Shown here in pieces: positions 1 through 64,000 of a DNA stretch of 64,000 nt; the first letter of the stretch is position 1; every line of letters begins with the position of its first letter. A program made the position numbers and the translations under genes. Below the pieces are notes generated by a model, which saw only the letters and a list, made by a program, of their open reading frames with translations, ran no database searches and was not told where the DNA came from. This DNA comes from Actinomyces israelii DSM 43320 (lineage in GTDB: Bacteria; Actinomycetota; Actinomycetes; Actinomycetales; Actinomycetaceae), in assembly GCF_000711965.1 (NCBI RefSeq), contig NZ_JONS01000005.1, positions 1 to 64,000 on the forward strand, in the 5' to 3' direction.

Positions 1-1
1 A

Positions 2-184
2 CGGCCGCCGGCGCCCCGGAACCAGGCCGAGACCGAGGACCCGGACCAGGACCTGCCCGGCGCCGGGACGCAGGACGCGACCCAGTCGCTGGCGCACACG
101 ACCAGGATGCGGCCCTTCCTGCACCCCCTCGTCACCTACACCAGGACCCGCTACCCGCGCATGGGCACCCACCGCCCCCCGTGA
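2..184 (+). CDS. C-terminal fragment of unknown protein (cut by window edge)
   Basis: An open frame enters from the left edge and ends with TGA at 182-184. The visible 60 residues are rich in Glu, Asp, Gln, Thr and Pro, then turn basic at the end (RMRPFLHPLVTYTRTRYPRMG). No family is recognised. Its stop overlaps the GTG of the next small gene by four bases (GTGA), the normal sign of translational coupling, and this is the main reason to believe the frame is real. Overlapping tiny genes of this kind are common in conjugative or integrated elements, but nothing visible proves that here. Confidence 0.5.
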   Translation, partial: RPPAPRNQAETEDPDQDLPGAGTQDATQSLAHTTRMRPFLHPLVTYTRTRYPRMGTHRPP

Positions 185-315
185 ACCGCACAGCCCAAGA
201 ACGACCCCGGCTCCACCAGCGGCGCACCGGCCTGGACACCACCTTCCTGACCCTCGCGTGCCTGATACTCCTAACAGCAGTAGACGCAGAAACCTACAAG
301 ATCATCCTCAAATGA
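181..315 (+). CDS. Small single-pass membrane protein (44 aa)
   Basis: A GTG start at 181 overlaps the stop of the preceding gene (GTGA). The 44-residue product has a basic, Arg-rich N-terminus (about 18 residues) followed by one hydrophobic segment (TFLTLACLILLTAV) and a short polar tail, so it should be a small inner-membrane protein with N-in topology. No family is recognised. A hairpin follows 18 bp after the stop, so it is probably the last gene of its transcript. Confidence rests on the coupling and the clean membrane segment; the gene is too short for more. Confidence 0.5.
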   Translation: MNRTAQERPRLHQRRTGLDTTFLTLACLILLTAVDAETYKIILK

Positions 316-332
316 CCTACAGAACACGAGAA

Positions 333-360
333 GGGGCCCGCACCACACGGTGCAGGCCCC
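333..360. terminator. Hairpin between convergent genes
   Basis: Arms of 12 bases (333-344 and 349-360) with one internal mismatch and a 4-base loop ACAC. It lies between the end of the small plus-strand gene (315) and the end of the minus-strand DUF1828 gene (378), so it can stop transcription from both sides. There is no clear T-run. Confidence 0.55.
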
Positions 361-377
361 CGCCCTCTGTTGTTACT

Positions 378-1085
378 TCAGACGGTGGCCGGAAGCCTGT
401 CGACGATGCCGGCGAGCCGTTCGTCGAAGTCGGAGCCGTATGGCAGCAGAGTGCTTGCCTCCGAGCGCTCGCGCGACGGCTCGTCCCGTCCGCTCAGCGT
501 CTGGAACACAGCCAGTGTTCTCCCCTCGGACTCGATCGAGGCGGTGACGCGCTTGCGCCGGCCGGAGCGCAGCCCTACCGTGTTACTGCGCACCAGCCCT
601 CGCGCTGCTACCGCCGAGCTGGACATGAGGTCTGCGATCTGTCGGAAGATCTTCGTCGTGAACCGCTCCCCCTCGCGCTCGCGAATGAAGGCGAGACCCT
701 CCGCGCGTACCGCTGCGAGAGCCACGAGGTTGAGAACGTCGCCGATATTCTCGTTGGCGGTCCGGGCCGTGATCTCACCGCCCTCAGTACCCGGGTCGCC
801 GGGAACGAACGCTCCTGCCGGTCGGGCGATCCTGTCCCAGGCTGTCAGGAAGAACGGGGAGTCGGTTGCTGCGCCGGCGGTGCGGAGATGAGACATGGTG
901 GAGCCGTCGTCGGTGATGACCCACCCTCCGGCGCTGGCGCGCACGGACAGGACGACGCCGTCGTTGTCACTGTAGTAGGCGGGCACCCAGACGACGAGTC
1001 CGTCGGGTGTCTCCATCGCCTCGAGCCCGTCGTTGAGGGCTCCCAGGTACTTGGAAGTCATGGTCCTGGCGTCCACGCTGATCAC
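378..1085 (-). CDS. DUF1828 domain protein
   Basis: The 235-residue protein has the N-terminal DUF1828 look: a VWVPAYYSDNDGV stretch, then the WVITDDGSTMSHL motif (about residues 53-65). Function is unknown; DUF1828 proteins are often found in mobile or defence-associated neighbourhoods. I chose GTG at 1085 rather than the longer ATG at 1115 because a strong Shine-Dalgarno (AAGGAGG) sits 4-5 bases upstream and the GTG overlaps the TGA of the preceding gene as GTGA. The longer frame would overlap that gene by 34 bases. It is the last gene of a three-gene minus-strand cassette (1583 to 378). Confidence 0.8.
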   Translation of the reverse strand: MISVDARTMTSKYLGALNDGLEAMETPDGLVVWVPAYYSDNDGVVLSVRASAGGWVITDDGSTMSHLRTAGAATDSPFFLTAWDRIARPAGAFVPGDPGTEGGEITARTANENIGDVLNLVALAAVRAEGLAFIREREGERFTTKIFRQIADLMSSSAVAARGLVRSNTVGLRSGRRKRVTASIESEGRTLAVFQTLSGRDEPSRERSEASTLLPYGSDFDERLAGIVDRLPATV

Positions 1086-1390
1086 CTCTCCTCCTTCTCT
1101 GGCGGATCGACCCATGTCAGCGTGTCGGTAGACACGTGGCAGAGGCCGGCGAATGCCATGAACATCATGCGCCGATCGTCGTTGGTGACGCTAGAGGAGA
1201 TGGGGCACTCGGGGAATGAGTCGGGCACGAGGACGCACTCCTCGCCGCCGTCGGCACTGCGGTAGGTGTGCATGTGGGTGGCATGGCCGAATCCGTGCCC
1301 GTTGCCGTGGACGCAGACGCGGCGGATGGGCACGTCGGCCCCACGGTAAAGCAGAGAGATTGCCCAGGGGCGAGGCGTGTTGTACTGCAT
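1082..1390 (-). CDS. Unknown 102-aa protein, His-rich centre
   Basis: The product has a central His-rich stretch HGNGHGFGHATHMHTY (about residues 29-44), an acidic GGEECVLVPDSFPECP segment and a KEER tail. The four closely spaced HxH/HxxH arrangements could bind metal, but no known fold is recognised. It is translationally coupled to the DUF1828 gene (GTGA overlap) and lies 16 bp downstream of the 58-aa gene, so the three form one operon. It could be a toxin, an antitoxin or a modifying enzyme; nothing in the sequence decides. Confidence 0.65.
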   Translation of the reverse strand: MQYNTPRPWAISLLYRGADVPIRRVCVHGNGHGFGHATHMHTYRSADGGEECVLVPDSFPECPISSSVTNDDRRMMFMAFAGLCHVSTDTLTWVDPPEKEER

Positions 1391-1406
1391 CTGCAGGTAG
1401 ACGCCC

Positions 1407-1583
1407 TCAAACCTCGATGGTGCCGGTAAGAACCGTGACGCGGTTACGGACGTCGCGGGGCTTGTCTGAGGTCCACACCATCTCGCCGTCCGTGCGAGCC
1501 CCGGATGACTCCCCGAGCAGGTATCCCATCACCGCGGGGCTGATCGCCCCGACCGCGTGGCGCAGCCTCTCGCGCTTCACCAT
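1407..1583 (-). CDS. Unknown 58-aa protein, first gene of DUF1828 cassette
   Basis: ATG at 1583 is preceded by GGAGG with 5-base spacing and is preferred over the GTG 12 bases upstream, which overlaps the ribosome site. The product (MVKRERLRHAVGAISPAVMG...) has a basic N-terminus, a hydrophobic turn around residues 12-25 and a polar C-terminus. It has no recognised family and could be a truncated remnant of a longer protein. The gap to the next gene is 16 bp, consistent with co-transcription. Confidence 0.5.
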   Translation of the reverse strand: MVKRERLRHAVGAISPAVMGYLLGESSGARTDGEMVWTSDKPRDVRNRVTVLTGTIEV

Positions 1584-1771
1584 GAAGGCCTCCACCCGCC
1601 TGCCAGGCCGACCAGAACAGTTCCGACAGGGGTACGCCGACGCATAGAGAGTCCTTACCGGGAAGAGCCGGAGCCCTGAAGATGTTATGCGCTCACGGCT
1701 GGGATCGTGCGCGGTAGACGACCCTGACCGCAGGCGTCAGCTACTGCAACAGTTTTTACAGTGGGCGCGTA

Positions 1772-3130
1772 TCAGGCGGCTTCGCTCGTGCCTGCCGCGA
1801 TCTGTCGGCTCTCCCGGTACTGCTCGGCGGCGGGCTCCTCGGTGAACTCGAGCAGGTTGCCGGCGATCCTGGTCAGGGCGTCGCGGACCTCAGCGGGAGT
1901 GACGTAGAAGAACTCGCGGCGGTTGTTGATGCGGTTGACGCGCTTGTCTGCGAAGTGGTGGTGGAGGCTGGTCTCCACGCCTACCGCATCCTCGGAGAAG
2001 AACAGGGCGTGGACGTCGAAGTTGAATGGAACGGAGGCGTCGCCGAGCTCCTTGACCCGGTCCATCGGCTCGAGGCGGCGGGTCATGCCGATCTTGACCA
2101 TGCGCTCCCCGAAGGAGCCGATGTTGGAGATGACGTAGACGTAGCCGGCGCGGATGTTGGCGGTGCGGAAGTCGACGGTCTCGATCTCCGCGTCGACCTC
2201 CTCCATGCGCGTGCGCATCTCGACGGCCTCCTCGGTGCGCCCCTGCGCCTCCAGCTGAGCGAGGACGTTGCGGTAGTGGTCTCTCTGCTTGGCGAGGCGG
2301 TCACGCTCGGCCTGCAGCTCCTTCTGGGCCTTGCGCTCCTCGCGCAGCCGGGCCCGCTCCTCGCGTTCCGCCTCCTTCTCCGCCTTCTTCGCGTTCTGGT
2401 GCTCCAGGGCCAGCCGGAGCTCTTCGAGGCGCAGGTGGTGGTAGCGGTAGTCGATACTCAGATCGATCATGGTTCCGAGCCTCTGAGCCTGGTCGCGAGC
2501 ACGTTCTAGGCGCTTCCTGGCGGCCTCGCCGTTGCCGGCCTTGACAGTGAGGACGCAGTTCTCGGCCTCGGCGTTGTAGGCCCGCAGCATCATCTTGGAC
2601 ATGTCGGCCACGAACTTGCGGCCCTGGGCGGCCGAGTTGTTGAAGGTGAAGGTGGTGCTGGCCTGGACGGCCGTCTTGTCGCGAACCATCTTCTTGATCT
2701 TGGCCCTCGTGTCGTCGAGCCTCTCCTTGAGCCTTACAGAGGACTCTGCCGGGTGGGGGTAGCTGCTCAGTCCGGCGTCGGTGAGGACCTGGGCGTCAGC
2801 CAAGTGTACGTCGAGGTCCGCGAGCCGCTGGGCGCGGGACCTGATCTCTCGGTCGGCAGCCCTCACCTGCGCGTCGCGCTGGCTGAGGGCCGCGTCCAGC
2901 GCCTGAAGCCTCTGCTCGCCGTTGATCCGTCGGTCCTCCTGCTCTGCGTGGATGCTGTCATAGCGCGCCTGCTCCTGGGCCACGGCGTCGCGCATCCGCA
3001 GGACGTCACCGCCACCGGCCTGCACCAGGACCTGTCGTAGTGCGGCGATCTCCTGCTGCGCGGCGGCGTACGCCTGGTTTCCTGCCGCGATCTGCTGCTC
3101 GAGCTGGGCGATCTTCCTTGATCCGAACAC
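1772..3130 (-). CDS. DUF4041 coiled-coil protein with GIY-YIG (T5orf172) nuclease domain
   Basis: The N-terminal two thirds form long heptad-type helices: residues about 5-110, then the DUF4041 core around 130-240, then a very charged KAEKEAEREERARLREERK coiled coil at about 250-310. The C-terminal domain (about residues 325-420) is a GIY-YIG fold of the T5orf172/MUG113 type, with AGYVYVISNIGSFGERMVKI, MTRRLEPMDRVKELG and the late RREFFYVT strand. Such proteins occur in phage and mobile-element settings as putative nucleases. Start chosen: GTG at 3130, with AGGAG 7 bases upstream, rather than the ATG at 3169 that lacks a ribosome site. It stands alone, 188 bp from the DUF1828 cassette. Confidence 0.85.
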   Translation of the reverse strand: MFGSRKIAQLEQQIAAGNQAYAAAQQEIAALRQVLVQAGGGDVLRMRDAVAQEQARYDSIHAEQEDRRINGEQRLQALDAALSQRDAQVRAADREIRSRAQRLADLDVHLADAQVLTDAGLSSYPHPAESSVRLKERLDDTRAKIKKMVRDKTAVQASTTFTFNNSAAQGRKFVADMSKMMLRAYNAEAENCVLTVKAGNGEAARKRLERARDQAQRLGTMIDLSIDYRYHHLRLEELRLALEHQNAKKAEKEAEREERARLREERKAQKELQAERDRLAKQRDHYRNVLAQLEAQGRTEEAVEMRTRMEEVDAEIETVDFRTANIRAGYVYVISNIGSFGERMVKIGMTRRLEPMDRVKELGDASVPFNFDVHALFFSEDAVGVETSLHHHFADKRVNRINNRREFFYVTPAEVRDALTRIAGNLLEFTEEPAAEQYRESRQIAAGTSEAA

Positions 3131-3271
3131 AGACCTGCTCCTAAGAGATGCTTCGGGGGGCGAGCACATGATAGTCGCCTCTTTTATGCTTGTGCGACGG
3201 CGATTATGCGACGCGCGCGGAAAGGCTCCTGGAAGCCCTCGATCGCCCAGACGGGGTACATCGAGCTCGGC

Positions 3272-3301
3272 GGCGGTCGCCCCGGCGCCGGGGCGACCGC
3301 C
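3272..3301. terminator. Perfect 30-bp GC palindrome
   Basis: GGCGGTCGCCCCGGC is followed directly by its exact reverse complement. It sits 26 bp after the stop of the XRE gene (minus strand) and upstream of the GIY-YIG gene, so a stem-loop terminator for the XRE unit is the simplest role. A second GC-rich dyad (CCGGCCGGCCGACGGCCGG) follows at once. No T-run is present. Confidence 0.5.
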
Positions 3302-3327
3302 CGTCCGGCCGGCCGACGGCCGGCGGC

Positions 3328-3540
3328 TCAGCCTCCCGGCGCACCGCCGTCGTCGGGGCTGAAGACCTCATCGACCCGCAGCCCGAACACCTCGGCGATC
3401 GCGAAGGCCAGCCGCAGCGACGGGTCGTAATTGCCGTTCTCAATGGCGATGATCGTCTGCCGCGACACCCCCAGCGCCTCGCCGAGCTCCGCCTGGGTCC
3501 AGCGCCGCTCCCGGCGCAGGCTCCGCACCCGGTTCCACAT
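3328..3540 (-). CDS. XRE/Cro-type helix-turn-helix regulator (70 aa)
   Basis: The whole protein is one HTH_3 domain: VRSLRRERRWTQAELGEALG then VSRQTIIAIENGNYDPSLRLAFAIAEVFG, closing with the VDEVF motif typical of small Cro/YdcN-like repressors. ATG at 3540; the gene lies 17 bp downstream of a small multi-pass membrane protein. This pairing (membrane protein plus short XRE protein) is a recurrent Gram-positive arrangement in which the regulator controls its own operon. Confidence 0.88.
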   Translation of the reverse strand: MWNRVRSLRRERRWTQAELGEALGVSRQTIIAIENGNYDPSLRLAFAIAEVFGLRVDEVFSPDDGGAPGG

Positions 3541-3557
3541 GGCAGGCCGCCCGCGGG

Positions 3558-3935
3558 TCAGAAGTAGCGCCGCCGGGCCAGGAACGCCCCGAGCAGCCAG
3601 CCGGCCATGAGGATCGCGTAGGCCCACATGAAGGACAGGTCGGCCAGGCCGAAGGCCTGGAAGAGCCCGATCACCAGAATGATCGGGGTCCCGACGGCGA
3701 AACCGATGGCGAGGGACTCCACCACGAGGCTGCGGGCGAGCTCGTCCACGTCCCGCCAGTGCAGCATGATCGCGCGCACGAGCAGCACGACGGCGGGCAG
3801 CACGACGGCGGCGCCGAGCATCCGCCACGGCGGGGCCGCGGCCCGCCCGATGAGCAGGGCGACCGCGAGCAGCGCGCAGTAGGCCGCCATCGCCACGGAC
3901 AAGCGCACGAGGTAGCGGCGGGTCGCGGGCTCCAT
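3558..3935 (-). CDS. Small four-TM membrane protein, partner of XRE regulator
   Basis: The 125-residue product has four hydrophobic stretches (about residues 10-30, 38-56, 75-95 and 101-118) and ends FLARRRYF. The last helix and RRRYF tail resemble small DUF membrane proteins encoded next to short XRE regulators. ATG at 3935 was chosen because it begins just before the first hydrophobic segment. It is 29 bp downstream of the CPBP gene and 17 bp upstream of the XRE gene, so the three probably form an operon. Function unknown. Confidence 0.7.
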   Translation of the reverse strand: MEPATRRYLVRLSVAMAAYCALLAVALLIGRAAAPPWRMLGAAVVLPAVVLLVRAIMLHWRDVDELARSLVVESLAIGFAVGTPIILVIGLFQAFGLADLSFMWAYAILMAGWLLGAFLARRRYF

Positions 3936-3964
3936 GTTCCGAGGCCTCACAGGCTCCACCACCC

Positions 3965-4765
3965 TTACTGCAGCGACCAGATCAGCATGGGAAGCCCCAG
4001 TCCGAGCAGGTCCATCAGCCAGTGCCCGACGGCCAGCGGCGCCACCCGCCTGCGCCATGTGAGCAGCCCGGCGAACACGAGCCCGGCCAGGAAGGTCCGC
4101 ACCACGTTGGCGACCATGGCCTGGGCGTCGGGAAGGGCGAAGCCGATGTGCTGGAGGCCGAAGACGACGGAGGCCGCGAGCACGGCCCCGACCAGCCCGA
4201 TGCGCCCCTGGAGGCGGGGCTGGAGGTAGCCGCGGTAGAGGGCCTCCTCGGCGAGCCCGATGGTCACCGGCATGATCGTGATGCTGAGCACCCCGATCCA
4301 CAGGGGCACCGGAGGGTACGACGGCGCGGGCGGCGCCCCCTGGTAGGCGACGAGGTTGCCGACGAAGAAAGCGGGCATCCACGCGACCAGGATGATGAGC
4401 CCGCACAGCAGGCCCCAGCCGACGTCGGCGCCCCGGAAGCTCAGCAGGTCGGTCAGCCCGCGCCCCTCGGCGCGCAGAAGGCGGTGGACCAGGGCGAGGG
4501 TGACGACGTCGATCACGACGATGAGGACGTTCATCCACAGCAGGGGCCGCCCCATCGCCCAGAGCGCGGCGCCGAAGGCGATGACGAGAGCGGGCCGGGC
4601 CCCCATGGCCAGGGCCAGGCGGGACCAGGGGGTGCCGACGACGGGGGCTGCGGCGTCGGGAACCGCTGCGGCGTCGGGGGCGACAGGGGCAGCGGCGCCG
4701 GGAAGGGCGGGAGCGGCAGTGCCGGCGCCGACGCCCGGGGAGGCGGGATCGGAGGAGGAGACCAT
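3965..4765 (-). CDS. CPBP-family intramembrane glutamic endopeptidase
   Basis: The 266-residue protein has an Ala/Pro-rich N-terminus (to about residue 45) followed by eight predicted membrane helices. The family motif is intact: EEALYRGYLQPRL (catalytic Glu-Glu and Arg, about residues 178-190) and later VVFGLQHIGFA (motif 2 with His). CPBP (Abi/CAAX-protease-like) enzymes cleave membrane-embedded substrates; the substrate here is unknown. The start has no Shine-Dalgarno, but a promoter places transcription at or next to the ATG (separate entry), so the mRNA is probably leaderless. It leads a putative operon with the small membrane protein and XRE regulator. Confidence 0.87.
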   Translation of the reverse strand: MVSSSDPASPGVGAGTAAPALPGAAAPVAPDAAAVPDAAAPVVGTPWSRLALAMGARPALVIAFGAALWAMGRPLLWMNVLIVVIDVVTLALVHRLLRAEGRGLTDLLSFRGADVGWGLLCGLIILVAWMPAFFVGNLVAYQGAPPAPSYPPVPLWIGVLSITIMPVTIGLAEEALYRGYLQPRLQGRIGLVGAVLAASVVFGLQHIGFALPDAQAMVANVVRTFLAGLVFAGLLTWRRRVAPLAVGHWLMDLLGLGLPMLIWSLQ

Positions 4766-4772
4766 GGGCAGA

Positions 4773-4802
4773 AATGTATGGTTTCCTTGACATTTGCGTC
4801 AA
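4773..4802 (-). promoter_or_regulatory. Promoter of CPBP gene with TTGAC-N6-GTCAA dyad
   Basis: On the minus strand, TTGACG (-35, 4797-4802) and TACATT (-10, 4773-4778) are 18 bp apart. The expected start point falls at about 4766-4765, the ATG itself, fitting a leaderless message. The -35 lies inside a 16-bp dyad TTGAC-ATTTGC-GTCAA (4787-4802), a possible operator for the XRE protein encoded downstream. Confidence 0.55.
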
Positions 4803-4888
4803 GAGTCCTTCACATTTTGAGATAGCCCCGCCTCGCTCAGGGAAAACCCGGATGCCGTCCCCCGCGCCCTTCCCTACGCTGGTCAGTC

Positions 4889-5524
4889 GTGAGTACCACG
4901 ACGTCGCGACCCACTGCCCGCCGGCCCCGCTTCCTCGTCGTCGCCGGGCACCCCGACCCGCAGAGCTACTCCCACGCGCTGGCTCGCGCGTACGCCGACG
5001 CCGCCCAGCAGGCCGGCGCCACCGTCACCTTCCTGGACCTGGCGACCACCGACTTCGACCCGGTCCTGCGCGGGGGCTACCGGAAGCGCATGCCGGAGGA
5101 CCCCTTCATCACCCACTCGCAGAACGAGCTCGTCGCCTGCGACCACCTGGCCCTGGCCTTCCCCACCTGGTGGTCGGCCGAGCCCTCCCTTCTCAAGGGC
5201 TGGTTCGACCGGGTCCTCACGCCCGGCATCGCCTACCGGTACCGGACCGGCAAGCTGATGCCCGAGCGGCTGCTCGACGGTCGCACGGGCACCATCATCA
5301 CGACCTCCCACGGTCCGCGCCTGTGGACCCGGCTGGCGCCAGGAGGGTCGGTGTCCCGCGTCGGGCGCGCGGTCCTGGGCTACTGCGGGGTGCGCGTCAC
5401 CCAGTGCCTCGTCATGGGCGGCATGGAGGGCGAGAAGGACACCCCGCAGCAGCGTCGGGACTTCCTGGGGCTGGTCGCCGAGGCGGCGACCCGCGAGGTC
5501 GAGACCATCAGGCGCTCCCGCTGA
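4889..5524 (+). CDS. NAD(P)H-dependent oxidoreductase, flavodoxin-like fold (MdaB/YhdA-like)
   Basis: The 211-residue protein has the flavodoxin_2 pattern: strand and FMN-phosphate loop VVAGHPDPQSYSHALARAY (about residues 17-35), the conserved LAFPTWWSAEPSLLKGWFDRV block (about 88-108, binding the flavin ring) and PGIAYRY. Such enzymes are soluble two-electron quinone or nitro reductases. It starts with GTG at 4889, with only weak ribosome-site complementarity. It is divergent from the CPBP gene and followed by a non-coding stretch before the YoeB gene. Confidence 0.85.
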   Translation: MSTTTSRPTARRPRFLVVAGHPDPQSYSHALARAYADAAQQAGATVTFLDLATTDFDPVLRGGYRKRMPEDPFITHSQNELVACDHLALAFPTWWSAEPSLLKGWFDRVLTPGIAYRYRTGKLMPERLLDGRTGTIITTSHGPRLWTRLAPGGSVSRVGRAVLGYCGVRVTQCLVMGGMEGEKDTPQQRRDFLGLVAEAATREVETIRRSR

Positions 5525-5631
5525 GGCCGCCGTGCCCGCCGCAGGCGCGGCGACCCCGGCAGGCAGGTGCGGGCGCCCCGTGAGCCCCGACCGCCGGCGC
5601 ACTGCCACACAGGTCCGGTAGAGGGGCCGGC

Positions 5632-5886
5632 TCAGTAGTGGTACCGCACCTGGAGGATGATCAGGTCATCGCCATCGACGAGGTAGACGAGACGGTGCTC
5701 CTCGGTGACTCTCCGGGACCAGGCTCCGGGAGCGCCGTACCTGAGCCGCTCGGGCTTCCCGATTCCCTCATAGGGGTCGCGGAGCACGGCGTCGATCAGC
5801 CTGTTGACCCGCCTGAGGACGGTGCGGTCCGCGCGCCGCCAGTAGACGTAGTCCTCCCAGGCCGACTGGTCCCACACGAGCCTCAC
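5632..5886 (-). CDS. yoeB: YoeB-family toxin
   Basis: The 84-residue product matches the YoeB family in length and motifs: VWDQSAWEDYVYW, then IDAVLRDPYEGIGKPERLRY, then SRRVTEEHRLVYLVDGDDLIILQVRYHY with the terminal YHY. These are ribosome-dependent mRNA endonucleases of the RelE superfamily; Glu (about residue 46), Arg (about 65), His and Tyr form the catalytic set in the known family. GTG at 5886 gives the standard family length. The gene starts four bases after the antitoxin stop. Confidence 0.93.
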   Translation of the reverse strand: MRLVWDQSAWEDYVYWRRADRTVLRRVNRLIDAVLRDPYEGIGKPERLRYGAPGAWSRRVTEEHRLVYLVDGDDLIILQVRYHY

Positions 5887-5890
5887 GGGC

Positions 5891-6139
5891 TCAGTCCCGG
5901 TCCAGGTCGTGCCCCTCGGTCCGCCCGGTCCGGGCCCGCTCATAGGAGTCGAGGAGCCTGCGGGCATTCGCAGGGGACCGGAAGAGGTAGGCGGTCTCCT
6001 TCCACGCCTCGTACTCATCGGCGGGCATGAGGTAGGCGCGGCCCTTGCGTGAGACGATCTCGACCGCCTCACGATCCTCGTTCACCTGCTCGATCAGCGG
6101 GTACAGGGTCCGGCGGGCCTCACTGGCGGCAATGGACAT
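5891..6139 (-). CDS. yefM: YefM-family antitoxin
   Basis: The 82-residue product begins MSIAASEARRTLYPLIEQVN, continues with EIVSRKGRAYLMPADEYEAW and ends in a charged, probably disordered tail: the standard Phd/YefM layout of an N-terminal DNA-binding dimer and a C-terminal toxin-neutralising tail. ATG at 6139 has GGAGG with 6-base spacing; the GTG at 6142 overlaps this signal. It precedes and partners YoeB. The complex should repress its own promoter; an inverted repeat lies just upstream. Confidence 0.93.
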   Translation of the reverse strand: MSIAASEARRTLYPLIEQVNEDREAVEIVSRKGRAYLMPADEYEAWKETAYLFRSPANARRLLDSYERARTGRTEGHDLDRD

Positions 6140-6155
6140 CACTCACCTCCGACTC

Positions 6156-6172
6156 GTACCGCTTTATGGTAC
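6156..6172. promoter_or_regulatory. Candidate YefM/YoeB operator
   Basis: GTACC-N7-GGTAC inverted repeat, 17-33 bases upstream of the yefM ATG. Its place over the expected promoter and the GTAC cores fit autoregulation by the antitoxin. Motif match only. Confidence 0.4.
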
Positions 6173-6260
6173 AAGACGACGGCGCGCCGCGGAAGCCCTT
6201 CACACGGCCGCTCCAGCCGCCCCGTCATGCCGGCAGAATCAGGCGGCCGGCAGGCACCGT

Positions 6261-7775
6261 CTAGGCGGCTCTGGACGCGGTCCTGCGGCCGCGCCCGCGC
6301 CCGCCGCCTCCCGTGCGACGCCTCCCGCGCTGTCCGCCCTGCCGGTCACTCCGCCGGTCATCGCGCCGACCCGTCTGCCGGCCGCTCTGCTGCCCCCTGC
6401 GTCCGCCGGAGGGCCCGCGCCCGTAGCGCGGTCGGGTTCCGCGCCCCGCCTGCTCGGCCGACGCCCGCCCCGCAGGGCCGCCTCCCTTGACGGCGACGCC
6501 CTCGGGCATGTCCTCGGCGGCGACGACCGGGGCGACCTGGCCGACCAGGGCGGTCACGGCGTCGTCGTCGGGCCGGATGCGCTCGATGCCGGCCCGGATG
6601 CCGGCCTTCCTGAGCAGGGCCCGGACGTCCTCCTTCTGCTCGGGCAGCACGAGGGTGACGACGACGCCGGCGGCCCCGGCCCGGGCGGTGCGCCCGGAGC
6701 GGTGCAGGTAGGCCTTGTGCTCGGCGGGCGGGTCGACGTGGACGACCAGCTCGACGCCGGAGATGTCGATGCCGCGGGCGGCGATGTCGGTAGCGACCAT
6801 GACGTGGGCCTGGCCGGTGGAGAAGGCGCGCATGGCGCGCTCGCGCGCGTTCTGGCTCATGTTGCCCTGGAGCTCGACGGCGGGGATGCCGTCCCGGGTG
6901 AGCTTGCGCGCCAGGCGCCGGGCCAGGTGCTTGGTGCGGGTGAACAGGATGCGCTGGCCGGCACCGGAGGCGAGGCGGCGCACGACGCTGTCCTTGACGG
7001 CCTTGTCCGCCACCATCCACACGCGGTGGTCCATGGCGTCCACCGGCGAGGTCGAGGGGTCGACGGCGTGCTGGAGCGGGTCGTGGAGGAACTCGTCCAC
7101 GATCCGGTCGACGCCGCCGTCCAGGGTGGCGGAGAACAGCAGGCGCTGGCCGCAGGCCGGGGTGGCGCGCATAATGCGGCGCACGCCGGGCAGGAAGCCG
7201 AGGTCGGCCATGTGGTCGGCCTCGTCGAGGACAGTGACGGACACGTCGTCGAGGCTGACGACGCCCTGCCCCATGAGGTCGAGCAGGCGCCCGGGGCAGG
7301 CGACGACGATGTCGATGCCCCCGGCGAGGGCCTTCTCCTGGGGCCTCTGGGACACGCCGCCGAAGACGGTGGTCACGCTCAGCTCGAGCGCGTCGGCCAG
7401 GGGCCTGATGGTCTCGGCGATCTGGAGGGCGAGCTCGCGGGTGGGGGCCAGGACCAGGCCGATGGGGTGGCCGGCGCGGGCCATGTCCTCCTCGGCGAGG
7501 CGCTGGACGAGCGGCAGGGCGAAGGCGAGGGTCTTACCGGACCCGGTGCGCCCGCGGCCGAGCACGTCGCGCCCGGCGAGGGTGTCGGGCAGGGTCGCGG
7601 TCTGGATGGGGAAGGGGGCGGAGAAGCCGCGGGCGTCCAGGTCGGCCACGAGGTCGGCGTCGACGCCGAGCGAGGCGAAAGTCGCGGGCACGGCGGCGGG
7701 CGCGGCGGGCCTGGTGGCGGGCGCGGCCGCCTTGGAGCGGCGACCGGAGCGGGAAGAAGTGCGCGTGGTGGGCAC
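6261..7775 (-). CDS. DEAD/DEAH-box RNA helicase with RG-rich tail
   Basis: All helicase motifs are visible in order: Q motif FPIQTATLP, motif I GRTGSGKT, Ia PTRELALQ, Ib/GG, II as DEAD in LDEADHMADLGF, III SAT, IV, V DIAARGIDI and VI HRSGRTARAG. The C-terminal about 90 residues are an Arg/Gly/Gln-rich tail (GRGPSGGRRGQQ...), expected to bind RNA non-specifically as in RhlE/DeaD-type proteins. The likely role is RNA remodelling or ribosome assembly. GTG at 7775 (504 aa) is preferred: the open frame extends to 8300 but that part is compositionally unlike protein. Monocistronic. Confidence 0.9.
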   Translation of the reverse strand: MPTTRTSSRSGRRSKAAAPATRPAAPAAVPATFASLGVDADLVADLDARGFSAPFPIQTATLPDTLAGRDVLGRGRTGSGKTLAFALPLVQRLAEEDMARAGHPIGLVLAPTRELALQIAETIRPLADALELSVTTVFGGVSQRPQEKALAGGIDIVVACPGRLLDLMGQGVVSLDDVSVTVLDEADHMADLGFLPGVRRIMRATPACGQRLLFSATLDGGVDRIVDEFLHDPLQHAVDPSTSPVDAMDHRVWMVADKAVKDSVVRRLASGAGQRILFTRTKHLARRLARKLTRDGIPAVELQGNMSQNARERAMRAFSTGQAHVMVATDIAARGIDISGVELVVHVDPPAEHKAYLHRSGRTARAGAAGVVVTLVLPEQKEDVRALLRKAGIRAGIERIRPDDDAVTALVGQVAPVVAAEDMPEGVAVKGGGPAGRASAEQAGRGTRPRYGRGPSGGRRGQQSGRQTGRRDDRRSDRQGGQRGRRRTGGGGRGRGRRTASRAA

Positions 7776-8087
7776 GGAAGTCCTGTCGTTCGGGACCGGG
7801 CGCACGTCGGACGCGGGGCGGCCGGGGCGTGCGCGTCGGTGCGTTGAGGTGCCGGCGTTCGGGGCTCGACGGCGCGAGGTCGTCCTCGGACGCGCGCCGG
7901 AGCCGGGGCACCAGCCGGGCCGCGGCGGGACGCCGGGCCGGTGGCACACTCTTCCACACGCCGCCTGCCCGCGCCATGATACGAGCCTCACACGCGGCGC
8001 CGGCAGTGCCCGACAGCCGACCGCACGACCTCCGCACCCTCGGAGGCCGGCTCCGCCGGGCCCACGAGCGCCGAGCCGGCCGGAGCT
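7776..8087. other. Non-coding stretch upstream of helicase
   Basis: No convincing gene: the open frames here are shadows with random Arg/Pro/Ala composition. It leads into the dyad-symmetric element at 8088. Confidence 0.5.
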
Positions 8088-8298
8088 GCACATGGGAGAG
8101 CGGGCCCCTGGCGGAGCTGACGCCGCTTTTCGCCGGGATTCCGCCAGTTCTCGACGTACGGCCAGATTCGCTGACGTGCTCCCATGTGCACAGAGGGGGG
8201 TCTGCGCACATGGGAGCGTCTCGTCCGCGGCCGCCAGCGCAGCGATTCCGCATGATTCCGCGGTTTTGTCCGGTACGAGTCGCACTCGAATGTGCAAC
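8088..8298. repeat. Dyad-symmetric element, copy 1 (CACATGGGAG half-sites)
   Basis: Four half-sites alternate in direction: GCACATGGGAG at 8088-8098, CTCCCATGTGC at 8179-8189, GCACATGGGAG at 8206-8216 and a decayed TCGAATGTGC at 8286-8295. The two inner ones form a stem with a 16-base spacer (8190-8205) that has a run of six G. GATTCCGC-type motifs occur in both arms (8137-8151, 8254-8267). The same layout and spacing recur at 42201-42423. It lies in a non-coding gap between two minus-strand genes. Function unknown. Confidence 0.75.
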
Positions 8299-8380
8299 AC
8301 CCTCTTGACCGGCTCTCAGGTCCGCGGCTGGGCGCCGCCGAGCCGCGCCTGTGCGCCCCGGGCCCCGTCCGAGTGGCGAG

Positions 8381-9070
8381 TCAGAGGTTGTTGACCCACG
8401 CCTCGCGGTGGTTGGAGAAGAAGCTCAGCGGCTCGTAGATGACGACGAACTGCCCGCCGGCGGCCACATCGGCGTCGAAGCAGACGTCTCCGCTCGTGCT
8501 ACCGCCGTCAATGAGCTTGCCGGACTGAAGAATATTGGTCGACCCGGTGAACCCGGTATTGACGATGGCCCCGGAGGGGGACAGCAACTTGAACTCCAGG
8601 ATATTGAAGTCGACCTCTTTTCCGGAGGAGTTCTGCATAGTGACGCTGGTGCACGCAGTGGAACCAAGCGTCGAGTCTCCCGCCACCAGCGGGGCGGAGG
8701 TGATGGTGACCCCCTTGGCAGTGATGGACTCACCGGCGTTGACCGCCACGTCTCCGTCCTGAATACCGTTGTAGGTGGTGGTCGACGAGGGGTCGCCCGA
8801 GTCGCCGGAGTCGGCCGCGGGAGCCGCCTGGCCCGCGGGAGCCTGGCTCCCCTGGGCGGCCGCTCCCCCGTCACCGCCGGGCGCCGTGGAGGTCCTGGCG
8901 GTGGTCCCCTTGTCGCCGCCGCCCGATATCGAGCCGATGACGCCAATGGCCAGAAAAACCGCGAGGGTGATGAACCACCACCTTTTCCATAGGGGCTTTT
9001 TCGGTTGAGGAGCCGGAACATAAACTACTTGTGGCTGCTGACCCCCGTAGGGTTGCGCAGGCTGAGACAC
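8381..9070 (-). CDS. Membrane-anchored DUF4352-type protein
   Basis: The 229-residue protein has a Gln/Pro-rich cytoplasmic head, one membrane helix (WWFITLAVFLAIGVIGSI, about residues 31-48), a Gly/Ser/Ala/Thr-rich linker (to about 95) and an extracellular beta-rich domain of the DUF4352 immunoglobulin-like type (about 100-229). Two cysteines in that domain (STACTSV and GDVCFD) may form a disulphide. GTG at 9070 is used because AAAGGAG lies about 7 bases upstream; the longer ATG frame lacks this. It is probably a surface or lipoprotein-like protein of unknown role. Confidence 0.8.
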   Translation of the reverse strand: MSQPAQPYGGQQPQVVYVPAPQPKKPLWKRWWFITLAVFLAIGVIGSISGGGDKGTTARTSTAPGGDGGAAAQGSQAPAGQAAPAADSGDSGDPSSTTTYNGIQDGDVAVNAGESITAKGVTITSAPLVAGDSTLGSTACTSVTMQNSSGKEVDFNILEFKLLSPSGAIVNTGFTGSTNILQSGKLIDGGSTSGDVCFDADVAAGGQFVVIYEPLSFFSNHREAWVNNL

Positions 9071-9212
9071 AGCAGACTCCTTTGCGACACAAAAAGGGAG
9101 GGGTGCCTCGAAGATTACCTTCCCCCCGCTCCAATGCAAGTCCTATTTGTCGCAAAACAGGGCCGCGACAGGCCCTATTTATCACGAACTGGTCGCGGTC
9201 CCGCCCGCATCC

Positions 9213-9285
9213 CGTCGAGATAGACATTTTCGGATGAGGTAGACGGTGTCACCGTCTACCTCATCCGAAAATGTCTATCTCGACG
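9213..9285. repeat. Perfect 73-bp palindrome, copy 1
   Basis: Arms of 36 bases (9213-9248 and 9250-9285) are exact reverse complements around one central T. The arm begins CGTCGAGATAGACATTTTCG. It starts 7 bp past the stop of the minus-strand gluconate permease, so it can act as a very stable terminator hairpin, but no T-run follows. A homologous 73-bp palindrome with substitutions lies at 13316-13388, also just after a minus-strand transporter gene. Confidence 0.85.
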
Positions 9286-9291
9286 AGGGGC

Positions 9292-10689
9292 CTAAACGAC
9301 CCGGAGGACGAGGGCGATGGCGCCGATGACCATCATGGCGACCACCGACAGGACCGTCTCCATGAGCGACCAGGTCTTGAAGGTCTGCCCCACCGTCATC
9401 CCGAAGTACTCCTTGACCAGCCAGAAACCGGCGTCGTTGACGTGGGAGAGGAACACCGAGCCCGCCCCGATCGCCAGCACGAGGAGGGCGACCTCGACCG
9501 GGGGCATGTCCGCGGCCAGCTGCGCCATGATCCCCGCGGCGGTGATGGTGGCGACGGTCGCCGACCCCGTGGCCAGGCGCACCGCGACCGCGACGAGCCA
9601 GCCGGCCAGGAGCGCCGGAACCGCCGCCTGCTGGATCCAGGTCGCGATAATGTCGGCGATGCCGGAGTCGACGAGGGTCTGCTTGAAGCCGCCGCCGGCG
9701 CCCACGATGAGCAGGATCCCGGCGATCGGCCCGAGGGAGGCGCCCACCCGGCCGGCCACCTCGTCGGCGTGCAGGCCCAGGCGGGTGCCGAAGACGTACA
9801 TCGCCACCAGCACCGTGATCAGCAGCGCGACAACCGGCTGGCCGACGAACAGGGCGGCGTGCACGGCGGCACTCGCCCCCTTGGGCGCAACGGTCTCCAC
9901 GACGGTGCGCAGGAGCATGAGCACCACGGGCAGCAGGACGACGGCGATCGAGGTGGCGAAGGAGGGGCGCGGGCCCTCGTGGGCCTCGTCGGAGCCGCCG
10001 AGGGGCTCGGGCGCCTCGATGGGCACCCACCGGGCCATGACGCGCGCGGCGAGGGGGCCGGAGATGATGACGGTGGGCACGGCCACCAGCAGCCCCAGGC
10101 CGAGCGTCAGCCCGAGGTTCGCACCGACGGCGTCGATGGCGATGAGCGGGCCGGGGTGCGGGGGCACGAGCCCGTGGAGGGCGGACAGGCCGGCGAGCGC
10201 AGGCACGCCGACGAGGATCAGGGGCTGGTGGGCGCGGCGCGCCACGATCATGACCACGGGGATGAGCAGGACGATGCCGACCTCGAAGAACAGCGGGATG
10301 CCGACGACGAAGGCGATCAGCGCCATGGCCCACGGAAGGCGGGGCCCGGGCGTGCGCGCCAGGATGGTGTCGACGATCTGGTCGGCCCCGCCGGAGTCGA
10401 TGAGCAGCCTGCCGATAATCGCCCCGAAGGCGATGAGCGTGCCCACACCGCCGATCGTCGATCCGAGGCCGGCGGTGAAGGCGGTGAAGGTCTCGCCCAG
10501 GGGGATGCCAGCGACGACGGCGAGCACCGCCGAGCCGAGGGTGAGCGCGAGGAAGGGGTGCATCTTGCGCCACACGATGAGTGCGACGATGACGGCGATG
10601 CCGAGGACCGCCGCGGCGACGAGCCGGGCGGGGCTATCGGTATGGGTCACCGGGTCGGCGGCGGGAAGAGCGAGTGTCAGAGTGGACAT
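9292..10689 (-). CDS. gntP: GntP-family gluconate:H+ symporter
   Basis: The 465-residue protein has 12-14 membrane helices and the GntP signatures: early LGSAVLAVVAGIPL, the GIPLFFEVGIVLLIPVV segment, VPPHPGPLIAIDAVGANLG and a C-terminal HVNDAGFWLVKEYFGMT. It imports gluconate or a related sugar acid. It lies 78 bp downstream of gluconokinase, and the divergent GntR/FCD regulator completes the unit, which supports gluconate as substrate. A 73-bp palindrome follows the stop. Confidence 0.92.
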   Translation of the reverse strand: MSTLTLALPAADPVTHTDSPARLVAAAVLGIAVIVALIVWRKMHPFLALTLGSAVLAVVAGIPLGETFTAFTAGLGSTIGGVGTLIAFGAIIGRLLIDSGGADQIVDTILARTPGPRLPWAMALIAFVVGIPLFFEVGIVLLIPVVMIVARRAHQPLILVGVPALAGLSALHGLVPPHPGPLIAIDAVGANLGLTLGLGLLVAVPTVIISGPLAARVMARWVPIEAPEPLGGSDEAHEGPRPSFATSIAVVLLPVVLMLLRTVVETVAPKGASAAVHAALFVGQPVVALLITVLVAMYVFGTRLGLHADEVAGRVGASLGPIAGILLIVGAGGGFKQTLVDSGIADIIATWIQQAAVPALLAGWLVAVAVRLATGSATVATITAAGIMAQLAADMPPVEVALLVLAIGAGSVFLSHVNDAGFWLVKEYFGMTVGQTFKTWSLMETVLSVVAMMVIGAIALVLRVV

Positions 10690-10767
10690 CGTTGTCGTCT
10701 CCAGGTCGAGGTGGATGGGTTGAATAGGTCTCAGGCAGGGCGGTCCGCGCAGGCGCGGCGAGGCGGA

Positions 10768-11280
10768 TCAGGCGTGCTCGAGCGCGGCGAGGATGGCGTC
10801 GAGGGTCTGCTCGGGGGTGGCCCGGGAGACCACGGTGACGCCGTCCTCGTCGTCGGCCAGGGGCTCGAGGGCGGCGAACTGGGAGGGCAGGAGGGTGGAG
10901 GGCATGAAGTGGCCCTTGCGGTGGGTCATGCGCTCGCGCAGCTCATCGGGCTGGGCGACCAGGTGGATGAAGAAGACGCGCCCCTCGGCCCCGGCGAGGA
11001 GGTCGCGGTAGGAGCGCTTGAGGGCGGAGCAGGTGACGATCGTCCTGACGCCCTCGACGGCGCGCGCGCTCATCCAGTCGCGCAGGGCCTCCAGCCAGGG
11101 CCACCGGTCCTCGTCAGTCAGGGGGACGCCCCGGCTCATCTTGGCGATATTGGCGGCCGGGTGGAAGTCGTCGGCCTCGGCGATGGGCCAGCCGAGGGCC
11201 CGGTGGAGGTTGTCGGCGGCGGTGGACTTGCCGCAGCCCGCCACGCCCATGAGGACGAGGTGCTCAACGGAGGTGGTCAT
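10768..11280 (-). CDS. gntK: Gluconokinase
   Basis: The 170-residue protein matches the thermoresistant/thermosensitive gluconokinase family: P-loop VLMGVAGCGKSTAADNL (about residues 10-26), the EADDFHPAANIAKMSRGVPL substrate loop, TDEDRWPWL, CSALKRSYRDLL and HFMPSTLLPSQFAALE. It makes 6-phosphogluconate from gluconate and ATP. ATG at 11280 has AAGGAG at 5-base spacing; the frame further upstream crosses the operator. First gene of the gntK-gntP operon. Confidence 0.95.
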   Translation of the reverse strand: MTTSVEHLVLMGVAGCGKSTAADNLHRALGWPIAEADDFHPAANIAKMSRGVPLTDEDRWPWLEALRDWMSARAVEGVRTIVTCSALKRSYRDLLAGAEGRVFFIHLVAQPDELRERMTHRKGHFMPSTLLPSQFAALEPLADDEDGVTVVSRATPEQTLDAILAALEHA

Positions 11281-11310
11281 GAGATCTCCTTGACGACGTC
11301 GTTGTCGATC

Positions 11311-11325
11311 ACTAGTACTACTAGT
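11311..11325. promoter_or_regulatory. Gluconate operator (ACTAGTA-C-TACTAGT)
   Basis: A perfect 15-bp palindrome, AT-rich in a very GC-rich setting, 31 bp upstream of the gntK ATG, in the gap between gntK and the divergent GntR/FCD gene. A TATACT -10-like hexamer overlaps it on the minus strand. Size and form fit a GntR/FCD dimer site, so the regulator encoded at 11564 is the obvious ligand. Confidence 0.65.
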
Positions 11326-11563
11326 ATAGCGTAAACGTAGCATCAATGGAATGGGTGTGGGCTCGTTCCGCGCCCCGGGCGCCCCGGCGGACGCGGACCG
11401 CCGTCAGCGCCGAAGGCGCGTTTCTCGATCAGGCCTCCGCCGGCCGCCCGCTACACTGGCGCCGACCGTGCGGGTCGGCCGCGCCGCATGCCCGTACAGG
11501 TCGCCGCCCGGGTCGCCGCATCTTGCCGCCCCACCCACGCCTCACCCCTCCGGGAGCCCGACC

Positions 11564-12280
11564 ATGCCCGCCACCGACCGACGCCACGAGGTCCTCGACG
11601 CCCTCGGGCGCGCCATCGTCGGCGGCGAGATCGCCCCGGGCGCCTCACTGACCCTGGAGGACGTCCAGTCCCGCCACGGGGTGTCGCGGACCCTGGCCCG
11701 CGACTGCGTGCGCACCCTGGAGTCCCTCGGCGTGGTCGAGTCGCGCCGTCGTGTCGGCATCGTGGTGCGCCCCCGCGAGACCTGGTCGGCGCTGGCGCCC
11801 CAGGTGGTGCGCTGGCAGCTCGACGTCGACCCCCACGGCCCCAAGCTCGGGGCGCTGACCGAGCTGCGCGCCGCCATCGAGCCGGTCGCGGCCGCGGCCG
11901 CCGCCCGCCGCGCCACCGAGGCCCAGCGATCCACGCTGCTGACCCTGGCGGACGCCATCCGCTCCACCGGGACGGCCACCGGGAGCGTGGCCTCCTACCT
12001 CGGGGACGACATCGCCTTCCACAGCCTCGTGCTCGAGGCGAGCCACAATGACGCCTTCGAGGCCCTCACCGGCGTCGTCGCGGAGGTCCTCTCCGGGCGC
12101 GCGCGGCTGACCGGGCAGGTCCAGGTGCCCGTGGCGGAGGCGCTGGAACTCCATGTGCGCGTCGCCCGCGCGATCGCGACCGGGGACGCCGCCGCGGCCG
12201 AGGCCCGCATGCGCGAGCTGGTCGCGGAGGTGCGCGAGGCGCTGCTGGACCGCGGCCTGCGGGGCTTCCTCGACAGCTGA
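11564..12280 (+). CDS. gntR: GntR/FCD-family regulator of gluconate genes
   Basis: The 238-residue protein has an N-terminal winged helix (residues about 5-70: GASLTLEDVQSRHGVSRTLARDCVRTLESLGVVESRRRVG) and an all-helical FCD ligand domain (about 90-225) with the expected Asp/His metal positions (DDIAFHSLV and ELHVRVARAI). It is divergent from gntK-gntP and probably represses them until gluconate or 6-phosphogluconate binds. ATG at 11564 is the first start that gives a normal family length; the open frame upstream is spurious. Confidence 0.88.
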   Translation: MPATDRRHEVLDALGRAIVGGEIAPGASLTLEDVQSRHGVSRTLARDCVRTLESLGVVESRRRVGIVVRPRETWSALAPQVVRWQLDVDPHGPKLGALTELRAAIEPVAAAAAARRATEAQRSTLLTLADAIRSTGTATGSVASYLGDDIAFHSLVLEASHNDAFEALTGVVAEVLSGRARLTGQVQVPVAEALELHVRVARAIATGDAAAAEARMRELVAEVREALLDRGLRGFLDS

Positions 12281-12305
12281 GCGCTCCGGGCGGCGCCCCG
12301 CCGGC

Positions 12306-13265
12306 TCAGCCGCAGGCGCGGCGCCCGACCGCCCGCCGTCGCGCCCCGCCGCTCGCCCCCGCCAGGGCGACGGCCGCGGACACCAGCGCGAGGCCGGCCA
12401 TCTCCCATCCGTTGGGCAGCTGGCGCAGCAAGACCACGCCCACGAGCAGGGACGTGGCCGGCATGAGGGAGGACAGGAGCGCGAAGGAGTCCGCACCCAG
12501 CCGCCCGAGCACCACCTGCTCCAGCCGGTAGGGCACCGCCGTCGACAGCACACCGACCCCCGCCACCATGGCGGCGGCGGCCGGAGAGCCGAGGGCGCCG
12601 CCGGCCGTCCCCACGGCGAAGGGGGCGTAGACCAGGGCGCCGACCACCATGCCCACCGCCAGGGAGTCGGCACCGGCGCCGGCGGCCGCCACGCGCCCGC
12701 CCAGGATGATGTAGGCGGCCCAGGCGGCGCCGGCCCCCAGCGCGAGCAGCACCCCGGCCCTCTGACCGGGCTCGCCCGGGTCGACTCCGAGCCCGGAGAT
12801 GGAGACGACGCCGAGGAGGGCCAGGGCGGCGGCCGCGCGCGGACGCCATCCGCGCCCGGTCACGACGGCGACCGCCACCGGCCCCAGGAACTCCAGGGAC
12901 ACGGCCGTCCCCAGCGGCAGCAGCGAGATCGCCGCGTAGAAGACGACGTTCATGGTGGCGGTGGCCGCTCCGAAGACGGCGGCCGCCAGCAGCGCCCGCC
13001 CGGTCCACCGGCGGCGCCAGGGCCGCCTGAGGGCCACCAGCACGACGGCGCCCACCGTCAGGCGCCACCAGGCCACCGTGGTGGAGGGCATGAGCGCGAA
13101 CAGGGTGACCGCCAGCCCCGCCCCGAGGTACTGGGAGAGGGCGGAGGCCATGAAGATCAGCGGCGCCGGGAGACGGTCGGCCGCGGAGGCGACCCCGGCG
13201 CCCGTCCGGGCCTGAGCGGCCCGCGGTGCCGCCCGGGCCGGGGTGCGGGAGTCGTCGGAGCTCAC
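12306..13265 (-). CDS. EamA-family (DMT) transporter, RhtA-like
   Basis: The 319-residue protein has ten membrane helices in two EamA repeats (about residues 35-155 and 170-300), with WWRLTVGAVVLVALRRPWRRR and YAAISLLPLGTAVSLEFLGPVAVAVV as in the RhtA threonine/homoserine exporter branch. It probably exports amino acids or similar metabolites. GTG at 13265 was taken; no strong ribosome site is visible and a start further in cannot be excluded. It is separated from the AEC gene by a 73-bp palindrome. Confidence 0.82.
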   Translation of the reverse strand: MSSDDSRTPARAAPRAAQARTGAGVASAADRLPAPLIFMASALSQYLGAGLAVTLFALMPSTTVAWWRLTVGAVVLVALRRPWRRRWTGRALLAAAVFGAATATMNVVFYAAISLLPLGTAVSLEFLGPVAVAVVTGRGWRPRAAAALALLGVVSISGLGVDPGEPGQRAGVLLALGAGAAWAAYIILGGRVAAAGAGADSLAVGMVVGALVYAPFAVGTAGGALGSPAAAAMVAGVGVLSTAVPYRLEQVVLGRLGADSFALLSSLMPATSLLVGVVLLRQLPNGWEMAGLALVSAAVALAGASGGARRRAVGRRACG

Positions 13266-13315
13266 GGCCGCATTGTCGGCGCCTCGGCGGCCGTCGCGCG
13301 AGCTGCAGCCAGTGC

Positions 13316-13388
13316 CGTCCAGACAGACGCTTTCGGACGAGACAGACGGCGACCCCTCCTGCCTCGTCCGAAAACGTCTGCCTCGACG
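13316..13388. repeat. 73-bp palindrome, copy 2 (diverged)
   Basis: Same length and arm pattern as the palindrome at 9213-9285: the left arm starts CGTCCAGACAGACGCTTTCG and the right arm ends GTCTGCCTCGACG. The arms pair over about 30 bp with a few mismatches, and differences from copy 1 are mostly transitions (C for T, G for A). It lies 27 bp past the stop of the minus-strand AEC transporter gene, the same position relative to a gene end as copy 1. Confidence 0.8.
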
Positions 13389-13414
13389 CCGGGGCCCGGC
13401 CCGCCCCCTGGCGC

Positions 13415-14392
13415 TCAGCCCAGCACCGCGGCCGCGAGCAGAACGACCGGGACGAAGCCGGCGGTCGTGATCAGCACGGCGTCGCGGCCCAGCGGCTTGG
13501 CCACCCCGTAGCGGGAGGCATACATGAAGACGTTCTGGGCGGTCGGCAGGGCGGCGGCGGTGATGGGCACGAGCAGCCCCGGCCCGCGCAGTCCCGCGCC
13601 GAGCCCGAGCAGCCCCGCCAGGCCGGGCGCGACGAGCAGCTTCCACCCCACGGCCCAGCGCAGGGCGACCCGGCTGGCGGCGTCGTGGGCCGGCTCGGGC
13701 GGTGACGCCGGGGCGTCGTCTGCGAGCGGGGCGCGCATGCGGGAGGCCGCCAGGCTCATGCCGAGCGAGAGCATCATGAGCGGCACGGCGATGCGCCCGA
13801 GGGTGTCGAGGGCCTCGCGCAGGCGCCCGCCGGCGACGCCGTCCAGGTCCGCCCCGCTGAGGTTGACCGCGGCCCCGGCCGCCACGGCCAGTAGCAGGGG
13901 GTTGCGCAGCGGGATGGTGAAGGTCGCCAGGCGCGAGGGGCTGCCGCGACGGGTGACGGTGTCGAGGATGACGAAGGCCGCAGGCGTGATGACGAGCAGC
14001 TGGAGGAGCAGGACCGGGGCGATGGGGGCGGCGTCTCCCAGGACCAGGACGAGGACGGGGATCCCCAGGTTGGCGGCGTTGACGTACCCGGAGGCGAGCG
14101 CGCCGATGGTCGCCTCGGCCGTCGTGCGGTGCAGGAGTAGGCGGTGCAGGACCCAGGCGCTCAGGATCGCCGCCGACTCGGCCGCGAGCGCGACGAGCGT
14201 GCCGGTGCCGGCCACCGCCCCCAGGTCGGCGTCGGCCAGGGTGCAGACCAGCAGGGCCGGGGTGGCGGCGAAGAAGCAGACGCGGGTGAGCACAGCGTCG
14301 GCGTTGCGGGGGACGGCACCGGTGCGCACCAGCAGCCAGCCGACGCCGATAACGGCGGCGAAGACGGCCAGGCCGCCAATGACCCCACCCAC
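13415..14392 (-). CDS. AEC-family transporter
   Basis: The 325-residue protein has about ten membrane helices in two halves. Features of the auxin-efflux-carrier family (Mem_trans) are the SGYVNAANLGIPVLVLVLGD segment (about residues 101-120), the hydrophilic Pro/Ala loop in the middle and the late LPTAQNVFMYASRYG. Bacterial AEC proteins carry malate, lactate or other anions; the substrate here is unknown. It is 9 bp downstream of the endonuclease/phosphatase-fold gene, so it is likely in the same transcript as msrB. Confidence 0.85.
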   Translation of the reverse strand: MGGVIGGLAVFAAVIGVGWLLVRTGAVPRNADAVLTRVCFFAATPALLVCTLADADLGAVAGTGTLVALAAESAAILSAWVLHRLLLHRTTAEATIGALASGYVNAANLGIPVLVLVLGDAAPIAPVLLLQLLVITPAAFVILDTVTRRGSPSRLATFTIPLRNPLLLAVAAGAAVNLSGADLDGVAGGRLREALDTLGRIAVPLMMLSLGMSLAASRMRAPLADDAPASPPEPAHDAASRVALRWAVGWKLLVAPGLAGLLGLGAGLRGPGLLVPITAAALPTAQNVFMYASRYGVAKPLGRDAVLITTAGFVPVVLLAAAVLG

Positions 14393-14401
14393 GGCCGGGC
14401 C

Positions 14402-15379
14402 TCAGCCGACCGGTTCGAGGTCCACCCACGTGCCGGCGTGGTCGGAGACGACGAAGGTGCGGGTCCCCCAGGATGCGGCCTGCAGGAGGGGGTGGCGCGC
14501 ACCGCTCCAGGCCGGCGCGCCCGCCGCCGGGAAGGCGGGGGCGCCGTTGACGCCGGTGGGCCACGGGTCGGTCAGGACGTGGTCGATGCGGTGGTCGGGG
14601 CCCCGAGCGGGGTAGGTGGGCCCCTCCCCCAACCGGCGGCCGATCCCGAGCGGGGCGACCTGCTCGGCGCGCAGGTTGTAGTCGCCCGCCAGGAGGTGGG
14701 GGCCGGGCAGGGTGGCGAGCGCGCCCCAGGCGTCGGCGAGCTGGCGGGCGGCGGTGTCGGCGCGGGTGGCCAGGTGGGTGGAGCCGACCGACAGCTCAGC
14801 GACGCCCGCCAGCGCGTCGCCCGGGGCCAGGGTGGCGGTCAGCAGGTTGCGCATGGTGGAGGTCGCCAGCTCGTAGCCGCGGGGGTCCCAGGCCGGGCGG
14901 TCGGCGCGGCGCGCGAGGGTGGCCGGCCCGCGCCCGAGGCGCCGGACGCGCCAGGCCGCCACCGGGCGCCTGCTGAGCAGGGCGTTGCCGAAACCCGCCG
15001 GGGGGCGGCCCAGCAGGGTGCGACCCAGGCCGAGTGCGTCGTCGGCGGGTGTGGCCAGGGCGGATCGCCGGGGGCGGCGGCGCAGCCCGGCGACGGGCCC
15101 GGCATAGGTGGCGGCGAAGCGGTGGTGCTCCCAGCCGAGCAGCTCGGCCAGGACGGCGGCCTGGTCGAGGCGGCCGGAGCGGGCCTGCCCCTTGTCGACC
15201 TCCTGGAGGGCGACGACGTCGGGGGCGAGCTCGGCGATCTGGCCGGCCAGGGCCGCCAGGACGGCGCGGGCGGCCTCGGGGTCGCGGATGTCCGCGCCGG
15301 CGACGCCGGTGTCCGGGGCGTCGGCGGCGCCCGCCCCGGGTAGGGCGTGCTGGAGGTTGAGGCTCAGCAGGCGCAGCAC
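14402..15379 (-). CDS. Endonuclease/exonuclease/phosphatase-family protein
   Basis: The 325-residue protein has the EEP fold signatures: strand LRLLSLNLQHAL, catalytic Glu in VVALQEVDKGQ (about residue 45), AGDYNLRAEQ (Asp and Asn, about 230), RIDHVLTD and the C-terminal VVSDHAGTWVDL with Asp-His. All metal and catalytic residues are present, so it should be a phosphodiesterase or nuclease; the substrate is not predictable. GTG at 15379 lies one base after the msrB stop (TGACGTG), so it is translationally coupled; a longer frame would overlap msrB. Confidence 0.87.
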   Translation of the reverse strand: MLRLLSLNLQHALPGAGAADAPDTGVAGADIRDPEAARAVLAALAGQIAELAPDVVALQEVDKGQARSGRLDQAAVLAELLGWEHHRFAATYAGPVAGLRRRPRRSALATPADDALGLGRTLLGRPPAGFGNALLSRRPVAAWRVRRLGRGPATLARRADRPAWDPRGYELATSTMRNLLTATLAPGDALAGVAELSVGSTHLATRADTAARQLADAWGALATLPGPHLLAGDYNLRAEQVAPLGIGRRLGEGPTYPARGPDHRIDHVLTDPWPTGVNGAPAFPAAGAPAWSGARHPLLQAASWGTRTFVVSDHAGTWVDLEPVG

Positions 15380-15380
15380 G

Positions 15381-15881
15381 TCAGGTCCCCGGGACGCCGT
15401 CGGCGGCGGCACTGCCGGCGGTGCCGCCGCCCGGAGCGGCGTCGAAGGTCAGGGACACGGAGTTCATGCAGTAGCGCCGGCCTGTGGGAGTGCGGGGCGC
15501 GTCGTCGAAGACGTGGCCCAGGTGGGAGCCGCAGGCGGCGCAGCGGACCTCGGTGCGCACCATGCCGTGGCTGGTGTCGGTCAGCAGGGTCACGGCCTCG
15601 GAGTCGGAGGGGTCGTAGAAGGAGGGCCACCCGCAGCCGGAGTCGAACTTGGTGGTGGAGCGGAACAGCTCGGCGCCGCAGGCGCGGCAGCGGTAGACGC
15701 CCTCGCGCCTCTCGTCCAGCAGGGCGCCGGTGAAGGGCCGCTCCGTGCCCGCCTCGCGCAGGACGTGGTACTCCAGCGGGTCGAGCAGGGCGCGCCACTG
15801 GGCGTCGGTGCGGGCGATGGCCGCCGGGTCGAGGCGGGGCGCCGCAGCGTTCTGGCGGCTCTCGTCATTGTTGTCGGTCAC
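15381..15881 (-). CDS. msrB: Peptide-methionine (R)-S-oxide reductase
   Basis: The 166-residue protein is a stand-alone MsrB. It has two zinc CxxC pairs (CRACG and CAACGSH), the substrate block [14 protein letters not shown] and the catalytic Cys in [10 protein letters not shown]. It reduces methionine-R-sulfoxide in proteins with thioredoxin. The start is GTG at 15881; the first 45 residues are helical and precede the domain. The Cys in SGCGWPS (about residue 92) is the expected resolving residue. Confidence 0.95.
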
Positions 15882-15944
15882 GCCCCTATGGTGACCCGGC
15901 GTCGTGGCGGAGGCGAGGGGCGTTCACGCACCGGGAACGCGAAA

Positions 15945-15993
15945 AGCCGGTCGGCCCGGCGGCGGGCGCTCCCCGCCGCCGGGCCGACCGGCT
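15945..15993 (-). terminator. Terminator of mechanosensitive channel gene
   Basis: Perfect 22-bp arms (15945-15966, 15972-15993) with a 5-base loop, starting 9 bp past the stop of the minus-strand channel gene. On the minus strand the hairpin is followed by TTTCGCG, a short U-run. Confidence 0.85.
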
Positions 15994-16001
15994 CCGGATG
16001 C

Positions 16002-17534
16002 TTACTGAAGGTACTTCTTCTGCTCGTCGGTGGAGATGATGCTCGTGGACTGCCCGGCCGCGGTGTCCGCCCGGTGCTGGGGCTGGGGCACGGGGGCCCC
16101 GTCGGCGCGCCACTCGGCGTCGCGCGCCAGGATCCGGCGTCGGCGCACCTTCTCGCGCCGCGTGCGGCGCAGGCGGGAGTGGCCCTTGGCGGCGGCCCGC
16201 ACACGGGCGTCCTCGATGGGGTCGTCCTCCTTGGGCCGGCGCACGGCCGTCGTCTCGGCGCCGGGGCCGACGGCGGCGCCGTCGTCCTTCTGGAGGGCGA
16301 CGAGCTCCTCGGCCAGGCGCGCCACCTGCTCGGGCTGGGGGTCCTGGGTGACGGCGACCTGATCGACCTCCACGCGCGTGCGCGGCAGGGCGTAGGGCGC
16401 CTCCTTCTGGAGCCAGGCCACGATCTCCTCGCGCACGTAGCACTGGAGGGTGAAGACGTCGGAGGGGTTCTTGCCGGACACGGCGACGCGCAGCGTAACC
16501 GTGCCGCCAGCGGTGTCGGTCACGTCGAGGTTGGCGGTACGGCCGTCCCAGACGGGCGAGGATGCGACCAGGCGGGCGAGCTCGGCGCGCACCGAGGCGA
16601 CCGGCACCCGCCAGTCCAGGTCGAGGGTGAGGGTGCCGGTGTGCTGCGTGCCGCGCCGCGACCAGTTGGCGAAGGGGGTCTTGGTGAAGTAGGTCGAGGG
16701 GTAGATGAGACGGCGGTCGTCCCAGACGCGCACGACGACGTAGGTGAGCGTGATCTCCTCGATATAGCCCTGCTCCTCGTCCACGACGACGACGTCGTCC
16801 ACACGGATCGCGTCGGTCACGGCCAGCTGGAGGCCGGCGAAGACGTTGCCGAGCGTGGACTGGGCGGCGAGACCGGCGATCACCGAGACCAGACCGGCGG
16901 AGGCGAACAGGGAGCCCATGGCGAAGCGGGCCTCGGGGAAGGTCATGATCGCACCCACCAGGCCGCAGATGATGATGATCGCCTCGGCTACGCGCCGCAG
17001 GATCTGGGCCTGGGTGGTGACGCGGTTGGCGCGGCCGGGGTCGCCGCTGGAGCGCACGCCGCTGACGATGCTGGCCTCCAGCGCCTTGACCAGGCCGACG
17101 ACGACCCACGCGACGGCCAGGATGATGCAGATGCGCAGCGTCTGCATGGCGTACTGGACCCAGTCGGGCGTGGTGACCGCGAAGACGGCCAGCTGCGCGC
17201 CGAGGTAGGCGCCGGTGAGCCCGCCCAGGGCGTACAGGGCGTTGCGCGTGTAACGGCTGATCTCCGCGTAGATGGTCTGACGGCGTCCGAGCGTGCGCAG
17301 CACGACAATGCCGACGAAGGCGATGGCAATGCCTGCCAGGGCCCCCAGGCCCGCCCGCAGGGCGATGTAGAAGACGTTGACCGTGGTCGTGGCGACCGCT
17401 TCAACGGTCTGGGTGACGTCGGTGGTCGAGGGGGCTGAAGGAGAAGGGTCGGTGGAGGGATCGGCATCAGCGGCCGCCCGCACGCCAGGTGCGAGGGCCG
17501 CACTCGCCAGGACGGCGAGAGGAAGGGCGGTCAT
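16002..17534 (-). CDS. Mechanosensitive ion channel (MscS family)
   Basis: The 510-residue protein has a cleavable-looking signal peptide (LAVLASAALAPGVRA), three or more membrane helices between residues about 50 and 215, then the pore helix and beta domain: GLVSVIAGLAAQSTLGNVFAGLQLAVTDAIRVDD with the Gly/Ala packing pattern of TM3, and VVVVDEEQGYIEEITLTYVVVRVWDDRRLIYPSTYF, the standard MscS beta domain. A long basic/acidic cytoplasmic tail follows residue 390. It should release solutes on osmotic downshock. Monocistronic, with its own terminator. Confidence 0.9.
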   Translation of the reverse strand: MTALPLAVLASAALAPGVRAAADADPSTDPSPSAPSTTDVTQTVEAVATTTVNVFYIALRAGLGALAGIAIAFVGIVVLRTLGRRQTIYAEISRYTRNALYALGGLTGAYLGAQLAVFAVTTPDWVQYAMQTLRICIILAVAWVVVGLVKALEASIVSGVRSSGDPGRANRVTTQAQILRRVAEAIIIICGLVGAIMTFPEARFAMGSLFASAGLVSVIAGLAAQSTLGNVFAGLQLAVTDAIRVDDVVVVDEEQGYIEEITLTYVVVRVWDDRRLIYPSTYFTKTPFANWSRRGTQHTGTLTLDLDWRVPVASVRAELARLVASSPVWDGRTANLDVTDTAGGTVTLRVAVSGKNPSDVFTLQCYVREEIVAWLQKEAPYALPRTRVEVDQVAVTQDPQPEQVARLAEELVALQKDDGAAVGPGAETTAVRRPKEDDPIEDARVRAAAKGHSRLRRTRREKVRRRRILARDAEWRADGAPVPQPQHRADTAAGQSTSIISTDEQKKYLQ

Positions 17535-18310
17535 GCCGGCACCCTAGGGCCCGGTCCTGGGAGCCGGCTGTGCGAGACGGCAGGCGGCGGGGGCCGGGCA
17601 GCTCGACCTCCACCTCGATGCCCGTCGCTCAAAGGTCCTCGGCCGCCCCCAGCAGGCACTGCCCCACCTCGTCGACCAGGTCCACCCGCGCCGTGGGCGC
17701 CGGGGCGGGGCCGACGTCGTCACCAGCGCGATCGGCTCCATCGGCTCCGTCTTGGCACCACCACCTGGCGCTCCCTCTCTTCGTCGAGATCGGTCGTATT
17801 CCGGCTCGAGATCGGTTCACTTCCGCGCCGAGATCGGTCCGGTCCGACGGCAGGCGCCCCCACCGTCGGCCGTCCGCCGCCTCTGCGGGTCCCGGCCCGC
17901 CCCTGCACGCGGTCGTGCCCTCACTCACCGGGCCCGGTCGGTCAGGCGATGTCCGCGCGCCGCAGCACTGGCCGGCGCCGCCGCTCCGCCGCGGAACCGC
18001 GGAGTCCCGCCGATCCTCATCGAGTACGGCAGTGCCGGTCACCTTAAGAGTGCGTGGGAGCCGTCTTTTCCGGCCGAGACCGACCCCCAAGACCCCGGCA
18101 GCGCCCAGCGGGCCACGGACCGGCGCACGAAGAGTCCGCCGGACGCCGCGATCCACCTGCGTCCGCCTCGGGGCAGGCCGGGGCGGGCTCCTAGACCGTG
18201 ATCGGGTGCAGCGCCCGGGCGCCCGACCGTCCCGGCCCTCGCCCCCGGAAGCAACCACCTGGATGATCGAGCCCGGGCGCCACGACGCGGCGACAGCAGC
18301 ACAATAACGC
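17535..18310. other. 776-bp gap without gene between MscS and PadR genes
   Basis: No gene is convincing; open frames on both strands have random Arg/Pro/Gly-rich composition. It holds the 22-bp-period array (17785-17838). Its end (about 18140-18225) resembles 41805-41960, sharing the block CAGCGCCCGGGC and a CTGCG(T/C)CCGCCTCGGGGCA stretch, so the gap is built at least partly of dispersed repeats. Confidence 0.55.
17785..17838 (+). repeat. 22-bp-period GAGATCGGT array, three units
   Basis: CGAGATCGGT begins at 17785, 17807 and 17829, exactly 22 bp apart. The between-motif sequence of units 1 and 2 is related (TATTCCGGCT, TCACTTCCGCGC). Same motif and same 22-bp period recur at 19883, 26709, 41764, 52486, 60662 and 60970. 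Confidence 0.85.
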
Positions 18311-18327
18311 TAGACGTACTACGTCTA
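18311..18327. promoter_or_regulatory. Operator of PadR gene (TAGACGTA-C-TACGTCTA)
   Basis: A perfect 17-bp palindrome 60 bp upstream of the padR start, followed by TATCAT, a plausible -10. Position and symmetry fit autoregulation by the PadR dimer. Confidence 0.6.
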
Positions 18328-18386
18328 TCATAGTACGTTGGATGTATGAAACCTGCTCGCCCCCCGACCGGAGGAGGCGTCCGCGA

Positions 18387-18716
18387 GTGATCAGCGCCGA
18401 CGCCATCCGCGGCTACATCGACCTCATTGTGCTGTCTCTCCTACGGGACCGCCCCTCCTACGCCTACGAGCTCGCCAAGACCATCACCGAGGTCGCGGCG
18501 GGCGAGTACACGATCAAGCAGACCACGCTCTACTCCGCGCTCAAGCGCCTGGAGGCCGCCGGGCTCGTCTCCTCCTACGCGGACACCTCGGCCTCCGGCA
18601 AGCCCCGCACCTACTACCGCCTCACCGACGACGGCGCCGTCCACCTGACGGACAAGCTCGCCGAGTGGGAGGACACCAAGACCCTCATCGACCGATTCGC
18701 GCAAGGACACCGCTGA
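18387..18716 (+). CDS. PadR-family transcriptional regulator
   Basis: The 109-residue protein is a single PadR winged helix: GYIDLIVLSLLRDRPSYAYELAKTI, then YTIKQTTLYSALKRLEAAGLVSSYAD, then the wing GKPRTYYRLTDDG and a short C-terminal dimerisation helix. GTG at 18387 has GGAGG 9 bases upstream; the longer frame starts inside the operator region. Its stop overlaps the start of the permease-prefix gene, so the two are co-translated. PadR proteins next to permease-prefix proteins typically repress the pair. Confidence 0.92.
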   Translation: MISADAIRGYIDLIVLSLLRDRPSYAYELAKTITEVAAGEYTIKQTTLYSALKRLEAAGLVSSYADTSASGKPRTYYRLTDDGAVHLTDKLAEWEDTKTLIDRFAQGHR

Positions 18717-19810
18717 TGGACGCTATCGACACCTTTCTCGACGCCATGTTCGCCCCCTACCCCACCACCCCGCGCCTTCTGGAGGCCAAGGGCGAGCTGC
18801 ACGCCATGATGGAGGACGCCTACGCCGACGCCATCAGCAGGGGCAAGACCCACAATGAGGCCGTCGGTCAGGTCATCACCGACTTCGGCAACCTCGAGGA
18901 GCTCGCCCCGGCTCTCGGCATCCTCCCCGACATCCGCTCAGCCCGGACCGGCAGCGCGGCCGCTGCGCCTCAGGCCGCGCCCGGCGTCGGCGGGGCGCCC
19001 GGCAACGGTGCGGCACCCGCCGCAGAGCCCGGATACCCCGCCGTCACCCTTCCAGAGGCGCAGGCGCTCGCCGAGGCCCGCCGGACGACCGGCCGGCTGC
19101 TGGGCCGGGGCGTCGCCCTGTTCATCCTGTCCCCCATCCCCCTGCTCATCGCGAGCGGGCTGAGCGGCGACGGCACGAGGCCGAGCGGCCTCGGCGCGCA
19201 GTGGACCGTCCTCATCGGCCTCGTCCTCACCCTGGGGACTGTCACGGCTGGGGTGCTCACCCTCATGCGGCGGCACCGGTCCTTCGTGGGCCTGGAGCAC
19301 CTGATCGACGGAAGGTTCACGCAGAACCCGGTCGCCTCCGCCTGGGCCGCCCGCCTGCGCGTGGACAACGAGGGGCCCCGCTCACGCGCCCTCATGGCCG
19401 CCGTCGGGCTGTGGATCCTCTCGCCGATCCCGACCGTGGCCGCGCTCACCCTCTCCGGCCAGTACAACCTCTACCCCGCCCTCGGCGTCGCCCTCACTCT
19501 CGCGCTCGTCGCGACCGGCCTGCGCATCCTCCTGCCGACCTCCTGGGCGTCCTCGACCCACGAGACCCTCATCGAGGAGGGCCGCCCGGCGGCCGGTCCG
19601 GGGCAGTGGGTCCGGTGGGACACGGGCAACCCCGTCGTCAGCGCCATCGCCGCCATCTACTGGCCCACGACTCTCGTAGTCTTCCTGGTCTGGGGAGTCG
19701 TCTTCGACGGATGGGGCATCTGCTGGATCGTGTGGCCGGTCGCCGGCGTCCTCTTCGGCGGGTTCTCCGCCTTCATCTCCGCCCTGTCCGGTCGACGGGT
19801 CGGGCGCTGA
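18716..19810 (+). CDS. Permease-prefix domain 1 membrane protein
   Basis: The 364-residue protein starts MDAIDTFLDAMFAPYPTTPR and continues with the helical permease-prefix domain 1 (about residues 1-75, ending NLEELAPALGI), a Pro/Ala linker and six membrane helices in three pairs (about 120-160, 220-260 and 300-345). Such proteins accompany PadR regulators in Firmicutes and Actinobacteria and sense or respond to envelope stress by unknown means. ATG at 18716 overlaps the padR TGA (TGATG). Confidence 0.85.
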   Translation: MDAIDTFLDAMFAPYPTTPRLLEAKGELHAMMEDAYADAISRGKTHNEAVGQVITDFGNLEELAPALGILPDIRSARTGSAAAAPQAAPGVGGAPGNGAAPAAEPGYPAVTLPEAQALAEARRTTGRLLGRGVALFILSPIPLLIASGLSGDGTRPSGLGAQWTVLIGLVLTLGTVTAGVLTLMRRHRSFVGLEHLIDGRFTQNPVASAWAARLRVDNEGPRSRALMAAVGLWILSPIPTVAALTLSGQYNLYPALGVALTLALVATGLRILLPTSWASSTHETLIEEGRPAAGPGQWVRWDTGNPVVSAIAAIYWPTTLVVFLVWGVVFDGWGICWIVWPVAGVLFGGFSAFISALSGRRVGR

Positions 19811-19820
19811 GGCCGCCGGG

Positions 19821-19914
19821 CTCGCCCCGAGCATCCCCCTCGGCGCTCTCCACGCCGCGCCCGGCCCCGACGTCGGGACCGGACCGATCTCGACGCGGAG
19901 GTGAACCGATCTCG
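19821..19914 (-). repeat. 94-bp dispersed repeat ending in 22-bp-period array (copy 1)
   Basis: About 60 bp of unique lead (CTCGCCCCGAGC... to GACGTCGGGACCGG) are followed by two ACCGATCTCG units at 19883 and 19905, 22 bp apart. The whole block is repeated at 26650-26740 with a few substitutions and two 2-base gaps. Both copies lie in the gap after the end of a plus-strand operon. Confidence 0.85.
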
Positions 19915-19968
19915 GCGAAGGGGGGCGCAGGAGCGGGAGGGGCGAGCGCGGGGCGGACAGGGGCGGCC

Positions 19969-20220
19969 TCAGACCTGCCGGTCGGGCTCCCACCGCCTGG
20001 CCATGCGCTCCAGCTCGGCAATGACCTCACCGGTGTCCCACCGCCCGGCACCGGAGACATAGCCGACGACGAAGGCCGTCATGGGCGCACCCGGGCGGGA
20101 GGGCCCGTGGGCCACGGCGGAGATGAGGGCCAGGAGATCGTCGCGGTGCTCGGCCACCACCTGCGGGTCGAGGTCGAGGCGCTCGCACACGGCGTCCAGC
20201 CAGTGCTGCATCTGCTCCAT
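19969..20220 (-). CDS. DUF6457 domain protein
   Basis: The 83-residue product starts MEQMQHWLDAVCERLDLDPQ and shows the DUF6457 core (VVAEHRDDLLALISAVAHGPSRPGAPMTAFVVGYVSG). This small helical actinobacterial protein is often encoded beside molybdenum-cofactor genes; here it lies 1.2 kb from the molybdo-enzyme operon dmsABC, which fits that association. ATG at 20220 is the most likely start since the family begins with this helix; a longer frame to 20286 is possible. No enzyme activity is known. Confidence 0.8.
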   Translation of the reverse strand: MEQMQHWLDAVCERLDLDPQVVAEHRDDLLALISAVAHGPSRPGAPMTAFVVGYVSGAGRWDTGEVIAELERMARRWEPDRQV

Positions 20221-20426
20221 CTTGACCCGCTCGTCCCGCAATCCCCGCCCCTTGTCGTTGCGCCCCGGGAAGGGGCCGTGTCTCACAGGCGGGCCCGTTC
20301 CCGCCTGGCCGGTGCGCCGCGCACCCGACCCGCATGATACTCACACGACCCGGATGCCTGCACACCCCTGGAAATCGGCTGCTCGGCCGTACCACACAGG
20401 CGCCTTGCGAGCCGCGCCGACCCGGG

Positions 20427-21203
20427 CTACGCCCGCGCCGTCCCCGGCCGCCCGCGGGCCCTCTGCGCATCAGAAGGAGGACTGGACCCCGACTCCGCCC
20501 TGGAGGAGGTGGAGTGGGCCCTCTCCGCATCAGAGGGAGGACCGGCCGTCTTCGACAGCGCCTCCAGGACCCGGCTGCGGCCCAGAGAGGTGCGGCCCGA
20601 CGCCGAGATCCGCGCCAGCTGCCAGGGAGGCGCCAGGGAGATGAAGGTGTTCATCACCAGCTCCGGGGCATCGACCATCCCGGTGCGCATCCAGGAGGTG
20701 ATGACAACCAGGGTGTTGTGGACCTGCTGGGATATCGCCATCGTCACCCACAGCTCGCTCACCGGCTGGTCGAGGTGGCGCACGAAGTCCTCGACGTACC
20801 GGGCGACCACCTCCTCGAAGTAGGCGGAGATCCGGGCGCGCACCAGCGCCCCCTCCTCCCCCAGGAACACGTGGCGGTAGATGTCGGCGTCGGCGCGCAC
20901 CTGCTCGAGCACGCCGATGTAGGCCTGACGCCAACGCAGCAGGTAGTGCTCCGGGTCGTCCTCCAGAAGCGTGTCGAGCCCGGCCAGGGAGTCGGAGAGC
21001 CGGTCAATGAGATGGGCGGCCAGCAGGTCCGCCGGGGTCTGGGCGTGGGCGTAGAAGGTCGTGCGAGACACCCCGGCGCGCGCAGCGATCTCCGAGACGG
21101 TCAGGAGCTCGGCGGGCCTCTGCGCGGCGAGCTCGCGCAGGACCTCGATCAGCCGGTGGCGGGCGCGCAGGTAGCGGGGATCGTCCTGGGTCCTGCGGGA
21201 CAC
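20427..21203 (-). CDS. TetR-family regulator, divergent to dmsABC
   Basis: The 258-residue protein has a TetR N-terminal HTH (LIEVLRELAAQRPAELLTVSEIAARAGVSRTTFYAHA, about residues 18-52) and a helical ligand domain to about residue 205. The last 50 residues are unusual: low complexity with the repeated motif PPSDA(E/Q)RA, matching a direct DNA repeat (CTCTSCGCATCAGARGGAGGA at about 20460 and 20520). It is transcribed away from dmsA with a 271-bp shared gap, so it probably controls the DMSO reductase operon; the inducer is unknown. Confidence 0.87.
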   Translation of the reverse strand: MSRRTQDDPRYLRARHRLIEVLRELAAQRPAELLTVSEIAARAGVSRTTFYAHAQTPADLLAAHLIDRLSDSLAGLDTLLEDDPEHYLLRWRQAYIGVLEQVRADADIYRHVFLGEEGALVRARISAYFEEVVARYVEDFVRHLDQPVSELWVTMAISQQVHNTLVVITSWMRTGMVDAPELVMNTFISLAPPWQLARISASGRTSLGRSRVLEALSKTAGPPSDAERAHSTSSRAESGSSPPSDAQRARGRPGTARA

Positions 21204-21474
21204 GCTCCCGTCCTTCCTGCGTCCAACCGCCGGTAGCCTGCCTCAATCCTCCCACCGTGCGCGCCGTCGAGCAGCGAGCGGACGCGCCGTCTGAGCGATT
21301 CTCGGCATCCGCACATCACGCATTACAGCATCCCGGCACGCGCTCGCGTGCCGGCGAGGCCGATCTTCCCCAGCGATGGCGCCGCGCCCACGACAACTAT
21401 CCAACAGATGTTCATTAAAGATACTCTGGGGTCCCGGGATCGACGACGTTTCACCGCTGTCAAAGGAGACACCT

Positions 21475-24057
21475 GTGACCCCAGCTGACTCCAGGGTCGT
21501 AGTCGGCCCTTCCGCCGGAACCTCCCGGCGCTCCTTCCTCAAGTGGTCGGGCATTGCCGCCGGCGCCGCCGGCCTGGTCGCCACCGCCACCTACCTGGGG
21601 ATGCCGAGCAGCAGCCCGCCGCCGGCCCGCGCCGTCGAGGGCATGGAGGAGGCGGACAGGACCGTCTGGTCGGCCTGCACCGTCAACTGCGGCTCGCGCT
21701 GCCCCCTGCGGCTGCAGGTCAAGGACGGCACGGTGGTGCGGGTCCTGCCCGAGAACACCGGCGATGACACCCTGGGCAGCCAGCGGGTGCGCGCGTGCGT
21801 GCGCGGCCGATCCATCCGCCACCGCATCTACAACCCGGACCGGCTCAAGAAGCCACTCAAGCGCAAGCCGGGCACCAGGCGCGGCGATGGCCAGTGGGAG
21901 GAGATCTCCTGGGAGCAGGCTCTGACCGAGATCGCCGAGAAGATGACCCGGCTCAAGGCCGACTACGGCAATGAGGCCTTCTACATCAACTACGGCACCG
22001 GCACGCTGGGCGCCACCATGGCCTGCTCCTGGCCTCCGGACCAGACGGCCTTCGCCCGCCTGATGAACTGCTGGGGCGGCTACCTGGACCACTACTCGGA
22101 CTACTCCACCACCGAGATCACCGCCGCCTACCCCTACTTCTACGGCAGCTGGACCGCCACGAACTCCCTGGACGACGCCGCCCACTCCAAGCTGCAGGTG
22201 CTCTTCGGGAACAACCCGCTGGAGACCCGCATGTCCGGCGGCGGCCACACCTTCGTGTCCCAGCAGACCCGCAGGCTCTCCGGGGTGCGCACCATCGTCG
22301 TCGATCCCCGCTACTCCGAGACCGCCGCCCTGCTGGCCGACGAGTGGGTGGCGGTGCGCCCGGGCACCGACGCCGCCCTGATCGCCGGGATGATCCACGT
22401 CATGCTCGCCGAGGGCCTGCACGACCAGGCCTTCCTGGACCGCTACTGCATCGGCTTCGACGAGCAGCACATGCCCGCCGGCGCCCCGGCCGGAGCCTCC
22501 TACCGCTCCTACATCGAGGGCAAGGGGCCCGACGGCGTGGAGAAGACCCCCTCCTGGGCCGCCGAGATCTGCGGGGTGCCGGCCGACCGGATCATGCGCC
22601 TGGCCCGTGAGATCGCCGGGGCCAAGCCCTGCGCCATCAACCAGGGCTGGGGCCCGCAGCGCCATGCCAACGGCGAGAACGCCTCGCGCGCGGTGTTCCT
22701 GCTGGCCTGCGTCACCGGCAACGTCGGCATCCCCGGCGGCGGCACCGGGGGCCGGGAGGGCTCTCCGTCCCTGCCCCTGGTGCGGACCTTCAACACCTCG
22801 ACGGTCAACCCCTCCAACCGGATCATCTCGGTGTTCTCCTGGCTCGACGCCATCGACCACGGCGAACAGATGGACACCTTCAACGCCGGGGTGTGCGAGA
22901 AGCCGGAGCCGGGCGTGCGAGCAGCCAAGGTCCCCGTTGACGAGCAGGGGAGCCCCACCAACGTGGCGCTGAGCGTCCCCATCAAGATGGTGTGGCAGTA
23001 CGCGGGCAACTCCCTGGTCAACCAGACCGGGGACAACAACCGCTCGGCGGAGATCCTCCGGGACGACTCCAAGTGCGAGCTCATCGTCGTGTGCGACATC
23101 CAGATGACCGTCTCGGCCCGCTACGCCGACTACCTGCTGCCGGGCACCTCCGCCGCCGAGGAGTTCGACCTCCACCCCGGGGAGAACGCCTCCCCCATGG
23201 CCTACGGGATCATGTCCTCCCAGGCCATCGAGCCGCTCTACGAGTGCCGCTCCGTGTTCGACATCTGCGGCCGGCTCGCCGAGATTCTGGGGGTCTCCGA
23301 CGCCTACTACGACGGCAAGGACCGCGAGGGCTGGCTGCGCGACGTCATCGAGACCTCCCGCGCAGAGGACCCCGACCTGCCCACCTACGAGCAGTGGGTG
23401 GAGATGGGCATGTACCGCCGCAACGCCGGTCCGGTCGTCCCCCTGGATGACTTCCGCGCCGACCCGGAGGCCAACCCCCTGAAGACGCCGTCGGGCCGCA
23501 TCGAGATCTACTCCCAGCGCCTGGCCAAGATGGCCGAGAAGTGGACCTGGGACGACTTCCGCCCCGCCCTGGCCGGGGACCTGCTCGCCCCCCTGCCGGA
23601 GTACACCGAGACCTGGGAGGGGCCGGCGGAGGCGCGCGGCTCGGAGAAGTACCCGCTGCAGATCATCGGCCACCACTACAAGCAGCGCACTCACTCCACC
23701 TACGGCAATGTCGACTGGATGAAGGAGGCGCACCACCAGCACCTGGCCATGAACCCCGTCGATGCCCGGGCCCGCGGCATCAGCAGCGGAGACCTGGTCT
23801 TCGCCTACAACGACCGCGGCACCATCCGCATCGAGGCCCGCGTCACCGAACGGATCGTGCCCGGCGTCGTCGACCTGCCCCAGGGCGCCTGGTACGACCC
23901 CCGCCCCGCTGACGAGGTCGCCCCGCCGCCGGGGGCCAATCCCGACCGGCCCGTGGACGTGGCCGGCTCGGTCAACACCCTGACCTCGTTGCACCCCTCC
24001 CCGTTGGCCAAGGGCAACGCGGTCCACACCGCCACCGTGCAGGTCGTCAAGGCCTAG
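21475..24057 (+). CDS. dmsA: Anaerobic DMSO/TMAO-type reductase, catalytic molybdopterin subunit
   Basis: The 860-residue protein is a DmsA/YnfE-like molybdo-bis-MGD enzyme. It begins with a Tat signal (SRRSFLKWSGIAAGAAGLVATA), then an N-terminal [4Fe-4S] site with C68, C72, C76 and C108. The serine-containing SDYSTTE stretch (about residues 208-214) probably supplies the Mo ligand; GWGPQRHANGENASRA and TGNVGIPGGGTGGREG are the typical cofactor-binding blocks, and the C-terminal molydop-binding domain covers about 725-855. It should reduce DMSO or another S/N-oxide on the outer face of the membrane. GTG at 21475 has AAAGGAG upstream. First of four genes. Confidence 0.93.
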   Translation: MTPADSRVVVGPSAGTSRRSFLKWSGIAAGAAGLVATATYLGMPSSSPPPARAVEGMEEADRTVWSACTVNCGSRCPLRLQVKDGTVVRVLPENTGDDTLGSQRVRACVRGRSIRHRIYNPDRLKKPLKRKPGTRRGDGQWEEISWEQALTEIAEKMTRLKADYGNEAFYINYGTGTLGATMACSWPPDQTAFARLMNCWGGYLDHYSDYSTTEITAAYPYFYGSWTATNSLDDAAHSKLQVLFGNNPLETRMSGGGHTFVSQQTRRLSGVRTIVVDPRYSETAALLADEWVAVRPGTDAALIAGMIHVMLAEGLHDQAFLDRYCIGFDEQHMPAGAPAGASYRSYIEGKGPDGVEKTPSWAAEICGVPADRIMRLAREIAGAKPCAINQGWGPQRHANGENASRAVFLLACVTGNVGIPGGGTGGREGSPSLPLVRTFNTSTVNPSNRIISVFSWLDAIDHGEQMDTFNAGVCEKPEPGVRAAKVPVDEQGSPTNVALSVPIKMVWQYAGNSLVNQTGDNNRSAEILRDDSKCELIVVCDIQMTVSARYADYLLPGTSAAEEFDLHPGENASPMAYGIMSSQAIEPLYECRSVFDICGRLAEILGVSDAYYDGKDREGWLRDVIETSRAEDPDLPTYEQWVEMGMYRRNAGPVVPLDDFRADPEANPLKTPSGRIEIYSQRLAKMAEKWTWDDFRPALAGDLLAPLPEYTETWEGPAEARGSEKYPLQIIGHHYKQRTHSTYGNVDWMKEAHHQHLAMNPVDARARGISSGDLVFAYNDRGTIRIEARVTERIVPGVVDLPQGAWYDPRPADEVAPPPGANPDRPVDVAGSVNTLTSLHPSPLAKGNAVHTATVQVVKA

Positions 24058-24081
24058 GACTGCCACAGGAAGTGAATCACC

Positions 24082-24720
24082 ATGACTGAGAGCCTCACCC
24101 GGGAACGCGCCGCCTACGGCTTCTTCTTCGACCAGAGCCTGTGCACCGGCTGCAAGGCCTGCCAGGTCGCCTGCAAGGACAAGCACGACCTGCCCGTGGG
24201 CGTGACCTGGCGCCGGGTGGTGGAGTACGCCGGCGGCACCTGGCAGTGCGCGGGCAGCACCTTCTCACCCAGCGTGTTCGCCTACTACACCTCCGTGTCC
24301 TGCAACCACTGCGAGGACCCCGTGTGCGTCGAGGTCTGCCCCACCACCGCCATGTCGGTGCGCGACGACGGCACGGTGTGGGTGGACCAGGACAAGTGCG
24401 TGGGCTGCCGCTACTGCCAGTGGGCCTGCCCCTACGGCGCGCCCCAGCTCGACCCGCGCAGCGGCCACATGTCCAAGTGCGACCTGTGCTACGACTACCG
24501 CTCCACCGGGCAGGACCCCGCCTGCGTCAGCGCCTGCCCCTCACGCGCCCTGGACTGGGGGCCCATCGAGCGGCTGCGCGCCGAGCACGGAGACCAGGCG
24601 GGCATCGCCCCCCTGCCCGACCCCTCTTTGACCAAGCCGCACCTGGTCATCAAGCCGCACCGCGACGCCCAGAGCTGGGACGAGGGCACCGGCAGCATCA
24701 TGAACCCGAAGGAGATCTGA
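24082..24720 (+). CDS. dmsB: DMSO reductase iron-sulfur subunit
   Basis: The 212-residue ferredoxin-like protein carries the four Cys groups expected for four [4Fe-4S] clusters: CTGCKACQVAC (residues about 20-30), CNHCEDPVCVEVCP, CVGCRYCQWACP and CDLCYDY...CVSACP. It passes electrons from DmsC to DmsA. ATG at 24082, 24 bp after dmsA; its stop overlaps the dmsC ATG. Confidence 0.95.
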   Translation: MTESLTRERAAYGFFFDQSLCTGCKACQVACKDKHDLPVGVTWRRVVEYAGGTWQCAGSTFSPSVFAYYTSVSCNHCEDPVCVEVCPTTAMSVRDDGTVWVDQDKCVGCRYCQWACPYGAPQLDPRSGHMSKCDLCYDYRSTGQDPACVSACPSRALDWGPIERLRAEHGDQAGIAPLPDPSLTKPHLVIKPHRDAQSWDEGTGSIMNPKEI

Positions 24721-25721
24721 TGCGCACCGAAGAGCTGCCCATGATCCTGTTCACGGTCATCGCCCAGATGTCCGTCGGCGCCTTCTGGGTCCTGGGGGCG
24801 GTGCACCTGTTCGCCCACCTGCGCGGCACCCGCCCCCAGACCGTCGACCGGGTGAGCACGGCCGCCATGTTCGCCGTCGGCCCACTGCTGGTGCTGGGCT
24901 TCGTCGCGGCCTTCTTCCACCTCGGCGACCCCTTCCACGCCCTCAACACGCTGCGCCACCTGGGCTCGTCCTGGCTCAGCCGCGAGCTGGCCGGCGGGAC
25001 CGCCTTCGGGACGCTGGGCATGGCCTTCGCCGCCTGCGAGTGGTTCGGCCTGCTGAGCCGCCGCCTGCGCGCGGTCCTGGCCGCGCTGACCGCCGCGGCC
25101 GGCCTGGCGCTGGTGGTCTCCATGTGCGGGGTCTACCAGTCGGTGCGCACCATCCCCGCCTGGCACACCCCCGCCACCAGCGTCTTCTTCGTGGCCTCCA
25201 CGCTGCTGACCGGCTCCCTGGCGGTCGGCGTCGCCCTGCTGGCCACCTGGACGCTGATGGCACGACGCCGTCTGCCCGGCGGCGAGCGGCTCGCGCCCCT
25301 GTGGGCCCGCCTGCACCTGGACGCCTCCGAGCCCCTCACCGCGGAGGTGACAGCCCTGACCACCCGGGTCCTGCGCGGCATCACCCTGCTGGCGGCCCTC
25401 AGCGGCATCGTCATTATGGTCGCCTACCCCCTCCACCTGCTCACGCTGTCCAACGGCAGCCCGGCCGCGCGGGTCGTGGCCGAGCACTATCTCGGGCCGG
25501 TGCTCACCGCCCGTCTCATCCTGCTGGCCGCCGTGGTTGTAGCCGCCGGGATCTTCGCGCACGTGCGCGCCCGCACCTCCGAGCGCCCGAGCCCCGCACT
25601 GAGCTGGATGCTGACCGGCACGCTGCTCGCAGCCGTCGTCTCCGAGATGCTCGGACGGGCCCTGCACTACGAGGGCCTGGTCCGCGACGGCCTCAACACC
25701 GTCCAGTACACGCTCGGCTGA
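24720..25721 (+). CDS. dmsC: DMSO reductase membrane anchor
   Basis: The 333-residue protein has eight to nine membrane helices and matches DmsC: LPMILFTVIAQMSVGAFWVLG at the start, HLGDPFHALNTLRHLGSSWLSRE with the conserved loop His, and the later SMCGVYQSVRTIPAWHTPATSVFF. It oxidises menaquinol and hands electrons to DmsB. ATG at 24720 overlaps the dmsB TGA and has AAGGAG upstream. A longer frame in dmsB is a shadow. Confidence 0.92.
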   Translation: MRTEELPMILFTVIAQMSVGAFWVLGAVHLFAHLRGTRPQTVDRVSTAAMFAVGPLLVLGFVAAFFHLGDPFHALNTLRHLGSSWLSRELAGGTAFGTLGMAFAACEWFGLLSRRLRAVLAALTAAAGLALVVSMCGVYQSVRTIPAWHTPATSVFFVASTLLTGSLAVGVALLATWTLMARRRLPGGERLAPLWARLHLDASEPLTAEVTALTTRVLRGITLLAALSGIVIMVAYPLHLLTLSNGSPAARVVAEHYLGPVLTARLILLAAVVVAAGIFAHVRARTSERPSPALSWMLTGTLLAAVVSEMLGRALHYEGLVRDGLNTVQYTLG

Positions 25722-25754
25722 CCGGCACCGCAACGAGCTTCATGAGGAGCGCCG

Positions 25755-26471
25755 ATGACTGACACCGCCACGCTGGACGCCTTCGCCGAGGCCTTCGGCG
25801 TCCTGGGACGGCTGCATCTCGCACCGGCCGCCGCCGAGGACATGGAGGGGGTCGTGGCCCTGCTCGACCAGTGGCCGCTGCTGCACGCCCCCGCCGCCGA
25901 CCCCCACGACCCGGCCCTGGCCCACGCGCTTGAGGCGCTGCGCCGCTCCCGCGAGCTCGGCGAGACCGCCGAGCAGGCGCGTCGGGACCACGACCGGCTC
26001 TACGGGCGCACCGCCGCCGCCACCGTCCCGCCCTTCGAGTCCGTGCACCGGGGCGAGGAGGGCCTGGTCTTCGACACGCAGACCCTCCAGGTGCGCCAGG
26101 CCTACCGGGCCGCCGGCCTGCAGGCCCCGCGGCTCAATCGCGAGCCCGACGACCATATCGGCCTCGAGCTCGACTTCGTCGCCCGGTGCTGCCGGCGCGC
26201 CGTCGAGGCCCGCGAGCGGGGCGAGGACGCGCTCGCCAACGCCCACCTGACCGCAGCCGCCCGCTTCACCGCCGAGCACCTGGGGACCTGGGCTCCCGCC
26301 ATGCTCCAGGCGGCGGCCCGGGCCGCCGACACCCGGTGGATGCGGGGACTGGCGCTGCTGACCGCCGCGGCGCTCGGACAGTGGACCCGGATGCTCGGCA
26401 TCCACGTGGTCGGCGTGGAGGCGCGCACCGGGCACCGCCGTCGGCGCGTGCGGCGCGGTGAGGGCCGGTGA
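25755..26471 (+). CDS. dmsD: TorD/DmsD-family chaperone for DmsA
   Basis: The 238-residue all-helical protein has the TorD/DmsD hallmarks: VPPFESVHRGEEGLVFD (about residues 95-111) and the EPDDHIGLELDFVARC motif (about 134-149). Such proteins bind the Tat signal of the molybdo-subunit, help cofactor insertion and hold back export. It closes the dmsABCD operon, 33 bp after dmsC. Confidence 0.9.
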   Translation: MTDTATLDAFAEAFGVLGRLHLAPAAAEDMEGVVALLDQWPLLHAPAADPHDPALAHALEALRRSRELGETAEQARRDHDRLYGRTAAATVPPFESVHRGEEGLVFDTQTLQVRQAYRAAGLQAPRLNREPDDHIGLELDFVARCCRRAVEARERGEDALANAHLTAAARFTAEHLGTWAPAMLQAAARAADTRWMRGLALLTAAALGQWTRMLGIHVVGVEARTGHRRRRVRRGEGR

Positions 26472-26649
26472 GCGGATCCGGAGCCGAGGCTGCCGGGCTC
26501 GCCCGGTCCGCCGTCGCCGCAGGCAGCATCGCCGACGACGGCGCCGCCCCGCTCGGCGACCGGTCCGGGGAAGAACGGCCGCAAGAGCCCCGCAACGGGG
26601 CCGTCAGCCGGGTCATCACCGGCTCGGGGCAGCCCCGAGAGGCTCGTAC
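26472..26649. other. Gap after dmsD, no supported gene
   Basis: A GTG at 26468 overlaps the dmsD stop and opens a 110-codon frame, but it runs straight through the dispersed repeat and its composition is random, so I do not call it. The rest of the gap to the tRNAs is repeat plus terminator. Confidence 0.5.
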
Positions 26650-26762
26650 TCGCCCCGAGCGCCCTCCTCGGCGCTCTCCGCGCCGCCCGGCCCCGACGTC
26701 GGGACCGGACCGATCTCGACGCGGAGGTGAACCGATCTCGAGCCGGAGACCTACCGATCCCG
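26650..26762 (-). repeat. Dispersed repeat with 22-bp-period array (copy 2)
   Basis: Matches 19821-19914 over about 94 bp and continues with a third unit: ACCGATCTCG at 26709 and 26731, then ACCGATCCCG at 26753, each 22 bp apart. Lies between the end of the dms operon and the tRNA cluster. Confidence 0.85.
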
Positions 26763-26809
26763 GCGAAGGGGCGAGGGGCGGAGCGGCAAGAAGATGGTGA
26801 GACGGAGCG

Positions 26810-26840
26810 AAGGCCCGGAACCTTGTGGGTTCCGGGCCTT
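26810..26840 (-). terminator. Terminator after tRNA cluster
   Basis: AAGGCCCGGAACC (26810-26822), a 5-base loop and the exact complement GGTTCCGGGCCTT (26828-26840). It is 6 bp past the 3' end of tRNA-Phe and should end the minus-strand tRNA transcript. Confidence 0.85.
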
Positions 26841-26846
26841 TCGCGG

Positions 26847-26919
26847 TGGCTCCGACCGGCGTCGATCCGGTGACCTTTCGATTTTCAGTCGAACGCTCTA
26901 CCAACTGAGCTACAGAGCC
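26847..26919 (-). tRNA. tRNA-Phe (GAA)
   Basis: Minus strand. Acceptor GGCTCTG pairs with CGGAGCC (one G-T); D arm GTAGCTCAGTTGGTAGAGC; anticodon loop CTGAAAA with GAA; T arm GCCGGTCG-type. CCA is not encoded. Last of three tRNAs in one transcript. Confidence 0.95.
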
Positions 26920-26965
26920 TCGGGATGGCATCGGCCCGGCCTCAACAGACCGGACCGACTCTCCG

Positions 26966-27039
26966 CGACCTCGACGGGACTTGAACCCGCGACCTCCGCC
27001 GTGACAGGGCGGCGCGCTAACCAACTGCGCCACGAGGCC
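26966..27039 (-). tRNA. tRNA-Asp (GTC)
   Basis: Minus strand. Acceptor GGCCTCG with CGAGGTC; D loop GCGCAGTTGGTTAGCGC; anticodon loop CTGTCAC gives GTC; T loop GGGTTCAAGTCCC; discriminator G. Middle gene of the cluster. Confidence 0.95.
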
Positions 27040-27092
27040 TCGTTCGGCACGAAGCCAGACTCTTCATGAGCGATCTCACTTGCACGAGCCAG

Positions 27093-27165
27093 TACCCCCA
27101 ACGGGATTCGAACCCGTGCTACCGCCGTGAAAGGGCGGGGTCCTGGGCCGCTAGACGATGGGGGC
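27093..27165 (-). tRNA. tRNA-Glu (TTC)
   Basis: Minus strand. Acceptor GCCCCCA with TGGGGGT (G1-T72 wobble, common in actinobacterial tRNA-Glu); D arm CGTCTAGCGGCC; anticodon loop CTTTCAC gives TTC; T loop CGGGTTCGAATCCCG. First gene of the three-tRNA transcript. Confidence 0.95.
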
Positions 27166-27286
27166 CCACTGCCCTTGGCGTCGTCGCGCCTCGAACCGGG
27201 TAGAACAGTATGGGTCCGGGCTCCCTCCACGCAAATCCCCCCGGCGTGAGTCTGCTCACCGCGGTGCGGTGTGAGAGGCTCGGCCC

Positions 27287-27676
27287 ATGAGCCCGGTGCA
27301 CCTGTCCGACAAGGAGTTCGAGACCGCCGTCGGCAACGCCCTGGACTCGATCCCCGACCGGCTCGCCGCCGAGATGGACAATGTCGTCGTCCTCGTCCGC
27401 GACGAGCCCGAGCCCGAGCTGCTCACGGAGGCCGACTACGACGCCGACGGCCTGCCGACCCTCCTGGGCCTGTACGACGGCGTCCCCCTCACCGAGCGCG
27501 ACGAGGCCTGGTCGATGGTGCTGCCCGACCGGATCCTGATCTTCAAGGGGCCGCTGGAGCGCTGGTGCGCGACCCGCGAGCGGCTGGTCGAGGAGATCGA
27601 GGTGACGGTCATTCACGAGATCGCCCACCACTTCGGCATCGACGACGACCGCCTCCACGAGCTCGGCTGGGAGTGA
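27287..27676 (+). CDS. Minimal zincin metallopeptidase-family protein
   Basis: The 129-residue cytosolic protein has the HExxH zinc motif near its end (VIHEIAHHFGIDDDRLHELGW, with the third ligand Glu/Asp in DRLHELG). N-terminal part SDKEFETAVGNALDSIP is typical for the actinobacterial metallopeptidase family of about 115-130 residues (formerly DUF1025-type). Substrate unknown. ATG at 27287; next gene 59 bp downstream on the same strand. Confidence 0.85.
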   Translation: MSPVHLSDKEFETAVGNALDSIPDRLAAEMDNVVVLVRDEPEPELLTEADYDADGLPTLLGLYDGVPLTERDEAWSMVLPDRILIFKGPLERWCATRERLVEEIEVTVIHEIAHHFGIDDDRLHELGWE

Positions 27677-27735
27677 CCCGCCCAACCCCGCGCACGTCTC
27701 ATGGCCGGAGCGGGAAGTGGAATAGGGTGGCGAGC

Positions 27736-28995
27736 ATGGACGACCACTTCCTCACCGGTCCATCTCCTTCTGCCGCCCGCCGGACGGTGGGGCGGCGCCC
27801 CGTGGTCCTCGCCGGCCTGTTCGGGGTCGCGGCCCTGGCCGGGTGCGACGCGAAGAGCCCGGCGTCCGACTCACAGCCCACGGACGACCCGGCCACCACG
27901 AGCCCGGCCGCCGCCCCGGTGGAGTCATCGCCTGCGCCGGACCCCGGGGCCACCGCCTCCTCGTCCCCGGGGCCGCTGGAGGGCTGGACCATGGAGCAGA
28001 AGGTCGGCCAGCTCCTCATGGTCGGCGCCGAGACCTCGGGCGCTCAGAAGGCCGCGCTCGACGCCGTGTCCGCCCACCACATCGGCAACGTCTTCATCGC
28101 CAAGCCGACCCGGTCCGGGGCCGACGCGGTGCGCGACGTCGTCGCCTCCCTGACCGGCCTTGTGGGCCCCGAGACCACCCACAGCACCCCGATGCTCGTG
28201 GCCACCGATCAGGAGGGCGGCCAGGTCCAGGTCCTGGGCGGAGCCGGATTCTCCGACATCCCCTCCGCCTCCGAGCAGGCGGCCACGTCCCGGGACGACC
28301 TGGCTGCCGAGGCCCAGACGTGGGGCAAGGAGCTCGCCGACGTCGGAATCACCATGAACCTGGCGCCCGTAGCCGATCTCGTTGACATCTCGGACCCGTC
28401 GAGCAACGGCCCCATCGGCAAGTGGGAGCGCGAGTACGGGCACGACGCCGCCACCGCGCTCGACCGCGCAACTGCCTTCGCCCAGGGGATGGAGGCCGCA
28501 GGCCTCATCGCGACCTACAAGCACTTCCCCGGCCTGGGCCGGGTGACCGCCAACACGGACACGGCGGACGGCGTGACCGACGACGTCACCGCACGCTCCG
28601 ACGACCCCGCCGTGTCCGTCTTCGCCGACGCGATCGCCAGGGGTGCCAAGGCCGTCATGGTGTCCTCGGCGATCTACTCGCTCATCGACTCCTCCGCGCC
28701 GGCCCTGTTCTCGCCGGTCATCGTCACCGACATGCTCCGCGGGGACCTCGGCTTCACCGGGGTCGTCATCACCGACGACGTCTCGGCCGCGGCCCAGGTG
28801 CAGGACCGCACGCCCGCCGAGCGCGCCGTCCAGGCCGTCAGGGCCGGCTGCGACATCGTCCTGGCCTCGGCCGATGCCACCATCGTTGCCGACATGGCGC
28901 AGGCACTCGTCGCCGAGGCGCAGGGCGATCCCGACTTCGCCAAGCGGGTGGACGACTCCGTCGCCCGTGTGCTCGCGCTCAAGAACGGCTCGTAA
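27736..28995 (+). CDS. GH3 glycoside hydrolase lipoprotein (beta-N-acetylhexosaminidase-like)
   Basis: The 419-residue protein has a lipoprotein signal (VVLAGLFGVAALAGC, lipid Cys about residue 37), a Ser/Pro/Ala/Thr linker to about 75, and a single GH3 N-terminal TIM barrel: WTMEQKVGQLLMVG, MLVATDQEGGQVQVLGG, NLAPVADLVD, IATYKHFPGLGRV and the nucleophile Asp in GFTGVVITDDVSAAAQV (about residue 351). It resembles NagZ but is secreted. The loop after KHFPG lacks the Asp-Ser-His acid/base dyad of classical NagZ (NTDTADG is found instead), as in other surface-exposed actinobacterial relatives or in altered enzymes. A terminator hairpin follows. Confidence 0.85.
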   Translation: MDDHFLTGPSPSAARRTVGRRPVVLAGLFGVAALAGCDAKSPASDSQPTDDPATTSPAAAPVESSPAPDPGATASSSPGPLEGWTMEQKVGQLLMVGAETSGAQKAALDAVSAHHIGNVFIAKPTRSGADAVRDVVASLTGLVGPETTHSTPMLVATDQEGGQVQVLGGAGFSDIPSASEQAATSRDDLAAEAQTWGKELADVGITMNLAPVADLVDISDPSSNGPIGKWEREYGHDAATALDRATAFAQGMEAAGLIATYKHFPGLGRVTANTDTADGVTDDVTARSDDPAVSVFADAIARGAKAVMVSSAIYSLIDSSAPALFSPVIVTDMLRGDLGFTGVVITDDVSAAAQVQDRTPAERAVQAVRAGCDIVLASADATIVADMAQALVAEAQGDPDFAKRVDDSVARVLALKNGS

Positions 28996-29006
28996 GCGAG
29001 TCGAGC

Positions 29007-29040
29007 GCCCGGCCCCGGGGCACGAGGCTCGGGGCCGGGC
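29007..29040. terminator. Bidirectional terminator between GH3 and envelope-protein genes
   Basis: GCCCGGCCCCG (29007-29017) pairs perfectly with CGGGGCCGGGC (29030-29040) across a 12-base loop, between two convergent stops (28995 and 29047). Confidence 0.75.
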
Positions 29041-29046
29041 ACGGAC

Positions 29047-31677
29047 TCACCTGTTCACTGTCGTCCCCTCCGAGGGGCCCTTGGTGTCGATGTACTTGGC
29101 GAAGCAGTGCTCGGCATCGAAGCCCTGCGCCTCGCACCAGGCGTTGGCCTCCGCCGCGGTGCTGTACGGGGTGCCGGCGATCGTCACCCAGTACTGGCCA
29201 CCGGCGTCGAAGACGGGCCAGTCCTCGCTGTACAGGAGCTTGGCGCTGGGGTACTTCTGACGCAGCTCGAGGAACTCCTGGAGCGTGGCGCGGTTGTCCC
29301 AGGTGATGCCGTCGGCGACGAGGCCAGGCTTCTTCGAGGACAGCTGCGCCACCCACTTGCCGGTCAGGCTCCTGGTGATCGTAGGCTTGTCGTGATCGGC
29401 CTGCCATCGCAGGGAGGACCCCGCCGCCGACTCCTCGGAGGTCGAGTCCCTGCTCGTCGTGGAGGCTGCCGCCGACGACGGGCCGGACGAGCCGGAGGCG
29501 CTCGAGGTGCCCGCGGTGGCTCCGCCCGCCCCGGAGTCACGGTCCGGAGTGCAATCAACGGTGACGGTCTTGACATCCACGTCGTCGGCCGTGCGGAAGA
29601 AGTGCCCGTCCCCGAAGCGGAGCATCAGCGATGTCCCAGAGTCAGGAATCACGAGCGGCGAGTCGGAGAAGTCGAAGTCGCCCGAGGCGATGAGGGCGTC
29701 GGCCGACCCGGTGCCGTCGGATCGCGACGGGCCCTTCATCTCGATGTGGTTGGCGGTTCCGCCCAGGACGTCGCCGCTGGGGCAGGAGGCGGTCACCTTG
29801 ACCTCCACCTTGAGCTCCCCCTCTCCGTTCTTGACGGATGTGGGGGTGAAGGTGGGAGCGCTCCCGCACGGCGTCACGTAGTTCGTGGCGCTGGTCCCCG
29901 CAGGGTCATCGGCGGCGGACACCGAGCGCGAGTCCGAGTCCGACGTCGCCGAGTCCCTCGCCGACTTCTTCCCCTGGTGAGTCTTGCGACCCGTGCCGGG
30001 CAGGCTCAGGGCGACGGGGCTGTCCTTATAGATGGCGCTCATGAGGAACCACCCGCCTGTTCCACCGGCGAGCAGCAGCGCCAGAACGAGCGTGACGATC
30101 ATCAGCTTGCGGGATCTCGGAGGCGACGCCGCCGAGCCACGGGAAGCAGCCGTCCGGTCCTGAGTCGGGACGAAGGAACCGCTAGAGGCATAGGAGCTGT
30201 TAGAAGCAGCGGCCATGGCGTGAGATGCGAAGTCCGCTGAGAACGGGGACACCGACGGAGAGGCGGATGCCCCCGCCGAAGACGCCACCGACGGCGCCGA
30301 AGACGCCACCGACGGCGCCGAAGATGCCACCGACGGCGCCGAAGATGCCTCCACCACCGGCGCCGAAGATGCCACCGACGGCGCCGGAGGCGCCTCCACC
30401 ACCGGCGCCGGAGGCGCTTTCAACGGCAGCACGACCGGCACGGTCTTGTCCACCTGCGGCTCAGCCGCCGCTTCGGGCGCGTCCTCCCCCTTCTGGGGCT
30501 CGCCCGCGTCCGCAGGCGCGCTGCCATCGGTCTGGGGCTCAGCGGGCTCCTGGGGCTCAGTCTCGTCCTCGGGCTCGAAGCCGGTCTTCTCGGCCTCGTC
30601 CGCCCGAGACTCGGCGGCCTCCTCCTCCGACAGGACCACGCCCGCCCCCGGCTCACTCGCCTCCGCAGGCACATCCTCGGCCGCCTGCGGCTCGGCGGCC
30701 TCCTCAGGCGCGGCCCCGTCGGCCTGCGGCTCGGCGTCGTCCTCGGCCTGCGGCCCGGCGGCCTCCACGGCCTGCGGCTCGGCGGCCTCCTCAGGCGCGG
30801 CCCCGTCGGCCTGGGACTCGGCGGCCTCCTCAGGTCCTGCCTCATCCGCCTGCGGCTCGACGGCCTCCTCAGGCCCGGTCCCCTCGGTCCCTGCCTCATC
30901 GGCCTGGGACTCGGCGTCGTCCACGGCCAGATCCTCAGGCGCAGCCTCATCCGCCTGGGACTCGGCAGTCTCCTCAGGCCCGGCCTCATCGGCTTGGGAC
31001 TCGGCGTCGTCCACGGCCTGCGGCCCGGCCAGCTCCTCAGACGCGGCCCCGTCCGCCTGCGGCTCGGCGGCCTCCTCAGGCCCAGCCCCGTCGGCCTGGG
31101 ACTCGGCGTCGTCCACGGCCAGATCCTCAGGCGCAGCCTCATCCGTCTGGGACTCGGCAGTCTCCTCAGGCCCGGCCCCGTCGGCCTGGGACTCGGCGTC
31201 GTCCACGGCCTGCGGCCCGGCCAGCTCCTCAGACGCGGCCCCGTCCGCCTGCGGCTCGGCGGCCTCCCCAGGCCCAGCCCCCTCGGTCCCTGCCTCATCG
31301 GGCCTGTCCTCGTCCATCTGCGGCTCGGCGGCCTCCTCGGCCTCCGGCTCGGCCGGCTCCTCAGACGCACCCCCGTCCGCCTGCGGCTCGGCAGGCTCAT
31401 CCGGTTGGCCTTCTTCAGGCGCGCCCTCTCCGGTTTGAGGCACCGTCTCCGCCTGCGGGGCAATGCCACGCGCCTCAAGCGCCCGCTGCACGGCCGGCTC
31501 CTGTATGCCGGACAACCACGTGAGCAGACTGGGGTAGGTCGTGGGATTCGAGGCCAGTGCCGCCCACAGGTCGGGCCTGTCCTGGGCGATGGCAGCCTGA
31601 AGCCTGTAATCGGTTGTCTGCGCTGCAAGGGACTCATCAGCCACGGCCACCGCCGCAGCAAGCTGTTCGGGATCCAT
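29047..31677 (-). CDS. Large acidic-repeat membrane protein with N-terminal LRV-like and C-terminal SPOR-like domains
   Basis: The 876-residue protein has four parts. Residues 1-75 form a helical LRV-like unit (DYRLQAAIAQDRPDLWAALA, then YPSLLTWLSGIQEPAVQRAL). Residues about 80-430 are Glu/Ala/Pro/Asp-rich repeats (EPQADGAAPEEAAEPQA type). Then a Pro/Ser/Val/Ala repeat (APSVASS) and one membrane helix (about 525-548) with basic residues before it, so the acidic part is cytoplasmic. Outside are a beta-rich domain (about 570-690) and a terminal about 80-residue WVAQLSSKKPGL...YWVTIAGTPYSTAAEANAWC domain resembling SPOR-like peptidoglycan-binding modules. ATG at 31677. Function unknown; the layout suggests linking the cytoplasm to the wall. 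Confidence 0.75.
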   Translation of the reverse strand: MDPEQLAAAVAVADESLAAQTTDYRLQAAIAQDRPDLWAALASNPTTYPSLLTWLSGIQEPAVQRALEARGIAPQAETVPQTGEGAPEEGQPDEPAEPQADGGASEEPAEPEAEEAAEPQMDEDRPDEAGTEGAGPGEAAEPQADGAASEELAGPQAVDDAESQADGAGPEETAESQTDEAAPEDLAVDDAESQADGAGPEEAAEPQADGAASEELAGPQAVDDAESQADEAGPEETAESQADEAAPEDLAVDDAESQADEAGTEGTGPEEAVEPQADEAGPEEAAESQADGAAPEEAAEPQAVEAAGPQAEDDAEPQADGAAPEEAAEPQAAEDVPAEASEPGAGVVLSEEEAAESRADEAEKTGFEPEDETEPQEPAEPQTDGSAPADAGEPQKGEDAPEAAAEPQVDKTVPVVLPLKAPPAPVVEAPPAPSVASSAPVVEASSAPSVASSAPSVASSAPSVASSAGASASPSVSPFSADFASHAMAAASNSSYASSGSFVPTQDRTAASRGSAASPPRSRKLMIVTLVLALLLAGGTGGWFLMSAIYKDSPVALSLPGTGRKTHQGKKSARDSATSDSDSRSVSAADDPAGTSATNYVTPCGSAPTFTPTSVKNGEGELKVEVKVTASCPSGDVLGGTANHIEMKGPSRSDGTGSADALIASGDFDFSDSPLVIPDSGTSLMLRFGDGHFFRTADDVDVKTVTVDCTPDRDSGAGGATAGTSSASGSSGPSSAAASTTSRDSTSEESAAGSSLRWQADHDKPTITRSLTGKWVAQLSSKKPGLVADGITWDNRATLQEFLELRQKYPSAKLLYSEDWPVFDAGGQYWVTIAGTPYSTAAEANAWCEAQGFDAEHCFAKYIDTKGPSEGTTVNR
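30904..31287 (-). repeat. 192-bp tandem duplication inside acidic-repeat gene
   Basis: Positions 30904-31095 and 31096-31287 are near-identical (offset 192 bp = 64 codons), so the acidic region has grown by unequal exchange in frame. Shorter 6-13 codon repeats lie on both sides, and an 18-24 bp Ser/Ala/Pro/Val repeat lies at about 30270-30415. Confidence 0.8.
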
Positions 31678-32010
31678 GCGGGAAGCCTTCCAGAAGATCG
31701 CTGCCGTGCACTCTACAGCACAGCATCCCCCATCCGTCCGCGAGTACCGTGTCTTAAAAATTAGACAGAGCAACACAGAGCAACAGAACCCTGCTGCCAG
31801 GCGGGCCTCCGCCTCCTCCCCTCGACCTCCCCTCGACTGCGGCCCCGAGGTACGACCGCGTGAGACAGCAGGTCCGACCGCGCCTCGCCAGGGACGGCCC
31901 GAGACCCGGCCCCCGAGCGTATTCCCGCCGCAAGCGCGGCACTTCTCACCCCGCCAAGCGATACAACGCGCTGTCCCCTCCCCGGCGGCCTCCGATAACC
32001 TCCAGGCATC
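31678..32010. other. 333-bp divergent promoter region
   Basis: Lies between the minus-strand acidic-repeat gene and the plus-strand ABC operon. It has a rare AT-rich spot (GTCTTAAAAATTAGAC, a GTCT/AGAC dyad, 31751-31766) followed by a direct repeat ACAGAGCAAC at 31765 and 31775, a likely promoter/operator zone. No gene seen. Confidence 0.5.
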
Positions 32011-34008
32011 ATGCCGATGCCTCTGCTGCACGCCGCCGGACGGCTCATCCCTGCCCCTGATGCACCCCTGCCGCAGCCGCCGTCCTCCCGCGTCCGGGCG
32101 CTGCTGGGCTGGCTCGCGCGCCGGGCCGCCGGACCGCTGACGGTGGCGGGCCTGGCTGCCGTCGTGTCCAACACGATCCAGGCGATCGTGCCCACCTTCC
32201 TGGGGGCCGCCCTGGATTCGGGCATCGAGAACGGGCTCAACGCGCGCCTGTGGACGATCTGCCTGAGCCTGCTGGTCCTGTTCGTCGTCTACGCCGTCGG
32301 CGACACCGCCCAGTCCTACTTCGGGGTACTCGCCTGGATGCGCACCAACTTCGACCTCGCCCGCCTCGTGGGCCGCCAGGTCTCCATCACCGGCGCCGAC
32401 CTGCCCCACCAGGTCTCCACCGGCGAGGTCGCCTCGGTGGTGGCCTCCGACGCCCAGTACATCGGCAACTTCTTCGAGCGCCTGCCCCCGCTGATCGGCT
32501 CGGCCGTGTCCTTCGCGGTGGTGGCTGTGCTCATGGTCTCGGTCTCGGTGCGCCTCGGCCTCATCGTGCTCATCGGCATGCCCCTGGTCGCCTGGATCGT
32601 CACCCTGGTCATCAGGCCCCTCCAGCGGCGCCAGGCCGTCCAGCGCGAGGCCCAGTCCGAGGTCACCACTATCACCACCGACACGGTGGCGGGCCTGCGC
32701 ATCCTGCGCGGGATCGGCGGCGAGGACGTCTTCGCCCGTCGCTACCGCGAGGCCTCCCAGGAGCTGCGCCGGCGCGGCGTCGAGGTGGCCGGCACGCAGT
32801 CGGTGCTCATGAGCCTGCAGGTGCTCCTGCCGGGCCTGTTCGTCGCCGTCGTCGTGTGGGCGGCCGCCCGCATGGCGATCGACGGGGCCATCAGCGCCGG
32901 CGAGCTCGTCACCTTCTACGGCTACACGGCCTACCTGTCGTGGCCGCTCATGGTCTTCTCCGCCTCGGTGCAGGACTACACGCGCGCCATGGTCGGGCTG
33001 CGGCGCCTGGGCAGGCTGCTCGACGTCGTCCCGGCCGCGGGCACCGCCGCCGAGCGCCTGGCCCTGGATCCCGCCGACGGCGAGACCGCGGCCGGCGAGA
33101 TCATCGACGTGGCCTCCGGGGTGCGCTTCGCGCCGGGCCGCATGACCGCCGTCGTCGCCGCCGACCCCGGGGCCTCCACCGCGCTGGCCACCCGGCTCGG
33201 GCGCTTCGACGACGACGCCCCCGCGGTCACCCTGGCGGGCAGGCCGCTGACCGGCATGCCGCTGCGCGACGTGCGCGCCTCGATCGTGGTCTCCGGCGCC
33301 ACCGCCGAGCTGTTCACCGGCACGCTGCGCGAGGCTCTGGACGTGCGCGGCGCCGCGGCGCACGAGCCCGTCGGCGTGGACGCGCTCGTGGCCGCGGAGG
33401 CCGAGCGGGCCGGGGTGGACGCCGCCGACCAGGACGTGCACCCCGCCGCCGAGGAACTGCCCGGCGACGACCGCCTGCTCGCGGCCCTGGAGGTCGCCGA
33501 CGCCGGCGACGTCCTGACCTCCCTGGACCGGGGCCTGGCCGGCATGATCACGGAGAAGGGCCGCTCCCTGTCCGGCGGCCAGCGCCAGCGCGTGGCCCTG
33601 GCCCGCGCCCTGCTGACCGAGGCCCCCGCCCTCGTGCTCATCGAGCCGACCAGCGCCCTGGACTCCCACACCGAGTCGCGCGTGGCCCGCCGTCTCCACG
33701 CCGCGCGGCGGGGGCGCACCACCATTGTCGCCACCGAGTCGCCGCTGGTGCTGGAGGCCTGTGACGAGGTCGTCCTCCTGGGCGACGACGGCGAGCGGGC
33801 GCGCTCCACCCACCGCGAGCTGCTCGCCCGCGCCCGGGAGGGGGACCCGGACGCGCTGGCCTACCGGGCCGTCGTGGCCCGGGCCTACGGCGAGCAGCCG
33901 GACGACGGCGGCGCCGGCAGCGGCCCGGACGGCGACGGCGAGCCCGCCGGCCCGAGCGAGCCCGCCGGCCCGGACGCCGCCACCGCGGCCGGGGCGGCGA
34001 GAAGCTGA
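32011..34008 (+). CDS. ABC exporter half, degenerate ATP site (subunit 1)
   Basis: The 665-residue protein has six membrane helices (about residues 35-330) and an NBD. The NBD is odd: the P-loop region reads VVAADPGASTALATRL, lacking the GxxGxGKS/T consensus, and Walker B reads VLIEPTSALD with Glu-Pro where Asp-Glu is expected. The signature SLSGGQRQRVALARAL (about residue 518) is intact, and there is a His-to-Glu change after Walker B (VATES). It has an acidic insertion before the signature and a Gly/Pro-rich tail. The next gene encodes the complementary half, so the pair is a heterodimeric exporter with one working ATP site. Substrate unknown. Confidence 0.9.
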   Translation: MPMPLLHAAGRLIPAPDAPLPQPPSSRVRALLGWLARRAAGPLTVAGLAAVVSNTIQAIVPTFLGAALDSGIENGLNARLWTICLSLLVLFVVYAVGDTAQSYFGVLAWMRTNFDLARLVGRQVSITGADLPHQVSTGEVASVVASDAQYIGNFFERLPPLIGSAVSFAVVAVLMVSVSVRLGLIVLIGMPLVAWIVTLVIRPLQRRQAVQREAQSEVTTITTDTVAGLRILRGIGGEDVFARRYREASQELRRRGVEVAGTQSVLMSLQVLLPGLFVAVVVWAAARMAIDGAISAGELVTFYGYTAYLSWPLMVFSASVQDYTRAMVGLRRLGRLLDVVPAAGTAAERLALDPADGETAAGEIIDVASGVRFAPGRMTAVVAADPGASTALATRLGRFDDDAPAVTLAGRPLTGMPLRDVRASIVVSGATAELFTGTLREALDVRGAAAHEPVGVDALVAAEAERAGVDAADQDVHPAAEELPGDDRLLAALEVADAGDVLTSLDRGLAGMITEKGRSLSGGQRQRVALARALLTEAPALVLIEPTSALDSHTESRVARRLHAARRGRTTIVATESPLVLEACDEVVLLGDDGERARSTHRELLARAREGDPDALAYRAVVARAYGEQPDDGGAGSGPDGDGEPAGPSEPAGPDAATAAGAARS

Positions 34009-35744
34009 TGTCGCTCCCCGTCGCCCCCGGCAGGGTCGCCCTGCGCAAGACCTTCCGGATCATGGCCTCCTACCGGTGGCGCTTCGCGGGCGTGCTGGCT
34101 CTCCAGGTGGTCGCGGTCCTGGCGACGCTGGTGGCCCCGCAGCTGCTGGGCCGCCTGGTCACGCGCGTGGCCGCGGGCACCGGCACCGCCGGCTACGTCG
34201 ACCGGGTCGTCCTGGTCATTGCGGTCGTCACCATCGCGGGCGCGGTCGTCAACCGCTTCGCCCAGATGTACGCCCGCACGCTCGGCGAGTCGGTCTTCGC
34301 CGACCTGCGCGAGCGCATGATGAACCGCGTCGTCCACCTGCCGCTGAGCGCCGTCGAGTCCGCCGGCACCGGCGACCTCGTGGGCCGCACCACCAACGAC
34401 GTCTCGCGCATCGAGTTCCTCGTGCGCGTGGGCATCCCCCAGATCATGGTGTGCACGGTGACGATCGTGTTCACCATTGTCGCGGCCGCCGCCAGCGACC
34501 CGCTGCTGGCCGCCGGCCTGCTCGTCATCGTGCCGCCCGTGTGGGCCATGATGAGCTGGTACCTGCCGATCTCGGTGCCCGCCTACCGGGCCGGCTCGGC
34601 GGCCTTCGCCCGCCTCAACGGCGCGGTGACCGAGACCGTGGAGAACGCCGAGACCATCGACGCCCTGGGCATCGGGACGCACCGCGAGGCCGTTATCGCC
34701 GCCTCGGTCGAGGAGGCCTGGGGCCTGGAGCGGTACACCGCCGAGCTGCGGCTGCGCCTGTTCCTCGTCCTGGACGTAGCCTGGCGCGCGCCCGTCGTCG
34801 TCATCCTCCTGTGGGGCGCCCTCCTGGCCGCCGGCGGGCACGCAAGCCTGGGGGCCATCACCACGGTGTCCCTGTACGCCATGGAGCTGCGCAAGCCCAT
34901 CGCCCAGCTCATGTTCTGGATCGACCTGATCCAGGTCTCGCAGGCCTCGCTCTCGCGCATCCTGGGCGTCGAGGAGGTGCCCGCCGACCGCGCCCCCACC
35001 GGCGAGCTCCCCGACGGGAGGCACATGGTGCTGCGCGACGTCCGCTTCTCCTACCGGGAGGGCGTGGAGGTGCTCCACGGCATCGACCTGGACCTCGTGC
35101 CGGGCGAGCGACTCGCCGTCGTCGGGCCCTCCGGATCGGGCAAGTCGACCCTGGGGCGCATGCTGGCGGGCATCAACCCGCCCACCTCCGGGACGGTGAC
35201 GGTGGGCGGGGTGCCGCTGACCGACCTGGCCGAGACCGAGCTGCGACGCCACGTGGCCCTGGTGACCCAGGAGCACCACGTGTTCGTGGGCACCATCGCG
35301 GACAACGTGCGCCTGGGGCGCCCCGACGCCGACGACGCGACCATCCGCCGTGCCCTCGAGGCCATCGGGGCCGGTGCCTGGGTGGACGGGCTCAAGGACG
35401 GGATGGGCACCATGGTGGGCTCCGGGCACCTGGCGCTCACCCCGGCCCAGGCCCAGGAGGTGGCCCTGGCGCGCCTGGTGCTGCTGGACCCGCACACCCT
35501 CATCCTGGACGAGGCGACCTCGCTGCTCGACCCGCACGCCGCGCGCACGCTGGAGCGGACGCTGTCCACCGCGCTGGCGGGGCGCACGGTCGTCGAGGTG
35601 GCGCACCGGCTCTACACGGCGCAGGACGCCGACCGGGTGGCCGTCGTCATGGACGGGCGGATCGTGGAGCTGGGCACGCACGCCGAGCTCGTCGCCCGCG
35701 GCGGGGAGTACGCGGGCCTGTGGGAGGCGTGGAGCCAGGAGTAG
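34008..35744 (+). CDS. ABC exporter half, intact Walker motifs (subunit 2)
   Basis: The 578-residue protein has six membrane helices and an NBD with intact Walker A (GPSGSGKST, residues about 373-381), Q-loop (VTQEHHVFV) and Walker B plus catalytic Glu (LILDEATSLLD, about 498-508), and the H-loop His (VVEVAHRLYTA). Its signature is changed to LALTPAQAQEVALARL. Paired with subunit 1, Walker A/B of this protein and the signature of the other form the only complete ATP site. ATG at 34008 overlaps the previous TGA (TGATG). A long hairpin follows the stop. Confidence 0.93.
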   Translation: MSLPVAPGRVALRKTFRIMASYRWRFAGVLALQVVAVLATLVAPQLLGRLVTRVAAGTGTAGYVDRVVLVIAVVTIAGAVVNRFAQMYARTLGESVFADLRERMMNRVVHLPLSAVESAGTGDLVGRTTNDVSRIEFLVRVGIPQIMVCTVTIVFTIVAAAASDPLLAAGLLVIVPPVWAMMSWYLPISVPAYRAGSAAFARLNGAVTETVENAETIDALGIGTHREAVIAASVEEAWGLERYTAELRLRLFLVLDVAWRAPVVVILLWGALLAAGGHASLGAITTVSLYAMELRKPIAQLMFWIDLIQVSQASLSRILGVEEVPADRAPTGELPDGRHMVLRDVRFSYREGVEVLHGIDLDLVPGERLAVVGPSGSGKSTLGRMLAGINPPTSGTVTVGGVPLTDLAETELRRHVALVTQEHHVFVGTIADNVRLGRPDADDATIRRALEAIGAGAWVDGLKDGMGTMVGSGHLALTPAQAQEVALARLVLLDPHTLILDEATSLLDPHAARTLERTLSTALAGRTVVEVAHRLYTAQDADRVAVVMDGRIVELGTHAELVARGGEYAGLWEAWSQE

Positions 35745-35769
35745 ACGCCCGGCTCCAGGGGGGACTCAG

Positions 35770-35844
35770 CGCTTACTACGCTCCTTTGTCCCTTACTACG
35801 CTCCTTCTCCTCGTACAGTAAGGGACAAAGGAGCGTAGTAAGCG
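35770..35844. terminator. Long hairpin after ABC operon
   Basis: Perfect 26-bp arms (35770-35795, beginning CGCTTACTACGCTCC, and 35819-35844) with a 23-base loop that starts with a copy of the arm's CTACGCTCCTT. It lies 25 bp past the stop of subunit 2. No T-run; it could end the transcript or block read-through into the next operon. Confidence 0.7.
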
Positions 35845-35979
35845 TCCTGGGCGCCACCGGACCCCGCTCGCCGCCGAAGCGGTACCCCGCCGACGCCCGC
35901 CGTGTGAGATTCTGTGCACGGTAGATTCACACACGACGCTCGCCGCCGCGAGCACCCGCACCGGATGAAGGTCGATCCT

Positions 35980-36441
35980 ATGACCCAACAGCCACAACCA
36001 CCCCGCACGCCGCTCGCATCGGCGGCGCGCCGCCCCGATCAGCCCACGATCGGCGAGCTGATCAGCCGCATCTCCGAGAACGTCTCGGGCCTGATCAAGG
36101 GCGAGATCGAGCTGACCAAGGCCAAGGCCCTGCGCGTGGCGAGCGCCGCGGGCGCGGGTGCGGCCCTCCTGGTGGCCGCCGCCGTCACCGCCCTGTTCGG
36201 CCTCGGCTTCCTGCTGGGCGCCGTCGTCGACCTGCTGGCCCTGGTGATGCCGGCGTGGGCGGCCAAGCTCATTGTCGCCGTCGCCCTGTTCGCCGCGGCC
36301 GTGGCGGCGGCGCTGCCGGGCAGGGACCGGCTGAAGGCGGCCAGGGCCGACCTGCCCGAGCCGCAGGTGCGGCTGCACGAGGACGTCGACGCCGTCAAGA
36401 AGGCGGTCGCCTCCGGCCTGGAGAAGGGCGGTCGGCGGTGA
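35980..36441 (+). CDS. Actinobacterial holin-X (phage holin family) protein
   Basis: The 153-residue protein matches the actinobacterial holin-X superfamily: TIGELISRISENVSGLIKGEIELTKAKAL (about residues 23-51), two membrane helices (about 58-80 and 88-117) and a short basic tail. The role in chromosomes is not lysis but is unknown, probably linked to the envelope. ATG at 35980 has GAAGG upstream. It leads a three-gene operon with GTGA overlaps. Confidence 0.85.
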   Translation: MTQQPQPPRTPLASAARRPDQPTIGELISRISENVSGLIKGEIELTKAKALRVASAAGAGAALLVAAAVTALFGLGFLLGAVVDLLALVMPAWAAKLIVAVALFAAAVAAALPGRDRLKAARADLPEPQVRLHEDVDAVKKAVASGLEKGGRR

Positions 36442-36911
36442 GCCCGAAGCAGGTGACGCAGCCGGGGCAGCGGCCCCCCGCCCGGTCCCCCGAGGCCATT
36501 GAGGCCGCGCTGGCCGCGCAGCGCGCCCAGCTGGTCGACGACGTCGAGGCGCTGGCCGCCGTCATGGCGCCCGAGGCGCTGAAGTCGGTGGCGCACCGGA
36601 CGGTCCAGGGTACCGCCGCCGAGTGGCGCAGGCGGGCCGGAATCAGCGCGGCCCGTCTCAAGGCGCGCGCCGGCCTGGTGAGGGACGACCCGCTGGTGCG
36701 CGAGGCGCCCGCCGGCTCCTGCCCCATAGGCTGCGCGTACCTGAGGGCCGCGACTGCGAGGATCTCCCCCGCCTCGGTCCGCAACCGGCTGGCTCAACTG
36801 GTCGACGACGCCCGCGACGGCGAGCCCGTCTCGCTCGCCATCGTGACCGGCGCCGTCGCCGTGCTGGCGGGGCTCAGCGCGGTCGCCGTCGTCAAGGCGG
36901 TGCGCCGGTGA
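36438..36911 (+). CDS. DUF3618 membrane protein
   Basis: The 157-residue protein has the DUF3618 start (SPEAIEAALAAQRAQLVDDVEALAAVM), amphipathic helices and one C-terminal membrane helix (VSLAIVTGAVAVLAGLSAVAVVKAV). DUF3618 proteins are encoded with holin-X proteins in many actinobacteria. GTG at 36438 overlaps the previous stop (GTGA). Confidence 0.85.
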   Translation: MSPKQVTQPGQRPPARSPEAIEAALAAQRAQLVDDVEALAAVMAPEALKSVAHRTVQGTAAEWRRRAGISAARLKARAGLVRDDPLVREAPAGSCPIGCAYLRAATARISPASVRNRLAQLVDDARDGEPVSLAIVTGAVAVLAGLSAVAVVKAVRR

Positions 36912-37255
36912 GCGGGCGGACCGCCGCGCGGGCGCTCGAGGGCCCCGAGGACATCGAGGCGAGGCTGCGGGCCCAGCGCGAGACGCTGGCGGCCGGCGTG
37001 GACGAGCTGGCGGCGCGGGTGGACCCGCGGACCCGGGCGCGCCTGGCCGGGGAGGACCTGCGCGACCGCGCCGAGGCCGCCACCACCGGCCTGCGCGACC
37101 GCGCCGAGGCCGCCGCCACCAGCCTGCGCGACCGCACCCGGCGGACCGTCGAGGACGCGCGTGCAGGCGACTCCGAGGCGATCAGGCAGCTGGCCGCGGC
37201 GGCCGGCGGGGCGCTCGCCGTGTCGCTGGTCGTCGGCCGGATGCTGCGGCGCTGA
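36908..37255 (+). CDS. DUF3618 protein with 11-residue amphipathic repeats
   Basis: The 115-residue protein repeats the DUF3618 head (GPEDIEARLRAQRETLAAGVDELAARVDP), then has three 11-residue units (LRDRAEAATTG, LRDRAEAAATS, LRDRTRRTVED), a period typical of membrane-surface amphipathic helices, and ends in a membrane helix (LAVSLVVGRML). GTG at 36908 overlaps the previous stop (GTGA). It looks like a paralogue of the gene before it. Confidence 0.82.
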   Translation: MSGRTAARALEGPEDIEARLRAQRETLAAGVDELAARVDPRTRARLAGEDLRDRAEAATTGLRDRAEAAATSLRDRTRRTVEDARAGDSEAIRQLAAAAGGALAVSLVVGRMLRR

Positions 37256-37493
37256 GGCCCGCCAGGCGCTCGGCACCGGCGGGGAGAGCCCGGGGAGCCG
37301 TCCGGATCCGGCCGCGTCGGCGGGGCTTTCCCCGAGGAACGTGACGCCCGCCGCGTGGGCGGTGCCACGGCCGCAGGGGCGGTGCCGAATGGTGCTGACA
37401 CGTGCGCTCGTTGTACGGTTGGGCCACGACACATTTGCCCAAGTGAAGCGCGTCCATGTGCGCGCCCAGAGATTGTTGGAGGGGGTCGAGCCT

Positions 37494-37733
37494 ATGGGGC
37501 GCGGCCGTCAGAAGGCCAAGGCGACCAAGGTCGCCCGTAAGCTCAAGTACTTCAGCCCGGCGACCGACTACGCGGCACTCGAGCGAGAGCTCGTCTCCCG
37601 GTCGTCGGGCACCGAGTCCGACGACGAGGTCGACTACGAGCAGCTGGCCGCCAAGTACGCGGTCGACGATGACGACTGGGACGACTCGGATGGTTCGGAC
37701 GTCAGCGGGGCGGGGCCAGGCCGTCGGAGTTGA
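37494..37733 (+). CDS. DUF3073 protein
   Basis: The 79-residue protein begins MGRGRQKAKATKVARKLKYFSPATDY, the invariant head of the actinobacterial DUF3073 family, and ends in an acidic Asp/Glu-rich tail. Function unknown; the basic head could bind nucleic acid. ATG at 37494 has GGAGGGGG about 10 bases upstream. It has its own strong terminator, so it is a single-gene unit. Confidence 0.92.
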   Translation: MGRGRQKAKATKVARKLKYFSPATDYAALERELVSRSSGTESDDEVDYEQLAAKYAVDDDDWDDSDGSDVSGAGPGRRS

Positions 37734-37750
37734 CCCGGGGTTGACACGGA

Positions 37751-37790
37751 GGGGTCGGCAGGCGCTGCGCCTGCCGACCCCCTTTTTTTT
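37751..37790 (+). terminator. Canonical rho-independent terminator
   Basis: 14-bp arms (GGGGTCGGCAGGCG and its complement, 37751-37764 and 37768-37781), a 3-base loop and a run of eight T (37783-37790), directly after the DUF3073 gene. Confidence 0.97.
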
Positions 37791-37877
37791 GCGCCCGCCC
37801 CTCTTGCAGCGCGCGACGGGCGGGCGCATACTCGGCACCAGGGCCGACCGGCAGTCGGTTTTAGTTTGGAGATTCGC

Positions 37878-38519
37878 ATGGCCCCACAGCACCTGAGCGC
37901 CCCGGTCCGGCAGGCGCAGATCCTCGACGCCGCCCACCGCCTCTTCCTCGCCAAGGGCTACGACGCCACCACGATCGAGGACATCCTGGACGCCGTCGGC
38001 ATCGCCAAGGGCACGCTCTACCACCACTTCCCCGGCAAGGAGTCGATCCTCGACGCGATCGTCGTGCGCGCCTCGGACGCGATCGCCGAGCGCGCGGCCC
38101 GCGCCGCGAGCGCGCCGGGGCCCGCGCCGGAGCGCTTCCTGGCGGCCGTGGCCGCGGCGCGCGCACCCGAGGAGGACATCGAGCTCGCCCAGCAGCTCCG
38201 TTCGAGCGGAAACCTGCGGTTCCACGTCCTGTCCATGACCGAGGGCTACGCGCGCCTGGTCCCCATCCTCACCCGCGTGGTCGAGGAGGGCGTCGCGGCC
38301 GGCGAGCTGAGCACGCCCGACCCGCACGGCAGCGTCGAGGTCATTCTCGCGGCCGGGCTCACCCTGCTCGAGGGCGGCATCTTCCCGCCCGCGGAGGACG
38401 GCGGCGGCGCCTCGGCGGCAGACGCCTCAGCCGCGCGGCGCCAGGCGGCTCTGGCGCGCGCGGCCGCCCTGCTCCTGGGGGCTGACCCCGTCTCCATCTC
38501 CGTGCCCAGGCGCTTCTGA
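37878..38519 (+). CDS. TetR/AcrR-family regulator
   Basis: The 213-residue protein has a TetR HTH (ILDAAHRLFLAKGYDATTIEDILDAVGIAKGTLYHHFPGKESIL, about residues 13-56) and a helical ligand domain. It ends in an Ala-rich helix. ATG at 37878 has GGAG 8 bases upstream. It is convergent with purM and has no obvious target next to it apart from the DUF3073 gene, so its regulon is not predictable here. Confidence 0.88.
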   Translation: MAPQHLSAPVRQAQILDAAHRLFLAKGYDATTIEDILDAVGIAKGTLYHHFPGKESILDAIVVRASDAIAERAARAASAPGPAPERFLAAVAAARAPEEDIELAQQLRSSGNLRFHVLSMTEGYARLVPILTRVVEEGVAAGELSTPDPHGSVEVILAAGLTLLEGGIFPPAEDGGGASAADASAARRQAALARAAALLLGADPVSISVPRRF

Positions 38520-38567
38520 CGCCGAGCCCGCCCGGGCTCCCTCAACGCCGAGCACGCTCCGCCGCGC

Positions 38568-39731
38568 TCAGGCGGTGCGGTAGCTCCCGAAGACGTCCAC
38601 GGCGCCGCCGTCCACGCCCTTGGTGCCGGCCACCAGCCGGCCCCGCGGCCCGTAGCTCTGCGCCTCGTGGACGCCGCCGAGCACCCAGGCGGGGATATCG
38701 GCCGCCTGCGCCACGCCCAGGACGGCGTCGGCCCACTCCGGATCGACGACGGCGACCATGCCCACCCCCAGGTTGAGGGTGCCCTCCAGGTCGTCCCACG
38801 GGACGGAGCCGAGCCGCCGCACGAGGTCGAAGACAGGCGGGACGATCCAGCCGGAGCGGTCGACGTCGGCGACCAGGTCGGCGGGCAGGACCCGGGCGAG
38901 GTTCGCGGCCAGACCCCCGCCGGTGACGTGGGACAGCGCGTGGAGCGGCGAGGGCGCCGCGTCCGGGCCGAGCGCCCCGAGCATGGCCAGGCAGGCCTTG
39001 GTATACAGGCGGGTCGGCTCGAGCAGCTCCTCGCCCAGGGTGCGGCCGAGCTCGGGCACGGTCCGCTCCAGGCCCCAGTCGGCGTCGGCGACCACGCGCC
39101 GCACCAGGGAGTAGCCGTTGGAGTGCAGGCCCGAGGAGGCCATGGCGATCAGGACGTCGCCGGGGCGCACGCGCTCGGGCCCCAGCACCCGGTCGGCCTC
39201 GACGACCCCGGTGGCGGCGCCGGCGAGGTCGTACTCGTCCGGGTCCATGAGGCCGGGGTGCTCGGCGGTCTCCCCGCCCAGCAGGGGCGTGCCGACGGAG
39301 GCGCAGGCGGCGGCCACGCCGCGCACGATGTCGGCGATGCGCTCGGGGACGACGCGCCCGCACGCGATGTAGTCGGTCATGAGCAGGGGGCGGGCGCCGA
39401 CCACGACAATGTCGTCGACGACCATGCCGACCAGGTCCTGGCCGATGGTGTCGTGGACGTCGAGGGCCCGGGCGATGGCGACCTTGGTGCCCACGCCGTC
39501 GGTGGAGGCGGCCAGCAGGGGGCGGCGGGCCCCGCGCAGGGAGGAGACGTCGACCAGGCCGGCGAAGCCGCCGACTCCCCCGACCACGGCCGGCGTCATG
39601 GTGGCGGCCACGGAGGCCTTCATGAGCTCGACGGCGCGGTCGCCGGCGGCGGTGTCAACCCCGGCGGCGGCGTAGGTGGTCCCGGCGGCCGGGACGACGT
39701 CGGCGGCGGCGGGCTGGGGGCGGGGGCTCAT
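38568..39731 (-). CDS. purM: Phosphoribosylformylglycinamidine cyclo-ligase
   Basis: The 387-residue protein is AIR synthetase: YAAAGVDTAAGDRAVELMK, the ADVDG-like substrate loop, LAASTDGVGTKVAIA, DLVGMVVDDIVVVGARPLLMTDYIA, GGETAEHPG, SSGLHSNGYSLVR and LNLGVGMVAV. It makes aminoimidazole ribotide from FGAM in purine synthesis. ATG at 39731 overlaps the purF stop (ATGA), so purF-purM are coupled. Confidence 0.96.
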   Translation of the reverse strand: MSPRPQPAAADVVPAAGTTYAAAGVDTAAGDRAVELMKASVAATMTPAVVGGVGGFAGLVDVSSLRGARRPLLAASTDGVGTKVAIARALDVHDTIGQDLVGMVVDDIVVVGARPLLMTDYIACGRVVPERIADIVRGVAAACASVGTPLLGGETAEHPGLMDPDEYDLAGAATGVVEADRVLGPERVRPGDVLIAMASSGLHSNGYSLVRRVVADADWGLERTVPELGRTLGEELLEPTRLYTKACLAMLGALGPDAAPSPLHALSHVTGGGLAANLARVLPADLVADVDRSGWIVPPVFDLVRRLGSVPWDDLEGTLNLGVGMVAVVDPEWADAVLGVAQAADIPAWVLGGVHEAQSYGPRGRLVAGTKGVDGGAVDVFGSYRTA

Positions 39732-41602
39732 CGGCTGGCTCCTTCGGCGGGGTCGGTTGCAGCGGGTGCTATGGGCGCGGCAGGCCCGGTGGGCGCGGCG
39801 CCCGGACGCGCCGGGGCCGGCCGGGGGGCGGGAGACGCGCTCGCGGTCAGGTCGGGGCGGGTGATCCGGTCCGGGGGGATGGGCGCGAAGACCGGCTCCC
39901 CGGCGTCGTCGGCGCGGCGACGGTAGACGGCGGGCACCCGGGAGACGGGCAGCGTCCCCGGCACCGCCCCCTCGGCGGGCGGGGGGATGGGGTAGTCGCC
40001 GGTGAAGCAGGCGGTGCACAGCTGGCTGCGCGGCTGCCCAGTGGCCTCGACCATGCCGCCGACGGACAGATAGCCGAGGGAGTCGGCGCCGATGGACTCG
40101 CGGATCTGCTCCACGCTCATGGAGGTGGCGATGAGCTCGGCGCGGGTGGCGAAGTCGATGCCGTAGAAGCACGGCCACAGCACCGGCGGGGAGGAGATGC
40201 GGATGTGGATCTCGGCGGCGCCGGCCTCCCGCAGCATGCGCACCAGGGCCCTCTGGGTGTTGCCCCGCACGATGGAGTCGTCGACGACGACGAGCCGCTT
40301 GCCGGCGATGACCTCGCGCACGGGGTTGAGCTTGAGACGGATGCCGAGCTGGCGCAGGGTCTGGGTGGGCTGGATGAAGGTGCGCCCGACGTAGGCGTTC
40401 TTGACCAGTCCCTGGCCGTAGGGGATGCCGGAGGCCTGGGCGTAGCCGATGGCGGCGGGCGTGCCGGACTCAGGGGTGGCAATGACCAGGTCCGCCTCGA
40501 CCGGGTGCTCTCGGGCCAGTGCCTCCCCCATGGCGTTGCGGGAGGCGATGACGGACCGGCCGGCGATCTTGGTGTCGGGACGGGCCAGGTAGACGTACTC
40601 GAAGACGCAGCCCGAGCGGCGCGGCCGGGCGAAGCGGGTCGAGCGCACGCCGTCGGCGTCGATCTCGATCATCTCGCCGGGCTCGATCTCGCGCACCGGG
40701 CTCGCTCCGACGATGTCGAGGGCCGCGGTCTCCGAGGCCACGACCCAGCCGCGCTCCAAGCGCCCCAGGACCAGGGGGCGCACGCCGTGGGGGTCCCGGG
40801 CGGCGTACAGGGTGTGCTCGTCCATGAACACCAGGGAGAAGGCGCCGCGCAGCATGGGCAGGACGCGGCGGGCCGCCTGGGGGACGGTCAGCGGGGCGGG
40901 CCGGGCCTCCCCGACGGGGTGCGCGCCGCGGCGGCCGGGGTCGTCGGGGTCGTCGAGGTAGAGGTCGGCGTCGGGGTCGTCAGGCGGGCCGCCGGCAGCG
41001 GCGCCGACACCGGCTTCCCGGGCCGCGAGGCGTCCGCGCTCGGAGACGAGGTTCATGAGCGCGGCAATAACGGCGGTGTCCGTCGAGGAGCCGCGACCGA
41101 GCTCGCCGCTGAGGTCCTCGCCGCTGGTGGCGCGCACCGCCTCCATGAGCTCGCGGGTGTTGGTGAGGTTGCCGTTGTGGGTCAGAGCCAGGGTGGAGCC
41201 GGCGACCGGCCCGAGCATGGGCTGGGCGTTCTCCCAGGTGGTGGCCCCGGTGGTGGCGTAGCGGACGTGCCCGACGGCGAGGTGCCCGGTCAGGGAGGAC
41301 AGGGTGCGGTCGTCGAAGACCTGGGAGACCAGGCCGAGGTCCTTGTAGACCAGGATGTGGGAGCCCTCGGTGGAGGCGATGCCGGCGGCCTCCTGTCCGC
41401 GGTGCTGGAGGGCGTAGAGCCCGAAGTAGGCCAGGCGGGAGACCTCCTCGCCGGGGGCCCACACGCCGAAGACGCCGCACTCCTCGGCCGGGCTGGGCTC
41501 GAGCTCGGCCAGGCGGCCTGCCGGGGCGGCCCGCCGGGGCGATGTGACGGCGTCGGGCGGGGCGGGGCGGATGGTGGTCAGGGTGCTGTCGCCGAGGCTC
41601 AC
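39728..41602 (-). CDS. purF: Amidophosphoribosyltransferase
   Basis: The 624-residue protein has the processed N-terminal Cys (ECGVFGVWAPG), the glutaminase block YALQHRGQEAAGIAS, SDTAVIAALM-like STDTAVIAALMNLV and the PRPP loop VVDDSIVRGNTQRA. Iron-sulfur Cys positions are present (SGCVFEYVY, LWPCFYGID, LCTACFTGDYP), so it is the Fe-S type. About 45 extra Pro/Asp/Gly-rich residues interrupt the glutaminase domain near residue 200, and the tail after about 535 is Pro/Ala-rich. GTG at 41602 was chosen; the GTG six codons upstream is possible. First enzyme of purine synthesis. Confidence 0.95.
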   Translation of the reverse strand: MSLGDSTLTTIRPAPPDAVTSPRRAAPAGRLAELEPSPAEECGVFGVWAPGEEVSRLAYFGLYALQHRGQEAAGIASTEGSHILVYKDLGLVSQVFDDRTLSSLTGHLAVGHVRYATTGATTWENAQPMLGPVAGSTLALTHNGNLTNTRELMEAVRATSGEDLSGELGRGSSTDTAVIAALMNLVSERGRLAAREAGVGAAAGGPPDDPDADLYLDDPDDPGRRGAHPVGEARPAPLTVPQAARRVLPMLRGAFSLVFMDEHTLYAARDPHGVRPLVLGRLERGWVVASETAALDIVGASPVREIEPGEMIEIDADGVRSTRFARPRRSGCVFEYVYLARPDTKIAGRSVIASRNAMGEALAREHPVEADLVIATPESGTPAAIGYAQASGIPYGQGLVKNAYVGRTFIQPTQTLRQLGIRLKLNPVREVIAGKRLVVVDDSIVRGNTQRALVRMLREAGAAEIHIRISSPPVLWPCFYGIDFATRAELIATSMSVEQIRESIGADSLGYLSVGGMVEATGQPRSQLCTACFTGDYPIPPPAEGAVPGTLPVSRVPAVYRRRADDAGEPVFAPIPPDRITRPDLTASASPAPRPAPARPGAAPTGPAAPIAPAATDPAEGASR

Positions 41603-41763
41603 CCGATCAGTCTTCCACACGCGGCCCGCCGGGCCGGGATCTTCCCAGGTGTGGAGGAGCGGCCGCGGGAGACGCCCGCAACGGCGACGGCGTGCTGCGA
41701 CCCGGCGGCCCCTCGGCGCGCAAGCCTGCGACGGCCCGGCGAGACGCGACGGCGCCCCCTCGC

Positions 41764-41795
41764 CGAGATCGGTTCACTTCCGCGCAGAGATCGGT
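41764..41795 (+). repeat. 22-bp-period GAGATCGGT array, two units
   Basis: CGAGATCGGT at 41764 and AGAGATCGGT at 41786, exactly 22 bp apart, joined by TCACTTCCGCGC. Lies about 160 bp upstream of purF. Confidence 0.85.
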
Positions 41796-41990
41796 TCGAG
41801 GAGCCCGCCGGGCGCCGCAATCCGCCTGCGCCCGCCTCGGGGCACGGCAGGAATTGCATGAGGAGCGTGGGTCTTGAGTCGATCCGCCCGCACCCGTCTC
41901 GGGCGCGGGCCGGGACGGGCGCCGGGACCGTGAGCAGGCGCAGCGCCCGGGCACCCGCCTGGCGCACCGGAACGTGAACGTACCTTCCCA

Positions 41991-42061
41991 ACGTCAACGT
42001 GCCTTTCTCCCATCCTTCTGAGGTCTACCCCCAGAAGGATGGGAGAAAGGCACGTTGACGT
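41991..42061. repeat. Long hairpin, 30-bp perfect arms
   Basis: Arms 41991-42020 (start ACGTCAACGTGCCTTTCTCC) and 42032-42061 are exact reverse complements with an 11-base loop. The outer CGTTGACG sequence is repeated once more at 42072-42080. No gene end is near, so a simple terminator role is unlikely. Confidence 0.85.
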
Positions 42062-42200
42062 GACGAACTTCCGTTGACGTTGAGGCTCCCCGCCCGCCCC
42101 GGCCGGCGCCCCCGGGATCACCTGGGCCCTGTCGCGGATGCCGCTGGGGCCGGAGGCCGGCGCCGGCGGCGTGCGACGATCCGGCCGAGAGGAGGGGACC

Positions 42201-42423
42201 GCACATGGGAGAAGAGGAGCCCGCCGGGGCGAGTGCGACCTTTCCGCATGATTCCGCCGTTTTCGACTACCCGTCAAGATGAGCTGCCGCGCTCCCATGT
42301 GCACAGACCCCCCTGCGCGCACATGGGAGCGCGGCAGCTCATCTTGACGAACCCCGAAGAACCGCAGAATCTCAACGAAACACCGCACCCGCCCCGCGAA
42401 AGCCTTCCCCTCCCATGTGCAAC
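42201..42423. repeat. Dyad-symmetric element, copy 2, with 31-bp hairpin core
   Basis: Half-sites: GCACATGGGAG at 42201, CTCCCATGTGC at 42292, GCACATGGGAG at 42319 and CTCCCATGTGC at 42410, alternating in direction and symmetric about the centre. The inner pair lies within perfect 31-bp arms (42272-42302, 42319-42349) with a 16-base spacer that has a run of six C. GATTCCGCCGTTTT (42250) and its mirrored form (AAGAACCGCAGAATC) stand in the two arms. Compare 8088-8298. Confidence 0.88.
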
Positions 42424-42568
42424 CCCGCCCGCGCACCCTCCCACTCGGCCCCAACCGCGCGCGAGGTGTGGGACTGATCCCGCTGAGGGGCCGGGTGCAT
42501 CTGGATCGGCCCCAACCGCGCGCGGGGTGCAGAGCCAAGGCCGCGCGTGGGACGGGCCTCCGGGGGCG

Positions 42569-42692
42569 GGTGTCCGCCAGAATGACATTAGAGTGCCCCG
42601 GTCCCGTACACCTCGGAGGAATCCTTGCAATCATGCGGTTCTCCATTCGCGCTTCGGCGTCTTGGCCGGTCAATGTCATTCTGATGGACACC
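42569..42692. repeat. MITE-like 124-bp element with imperfect 22-bp terminal inverted repeats
   Basis: GGTGTCCGCCAGAATGACATT at 42569 and its inverted copy (AATGTCATTCTGATGGACACC) at 42672-42692 differ at two positions. The 80-bp interior has no gene. No target-site duplication is obvious, so transposition is only a possibility; a large hairpin is the other reading. Confidence 0.5.
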
Positions 42693-42936
42693 CATCCGAC
42701 CCGACCCGCGCTGGAGCGCGGGTGGACGCCCGCCCAGCCGGTCGCAACGCCATCAGCGCCCTCGCGCCCGGCGCCATGACCGGCCTGCCCTCGATCGGCT
42801 GCCGCCGGCCGGCAGACGGGCGGCGGCACCAAGCGGCGGCGATCGGCTGCCGCCAGCCGCCAGCCGGCAGGCGAGCTGCGCAACACCGGACGGCTGGCAC
42901 CGCACGGCGGGCGGCACGCTCCCCGGCCCCGCAGAC

Positions 42937-44307
42937 TCAGACGACGAGCCACAGGGCGCCGGTGAGGGCGAACCCCACCAGCCCCGCGATGGTGGACAGG
43001 GCCGTCCACGTCTTCAGGCCGTCCTTGACCGACAGGCCCATGTACTTGGTGACGATCCAGAACCCCGAGTCGCTGATGTGGGACAGGCCCAGCGCACCGA
43101 AGCCGATCGCCATCTGGATGAGGACGACCTGGACCGCGGAGTACCCGCCGGCGGCGATGGCGTCGGCGAGCAGCCCGCCGGTGGTCAGGATCGCCACAGT
43201 CGCCGACCCCTGGGAGGCGCGCAGCGCCAGCGAGATGACGAAGGCGGTGACAATGATCGGCATGTGGATGCCGGCGAGGGCCTGGGCCAGGGCGTTGCCG
43301 ATGCCGCTGGCCACGAGCACGGCGGCGAAGACGCCCCCGGCGCCGGTGACGAACACGATCGTGGCCACGTCCGGCAGCGCCGAGTCCAGGACCTTCCCGC
43401 GCTGCTCGAGGTTCCAGCCCTGCTGATGCCCGATAATGACATAGGCCAGGAGCACGGCGGTGAGCAGCGCCGTCGTGGAGGACCCGAGGAAGCCCAGGAC
43501 GGCGTGGGCGGCGGCGCCCTCCTCGGTGACCAGCTGCCCGACGGTCCCCAGCATGATCTGGGCGATCGGCTCGACGATGAGGAAGACGACCGTGCCCGGC
43601 CCGGTGGCGTGCGGCCTGGCGATCACGCCGCCGGGCCGGTAGGCGGACTCGGCGCTCTCCTGCGCCGAGCCCAGGGGGCTGCCCTCGAGCACGATGGAGT
43701 CGACCTTGAACAGCCGCGAGGCGTAGAAGGCGGCGACGGCCACCACCGCGCACACGGGCAGGGCGATGATCGTGAGCAGCCCGACGTCCACGCCGAGAGT
43801 GGCCGCGGAGGCGACCGGCCCGGGGTGGGGCGGGATGACCACGTGGAGGGTCAGCAGGGTGGCGGCCACGGGAAGCCCGATCTTGAGCGGGCTGATCCTG
43901 GCGATGTGCGCGAAGCCGAAGACGATGGGCGCCAGGATGATGAAGCCGACGTCGAAGAAGATCGGGATGCCCAGGATGAAGGAGGCCGCGGTGACCGCCG
44001 CGATGACGCGGTGGCGCCCGAGGATCCTCGTGAAGCGGTCGGCGAGGGTCTCGGCGCCGCCGGCGGCCTCGATGGCGCGTCCGAGCATGGCGCCCAGGCC
44101 CACGATGATGGCGACGGTGCCCAGGGTCTTGCCCATGCCGTCGATCATGGTCTGGACGACGTCGCCCACCGGGATGCGGGCGGCCAGGGCGAGCACCATG
44201 GAGACCAGGATCATGGACACGAAGGCGCTCATCCTGGCCCGGATGACCAGAACCAGCAGGACGGCGATCGCTCCCGCCGCGAGGAGAAGAAGGACGGTGG
44301 CGGACAT
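42937..44307 (-). CDS. GntP-family permease, probably for a four-carbon sugar acid
   Basis: The 456-residue protein has the GntP signatures (SMVLALAARIPVGDVVQTM, GIPIFFDVGFIILAPIVFG, VIPPHPGPVASAATLGVDVG, SHISDSGFWIVTKYMGLSVKDGLKTW) and about 12 membrane helices. It is clearly related to, but different from, the permease at 9292. It lies 8 bp downstream of a 3-hydroxyacid dehydrogenase and near a four-carbon acid sugar kinase, so its likely substrate is threonate or erythronate. ATG at 44307. Confidence 0.9.
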   Translation of the reverse strand: MSATVLLLLAAGAIAVLLVLVIRARMSAFVSMILVSMVLALAARIPVGDVVQTMIDGMGKTLGTVAIIVGLGAMLGRAIEAAGGAETLADRFTRILGRHRVIAAVTAASFILGIPIFFDVGFIILAPIVFGFAHIARISPLKIGLPVAATLLTLHVVIPPHPGPVASAATLGVDVGLLTIIALPVCAVVAVAAFYASRLFKVDSIVLEGSPLGSAQESAESAYRPGGVIARPHATGPGTVVFLIVEPIAQIMLGTVGQLVTEEGAAAHAVLGFLGSSTTALLTAVLLAYVIIGHQQGWNLEQRGKVLDSALPDVATIVFVTGAGGVFAAVLVASGIGNALAQALAGIHMPIIVTAFVISLALRASQGSATVAILTTGGLLADAIAAGGYSAVQVVLIQMAIGFGALGLSHISDSGFWIVTKYMGLSVKDGLKTWTALSTIAGLVGFALTGALWLVV

Positions 44308-44315
44308 GGGCGCCC

Positions 44316-45212
44316 TCAGCCCTTCTCGGGGGCGACGACGGTGATGACGCTGGAGTCGTCGCAGGCCCCCAGGCCGCGGGTGGCGCCCTGGAGGTAGAGC
44401 TGCTCGGCGGCCGCGGCCACGGGGGTGGACAGCCCGGCGCCCTTGGCGGCGGCGGTGACGATGCCCATGTCCTTGACGAAGATGCTGAGGGCGGAGCGCA
44501 CCTCGACGTCGTCGGCGCCTCCGGGGCCGTAGGCCTGGAGCATGCGCGGGCCGCGGTCGCCCAGCATGAAGGAGGAGGCGGCACCGGCCATGAGGGCCTC
44601 GAGGGCGGTCTCGGCGTCCAGGCCGAGGGCCCGGGCCAGGGCGAGGGCCTCTCCGGCGGCGGCGATGTGGACGCCGCACAGGAGCTGGTTGACGGTCTTC
44701 ATGGCCTGGCCGTCGCCGGGCGCGTCGCCCACGCGCACCAGGGTGGAGGCCATGGCGTCCAGGACGTCCTCGGCCGCCGCCCAGGCGTCGTCGTCGGCGC
44801 CGACGACGACGAGCAGGTCGCCCTCGCCCGCCCGCACCGGGCCGCCGGAGACGGGGGCGTCCACGAGCCTCAGGCCCGCCTCGGCCAGGCGGGCGGCCAC
44901 GGCCCTCACGCCGGCGCCGCCGACGGTGGAGGTCAGCAGGACGACGGCGCCGGGCGCCATGTGCGCGGCGATGCCGTCCCGGCCGAACAGGAGGGTCTCG
45001 AGCTGGGCCTGGTCGCGCACGGCAACCAGGACGACGTCGGCCCCGCCGACGGCGTCGGCGGCGCTCGCGGCCGGGGCGATGCCGGCGCGCTCGGCGGCGG
45101 CCAGGCGCTCAGCGGTGATGTCGAAGCCGCGGACGGTGAAGCCCCTGGACAGGTTCTCGGCCATGGGCAGTCCCATGGCGCCCAGTCCGAGGACGGCGAT
45201 GGTGGTGGTCAT
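44316..45212 (-). CDS. 3-Hydroxyisobutyrate-dehydrogenase-family enzyme, LtnD-like
   Basis: The 298-residue protein has an N-terminal NAD-binding fold (IAVLGLGAMGLPMAENL), the substrate signature DAPVSGGPVRAGEGDLLVVVG (about residues 118-138) and the catalytic Lys in GQAMKTVNQLLCGVH (about 167-181). In the sugar-acid clusters described for bacteria, this family (LtnD or DenD) oxidises L-threonate or D-erythronate at C2. Two ATGs are adjacent; the second (45212) has better spacing to AAAGGAG. It lies between the permease and the kinase gene. Confidence 0.87.
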   Translation of the reverse strand: MTTTIAVLGLGAMGLPMAENLSRGFTVRGFDITAERLAAAERAGIAPAASAADAVGGADVVLVAVRDQAQLETLLFGRDGIAAHMAPGAVVLLTSTVGGAGVRAVAARLAEAGLRLVDAPVSGGPVRAGEGDLLVVVGADDDAWAAAEDVLDAMASTLVRVGDAPGDGQAMKTVNQLLCGVHIAAAGEALALARALGLDAETALEALMAGAASSFMLGDRGPRMLQAYGPGGADDVEVRSALSIFVKDMGIVTAAAKGAGLSTPVAAAAEQLYLQGATRGLGACDDSSVITVVAPEKG

Positions 45213-45299
45213 CATGATCTCCTTTGATCGGCCGGGCCGGTGGGGCCCGGTGGGTTGGGTGTCCCGGCGCCCGCGGGCGCCGCGGTCGGTCGGGCGCGC

Positions 45300-46718
45300 T
45301 CAGCCGTTGAGGGTGGCCACGACCCGGGCGAGGGAGTCGTCGTCGCCGACGTTGCCGGCGAAGACGATGTAGGGCACGCCGGCGGCGGGCCCGTCCTGCG
45401 GCTCCCACAGGGAGACGATGCCGGGCAGCATGGGGCCGCGCACGAGGGCCCGGTTGATGCCCAGGCCGCGGCCGGCGACGTCGGAGGAGGTGATGCCGCC
45501 CTTGGCGATGACGAAGCGGGGGCAGCGCGCGGCGACGACCCGCTGGACGACCTCGACGACGGCGGCCGACACGCGCCGGGCGAAGTCGAGGGACTCCTCG
45601 GCGTCCCGGCCGGCCACGAAGGCGCCGCCGCGGCGTACGACGACGTTGCCGGACCTCAGCGCCCCGGCGGCCCGCTCGGCGACGGCGAGCACGTGGGCGT
45701 CGCGCCGGGCCGGGTCGAGCACGGCGGGCACGTCCAGGACGACCTCGGGGGTGGCGGTCGCGGCGCGCAGGGCGTCGACCTGGCGGCCGGTGAGCCCCAC
45801 GTGGGAGCCGACGACGACCAGCCCGCCGGCGGCGTCGGAGTCGGGGGCGAAGTCGGCGGGCCGGGCCTCGGCGGCGCTCAGGGGCGCGCGGGGGGCCTGG
45901 CCGATGCGGGCGCGCACGAAGGGCGGGCCGACGCGGTAGACGAAGGTCGCCCCGGCGTCCTCGGCGCGCTGGAGCGCGCGGGCCAGCAGGAGCAGGTCGT
46001 TCTCCTCCACGCAGTCCACGGCGATGGGGGCGCGGTCCCGGGCCGCCGACAGGGCGGCGACGACGGCGTCCTCGTCGGTGCGCAGGGTGGCCAGGTCGAT
46101 GACGGCGACGTCGGCGGCACCAACGGCGCCTGCGGTCTTCTCCTCGACCCATGCGGGCAGGAACGAGGCGCTGTAGCCGAAGGTCTTGTCGCCGGCGAAC
46201 TCGGTGCGGCCGACGGGGACGAAGCCGTCGGCGGGGCCGCCCGCGTAGTGCGTGCCGTGGACGGTGAGGCGGCCGGCGTCGGGGAAGGCCGGGGACAGGA
46301 TGATGCCGTCCACGCGGGTGCCGGCCCGCTCCAGGAGGTCGGCGATGGTGGCGGGCTCGAGGGGGTAGTGGCCGCGCAGGGTGGAGTCGGAGCGGGAGAC
46401 GAAGGCGACGCGGGCACCGGCGCGCTCGGCGGCGGCCAGGGCGTTGGTGACGACCTCGACGTTGACCCGCTCGGCGTCCGTGGGATCCAGGCTGCGGGAG
46501 TTCGTCATGACGTAGACGGCCGGCGCGCCGGTGGACAGGGCCCAGGTCAGGTCCTCCACGCTCCAGCCGGTGACGACGGGCAGGTCGGCGACGGACTGGG
46601 TGCCGGTGGGGTCGTCGTCCAGGACGACGAGGGTCCGGTTCAGGGCGGCGGCCACACCGGCCGGGTCGACGGCGGGGCCGGCGGGCAGGCCGGCCGTGAG
46701 CTCGTCCAGGGTCTTCAT
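45300..46718 (-). CDS. Four-carbon acid sugar kinase (OtnK/LtnK family)
   Basis: The 472-residue protein has the DUF1537 fold: VVLDDDPTGTQSVADLPVVTGW (about residues 25-46), SRSDSTLRGHYPLE (about 127-140), ILSPAFPDAGRLTVHGTHY and the C-terminal nucleotide-binding FVIAKGGITSSDVA and GINRALVRGPMLPGIVSLW. It phosphorylates the oxidised four-carbon acid made by the LtnD-like enzyme. ATG at 46718 has AAAGGAG 8 bases upstream; the GTG eight codons earlier overlaps this signal. The aldolase and isomerase partners of the pathway are not in this window. Confidence 0.88.
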   Translation of the reverse strand: MKTLDELTAGLPAGPAVDPAGVAAALNRTLVVLDDDPTGTQSVADLPVVTGWSVEDLTWALSTGAPAVYVMTNSRSLDPTDAERVNVEVVTNALAAAERAGARVAFVSRSDSTLRGHYPLEPATIADLLERAGTRVDGIILSPAFPDAGRLTVHGTHYAGGPADGFVPVGRTEFAGDKTFGYSASFLPAWVEEKTAGAVGAADVAVIDLATLRTDEDAVVAALSAARDRAPIAVDCVEENDLLLLARALQRAEDAGATFVYRVGPPFVRARIGQAPRAPLSAAEARPADFAPDSDAAGGLVVVGSHVGLTGRQVDALRAATATPEVVLDVPAVLDPARRDAHVLAVAERAAGALRSGNVVVRRGGAFVAGRDAEESLDFARRVSAAVVEVVQRVVAARCPRFVIAKGGITSSDVAGRGLGINRALVRGPMLPGIVSLWEPQDGPAAGVPYIVFAGNVGDDDSLARVVATLNG

Positions 46719-46859
46719 GGGTGCACTCCTTTGTGACGTCAATGCGGTTGTCGTGCGGCTTCTCGCCGCGGTTGCGGGGATTGTGGCGGTTGGGCGGGCC
46801 GGGGCGGCCGCGGGCGCGTCGGCGGGACGGCGGCCGGGCGGGTGGCGGTCGGTGCGGGT

Positions 46860-47552
46860 TCAGGCGGTGTACTCCAGCAGGTCGTTGGTGGTCTGGTCCA
46901 TGTGGGCGCGCATGGCCGCCTTGGCGGCGTCGGGGGACCCCAGGCGCAGCGCCGTCAGGATGCGCTCGTGCTGGACGACGGCGTGGGCGCGCACCTCGTG
47001 GTGGGCGGAGGTGACGCGGCGCGCCACGACGAGCTCGTCGCGCAGCGGGGCGAAGGTGACGCCGATGAAGGGGTTGGATGCGGCCCGGATAATGTGGTCG
47101 TGGAAGTCGAGGTCCGCGGCGACCGCGGCGTCGACGTCGTCGTCGGCGTCCGCCCGGCGCAGCGCGGCGATGGCGGCCTCCATGGCCCGGAGCCGGTCGG
47201 CGGTGATGCGCGCGGCGGCGAGCCCGGCGGAGCCGACCTCCAGCATGCGGCGCACCTCGAGCAGCGCCAGGCCGACCTCGCGCTCGGACCCGTTGCGGCG
47301 GGCGAGGGCGGCCAGGCTGCCCAGGTCCTGCCAGGCGGCGGGTTCGTTGACGTAGGTGCCCGAGCCCTGGCGCGCGGACAGGACGCCGCGGGTGGCCAGG
47401 ACGCGGGTGGCCTCGCGGGCGGTCAGGCGCGAAACGGACAGGTCGGAGGCGAGGGCGCCCTCCCCGGGCAGGGCGGCGCCGGCCGGGTAGGTGCCGTCGA
47501 CAATGCGGCGCAGCAGCTCCTCGACGGCGGCGTCGACACGGCTCTGGCTCAC
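46860..47552 (-). CDS. GntR/FCD-family regulator of sugar-acid genes
   Basis: The 230-residue protein has a GntR winged helix (IVDGTYPAGAALPGEGALASDLSVSRLTAREATRVL, about residues 16-52) and an FCD domain with DLDFHDHIIRA (about 146-156) and QHERILTAL. It is encoded upstream of, and in the same direction as, the kinase-dehydrogenase-permease genes, so it probably represses them and itself. GTG at 47552 has GGGGGAG 3-4 bases upstream. Confidence 0.87.
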   Translation of the reverse strand: MSQSRVDAAVEELLRRIVDGTYPAGAALPGEGALASDLSVSRLTAREATRVLATRGVLSARQGSGTYVNEPAAWQDLGSLAALARRNGSEREVGLALLEVRRMLEVGSAGLAAARITADRLRAMEAAIAALRRADADDDVDAAVAADLDFHDHIIRAASNPFIGVTFAPLRDELVVARRVTSAHHEVRAHAVVQHERILTALRLGSPDAAKAAMRAHMDQTTNDLLEYTA

Positions 47553-47585
47553 TCACTCCCCCAATTCCTCTGAGGATTCGCAGAG

Positions 47586-47614
47586 AGTGTAGACGGCGTC
47601 AGCTATGGGCGCAA
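47586..47614 (-). promoter_or_regulatory. Promoter of GntR/FCD gene
   Basis: Minus strand: TTGCGC (47609-47614), 17-bp spacer, TACACT (47586-47591), with the start expected about 27 bases before the GTG. The rest of the gap to fruA holds a TGAT...ATCA dyad near 47670-47690 and the hairpin at 47769; no gene. Confidence 0.5.
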
Positions 47615-47768
47615 GACCCCTTCCCGCGCACCCACCAGGAACATCCCTGACTTACCAACTAATAGCAGTGATGAGGTATCACGGCCAAGCAGCACTCACC
47701 GCAGCCGCAACCGCCAACCCCTCTGAGCAATTGCGCTGGTCGGTTCCACTCTGCATCACCACGTGCAG

Positions 47769-47807
47769 CCGCCCGGGTGCGAGGAGCGGATCCTCGCACC
47801 CGGGCGG
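47769..47807 (-). terminator. Terminator after fruA
   Basis: Perfect 17-bp arms (start CCGCCCGGGTGCGAGGA) with a 5-base loop, 97 bp past the fruA stop and before the GntR promoter. No T-run, so strength is uncertain. Confidence 0.65.
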
Positions 47808-47903
47808 GTGAGCGGGCGCGTTGGGCGCGGCCTCAGCGGGCGCGCGGCCCGGCGGCCTTGGGCGGTCGCGACGGCCCCGAGGGACGGCCGCGACCCGGCC
47901 GTC

Positions 47904-50000
47904 TCAGGCGACGGCGACCTCGGCGGCGGCCTTCTTGTTCGCGGCCAGCTGCTTGAGCGCCAGCACGCCGGCGCAGGTGATGAGCGCGCCGACAATGATC
48001 GCGACGACGAACCCCAAGAAGTTGTCCATGGCGAAGAACACGAAGATGCCGCCGTGCGGGGCCCTGGACCCGGCGTGCATGGCCATGGACAGCGCCCCGG
48101 TCACCGCGCCGCCCACCATGGCGGGCGGGATGATGCGCAGCGGGTCGGCCGCGGCGAAGGGGATGGCGCCCTCGGAGATGAAGGAGGCGCCCAGCAGCCA
48201 GGCGGCGCGGCCGTTGTCACGCTCGACGTCGGTGAACAGCTTCGGGCGGATCGTGGTGGCCAGCGCCAGGGCGATGGGCGGAACCATGCCTGCGGCCATA
48301 ACGGCCGCCATAATCTCGTAAGGGGCGGTGTTGTCAGCGGAAGCCGCGGCCAGGCCGGCGGTGCCGAAGAGGTAGGCGGCCTTGTTGACCGGACCGCCCA
48401 GGTCGAAGCACATCATGAGGCCCAGGATGACGCCCAGGAAGACGCCGGCGCCGTTGTCGGCCATGGTGGTCAGGGACTGGGTGAGCCAACTCATGAAGGA
48501 GGCCAGCGGCTTGCCCAGCAGCATGTACATGATCGAGCCGGCCACGGCTGTGGTGCACAGCGGGATAATGACCACGGGCATGAGGCTGCGCAGCCAGCGC
48601 GGCGCGTTCAGTCCGGCGAGCCAGGCAGCCATGTAGCCGGCGAGAATGCCTCCGATGAGACCTCCGATGAAGCCCGAGTTCGTGGCGATAGCCACCAGCC
48701 CCATAATGAAACCAGGGGCAATGCCAGGGCGCCCAGCCAGGCCGAAGGCGGTGTAGCCGGCCAGCGCCGGGACGAGCAGGCCCATGCCCGTGTTCCCCAG
48801 CAGGAACAGAACGGCGCCGATATAGGCCATGAGCGAGGAGCCGAACAACGCGTGGCCGGCAGCGTAGTTCTCGTTGGACAGATCCGGCAGGTTCCACAGG
48901 CTGGTGGCGAGAATGCCCTTGTCGGGGTCGCCGACCACAATGTTCTTGGCGGTGGCGGTGATGTCGTAGCCTCCGAACAGGAACCCGAGCGCGATGAGCA
49001 GACCGCCGGCCGCCACGAAGGGGATCATGTAGGACACGCCGGTCATGACCGAGCGCTGGAGGCGCCGGGCCCAGTGGACGTTCTCCTCCTCGGCGTCGTC
49101 GGCTGCCTCCCCGCCGGCGGGCACGCGCACGGCGTCGGGATCCTTCATGGCCGCCAGCGCCTGGTCGATGAGCGCCCCGGCGTCGTTGACGGCCGCCTTG
49201 ACCCCGACGTCGACCATGGGCTTGCCTGCGAAGCGGTCGCGCCCCTTGACCGGCAGGTCGTGGGCGAAGACGACGGCGTCGGCGCGCTTGATGAGGGCGG
49301 GGTCGAGCCAGTCGATCTTGCCTGAGCCCTGCCCCTCGATGCTCACCGTGACGCCGCGCTCCTTGCCCGCCTGCTCCAGGGCCTCGGCGGCCATGTAGGT
49401 GTGGGCGATGCCGGTGGGGCACGAGGAGACGCCCACGATGACGGTGCCGTCCGCCGACAGGTCGGGGGCCTGCGCCTCGGCCGCGGGCTCGGCGGCCTTA
49501 CCGGCGTCGGCGGGCTCGGGCTCAACCTGCTCGGTGACGATGCGGGCGACGTCCTCGGGCGTGGTGGCCTTGCGCAGGGCGTCGGTGAACTCGGGGTCCA
49601 TCAGGCCGCGCGCGAGCTTGGCCAGGAGCTGGAGGTGGAAGTCGTCCGCCCCGGCGGGAGCGGCGATCATGAAGACCAGGTCCGCGGCCTGCTCGTCGGC
49701 GGCGCCGAAGTCCACGGCCTCGGCCAGGCGGGCGAAGCCGAGGGAGGGTGCGAGCACGTGCGGGCTGCGGCAGTGCGGGATGGCGATGCCGCCGGGGATG
49801 CCGGTCGGGGCGGTCGCCTCGCGGGCGAGGGCGTCGCCGGCCAGACCCTCGGTGGTGTCGGCGCGCCCCGCGGAGGCGACGACCTGGGCCAGGAACTCGA
49901 TGACGTCCTTCTTGGTGGAGCCGGGAAGGGCGTCGAGCCGCACGAGCTCGGGAGTGATCAGGGGTGTGGACGCCTCGGAGGGCGCTGCGTTAGGGGGCAT
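47904..50000 (-). CDS. fruA: Fructose PTS enzyme IIABC
   Basis: The 698-residue protein has domains in the order IIA, IIB, IIC. IIA holds the phospho-His H76 in GIAIPHCRSPHV; IIB holds the phospho-Cys C194 in VGVSSCPTGIAHTYMAAEAL; IIC (about residues 330-690) has eight or more membrane helices with SYMIPFVAAGGLLIALGFLFGG and FISEGAIPFAAADPLR. It imports fructose as fructose 1-phosphate. It is the last gene of fruR-fruK-fruA, 110 bp after fruK. Confidence 0.96.
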   Translation of the reverse strand: MPPNAAPSEASTPLITPELVRLDALPGSTKKDVIEFLAQVVASAGRADTTEGLAGDALAREATAPTGIPGGIAIPHCRSPHVLAPSLGFARLAEAVDFGAADEQAADLVFMIAAPAGADDFHLQLLAKLARGLMDPEFTDALRKATTPEDVARIVTEQVEPEPADAGKAAEPAAEAQAPDLSADGTVIVGVSSCPTGIAHTYMAAEALEQAGKERGVTVSIEGQGSGKIDWLDPALIKRADAVVFAHDLPVKGRDRFAGKPMVDVGVKAAVNDAGALIDQALAAMKDPDAVRVPAGGEAADDAEEENVHWARRLQRSVMTGVSYMIPFVAAGGLLIALGFLFGGYDITATAKNIVVGDPDKGILATSLWNLPDLSNENYAAGHALFGSSLMAYIGAVLFLLGNTGMGLLVPALAGYTAFGLAGRPGIAPGFIMGLVAIATNSGFIGGLIGGILAGYMAAWLAGLNAPRWLRSLMPVVIIPLCTTAVAGSIMYMLLGKPLASFMSWLTQSLTTMADNGAGVFLGVILGLMMCFDLGGPVNKAAYLFGTAGLAAASADNTAPYEIMAAVMAAGMVPPIALALATTIRPKLFTDVERDNGRAAWLLGASFISEGAIPFAAADPLRIIPPAMVGGAVTGALSMAMHAGSRAPHGGIFVFFAMDNFLGFVVAIIVGALITCAGVLALKQLAANKKAAAEVAVA

Positions 50001-50110
50001 GTTGCTTCCTCGTTGTCCGATGGATGCTGGGGCCGGGTGGCGCGTCAGCGGGTCATGGGTCGGGGCGCGGGCTCAAGAGCCGGGGCGCCGGCTGGTCAGG
50101 GGCTGGGCTC

Positions 50111-51133
50111 TCAGGCGAGCCGGGTGACGACGACCTCCTGCTCGGGCAGGTCGCCGGGTGTGGGCAGGGTCGTACCGGGCAGAGAGGCCGCCGCGGAGCC
50201 GTAGGCCATGGCGGTCCTCAGCCGCTCGGGCTCGTCGCCGCCGCGGACGTCGGCCAGCACGTAGCCGGCGACGGAGGAGTCCCCCGCGCCCACCGTGGAG
50301 GCGACCGGCACCTTGGGCGCGGTGGCGTGCCAGGCGCCTCCGCCGGTCACCAGGACCGCCCCGGCGGGGCCGAGGGTGGCCATGACGGCGCCGAGTCCCA
50401 GGTCGATCAGGATGCGGGCGGCTTCGGCGACGGGGGTGAGGTCCCCGTGCGCGGCCCCCTCCTCCAGGGCCATGGCGCGGTCGGCGGGCAGGCCGACGAG
50501 CTGGCCGAGCTCCTCGCCGTTGGGCTTGACCAGGTCGGGGGCGGACTCGGGCAGGCCTGCGGCGAGCGCGGCCAGGGGCTCGTCCGAGGTGTCGACGGCG
50601 ATGCGCAGGCCGGGGGCGGACCCGCGCAGGAGGCGCACGAGGCGGGCGTACCAGTCGGCGGGCACCCCGGGCGGCAGGGAGCCGGACAGGACCGCCCAGT
50701 GGCGGGCGCCCTCGCCGGCGGCCGCGGCCGTCGCCGCCTCCAGGAGCGCCGACTCCACGGCGTCGATCTCCTCCGGGCTCAGCGCGGCGCCGGGCTCGTT
50801 GAGCTTGGTGGTGGTGCCGTCGGGCTCGGTGACCGCGGTGTTGATGCGGGCGGGCGCGGCCACGGTCACCGCGTGCGTGCTCAGGACGGCGGAGCCGGTG
50901 GAGGGGGCCGCGGCGGCGGCCTCCAGGGCGAGCAGGAGCGGGTCGTGGGCGGCGGCGGGCAGGACGGCGGCGGCCGGCTGTCCCGCGGAGACCAGGACGC
51001 GGGCGACATTGACGCCCTTGCCCCCGGGCTCGACGACGACACCGCCCAGGCGGTTGACGCCGCCGCGGACCAGTGGGCCGGGCAGGCTGACGGTGCGGTC
51101 CAGGGACGGGTTGGGGGTGAGGGTGACGATCAT
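50111..51133 (-). CDS. fruK: 1-Phosphofructokinase
   Basis: The 340-residue PfkB-family kinase has MIVTLTPNPSLDRTV, the substrate block EPGGKGVNVARVL, SGSLPPGVPADWYARL and the ATP/catalytic block STVGAGDSSVAGYVL (base Asp). It converts fructose 1-phosphate to fructose 1,6-bisphosphate. ATG at 51133 overlaps the fruR stop (ATGA). Confidence 0.95.
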   Translation of the reverse strand: MIVTLTPNPSLDRTVSLPGPLVRGGVNRLGGVVVEPGGKGVNVARVLVSAGQPAAAVLPAAAHDPLLLALEAAAAAPSTGSAVLSTHAVTVAAPARINTAVTEPDGTTTKLNEPGAALSPEEIDAVESALLEAATAAAAGEGARHWAVLSGSLPPGVPADWYARLVRLLRGSAPGLRIAVDTSDEPLAALAAGLPESAPDLVKPNGEELGQLVGLPADRAMALEEGAAHGDLTPVAEAARILIDLGLGAVMATLGPAGAVLVTGGGAWHATAPKVPVASTVGAGDSSVAGYVLADVRGGDEPERLRTAMAYGSAAASLPGTTLPTPGDLPEQEVVVTRLA

Positions 51134-51900
51134 GGGGTGACGACCTCGCTTCCTAGGGCAGTGAGAGCAGTGGCGATAGCGGTGGGCAGTGGCGAGTCGG
51201 TGACCAGCAGGTCGATGTCGGCCAGGTCGGCGAAGGACACGAGGTGCTCCTGGCCGATCTTGGTGGCGTCGGCCAGCACGACGGCGTGCTTGGCGGCGCG
51301 GATCATGGCGCGCTTGACGGCGGCCTCGTCGGGGTCGGGGGTGGACAGGCCGTGCTCAGCGGTCAGGCCGTTGGCGCCCATGACGGCGACGTCGACGCGG
51401 GTGGCGGCGAGCGTCTCGAGGGCCTCGGGCCCGACGGCGGCCTGGGTGATGCCGCGCACCTGGCCCCCCAGGATGCGCACGGTCAGGTCGCTGCGCCCGG
51501 CCAGGAGCGCCGCGGTGAGCACGGAGTCGGTGATGACGGCGAGGTCGAGCCCGCCGGGGAGGCGCCGGGCGAGGGCTCCGACGGTGGTGCCGGCGTCGAG
51601 CAGGACGGTAGTGCCCTCGCGCAGGCGGAGGTGCGGCAGGGCCGCCTGGGCGATCGCCTGCTTGACGGTGGAGCCGACGAGCTCGCGTTCGGCGACGCCG
51701 GTCTCGGGCAGGGCCAGGACGGTGGCGGGCACCGCGCCGCCGTGGACCTTGCGCAGCGCCCCGAGCCGGTCGAGCGCGGTCAGGTCGCGGCGGACGGTCT
51801 CGACGGTGACGTCGTAGCGGGCGGCGAGCTCGGTGACCGAGACGCGCCCGTCACGGGTGACGGCGTCGACAATCGCCTGCTGGCGCTGCTCGACATTCAT
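51130..51900 (-). CDS. fruR: DeoR-family repressor of the fructose operon
   Basis: The 256-residue protein has the DeoR HTH (RQQAIVDAVTRDGRVSVTELAARYDVTVETVRRDLTAL) and the sugar-phosphate-binding domain with LLDAGTTVGALARRL and VLADATKIGQEHLV. It most likely senses fructose 1-phosphate. ATG at 51900 is preceded by GAGGGGG with 5-base spacing. First gene of the operon; a candidate operator lies 23 bp upstream. Confidence 0.92.
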   Translation of the reverse strand: MNVEQRQQAIVDAVTRDGRVSVTELAARYDVTVETVRRDLTALDRLGALRKVHGGAVPATVLALPETGVAERELVGSTVKQAIAQAALPHLRLREGTTVLLDAGTTVGALARRLPGGLDLAVITDSVLTAALLAGRSDLTVRILGGQVRGITQAAVGPEALETLAATRVDVAVMGANGLTAEHGLSTPDPDEAAVKRAMIRAAKHAVVLADATKIGQEHLVSFADLADIDLLVTDSPLPTAIATALTALGSEVVTP

Positions 51901-51922
51901 GCGCACCCCCTCGACCGTCTTG

Positions 51923-51952
51923 CCCGTTCGGACACCCTGGTGCCCGAACGGG
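51923..51952. promoter_or_regulatory. Candidate FruR operator
   Basis: Half-sites CCCGTTCGG (51923-51931) and CCGAACGGG (51944-51952) face each other 21 bp apart, directly upstream of fruR. Two turns apart and symmetric, as for a DeoR-family dimer of dimers. Predicted from position only. Confidence 0.55.
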
Positions 51953-52009
51953 ACCTGATCTTACGCCCGACCGGGCATAAGGGGAAGGGGCGGTGCGCAG
52001 GAGGCCGCG

Positions 52010-52453
52010 TCAGACCCGCAGCAGCGGCAGGTAGGCGGACAGGTCGCAGCGCTCCCCGGAGGCGTGCAGGGCCCCCTCGGCCACCGCCTGGTCCCAGGCG
52101 AGCCCGCCGGTGGCCAGGGCCAGCCAGGTGCCGGCGTCCGTCTCGACGACGGACGGCGGCGTGCCGCGGCGGTGGACCGTCCCGGCGACCGCCTGCGTCA
52201 CCCCGTAGGGCGGGACACGCACCTCGACGGCGCGGCCGGGCGCGCAGGCCGCCAGCTCCTCGAGCGTGAAGCGGACGGCGGTGGCCAGGGTGCGCCGGTC
52301 GGGTGCGGCGGTCTCGTCAGCGACTCGACCGGTGGCGGGTCCGTCAGCGGCGGCCTGGCCCGCGGCGCCGGCGGCGCCCCGGACACTGGCGGCGGCCCAC
52401 CGACGAACCGCCCGGGCGCCTGCGGCGGGATCGATCCGACGTCGAGCTGGCAT
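52010..52453 (-). CDS. Sterol carrier (SCP2)-family protein
   Basis: The 147-residue protein starts MPARRRIDPAAGARAVRRW and has the actinobacterial sterol-carrier core: LATAVRFTLEELAACAPGRAVEVRVPPYGVTQAV, then PPSVVETDAGTWLALATGGLAWDQAVAEGALHASG. These proteins have an SCP2 fold; the ligand and role are unknown, though the family often lies near purF-type or lipid genes. Monocistronic, ended by no clear hairpin. Confidence 0.85.
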   Translation of the reverse strand: MPARRRIDPAAGARAVRRWAAASVRGAAGAAGQAAADGPATGRVADETAAPDRRTLATAVRFTLEELAACAPGRAVEVRVPPYGVTQAVAGTVHRRGTPPSVVETDAGTWLALATGGLAWDQAVAEGALHASGERCDLSAYLPLLRV

Positions 52454-52485
52454 GGCCCCAGGCTACGCCCCGCCGCCCCTTTCGC

Positions 52486-52517
52486 CGAGATCGGTCCAGT
52501 TCCGCGCCGAGATCGGT
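52486..52517 (+). repeat. 22-bp-period GAGATCGGT array, two units
   Basis: CGAGATCGGT at 52486 and 52508, exactly 22 bp apart, with CAGTTCCGCGC between. It lies in the 77-bp gap between the sterol-carrier start and the stop of the metallophosphoesterase gene. Confidence 0.85.
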
Positions 52518-52530
52518 TGCCTGCACCGCG

Positions 52531-53898
52531 TCAGTCGTAGGCTGGAGGATCGTCCGGCGTGCGCGCCTCGGCGGCGCCATCGGCGACGTCGTCGGGCTCA
52601 TCGAGGTCCTCCTCGGCGCGCCCGCTGCGGATCAGGAAGATCGTTCCGGCAAGGACCAGCCCGAGGGCGAAGACCCCGATCCCGATGGAGGCGCCGGTGC
52701 GCGCCAGGTCGCTGCCGCGGTCCGACCGCCTGACCGGCCGCGGGGCGACAATGATCTCCTCGGCGCGCGCAGTAGTGGCGGGCTCGCGGCTCACGCCTTT
52801 GCCCGCGCCCCCGGAGGCGGCGCTGACGGAGGCGCCGTCGTCGATGGCCTCGGCGTCGGCGCCGGGCGTGGCGCCGTCGGCGGCGCCACGCGAGTCTGAG
52901 CCGGTGGCGGCGTCCCGCCGATCGGGCGGCGCCGTCGCCTCGGCGGAGGCCTCGGAGACGATCTTCCCGACGCCGTAGGCGTCCGCGGCGCAGTCGGAGG
53001 CCCTCAGGTCCTTGACCGCGGCACCGGCCACGGAGACCTCACGGGTGGCGGCGCTGTAGACCAGCGAGACCTCGGCGAGGCCGCGGCCGTCGTGGTCGGC
53101 CTGGAGGACGGCGATGTCCCGGCCGTCGGTCGACGTCACGGTGGCGGGCCCGCCCTCCCCCGGGCGAGTGACGTGGCTGCGGCCGCCCAGGACGACGTCG
53201 ACGCTGCCGGTGAGCCGGGCGGCCAGCTCGGCGGCGTCGGCGTGGGCGAGCACGACGACGACGTCAGCGGCACCGGTGCGCTTGAGCTCGGCGGCCCTGG
53301 CGTTGGCGGCCTCGGCCGCGGGGGCGACCGGGGATGGCGACTCGTCGGTCGCGACGCCGATGAGGCCGACCTTGACGCCACCGACGTCCCTGATGAGCGC
53401 GCCGCCGTCGCCCTCGGCGTCCAGGGCCGGGTCGGCGAGGTTGGCCGCCAGGTACGGGAAGGCGGCCGCGGGCAGGATCCGGCTGGTCAGGTCGTCCATT
53501 CCCCTGCCGAGCTCGTGGCCGCCCAGGGCGGAGGCGTCCACGCCCATCGCGTTGAGGACGTCCAGCGCGAGCCGGTCCTCCAGCGGCGCCGGGGAGGCGG
53601 TCGAGCCACCGACATTGTCGCCGGAGGAGACGAGCAGGGCGTCCGGGCTCGACTCGCGGGCCCGGGCGACCTCGCACGCCAGGGTGACGGCGCCGGGGCC
53701 GGTCACCGCCCCGGTCGCGGGGTCGGCGGTTCTCTCAATGCGCCCGTCCAGGTCGGTGATGCCGAGCACGGTGATGGTGGTCGTGGCGGCCGCGGTCTGC
53801 TCGGCCGCGGCCGCGGGAGGGAGAACCGTTGGGGCGAATGCGCCCAAGGCCAGCGCCGCGAGTGCAGCAGCCGCCTTCGCACAGGGATTCGGTCGCAT
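52531..53898 (-). CDS. Secreted, membrane-anchored metallophosphoesterase / 5'-nucleotidase-like protein with altered metal motifs
   Basis: The 455-residue protein has a signal peptide (AAAALAALALGAFAPTVLPPAAAA), a calcineurin-like domain (about residues 38-270), a Ser/Ala/Asp-rich spacer and a C-terminal membrane helix (IGIGVFALGLVLAGTIFLIRSG). The domain follows the UshA/5'-nucleotidase pattern, but ligands are changed: TDLDGRI for DxHG, GDNVGGS kept, GGHELG for GNHE, LAHAD kept and GGRSH for GGHTH. The usual C-terminal 5'-nucleotidase domain is missing. It may have weak, different or no activity. Confidence 0.8.
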   Translation of the reverse strand: MRPNPCAKAAAALAALALGAFAPTVLPPAAAAEQTAAATTTITVLGITDLDGRIERTADPATGAVTGPGAVTLACEVARARESSPDALLVSSGDNVGGSTASPAPLEDRLALDVLNAMGVDASALGGHELGRGMDDLTSRILPAAAFPYLAANLADPALDAEGDGGALIRDVGGVKVGLIGVATDESPSPVAPAAEAANARAAELKRTGAADVVVVLAHADAAELAARLTGSVDVVLGGRSHVTRPGEGGPATVTSTDGRDIAVLQADHDGRGLAEVSLVYSAATREVSVAGAAVKDLRASDCAADAYGVGKIVSEASAEATAPPDRRDAATGSDSRGAADGATPGADAEAIDDGASVSAASGGAGKGVSREPATTARAEEIIVAPRPVRRSDRGSDLARTGASIGIGVFALGLVLAGTIFLIRSGRAEEDLDEPDDVADGAAEARTPDDPPAYD

Positions 53899-54019
53899 GG
53901 CGATCCTGGTTGGGAGGAGGTGGGAGTGGGTTGGAACAAGGGTAATCTGCGACGGCGGCCGCGTCCTCCTGCGCGACGCAATCGTCTCCGACCCGAGACC
54001 GCTCCGAGACCCCGCGGCG

Positions 54020-54065
54020 CGACGGCGCCCGGCCGCCCCCTCTCAGGGCCGGTCGGGCGCCGTCG
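54020..54065 (-). terminator. Terminator after gdhA
   Basis: CGACGGCGCCCG (54020-54031) pairs with CGGGCGCCGTCG (54054-54065), extended by GGCC pairing inside, 18 bp past the gdhA stop. No T-run. Confidence 0.6.
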
Positions 54066-54082
54066 TCGCGGCGGGCGCGGGC

Positions 54083-56421
<2,339 letters not shown>

Positions 56422-56426
56422 CGGGC

Positions 56427-56448
56427 CGGGGCGGGGCCGCCCGCCCCG
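56427..56448. terminator. Short GC hairpin between convergent genes
   Basis: CGGGGCGGG-GCCG-CCCGCCCCG lies between the methyltransferase stop (56421) and the cupin stop (56474). Confidence 0.5.
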
Positions 56449-56473
56449 CCACGAGGGCCGGCCCGGCGCTGGC

Positions 56474-56911
56474 TCACAGGGCGGCGTAGGCGGCGTCGTC
56501 AACCGGCTCGAGCCACTCGTTGGAGGGGTTCTCGCCCGGGACCGCGAGCGCGATGTGGGCGAACCAGGAGTCGGCCTTGGCGCCGTGCCAGTGCTTGACG
56601 CCGGCGCGCGTGAACACGACGTCTCCGGGCGTCAGCGAGACGGCGTCCTTGCCCTCCTCCTGGTACCAGCCGGAGCCGGCCGTGCAGATGAGGACCTGGC
56701 CGCCGCCGCTGGTGGCGTGGTGGATGTGCCAGCTGTTGCGGCAGCCCGGCTCGAAGGTCACGTTGTGCACCCCGACGGCGCACTCGGGGTCCGTCACCAG
56801 GTTCCGCAGGAAGCTCTGCCCGGTGAAGTACTGGGCGTAGGCGGTGTTGGGCTCGCCCTTGCCGAAGATGTTCTCGGTCGCGAAGGCGGTCTCGTCGGTC
56901 GTGGAGGTCAT
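56474..56911 (-). CDS. Cupin-domain protein (CMD-like)
   Basis: The 145-residue protein is a single small cupin: VTFEPGCRNSWHIHHATSGGGQVLICTAGSGWYQEEG (metal ligands His, His, Gln) and LTPGDVVFTRAGVKHWHGA (His). This resembles cupins found with carboxymuconolactone decarboxylases and reductases. Enzymatic role unknown. ATG at 56911 has AAGGAGC upstream. Confidence 0.87.
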   Translation of the reverse strand: MTSTTDETAFATENIFGKGEPNTAYAQYFTGQSFLRNLVTDPECAVGVHNVTFEPGCRNSWHIHHATSGGGQVLICTAGSGWYQEEGKDAVSLTPGDVVFTRAGVKHWHGAKADSWFAHIALAVPGENPSNEWLEPVDDAAYAAL

Positions 56912-57058
56912 GGCTGCTCCTTCAAAACGATACGTACCGCCAGGCTAGGGGCGACGCCGCGGCGAAACCAGGCCCCTCCAGGCCTCCCCTCGCCCCCGGT
57001 GCCGACCCGGACTCACATCCAGTCCGATCTCACACGGACGCTCCAGACGCGAGGCCCC

Positions 57059-58432
57059 TCACCCCTGGTGCCGCAGACGGCGCCAGATCCTGCGCGCCGC
57101 CTCCGCGCCGGCCCGTGACGCGCCGAGGGTCGAGGCGCTGGGACCGTACCCGACCAGCAGCACGCGCGGGTCCTTGGCCACGCCGGTGCGCCCCTCCATG
57201 CGGATGCCCGACTCGTAGCGGTGACCGTCGTCGCCGCCGTCGTCCGGGGCCTCACCCATCCGATCGCGCAGGCGCAGCGGCGACAGGTGCGTCAGCGCCG
57301 CCCTGAACCCCGTGTTCCAGAAGATGGTGTCGGCCTCGACCCAGGTGGGCTTCGGGTAGGGGTCCCACGAGTCCGGCACCGCCAGCCCCCCGCCCGTGGT
57401 CGCGGTGGGGTCCAGCCCGTCGGGCTGGGCGCCGGTGGCCGCCGGGGAGAAGCGAACCGCGCGCTCGCCTATGAGGTTGATCATCCCCCTGGAGACGAGC
57501 AGCCCCCGGTCGACGCCGTCGATGTACTCCGCCAGGACGGAGGCGCCCACCGGCCGCACGACGCCGGCCGGGACCGGACCCGCGACAAGCGCGCCGGCCG
57601 CCCGCTCCACGGCGGCTCCCCAGAGGTCGCCCAGACCGGCGGCGAAGTTCGGCGGACGCCGCGTGGCCCAGGTCACCGAGGCGGCGTAGGGGGCGATCTC
57701 CAGGATCATCTGCACGGCGGTGAGCCCGCCGCCGACGACGACGACGCGCCGCCCGGCCAGCTCCTCGGCCCGGCGGTAGGTGGCGGTGTGGAGCTGCTCG
57801 CCGGCGAACCCGTCCTTGCCCGGCACGTGCGGGATGTAGGGGTGGCTCCAGGTGCCGGCCGCGGAGACGACCATGCGCGCCAGCCAGGTGCGCCGTCCTC
57901 CCCTGGTGTCCGCCTCGACCTCCAGGAGGGTGTCGCGGCGCACAGGGTCCGGCCTGCGGCTCATGCGCGTCGGGATGCTGCCGGACGCGGAGCCGCCGGC
58001 CGCGTGGGCGCCCCCCGTGGACAGCAGCCGTGCGGGCACCTGCGTGGAGCGCACTGAGGTCACACGCACCGGGCGCAGGACCCGAAGGCCCCGCGCCTCC
58101 TCGTAGCGGCGGTAGTACCGGGGCAGGACGATGTTGCTGGGGGCCGCCTCGTCCAGGTCGCCGGCGGGGAACCGGGGCAGGTCCGCGATCCGGCGCCCCC
58201 CGCCGATCGTCAGGGAGTCCCAGCGGTGACGCCAGGCGCCCCCGGGGCCCTCCTCGGCGTCGAGCACGACGAGCTCGCGCCCCGGTCGCAGGCCGCGGCG
58301 CACGAGCTCGCCCGCGGTGGCCAGCCCGGCCTGCCCGGCCCCGATGACGACGACGTCGGCAACGGCGGCATCGACTGCGTCAGGGGCATGCGGGTCTGGG
58401 TCCGTGGCGTTCACATCACCATCATGCGTCAT
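57059..58432 (-). CDS. Flavin-containing monooxygenase / NAD(P)-binding oxidoreductase
   Basis: The 457-residue protein has an FAD-binding GxGxxG (DVVVIGAGQAGLATAGELV, about residues 25-43), a WRHRWDSLTI segment typical of CzcO/YhdG-type FMOs, a second NADP-binding fold (RRVVVVGGGLTAVQMIL) and a C-terminal G-rich FAD block (FWNTGFRAALTHLSPLRL; VLLVGYGPSASTLG). It probably oxygenates or reduces a small substrate with NADPH and O2. ATG at 58432 gives the normal length. Confidence 0.87.
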   Translation of the reverse strand: MTHDGDVNATDPDPHAPDAVDAAVADVVVIGAGQAGLATAGELVRRGLRPGRELVVLDAEEGPGGAWRHRWDSLTIGGGRRIADLPRFPAGDLDEAAPSNIVLPRYYRRYEEARGLRVLRPVRVTSVRSTQVPARLLSTGGAHAAGGSASGSIPTRMSRRPDPVRRDTLLEVEADTRGGRRTWLARMVVSAAGTWSHPYIPHVPGKDGFAGEQLHTATYRRAEELAGRRVVVVGGGLTAVQMILEIAPYAASVTWATRRPPNFAAGLGDLWGAAVERAAGALVAGPVPAGVVRPVGASVLAEYIDGVDRGLLVSRGMINLIGERAVRFSPAATGAQPDGLDPTATTGGGLAVPDSWDPYPKPTWVEADTIFWNTGFRAALTHLSPLRLRDRMGEAPDDGGDDGHRYESGIRMEGRTGVAKDPRVLLVGYGPSASTLGASRAGAEAARRIWRRLRHQG

Positions 58433-58581
58433 CGGCTGCGGCTCGTCCGCATCGGGGCGGGTGCGCCCGGCGGCCCGGCAGGCGGGCTCGCCCGCATTCA
58501 GCCGCCGCCCCGCCCGACGGCGCACCGGCGCGGGACGGCCCGACTCGCCGAGAGCACCCCCGATCTGGCAGTCTGCCGCCT

Positions 58582-59868
58582 GTGCTCTCCTCTCCGTGCG
58601 TCGTCGCAGTGCGCGCCCTGACCGCGCGCTCTGTGCTCGACCAGCGGCTCATCCGCCGTCACCGCATTGACGCGGCGCGCATCCGCGAGCTGGCGGGAGT
58701 GGCCCGCTGCGGGGACCTGGGGGTCAGGCGGGTGCTGGAGCTGCCGGCACTCGCCGATCTCGCCACGACGACGGCGCCCCAGCTGCGTCTGCCCGACGGC
58801 GCCGGGTGGCGGCTCGGCCAGGCGCTCGGGCACGCCCTCGAGCAGGGGGTGCGGCTGTGGCTGTGCGAGGTGGCGGCCGAGGCGGTTCCGCTGATCACCC
58901 GCACGATCGGCGACGGGCTCGTCCACGTCGTCTCGCTGCCCGGGCCCATCGCCGAGGGCGCCGAGCCCGACGACGCCGGAGCGCCCGCCGCCGCCGTGCC
59001 CGCCCCACCAGCACCCGGCGCCGTGCCCGCCCCACCAGCACCCGACGCCGTGCCCACCCCACCAGCACCCGACGCCGTGCCCGCCCCAGCCGAGACCGTT
59101 GTCATTGCCGTGAGCCCGCTCGCGCTTCTCCTGGCCCTGACCGACGACGGCGACGACTCGCGCCGCTACCTGCGCACCGTGCTCGCGGGCGTGGACACCC
59201 TGCGCTGCTCGTCCCGGGCGATCGGGGCGCTGCGACGCAGCGGCGTGGAGGTGGTCCCGCGCTCGCGAACCCTGCGAATGCTGTGGAACCCGGTGGCGCT
59301 GGCCTACCTCGTGGTGTTCATCTACTCCTCCCTGCGAGCCGTCCCGGTGGCCTTCGTCCCGGGCTTCCACGGCCGGGTGTGGGTGCTGTGGACGATCGAC
59401 GTCCTCACCGCCATCCCCTACACGTGGGGCCTTGTCGAGATGGTGACGGGACGCAGGATCCGCTACCGGCTCCTCGGCCTGATGACCACGCTCGTCACCT
59501 TCCTGGCCCCCTACGTGTACTTCTGGACCAAGGGGCGCAACTACCCGCCGGAGGTGATTGCGATCGTCGTGGCGATGATCGTGGGCAGCGCCGGGCTCGA
59601 GGCACTGCGGTGGTGGCGCGAGCGGCTGATCGTCCGGGGCCTGGCTCGGCCCGGCGAGGACCGAGACCTCAGTCTTGCGAGGGTCGGGGATCCTCGCCCC
59701 GGACGGAGCGCAGCACGCCGACGCCGAGCAGCCAGGCGCCGCTCGCGACCGACAGGACCACCGCCACCAGCGGACGCCCCCGATGCGCCTCCACGAGCGG
59801 GTGCACCGGGTGCACGGCGAGGAGCCAGGCGGTGGCTGCGATCCATACGCCCACCGCGGCGATGTTGA
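58582..59868 (+). CDS. Unknown protein with four C-terminal membrane helices
   Basis: The product has an N-terminal soluble half (about residues 1-130), a tandem PAPPAPDAV linker (about 138-172), a short domain (about 175-225) and four membrane helices (about 240-345). No family is recognised. The last about 65 residues (after LVVRGLARPGED) become Arg/Pro/Ala-rich and lie antisense over the 3' end of the Pcs-like gene, so the true end may be earlier (frame change or sequence error) or the overlap may be real. Start GTG at 58582; no strong ribosome site. Confidence 0.6.
   Translation: MLSSPCVVAVRALTARSVLDQRLIRRHRIDAARIRELAGVARCGDLGVRRVLELPALADLATTTAPQLRLPDGAGWRLGQALGHALEQGVRLWLCEVAAEAVPLITRTIGDGLVHVVSLPGPIAEGAEPDDAGAPAAAVPAPPAPGAVPAPPAPDAVPTPPAPDAVPAPAETVVIAVSPLALLLALTDDGDDSRRYLRTVLAGVDTLRCSSRAIGALRRSGVEVVPRSRTLRMLWNPVALAYLVVFIYSSLRAVPVAFVPGFHGRVWVLWTIDVLTAIPYTWGLVEMVTGRRIRYRLLGLMTTLVTFLAPYVYFWTKGRNYPPEVIAIVVAMIVGSAGLEALRWWRERLIVRGLARPGEDRDLSLARVGDPRPGRSAARRRRAARRRSRPTGPPPPADAPDAPPRAGAPGARRGARRWLRSIRPPRRC
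58993..59088 (+). repeat. 27-bp tandem repeat encoding VPAPPAPDA
   Basis: Three 27-bp units (58993, 59020, 59047) and a partial fourth (59074), in frame inside the unknown gene, forming a flexible Pro/Ala linker. Confidence 0.85.
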
Positions 59869-60466
59869 GCGCGCGGAAGCGCCTGACGCGCACCGGGTGG
59901 ACGTAGTGGGTCGGCACGAGAGTGAGGACGGTCAGGACGAGCGTCGCCGCCACGTTGAGCCAGTCCGGGGTGTGGAGCACCCACAGCATGACGGCGACAA
60001 TGTTCCAGGCCGCGGGGAAGCCGACGAAGTAGTTGTCGTTCGACTTCTCGCCCTCGTTGGCGTAGCAGAACATCGAGGAGACCAGGATCACAATGAGCAG
60101 GACGCCAGCGATCGGCTTCGGCCCCATCGGAATCCTGAGGTACATGAAGACCGCCGGGATGAAGGTCCAGGTCAGGTAGTCGATGACGATGTCGACCACG
60201 CTGCCGTCGAACCACGGGATGACCTCCTTGACCCGGGCGCGGCGGGCGAAGGTGCCGTCGATGCCGTCCACGACGAGGGCGATGGCCAGCCACACCCACA
60301 TCCAGCCGATCTCGTCATGAATGATGGAAAGCACCGCCAGGGACGCGAAGATCAGCCCCGACATGGTGAAGGCGTGCACTCCCCAGGCGAAGAGACGCGA
60401 CATATGAGTGCCCGCGGGGCCGGGCGAGCCGACGGAGACGGATGCGGCAGCAGGTGTGGGAGGCAC
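59669..60466 (-). CDS. CDP-alcohol phosphatidyltransferase, phosphatidylcholine-synthase type
   Basis: The 265-residue membrane protein has eight helices and the CDP-alcohol motif in the Pcs form: VVDGIDGTFARRARVKEV with the second half DGSVVDIVIDYLTW (about residues 73-109), where Asp residues bind the metal and CDP-lipid. The following FIPAVFMYLRIPMGP and FCYANEGEKSNDNYFVGFP match Pcs/PssA-like enzymes. Product may be phosphatidylcholine (from choline) or another phospholipid. GTG at 60466 has AAGAAGG upstream; a start at the later ATG (MSRLF, about 60403) is possible. Confidence 0.82.
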   Translation of the reverse strand: MPPTPAAASVSVGSPGPAGTHMSRLFAWGVHAFTMSGLIFASLAVLSIIHDEIGWMWVWLAIALVVDGIDGTFARRARVKEVIPWFDGSVVDIVIDYLTWTFIPAVFMYLRIPMGPKPIAGVLLIVILVSSMFCYANEGEKSNDNYFVGFPAAWNIVAVMLWVLHTPDWLNVAATLVLTVLTLVPTHYVHPVRVRRFRALNIAAVGVWIAATAWLLAVHPVHPLVEAHRGRPLVAVVLSVASGAWLLGVGVLRSVRGEDPRPSQD

Positions 60467-60661
60467 GATGAACCTTCTCAAGATGCTAGGGGATTGCCGT
60501 AGGTTACGGGGTCTCCGATGCCGACACGTCCCCGGCGAGGGGGAGCCGTACCCGGAGCCGGTCCGCAAGGATGCGGTTCCGCACTCTAAGCATATTCACA
60601 GCCTTCTCGTGAGGCCTTGAGTCCTACAGCCCCCGCCCCGCCGGCCACCCGCCCCCTTCGC

Positions 60662-60693
60662 CGAGATCGGTCGAGCTCCGCGTCGAGAGCGCC
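60662..60693 (+). repeat. 22-bp-period array, two units (second decayed)
   Basis: CGAGATCGGT at 60662 and CGAGAGCGCC at 60684, 22 bp apart. It faces the array at 60970 in inverted direction; the PIN remnant lies between them. Confidence 0.7.
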
Positions 60694-60763
60694 CGCAGAC
60701 TCGCGGCCCTCGGCGGCACGGACGCCCGCGCCGGGCGGCGCCGCGTCACCGGGGCGGGCAGCC

Positions 60764-60910
60764 GTGATCCTCGTCGACACCAATGTCTGGTCGGCCGTGG
60801 ATGCCCACCTGCTGGCGTCGGTCTTGGCGGAGGCCGGCTCCCTGGTGTGGACGCGAGATGAACGGCTCATGGCGGCGGCTCGCGAGCTCGACGTACTGTT
60901 CGCCGAGTGA
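60764..60910 (+). pseudogene. VapC-like PIN-domain toxin with internal deletion
   Basis: The frame reads VILVDTNVWSAVDAHLLASVLAEAGSLVWTRDERLMAAARELDV in two family-typical pieces: the PIN N-terminus (DTNVW, with the first acidic residue) is joined directly to the last third (VDAHLLASVLA...LWTRDERL). About 65-70 residues holding the middle catalytic acidic residues are missing, but the frame is kept. Only 48 residues remain and no antitoxin gene precedes it, so it should be inactive. GTG at 60764. Confidence 0.8.
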
Positions 60911-60969
60911 CCGGCGCTGGGCGCGCAGAGCACGACTCCACCCGGCGTCGGCAACCGGCTGCGCAGCGG

Positions 60970-61001
60970 ACCGATCTTGACGCGGAACCGAACCGATCTC
61001 G
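60970..61001 (-). repeat. 22-bp-period array, two units (inverted)
   Basis: ACCGATCTTG at 60970 and ACCGATCTCG at 60992, exactly 22 bp apart, reverse orientation. Just before the stop of the DUF3152 gene. Confidence 0.85.
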
Positions 61002-61006
61002 GCCTC

Positions 61007-61939
61007 TCAGGGGGCCTGGTTGTCCTCGGTGGGCCAGCCGTTCTGCGTGCAGCCGCCCTCGCGGGTGCGGCTCTGTTGCGCCATGGTGGGCGACTTGAGG
61101 CCGGCTCCGGCGCAGAACTCGTGCTCGTGCCCGAGAAAGTGCCCGACCTCGTGGTTGATCACGTAGACGTGGTAGGAGTCGATGTCGGAGAAGGTGGGGG
61201 TGCCGTAGGTCCAGCGGTCGGAGTTGAGGACGACGTTGTCGCCGTTGCGGCAGTTCCACATGCCCTTGGTCTCCAGCGGGGCGCATATCGAGTCCACCGT
61301 CGGCGGCGTCGCGATGGACAGGACGAAGTCCGCCGCCTCCGGGTCGCCGATCTGCTCGAAGGACACGTTCTCAAGGGTGCGCCAGCCCCGGTCGTCGTTG
61401 AGGACGCTCTGGACCGTGGCGGCGGCCGCCGCCGGGTCGACGCCAGCGCCGCCCTCGACCCGCAGCGCGTAGTGGTAGACCGTGTCGGCGCCCGGCTGGG
61501 ACGGGGGCACCGGGTCGGCGACGGTCCAGGTGCCGTCGCCGACGACGTCGCTGTGGGTGAAGCCCTTGTCATCCACGCGCGGCGAGGGGCTCGCCGTCGG
61601 CTCGGAGCTGGAGCTGGGGGCGGCCTCAGCGGCGGGCGCCTCAGCGGGCTCCTGCGCCGCGTCCGAGGCCGTGGGCACCGCGGTGGCGCCGATGCCGTGG
61701 CCGGTCCACACGCGCACGCCCACACCGACAAGTGCGATGACGGCGACGAGGATCAGGAGGGCGCGGACGAGCTTCCACGGCCGGGTCAGCACGAGGCGGC
61801 CGGCACGACGGCGCCGCGCACCCCCGTGCGCTGCGCGGCCGGAGGCGACGCGAGTCTCGGAGCCCGCGCGGTCGCGGCCGGTTGAGGCCGACGACGGACG
61901 GGCAGGCCGCCGAGGAGGACGTGAGAGCGACGGGGACAT
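61007..61939 (-). CDS. DUF3152 zinc-metalloprotease-like membrane protein
   Basis: The 310-residue protein has a Pro/Arg-rich head, one membrane helix (LVRALLILVAVIALVGVGVRVW, about residues 58-79), a Pro/Ala/Glu linker and the DUF3152 domain (about 135-310). The zinc motif is VINHEVGHFLGHEHEFC, followed by MAQQSRTREGGCTQNGWPTEDN. This family is secreted or cell-surface in actinobacteria; the substrate is unknown. ATG at 61939. Confidence 0.9.
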   Translation of the reverse strand: MSPSLSRPPRRPARPSSASTGRDRAGSETRVASGRAAHGGARRRRAGRLVLTRPWKLVRALLILVAVIALVGVGVRVWTGHGIGATAVPTASDAAQEPAEAPAAEAAPSSSSEPTASPSPRVDDKGFTHSDVVGDGTWTVADPVPPSQPGADTVYHYALRVEGGAGVDPAAAAATVQSVLNDDRGWRTLENVSFEQIGDPEAADFVLSIATPPTVDSICAPLETKGMWNCRNGDNVVLNSDRWTYGTPTFSDIDSYHVYVINHEVGHFLGHEHEFCAGAGLKSPTMAQQSRTREGGCTQNGWPTEDNQAP

Positions 61940-62021
61940 GACTGCATAGTAGGCACAGTCATTCCGAGAAGGCCGGTGAGATCAGGACCACCGCCCCGCC
62001 CGGCATGCACCCGGCGCCGCC

Positions 62022-62438
62022 TCAGGCGTGCCAGGGGTCGAGCAGGGCGACGCCGGTGGAGGCGAAGTCGTTCACGTTGCGGGTCACGAGAGTCATGCCG
62101 TGGACGAGGGCGGTCGCGGCGATGTACATGTCGCGCTCGGGACGGGGGTAGGGCACCTGGAGGGCGGCCGCCTGACGCGCGACGTCGGCGTCGAGCAGCA
62201 GGAGCCGGTCGCCGAAGGCCTGCAGGAACTGGTCGTCGATCCAGCGGCGGAGCCGCCTGCCGCCCGCGTCGTCACGGCGTGCGAGCCTGCGCACGCCGAC
62301 CTCCAGCTCGTAGAGGGTGACCATGCTGACGTAGAGGCTGGTCGCGTTCTGCGTCGAGACCCACTGCACGACCTCGGGCGAGACTCTCCCCTCGGGCTTG
62401 CGCAGTTCGCTAATGACGTTGGTGTCGAGGAGGAACAT
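62022..62438 (-). CDS. vapC: VapC-family PIN-domain toxin
   Basis: The 138-residue protein has the PIN acidic residues: D5 in FLLDTNVISELRKPEG, E44 in VTLYELEVGV, D103 in RDMYIAATALVHG and D/N near 121 (RNVNDF). It is a full-length RNase toxin. Its ATG shares one base with the antitoxin stop (TGATG), the usual order of antitoxin then toxin. Confidence 0.93.
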   Translation of the reverse strand: MFLLDTNVISELRKPEGRVSPEVVQWVSTQNATSLYVSMVTLYELEVGVRRLARRDDAGGRRLRRWIDDQFLQAFGDRLLLLDADVARQAAALQVPYPRPERDMYIAATALVHGMTLVTRNVNDFASTGVALLDPWHA

Positions 62439-62725
62439 CAGAGCTCCGGAATCTTGGCGCCGAAGAAGCCGGGCCTGAAGTCGGCGTTGACATAGCTGAC
62501 GTAGTCTTCCTCACTCATGCTGAGCTGCTTGACGAGCTCCTCGCCGCTCGGCTCCTCGTCCGGCTGCCCGGTGAGTCGCCGGTAGTCGTCGATCTCGAGC
62601 AGCACGTACGCGGGACGCCCGCGGTCGGTGACGATGACCGGGCCGTCGGCTGCCGCGCGCTTGGCGGCGCTCACGTCCCGGTTGAACTCACGTGCGGTGA
62701 ACGTTGCTGTTGCCTCCGCTGTCAT
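62438..62725 (-). CDS. Phd/YefM-type antitoxin paired with VapC
   Basis: The 95-residue protein has the Phd/YefM head (TFTAREFNRDVSAAKRAAADGPVIVTDRGRPAYVLLEIDDYRRLTG) and an acidic tail (EEPSGEELVKQLSMSEEDYVSYVNAD) that should wrap the toxin. ATG at 62725 has GGAGG 8 bases upstream. Co-translated with vapC. Confidence 0.92.
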   Translation of the reverse strand: MTAEATATFTAREFNRDVSAAKRAAADGPVIVTDRGRPAYVLLEIDDYRRLTGQPDEEPSGEELVKQLSMSEEDYVSYVNADFRPGFFGAKIPEL

Positions 62726-63145
62726 TCAGGCCACCTCCGGAGTAGGTACGTGTAACGACGTAAGGATGTACCTCCCGAAGGGCCGCGTCAACCTCCCGCG
62801 TGATCGGCCGCTCGGCCGCCTCGGCGCCGCGCCCGGAGACGGGCGCCATTCCGCCATTCCACGGGCCTCTCGGGCGGTCGTCGGCCGGCACCGGATCGGC
62901 ATGAGAGGCGGCGTGGACGGGCCCGACGGCGGCGTCCGCGCCGGCGGCCTTGCGGCACCGGTCGACGGCGGGCTGCGGCCGGCCCCGGGACTGCGAGCAC
63001 CGCCCAGTCGGCCCCCGTCCCCTCTGCGGAGTCAGCGCGTCGACGGCGGCGCGGGTCGCCGAGTATCGCGCGGCAGCAGCTGTTGCGGATCGAAGCCGTG
63101 CTCCTCTCTGGCACCCGAGACCCTCTCAGGGCCAAGCCACCGCCC
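62726..63145. other. 420-bp stretch without intact gene
   Basis: Upstream of the antitoxin it has a TACGTGTAACGACGTA-like dyad (about 62747) that may be the operator. Further on, the minus strand carries a short fragment coding EEHGFDPQQLLP (63072-63106), a copy of the inside of the gene at 63548. Confidence 0.5.
63072..63106. repeat. 35-bp duplicate of 63736-63770
   Basis: Identical at 34 of 35 positions to 63736-63770 (inside the membrane-protein gene), in the same orientation. It codes on the minus strand for EEHGFDPQQLLP, then diverges at once. A short relic of a duplication or recombination event. Confidence 0.8.
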
Positions 63146-63538
63146 TCAACGCCGCACCCGGACGGTATGTCCCCCACCTCGTCGAGCGCCATCGGCCCGC
63201 ACCTCCGCGACAGGGCCCAGCAGTCTGGCGGCAGCTTCGCCGAGAGCCGCGCAGCTCCGCATGAGAGCATCAGCACGGTTGCGATCCTGCTCGACCTCAG
63301 CCCGTCCCGAGGACCCGACGATATCGATGATCCGCACGGCGGCGTCGCGCATCTCACGAACGTAGAGGTACTCAGGCCGCCTCACAGAGCGTCTTCGCTC
63401 TACCACGGCCCGGTCGCGGATCACGGGGTGGAGCGAGCACCGCGAAACCAGGTCGACCGGCCTGTGGAAGACCTCTTCCAGAGACTCGGCAAGATCGCTG
63501 ACGGGCCACCCCGCCGCCGTCTGCCAACGGGTCGTCAA
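63146..63538 (-). pseudogene. Remnant of MNT nucleotidyltransferase-HEPN toxin-antitoxin locus
   Basis: The frame joins two pieces: the C-terminal tail of an MNT antitoxin (SDLAESLEEVFHRPVDLVSRCSLHPVIRD) and the start of a HEPN (DUF86, HepT) protein (YLYVREMRDAAVRIIDIVG...DRNRADALMRSCAALGEAAARLL). The MNT catalytic N-terminus is absent and the frame opens only with TTG. After LLGPVAEVRA the HEPN frame shifts: the expected LDEVGDIPW-like continuation is in another frame, and the RNase RxxxxH motif is lost. Confidence 0.75.
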
Positions 63539-63547
63539 CCAGCCCGC

Positions 63548-63898
63548 TCAGAGCGCTGCGCCCTCGGGTCCGGCGATCGGCCCTCCCCTCTCGGGCGGAG
63601 CGTTGACGGCTCCGGGCCGTGGATCCTGGCGGCGCCGCCGCGCCCGGCGCCAGGCAACAATAATGACGAGCGCGTCGAGGGCCAGGAGGCTGAGCAGCGA
63701 AGCCTGCGCGGCAAACCAGAACAACATATCGTGAGGCAGCAGCTGCTGCGGATCGAAGCCGTGCTCCTCAGCCCGGTTGACGGTAATCATGTCCGCCGCC
63801 TGCCACAGCCCGTAGAAGCAGATGACGCTCACATTGAGCACCACCAGGACGGCAGCAACCGCCCTGCGCAGTGCGATGTCATGCTGTTGTTCCCTCAC
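63548..63898 (-). CDS. Small two-TM membrane protein
   Basis: The 116-residue product has two membrane helices (AVAAVLVVLNVSVICFYGLW and FWFAAQASLLSLLALDALVIIVAW) flanking a polar loop (ITVNRAEEHGFDPQQLLPHD), and a basic, Pro-rich tail. No family is recognised. GTG at 63898 is used; the frame extends to 63946 with another GTG. It lies 9 bp upstream of the MNT/HEPN remnant. A dyad AGAGGTGC-GCA-GCACCTCT (63932-63950) is just before it. Confidence 0.6.
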   Translation of the reverse strand: MREQQHDIALRRAVAAVLVVLNVSVICFYGLWQAADMITVNRAEEHGFDPQQLLPHDMLFWFAAQASLLSLLALDALVIIVAWRRARRRRQDPRPGAVNAPPERGGPIAGPEGAAL

Positions 63899-64000
63899 TA
63901 GTTGCACCCACCCTGGGTGTACCCACAGGTCAGAGGTGCGCAGCACCTCTCAGACGGCGAGACAGTGGTATTGACAACTACCGATATTGGACCTGATTCT

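Follow-up and report, generated by a model that had tools for sequence, protein, structure and literature searches.

The window, i.e. the whole stretch of DNA analysed here, comprises 64,000 nt (positions 1-64,000, plus strand) of contig NZ_JONS01000005.1 from Actinomyces israelii DSM 43320 (genome code G000) and contains two elements built from inverted half-sites (Table 1). Re-reading the sequence confirmed their location as given in a preliminary description (8088-8298 and 42201-42423), the inner spacer of 16 bases with six G in element 1 or six C in element 2, and the presence of a GATTCCGC-type motif in each arm of both elements. The four alternating half-sites claimed for each element are all exact in element 2, but only three are exact in element 1, the fourth being the variant TCGAATGTGC. 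Counted from half-site start to half-site end, the distance of about 90 bp reported for the outer sites applies to the right arm of element 1 (90 bp), but not to the other three arms, which span 102 bp. Likewise, the symmetry ascribed to both elements is a property of element 2, whereas element 1 is asymmetric (arms of 102 vs. 90 bp). We refer to elements with symmetric arms, such as element 2, as class A and to asymmetric ones, such as element 1, as class B. The arm motifs point in the same direction in element 1 and face each other in element 2.

Table 1. Parts of the two elements in the window.
Feature	Position	Strand	Basis
Element 1 (class B), outer half-site of long arm, GCACATGGGAG	8088..8098	+	exact match
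Element 1, long-arm motif GGGATTCCGCC	8135..8145	+	sequence; motif spacing in family
Element 1, inner left half-site CTCCCATGTGC	8179..8189	-	exact match
Element 1, spacer of 16 bases with G6	8190..8205	+	sequence
Element 1, inner right half-site GCACATGGGAG	8206..8216	+	exact match
Element 1, short-arm motif CATGATTCCGCGG	8251..8263	+	~52 bp from inner, 38 bp from outer half-site
Element 1, outer half-site of short (90 bp) arm, variant TCGAATGTGC (plus-strand reading)	8286..8295	-	
Element 2 (class A), outer left half-site	42201..42211	+	exact match
Element 2, left-arm motif CATGATTCCGCCG	42247..42259	+	sequence
Element 2, inner left half-site	42292..42302	-	exact match
Element 2, spacer of 16 bases with C6	42303..42318	+	sequence
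Element 2, inner right half-site	42319..42329	+	exact match
Element 2, right-arm motif, TGAGATTCTGCGG on the minus strand	42362..42374	-	
Element 2, outer right half-site	42410..42420	-	exact match
Element 2, perfect 31-bp inverted repeat around spacer (class A feature)	42272..42349	no strand	

Both elements belong to a family of ~220-base elements that lie between genes in Actinomyces and carry up to four half-sites at distances that change in steps of about one helix turn. A genome-wide search with the core CTCCCATGTGC-N15/16-GCACATGGGAG (CTCCC-type) yielded 21 cores in the own 4.03-Mb genome and no match for a reversed control pattern, and the same genome holds 104 half-sites vs. 0 for the control; the elements are not due to chance. 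The core recurs in 11 of the 36 congeners searched, with 0 to 42 exact copies per congener, and in none of 22 genomes from other genera; of the genomes G059-G070 this search covered G061 only. Copies are thus present in relatives, and they are not confined to insertion sequences. A second half-site type, GCACATCTTC (GAAG-type), has the same layout in three congeners, namely G024, G070, and G035 (12, 21, and 55 cores, respectively; 0 in the other 46 of 49 congeners), and CTCCC-type cores are absent from G024 and G035. The inner pair has a single recognition sequence in every genome examined, either GCACATGGGAG or GCACATCTTC, i.e. the half-sites are lineage-specific. Neither core is found in 33 of the 49 congeners, 10 of which lay outside the CTCCC search, so that a general function would require half-sites of further types, unless it is dispensable. 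Inner pairs built from the outer half-site of other species (GAGCGTGC..GCACGCTC) were rejected as a further type, as they occur at chance level and have no common form (one match each in 6 of 49 genomes, spacers of 12-20 bases; one match in 2 genomes for the reversed control). No repeat of such kind is described for Actinomyces among the literature matches listed, a scope that mostly excludes subscription journals.

The distances within the elements are helically phased. Most arms in the sampled CTCCC-type species measure 89-91 or 101-104 bp and most spacers 15-16 bases; a few other values also occur. The arms of the three GAAG-type species follow an 11-bp ladder of 79/90/101/112 bp, 35 of 36 lying within 1 bp of 11n+2 (the arm common to both cores of the tandem locus L311 being entered twice), and without L311 none of 2000 random sets was equally periodic; 68-bp matches in G021 are weak (up to three mismatches) and were not used. 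The outer half-sites are inverted on nearly all arms examined and thus form terminal inverted repeats. In both types the directional mid-arm motif, where recognisable, mostly has a distance of 52 or 42 bp to one half-site, that to the other being 28, 38 or 48-50 bp. With a threshold of at least 10/13 matches, the distance to the CATG-side half-site is 52 or 42 bp in 128/136 CTCCC-type arms (98 at 52, 30 at 42) and in 12/13 GAAG-type arms (11 at 52, 1 at 42), the motif being recognisable in only part of the arms (136/196 and 13/36, respectively). As CTCCC-type outer sites were sought at ladder lengths only (and found on 196 of 214 arms), this count tests the position of the motif, not arm length. 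Helical phasing is a feature of double-stranded DNA and thus fits a protein-DNA complex and speaks against a structured RNA.

The half-sites are also constrained in sequence. In 23 younger class B copies from A. massiliensis they deviate from the consensus by 1.6% vs. 21% for the arms, and in seven ortholog pairs 11/140 positions of the outer half-sites have changed vs. 295/1158 of the remainder (Fisher p = 5e-7). The inner half-sites of these pairs show 2/154 changes, a figure that is biased in five of the seven pairs, for which the exact core served to detect both members; the inner sites of the other two pairs, detected by profile, differ at 2/44 positions. This tally excludes L040/L035, L050/L287, and L058 or L290 with A. 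massiliensis 995820, as well as L022/L056, which share an intergenic region, but whose elements are unalignable in place. Old and young copies were divided by nearest-neighbour identity, and L025, a near-copy of L017, was omitted from the own set used for divergence. Since profile detection of old copies leans on the half-sites, the divergence figures for old copies are biased, and constraint is tested more fairly by the younger copies and by the ortholog pairs. The presence of copies in many congeners, the low half-site divergence and the quantised spacing lend good support to the conserved binding site suggested in the preliminary description.

Based on these findings we consider it probable that the elements are dispersed, BIME-like architectural DNA sites, bound by a putative lineage-specific host protein. 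Alternatively, they might be MITE-like non-autonomous mobile elements, moved by a transposase or recombinase encoded elsewhere. In that case the outer half-sites would serve as terminal inverted repeats, the inner pair and the motifs would belong to a transposition or recombination complex, and the strict geometry would be kept because only copies having such geometry move. The copies indeed turn over: nine own loci have a conserved flank on either side in A. massiliensis, and the element is present there at two and missing at seven, so that most of these copies were dispensable over the time since the A. massiliensis split. The seven loci include that of element 2, whose A. massiliensis counterpart also lacks the gntP gene, and L023, for which a partial class B match is found elsewhere in that region. 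Apart from this turnover, mobility is favoured by the inverted outer ends, by the wide range of exact-core copy numbers among congeners, and by 23 of 35 A. massiliensis copies having a sister copy at 0.80-0.93 identity vs. 0.75 in two ortholog pairs with G000, which implies that copies spread after speciation. However, conservation peaks at the centre of the element and not at its ends, and half-sites are kept in old and orthologous copies, for which mobility alone gives no explanation. Moreover, none of 49 Actinomyces genomes encodes a Y1 transposase, the type covered by the genome-wide transposase search, and no protein family recurs at more than two of the own loci (n = 21, up to 5 kb on each side). 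Nor is a target-site duplication definable at orthologous regions without the element, as the gained stretches are longer than the element (four loci shown). The exact core is absent from viral contigs, and neither element 2 in plasmids nor element 1 in phages gave a match. A mobile element is thus possible, but rather unlikely.

As to the adjoining genes, a simple gene finder based on codon scores calls no gene that overlaps any of the 21 own copies, in agreement with the earlier view that the elements are not a decayed gene. Looping operators are known from GalR and AraC, and the helically phased inverted half-sites resemble them, i.e. the elements might be operators of an ordinary transcription factor regulon. 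Yet, among the 18 own copies that are flanked by predicted genes on either side, 3 lie between convergent, 3 between divergent and 12 between tandem genes, without preferred orientation, and the convergent and tandem positions count against operators. So do the turnover of element positions between species and the 20 neighbour genes examined in other species, which represent a variety of families with metabolic, transport and housekeeping functions (one has no family), only the endonuclease/exonuclease/phosphatase (3) and beta-lactamase-like (2) families being seen more than once. We therefore regard a regulon of this kind as very improbable. One intergenic site, 3' of an endonuclease/exonuclease/phosphatase gene, is occupied by an element of the CTCCC type in A. 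glycerinitolerans, G005, and A. massiliensis, and by one of the GAAG type in G035; the distance to the gene end is 153-254 bp. As ~0.6 such coincidences are expected by chance (a rough estimate from 17 GAAG-type and 91 CTCCC-type loci, assuming 2500 intergenic regions), this shared site alone proves nothing.

A structured RNA, which the preliminary description had named as the other option, would be a small RNA or an untranslated-region hairpin formed by the long palindrome. Element 2 has a perfect stem of 31 bp, and in 10 own copies the class A stem covaries (10/31 pairs changed on both sides, a score reached by 1/500 shuffles). This covariation is real and also counts against a pure protein site, which does not require it. 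The 20 bases beside the inner half-sites pair at 14-20 positions in 9 of 10 own class A copies, but in class B, to which 32 of the 36 full copies from 1.6 Mb of the A. massiliensis genome belong, only at 7-12 of 20 positions (11 own copies), i.e. at about chance level. Further, covariation is absent from the spacer-closing pairs of G021, G035, G070, and G000 (38, 39, 20, and 14 distinct copies, respectively), the second pair in G035 even being anti-correlated. These sets comprise all 42 spacers in G021 (38 distinct), 39 of 55 cores in G035 (41 among the matches listed, two duplicates dropped), 20 of 21 spacers in G070 (one 16-base spacer omitted), and the distinct 16-base spacers from 17 copies in G000 (four 15-base ones omitted). 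In Rfam only three tRNAs in the window reach the cut-offs; matches below cut-off are to miRNA hairpin models and one viral UTR model. Class A covariation can arise by template switching between the arms, to which we ascribe it because in some class A copies the spacer, judged by eye, has an inverted orientation with respect to the arms, although it may instead stem from selection for a hairpin in class A. Taken together, the helical ladder of arm lengths, the variable orientation to genes, the lack of covariation in the spacer-closing pairs, the chance-level pairing of class B arms and the Rfam result led us to reject a structured RNA as the main reading and leave it only a very slight probability, the covarying class A stem notwithstanding.

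On the chromosome, the origin half accounts for 44 of 63 exact cores from six complete genomes (p = 0.002; five genome lengths are rounded) and the terminus-most 40% for only 10 of 63. In A. massiliensis an unrelated 22-bp control repeat has 23 units in the 120 kb of six stretches sampled from contigs C2 and C3, whereas the 1.6 Mb of C1 contain ~40 per 100 kb. Two half-sites and one partial element were also present in the six stretches, and C3 bears elements (L039, L042). As the control repeat is scarce too and the genome lengths are rounded, we do not rely on terminus exclusion as an element-specific signal. The orientation of class B copies toward the origin in A. massiliensis (22/32, p = 0.05) is too weak for use, and G021 shows no regular chromosomal spacing of elements (coefficient of variation 1.09).

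For the architectural site that we favour, we propose that a sequence-specific protein of the host lineage may bind the four 10-11-bp half-sites as inverted pairs, the inner ones 15-16 bp apart and the outer ones ~80-110 bp away, and that a second factor or a second domain may act at the directional mid-arm motif, bending or holding the DNA in a way that would bring the outer half-site of each arm to its inner one within a compact looped complex. All contacts would then have to lie on one face of the helix, which would explain why arm length changes only by about one turn. As each genome examined has one inner recognition sequence, the sites probably evolved together with a trans-acting factor. 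Copies would be gained and lost between species through some copying route, and once established they may be kept by selection on half-sites and spacing. The role of such a complex might be local organisation of the nucleoid or of supercoils rather than regulation of adjoining genes. It is a doubtful idea that the family represents a new chromosome-architecture element, i.e. a modular, phased multi-site complex whose putative protein switches its recognition sequence between lineages, with tens of copies following, partly at the same positions. Repeats scattered between genes are commonly taken for decaying mobile DNA or for RNA hairpins, and the ladders of about one turn in two recognition types are evidence at the sequence level that such repeats can act as protein-DNA machines. 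If the cognate protein were found, it would provide an example of a DNA-binding specificity that changed in concert with tens of genomic sites inside a single bacterial genus, as well as a handle on Actinomyces chromosome organisation.

Several known systems are comparable in part. Noc, SlmA, and MatP sites are single short palindromes. The elements resemble them as dispersed DNA sites for one (here putative) protein with a non-uniform chromosomal distribution, but differ as 220-bp four-site elements whose copy number varies widely among congeners, and their regional scarcity is common to the unrelated 22-bp repeat. The RIB/RIP elements, repetitive IHF-binding palindromes that constitute a BIME subclass, likewise occur in many copies and have inverted repeated units around a site for a bending protein, which is putative in the case of the elements, but the elements have four half-sites and two motif arms. 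CGTC-tagged palindromic repeats are described with stems of 8-9 bp and loops of 4-5 bases and from five phyla that do not include Actinobacteria (PMC3733652). The elements share with them the form of dispersed palindromes without dedicated transposase, and the class A inner stem starts with CGTC; they differ in a stem of up to 31 bp and a spacer of 15-16 bases, and class B has no such stem. REP sequences are 20-40-bp palindromes, whereas the elements have 10-11-bp half-sites and 80-110-bp arms with a mid-arm motif. The elements also lack a GTAG-type unit, and in copies read by eye neither a GTAG nor a CGTC tag, as defined in PMC3733652, was found at the foot of a short hairpin. Membership in the REP/RAYT system was rejected, as the Y1/RAYT gene is absent from the 49 Actinomyces genomes (PF01797 in 0/49 vs. 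5/14 control genomes). Nevertheless, like BIMEs, REPs and REPINs, the elements are intergenic, regularly spaced and present in tens of copies or more per genome, with inverted units in alternating orientation and a species-specific sequence, but, unlike in BIMEs, their arm length is quantised by about one helical turn.

Both dyad-symmetric elements that the preliminary description reported in the window are present, except that element 1 has a variant form, TCGAATGTGC, as its fourth half-site. A second correction concerns the arms (inner to outer half-site, measured from half-site start to half-site end): the right arm of element 1 comprises 90 bp, the other three 102 bp. A search of the own genome (Actinomyces, 4.03 Mb, 102 contigs) for the core, i.e. 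the inverted inner half-site pair CTCCCATGTGC-N15/16-GCACATGGGAG, yielded 21 matches and the reversed control none; the single half-site GCACATGGGAG was found 104 times, its reversed control never. Genes predicted with a simple codon-score gene finder are not overlapped by any of the 21 copies, and the 18 copies with a predicted gene on each side are located between convergent (3), divergent (3) or tandem (12) genes. Two of the own copies, L017 and L025, are 99% identical and share the left flank, their right flanks differing further out; this pair is a recent duplication.

Positions of the elements and of related or neighbouring repeats
Feature	Sequence	Position	Observation
Element 1	window	8088-8298	class B
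Element 2	window	42201-42423	class A
Second palindrome	window	41985-42070	CTCCCATCCTTCTGAGGTCTACCCCCAGAAGGATGGGAG with CAACGT arms; adjoins element 2
Sequence like second palindrome	L023	5253-5352	beside class A copy
Sequence like second palindrome	A. massiliensis L071		
Palindrome related to second palindrome	A. massiliensis contig C1	near 201.9 kb	
22-bp repeat array	window	17786-17840	
22-bp repeat array	window	19881-19913	
22-bp repeat array	window	26707-26739	
22-bp repeat array	window	41765-41797	
22-bp repeat array	window	52487-52519	
Duplicate copy	L017	4740-5200	
Duplicate copy	L025	1-480	
Tandem copies	L311	1400-1720	G035 contig C1 206025-206153
Tandem copies	G035 contig C6	24999-25138	
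Opposite class B pair	A. massiliensis contig C1	604606/607786	
Opposite class B pair	A. massiliensis contig C1	676069/680440	
Opposite class B pair	A. massiliensis contig C1	752746/761516	

The own exact copies form two classes. In class A (10/21) both arms are 102 bp long and the directional arm motifs face each other as a rule, and class B (11/21) combines a 102-bp with a 90-bp arm, its motifs being oriented alike. Within the 20 bases flanking the inner half-sites 14-20 positions pair in nine of the ten class A copies (the tenth, L021, has 8), compared with 7-12 in class B copies. A profile search of 1.6 Mb of A. massiliensis gave class B as best match for 32 copies and class A for four. By eye, the class A copies L011, L012, L018 and C8:31608 have a spacer (G6 or C6) whose orientation is inverted with respect to arms and arm motifs.

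Relatives carry copies, too: the exact CTCCC core occurs in 12 of 37 genus genomes (own included) and in none of 22 genomes of other genera of the same order. A species-level genome collection, which may lack records close to the own genome, returned 46 matching stretches, every title being Actinomyces. The exact core is absent from the viral contigs searched, and neither element 2 against plasmids nor element 1 against phages gave a match. Arms of ~102 and ~90 bp are the usual ones in A. dentalis, Actinomyces sp. AC-20-1, G021 and the rumen species, and only 90-91 bp arms occur in a small number of copies from A. denticolens, G033 and G018; outer half-sites vary between species, e.g. GCACATTCG, GCACACTCG and GCACGCTCA. 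In rumen Actinomyces (L041, L043, L051, L078, L032) the repeated unit reaches out by ~140 bp on one side, and its far end, GGCTCTTC.GTTTGG, is similar to the terminal repeats that bound insertion sequences of the ISL3 family.

G024 and G035, both without CTCCC core, contain elements built on the same plan from GCACATCTTC. A genus-wide search found 55 such GAAG-type cores in G035, 12 in G024 and 21 in G070; the remaining 46 genomes, including the 13 known to be CTCCC-type, have none. Both inner half-site types begin with GCACAT, the remaining bases being exchanged. In the tandem copies inner pairs recur after 94 or 105 bp, and thus arms and inner pairs are modular.

In 18 GAAG-type cores all 36 arms have an outer half-site, with lengths of 79 (10 arms), 90 (14), 91 (2), 95, 100, 101 (4), 111, 112, 113 and 133 bp. 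Thirty-five of these are at most 1 bp off 11n+2; when L311 is excluded, the periodicity of the arms is reached by none of 2000 random sets. The motif CATGATTCCGCGG, scored as present at ≥10/13 matches, is found on 13/36 GAAG-type arms, 52 (11), 42 (1) or 62 bp (1) from the half-site on its CATG side, and on 136/196 CTCCC-type arms, where this distance is 52 (98), 42 (30) or another value (8) and 38, 48 and 50 bp predominate on the opposite side. Arms of 90 bp split into 52 + 38 in 10/10 scored own cases and 17/18 from A. massiliensis, and the two common CTCCC-type arm lengths differ by 12-13 bp, slightly over one helical turn. If half-sites and motif have to lie on one face of double-stranded DNA, the distances on either side of the motif should vary in steps of about one turn.

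Half-sites change less than arms. Compared with the class B consensus, 23 younger A. massiliensis copies differ by 1.6% in half-sites and by 21% in arms; the corresponding values are 4.4% and 40% for 11 own copies, and 8.4% and 57% for eight old A. massiliensis copies, this last pair of values being detection-biased. In seven cross-species ortholog pairs 11/140 outer half-site positions differ versus 295/1158 positions in the rest of the element (Fisher p = 5e-7), the weakest pair being L048/L287 (5/20 in outer half-sites); for inner half-sites the value is 2/154, which is ascertainment-biased. The A. massiliensis ortholog of element 1 is flanked by the same two genes.

We propose a looped protein-DNA complex in which the half-sites would be bound as inverted pairs, each arm would be folded at its mid-arm motif and the two arms would be placed back to back. 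Our confidence that the element is basically a protein-bound architectural site of this kind is moderate.

Alternatively, the element might be chiefly mobile, its geometry being set by a synaptic complex, which we regard as less likely.

Of nine own copies with both flanks conserved in A. massiliensis, two are present there and seven absent; four absent loci were aligned (~66-179 bp versus ~650-1136 bp in the own genome), but the insertion ends are unreadable as the stretch gained or lost is longer than the element. For 23/35 A. massiliensis copies the identity to a sister copy is 0.80-0.93, exceeding the 0.75 of the two ortholog pairs between own genome and A. massiliensis, and therefore copies have spread since the split. 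No neighbour protein family recurs in more than two of 21 own loci. The opposite class B pairs on A. massiliensis contig C1 bracket 3-9 kb segments and resemble composite elements.

As to the structured RNA also considered in the preliminary description, the class A stem covaries (both sides changed in 10/31 pairs; score matched by 1/500 shuffles). A general RNA is disfavoured by spacer-closing pairs without significant covariation in 4/4 species, class B arm pairing no better than chance, and an arm-length ladder that belongs to the double helix. Template switching across the palindrome would yield both inverted spacers and perfect class A stems.

In six complete genomes only 10/63 exact cores lie in the 40% of the chromosome nearest the terminus. 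An unrelated 22-bp repeat is likewise scarce in sampled A. massiliensis stretches (contigs C2, C3), and the scarcity of cores is thus non-specific. The window contains arrays of a 22-bp direct repeat (CGAGATCGGTTC...) that look intergenic, with a spacing of mostly 22; exact CGAGATCGGT occurs 139 times in 521 kb of the own genome and 509 times in 1.2 Mb of A. massiliensis, where the repeats point inward around class B elements (on the left 88 + and 14 -, on the right 77 - and 0 +).

Among the open-licence literature matches listed, none describes an Actinomyces repeat of this kind. REP/RAYT membership (definition in PMC3733652) was rejected, as the 49 Actinomyces genomes searched contain no Y1 transposase. 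The architectural site and the mobile element are overlapping readings since BIMEs are both, and the element behaves similarly to a BIME.
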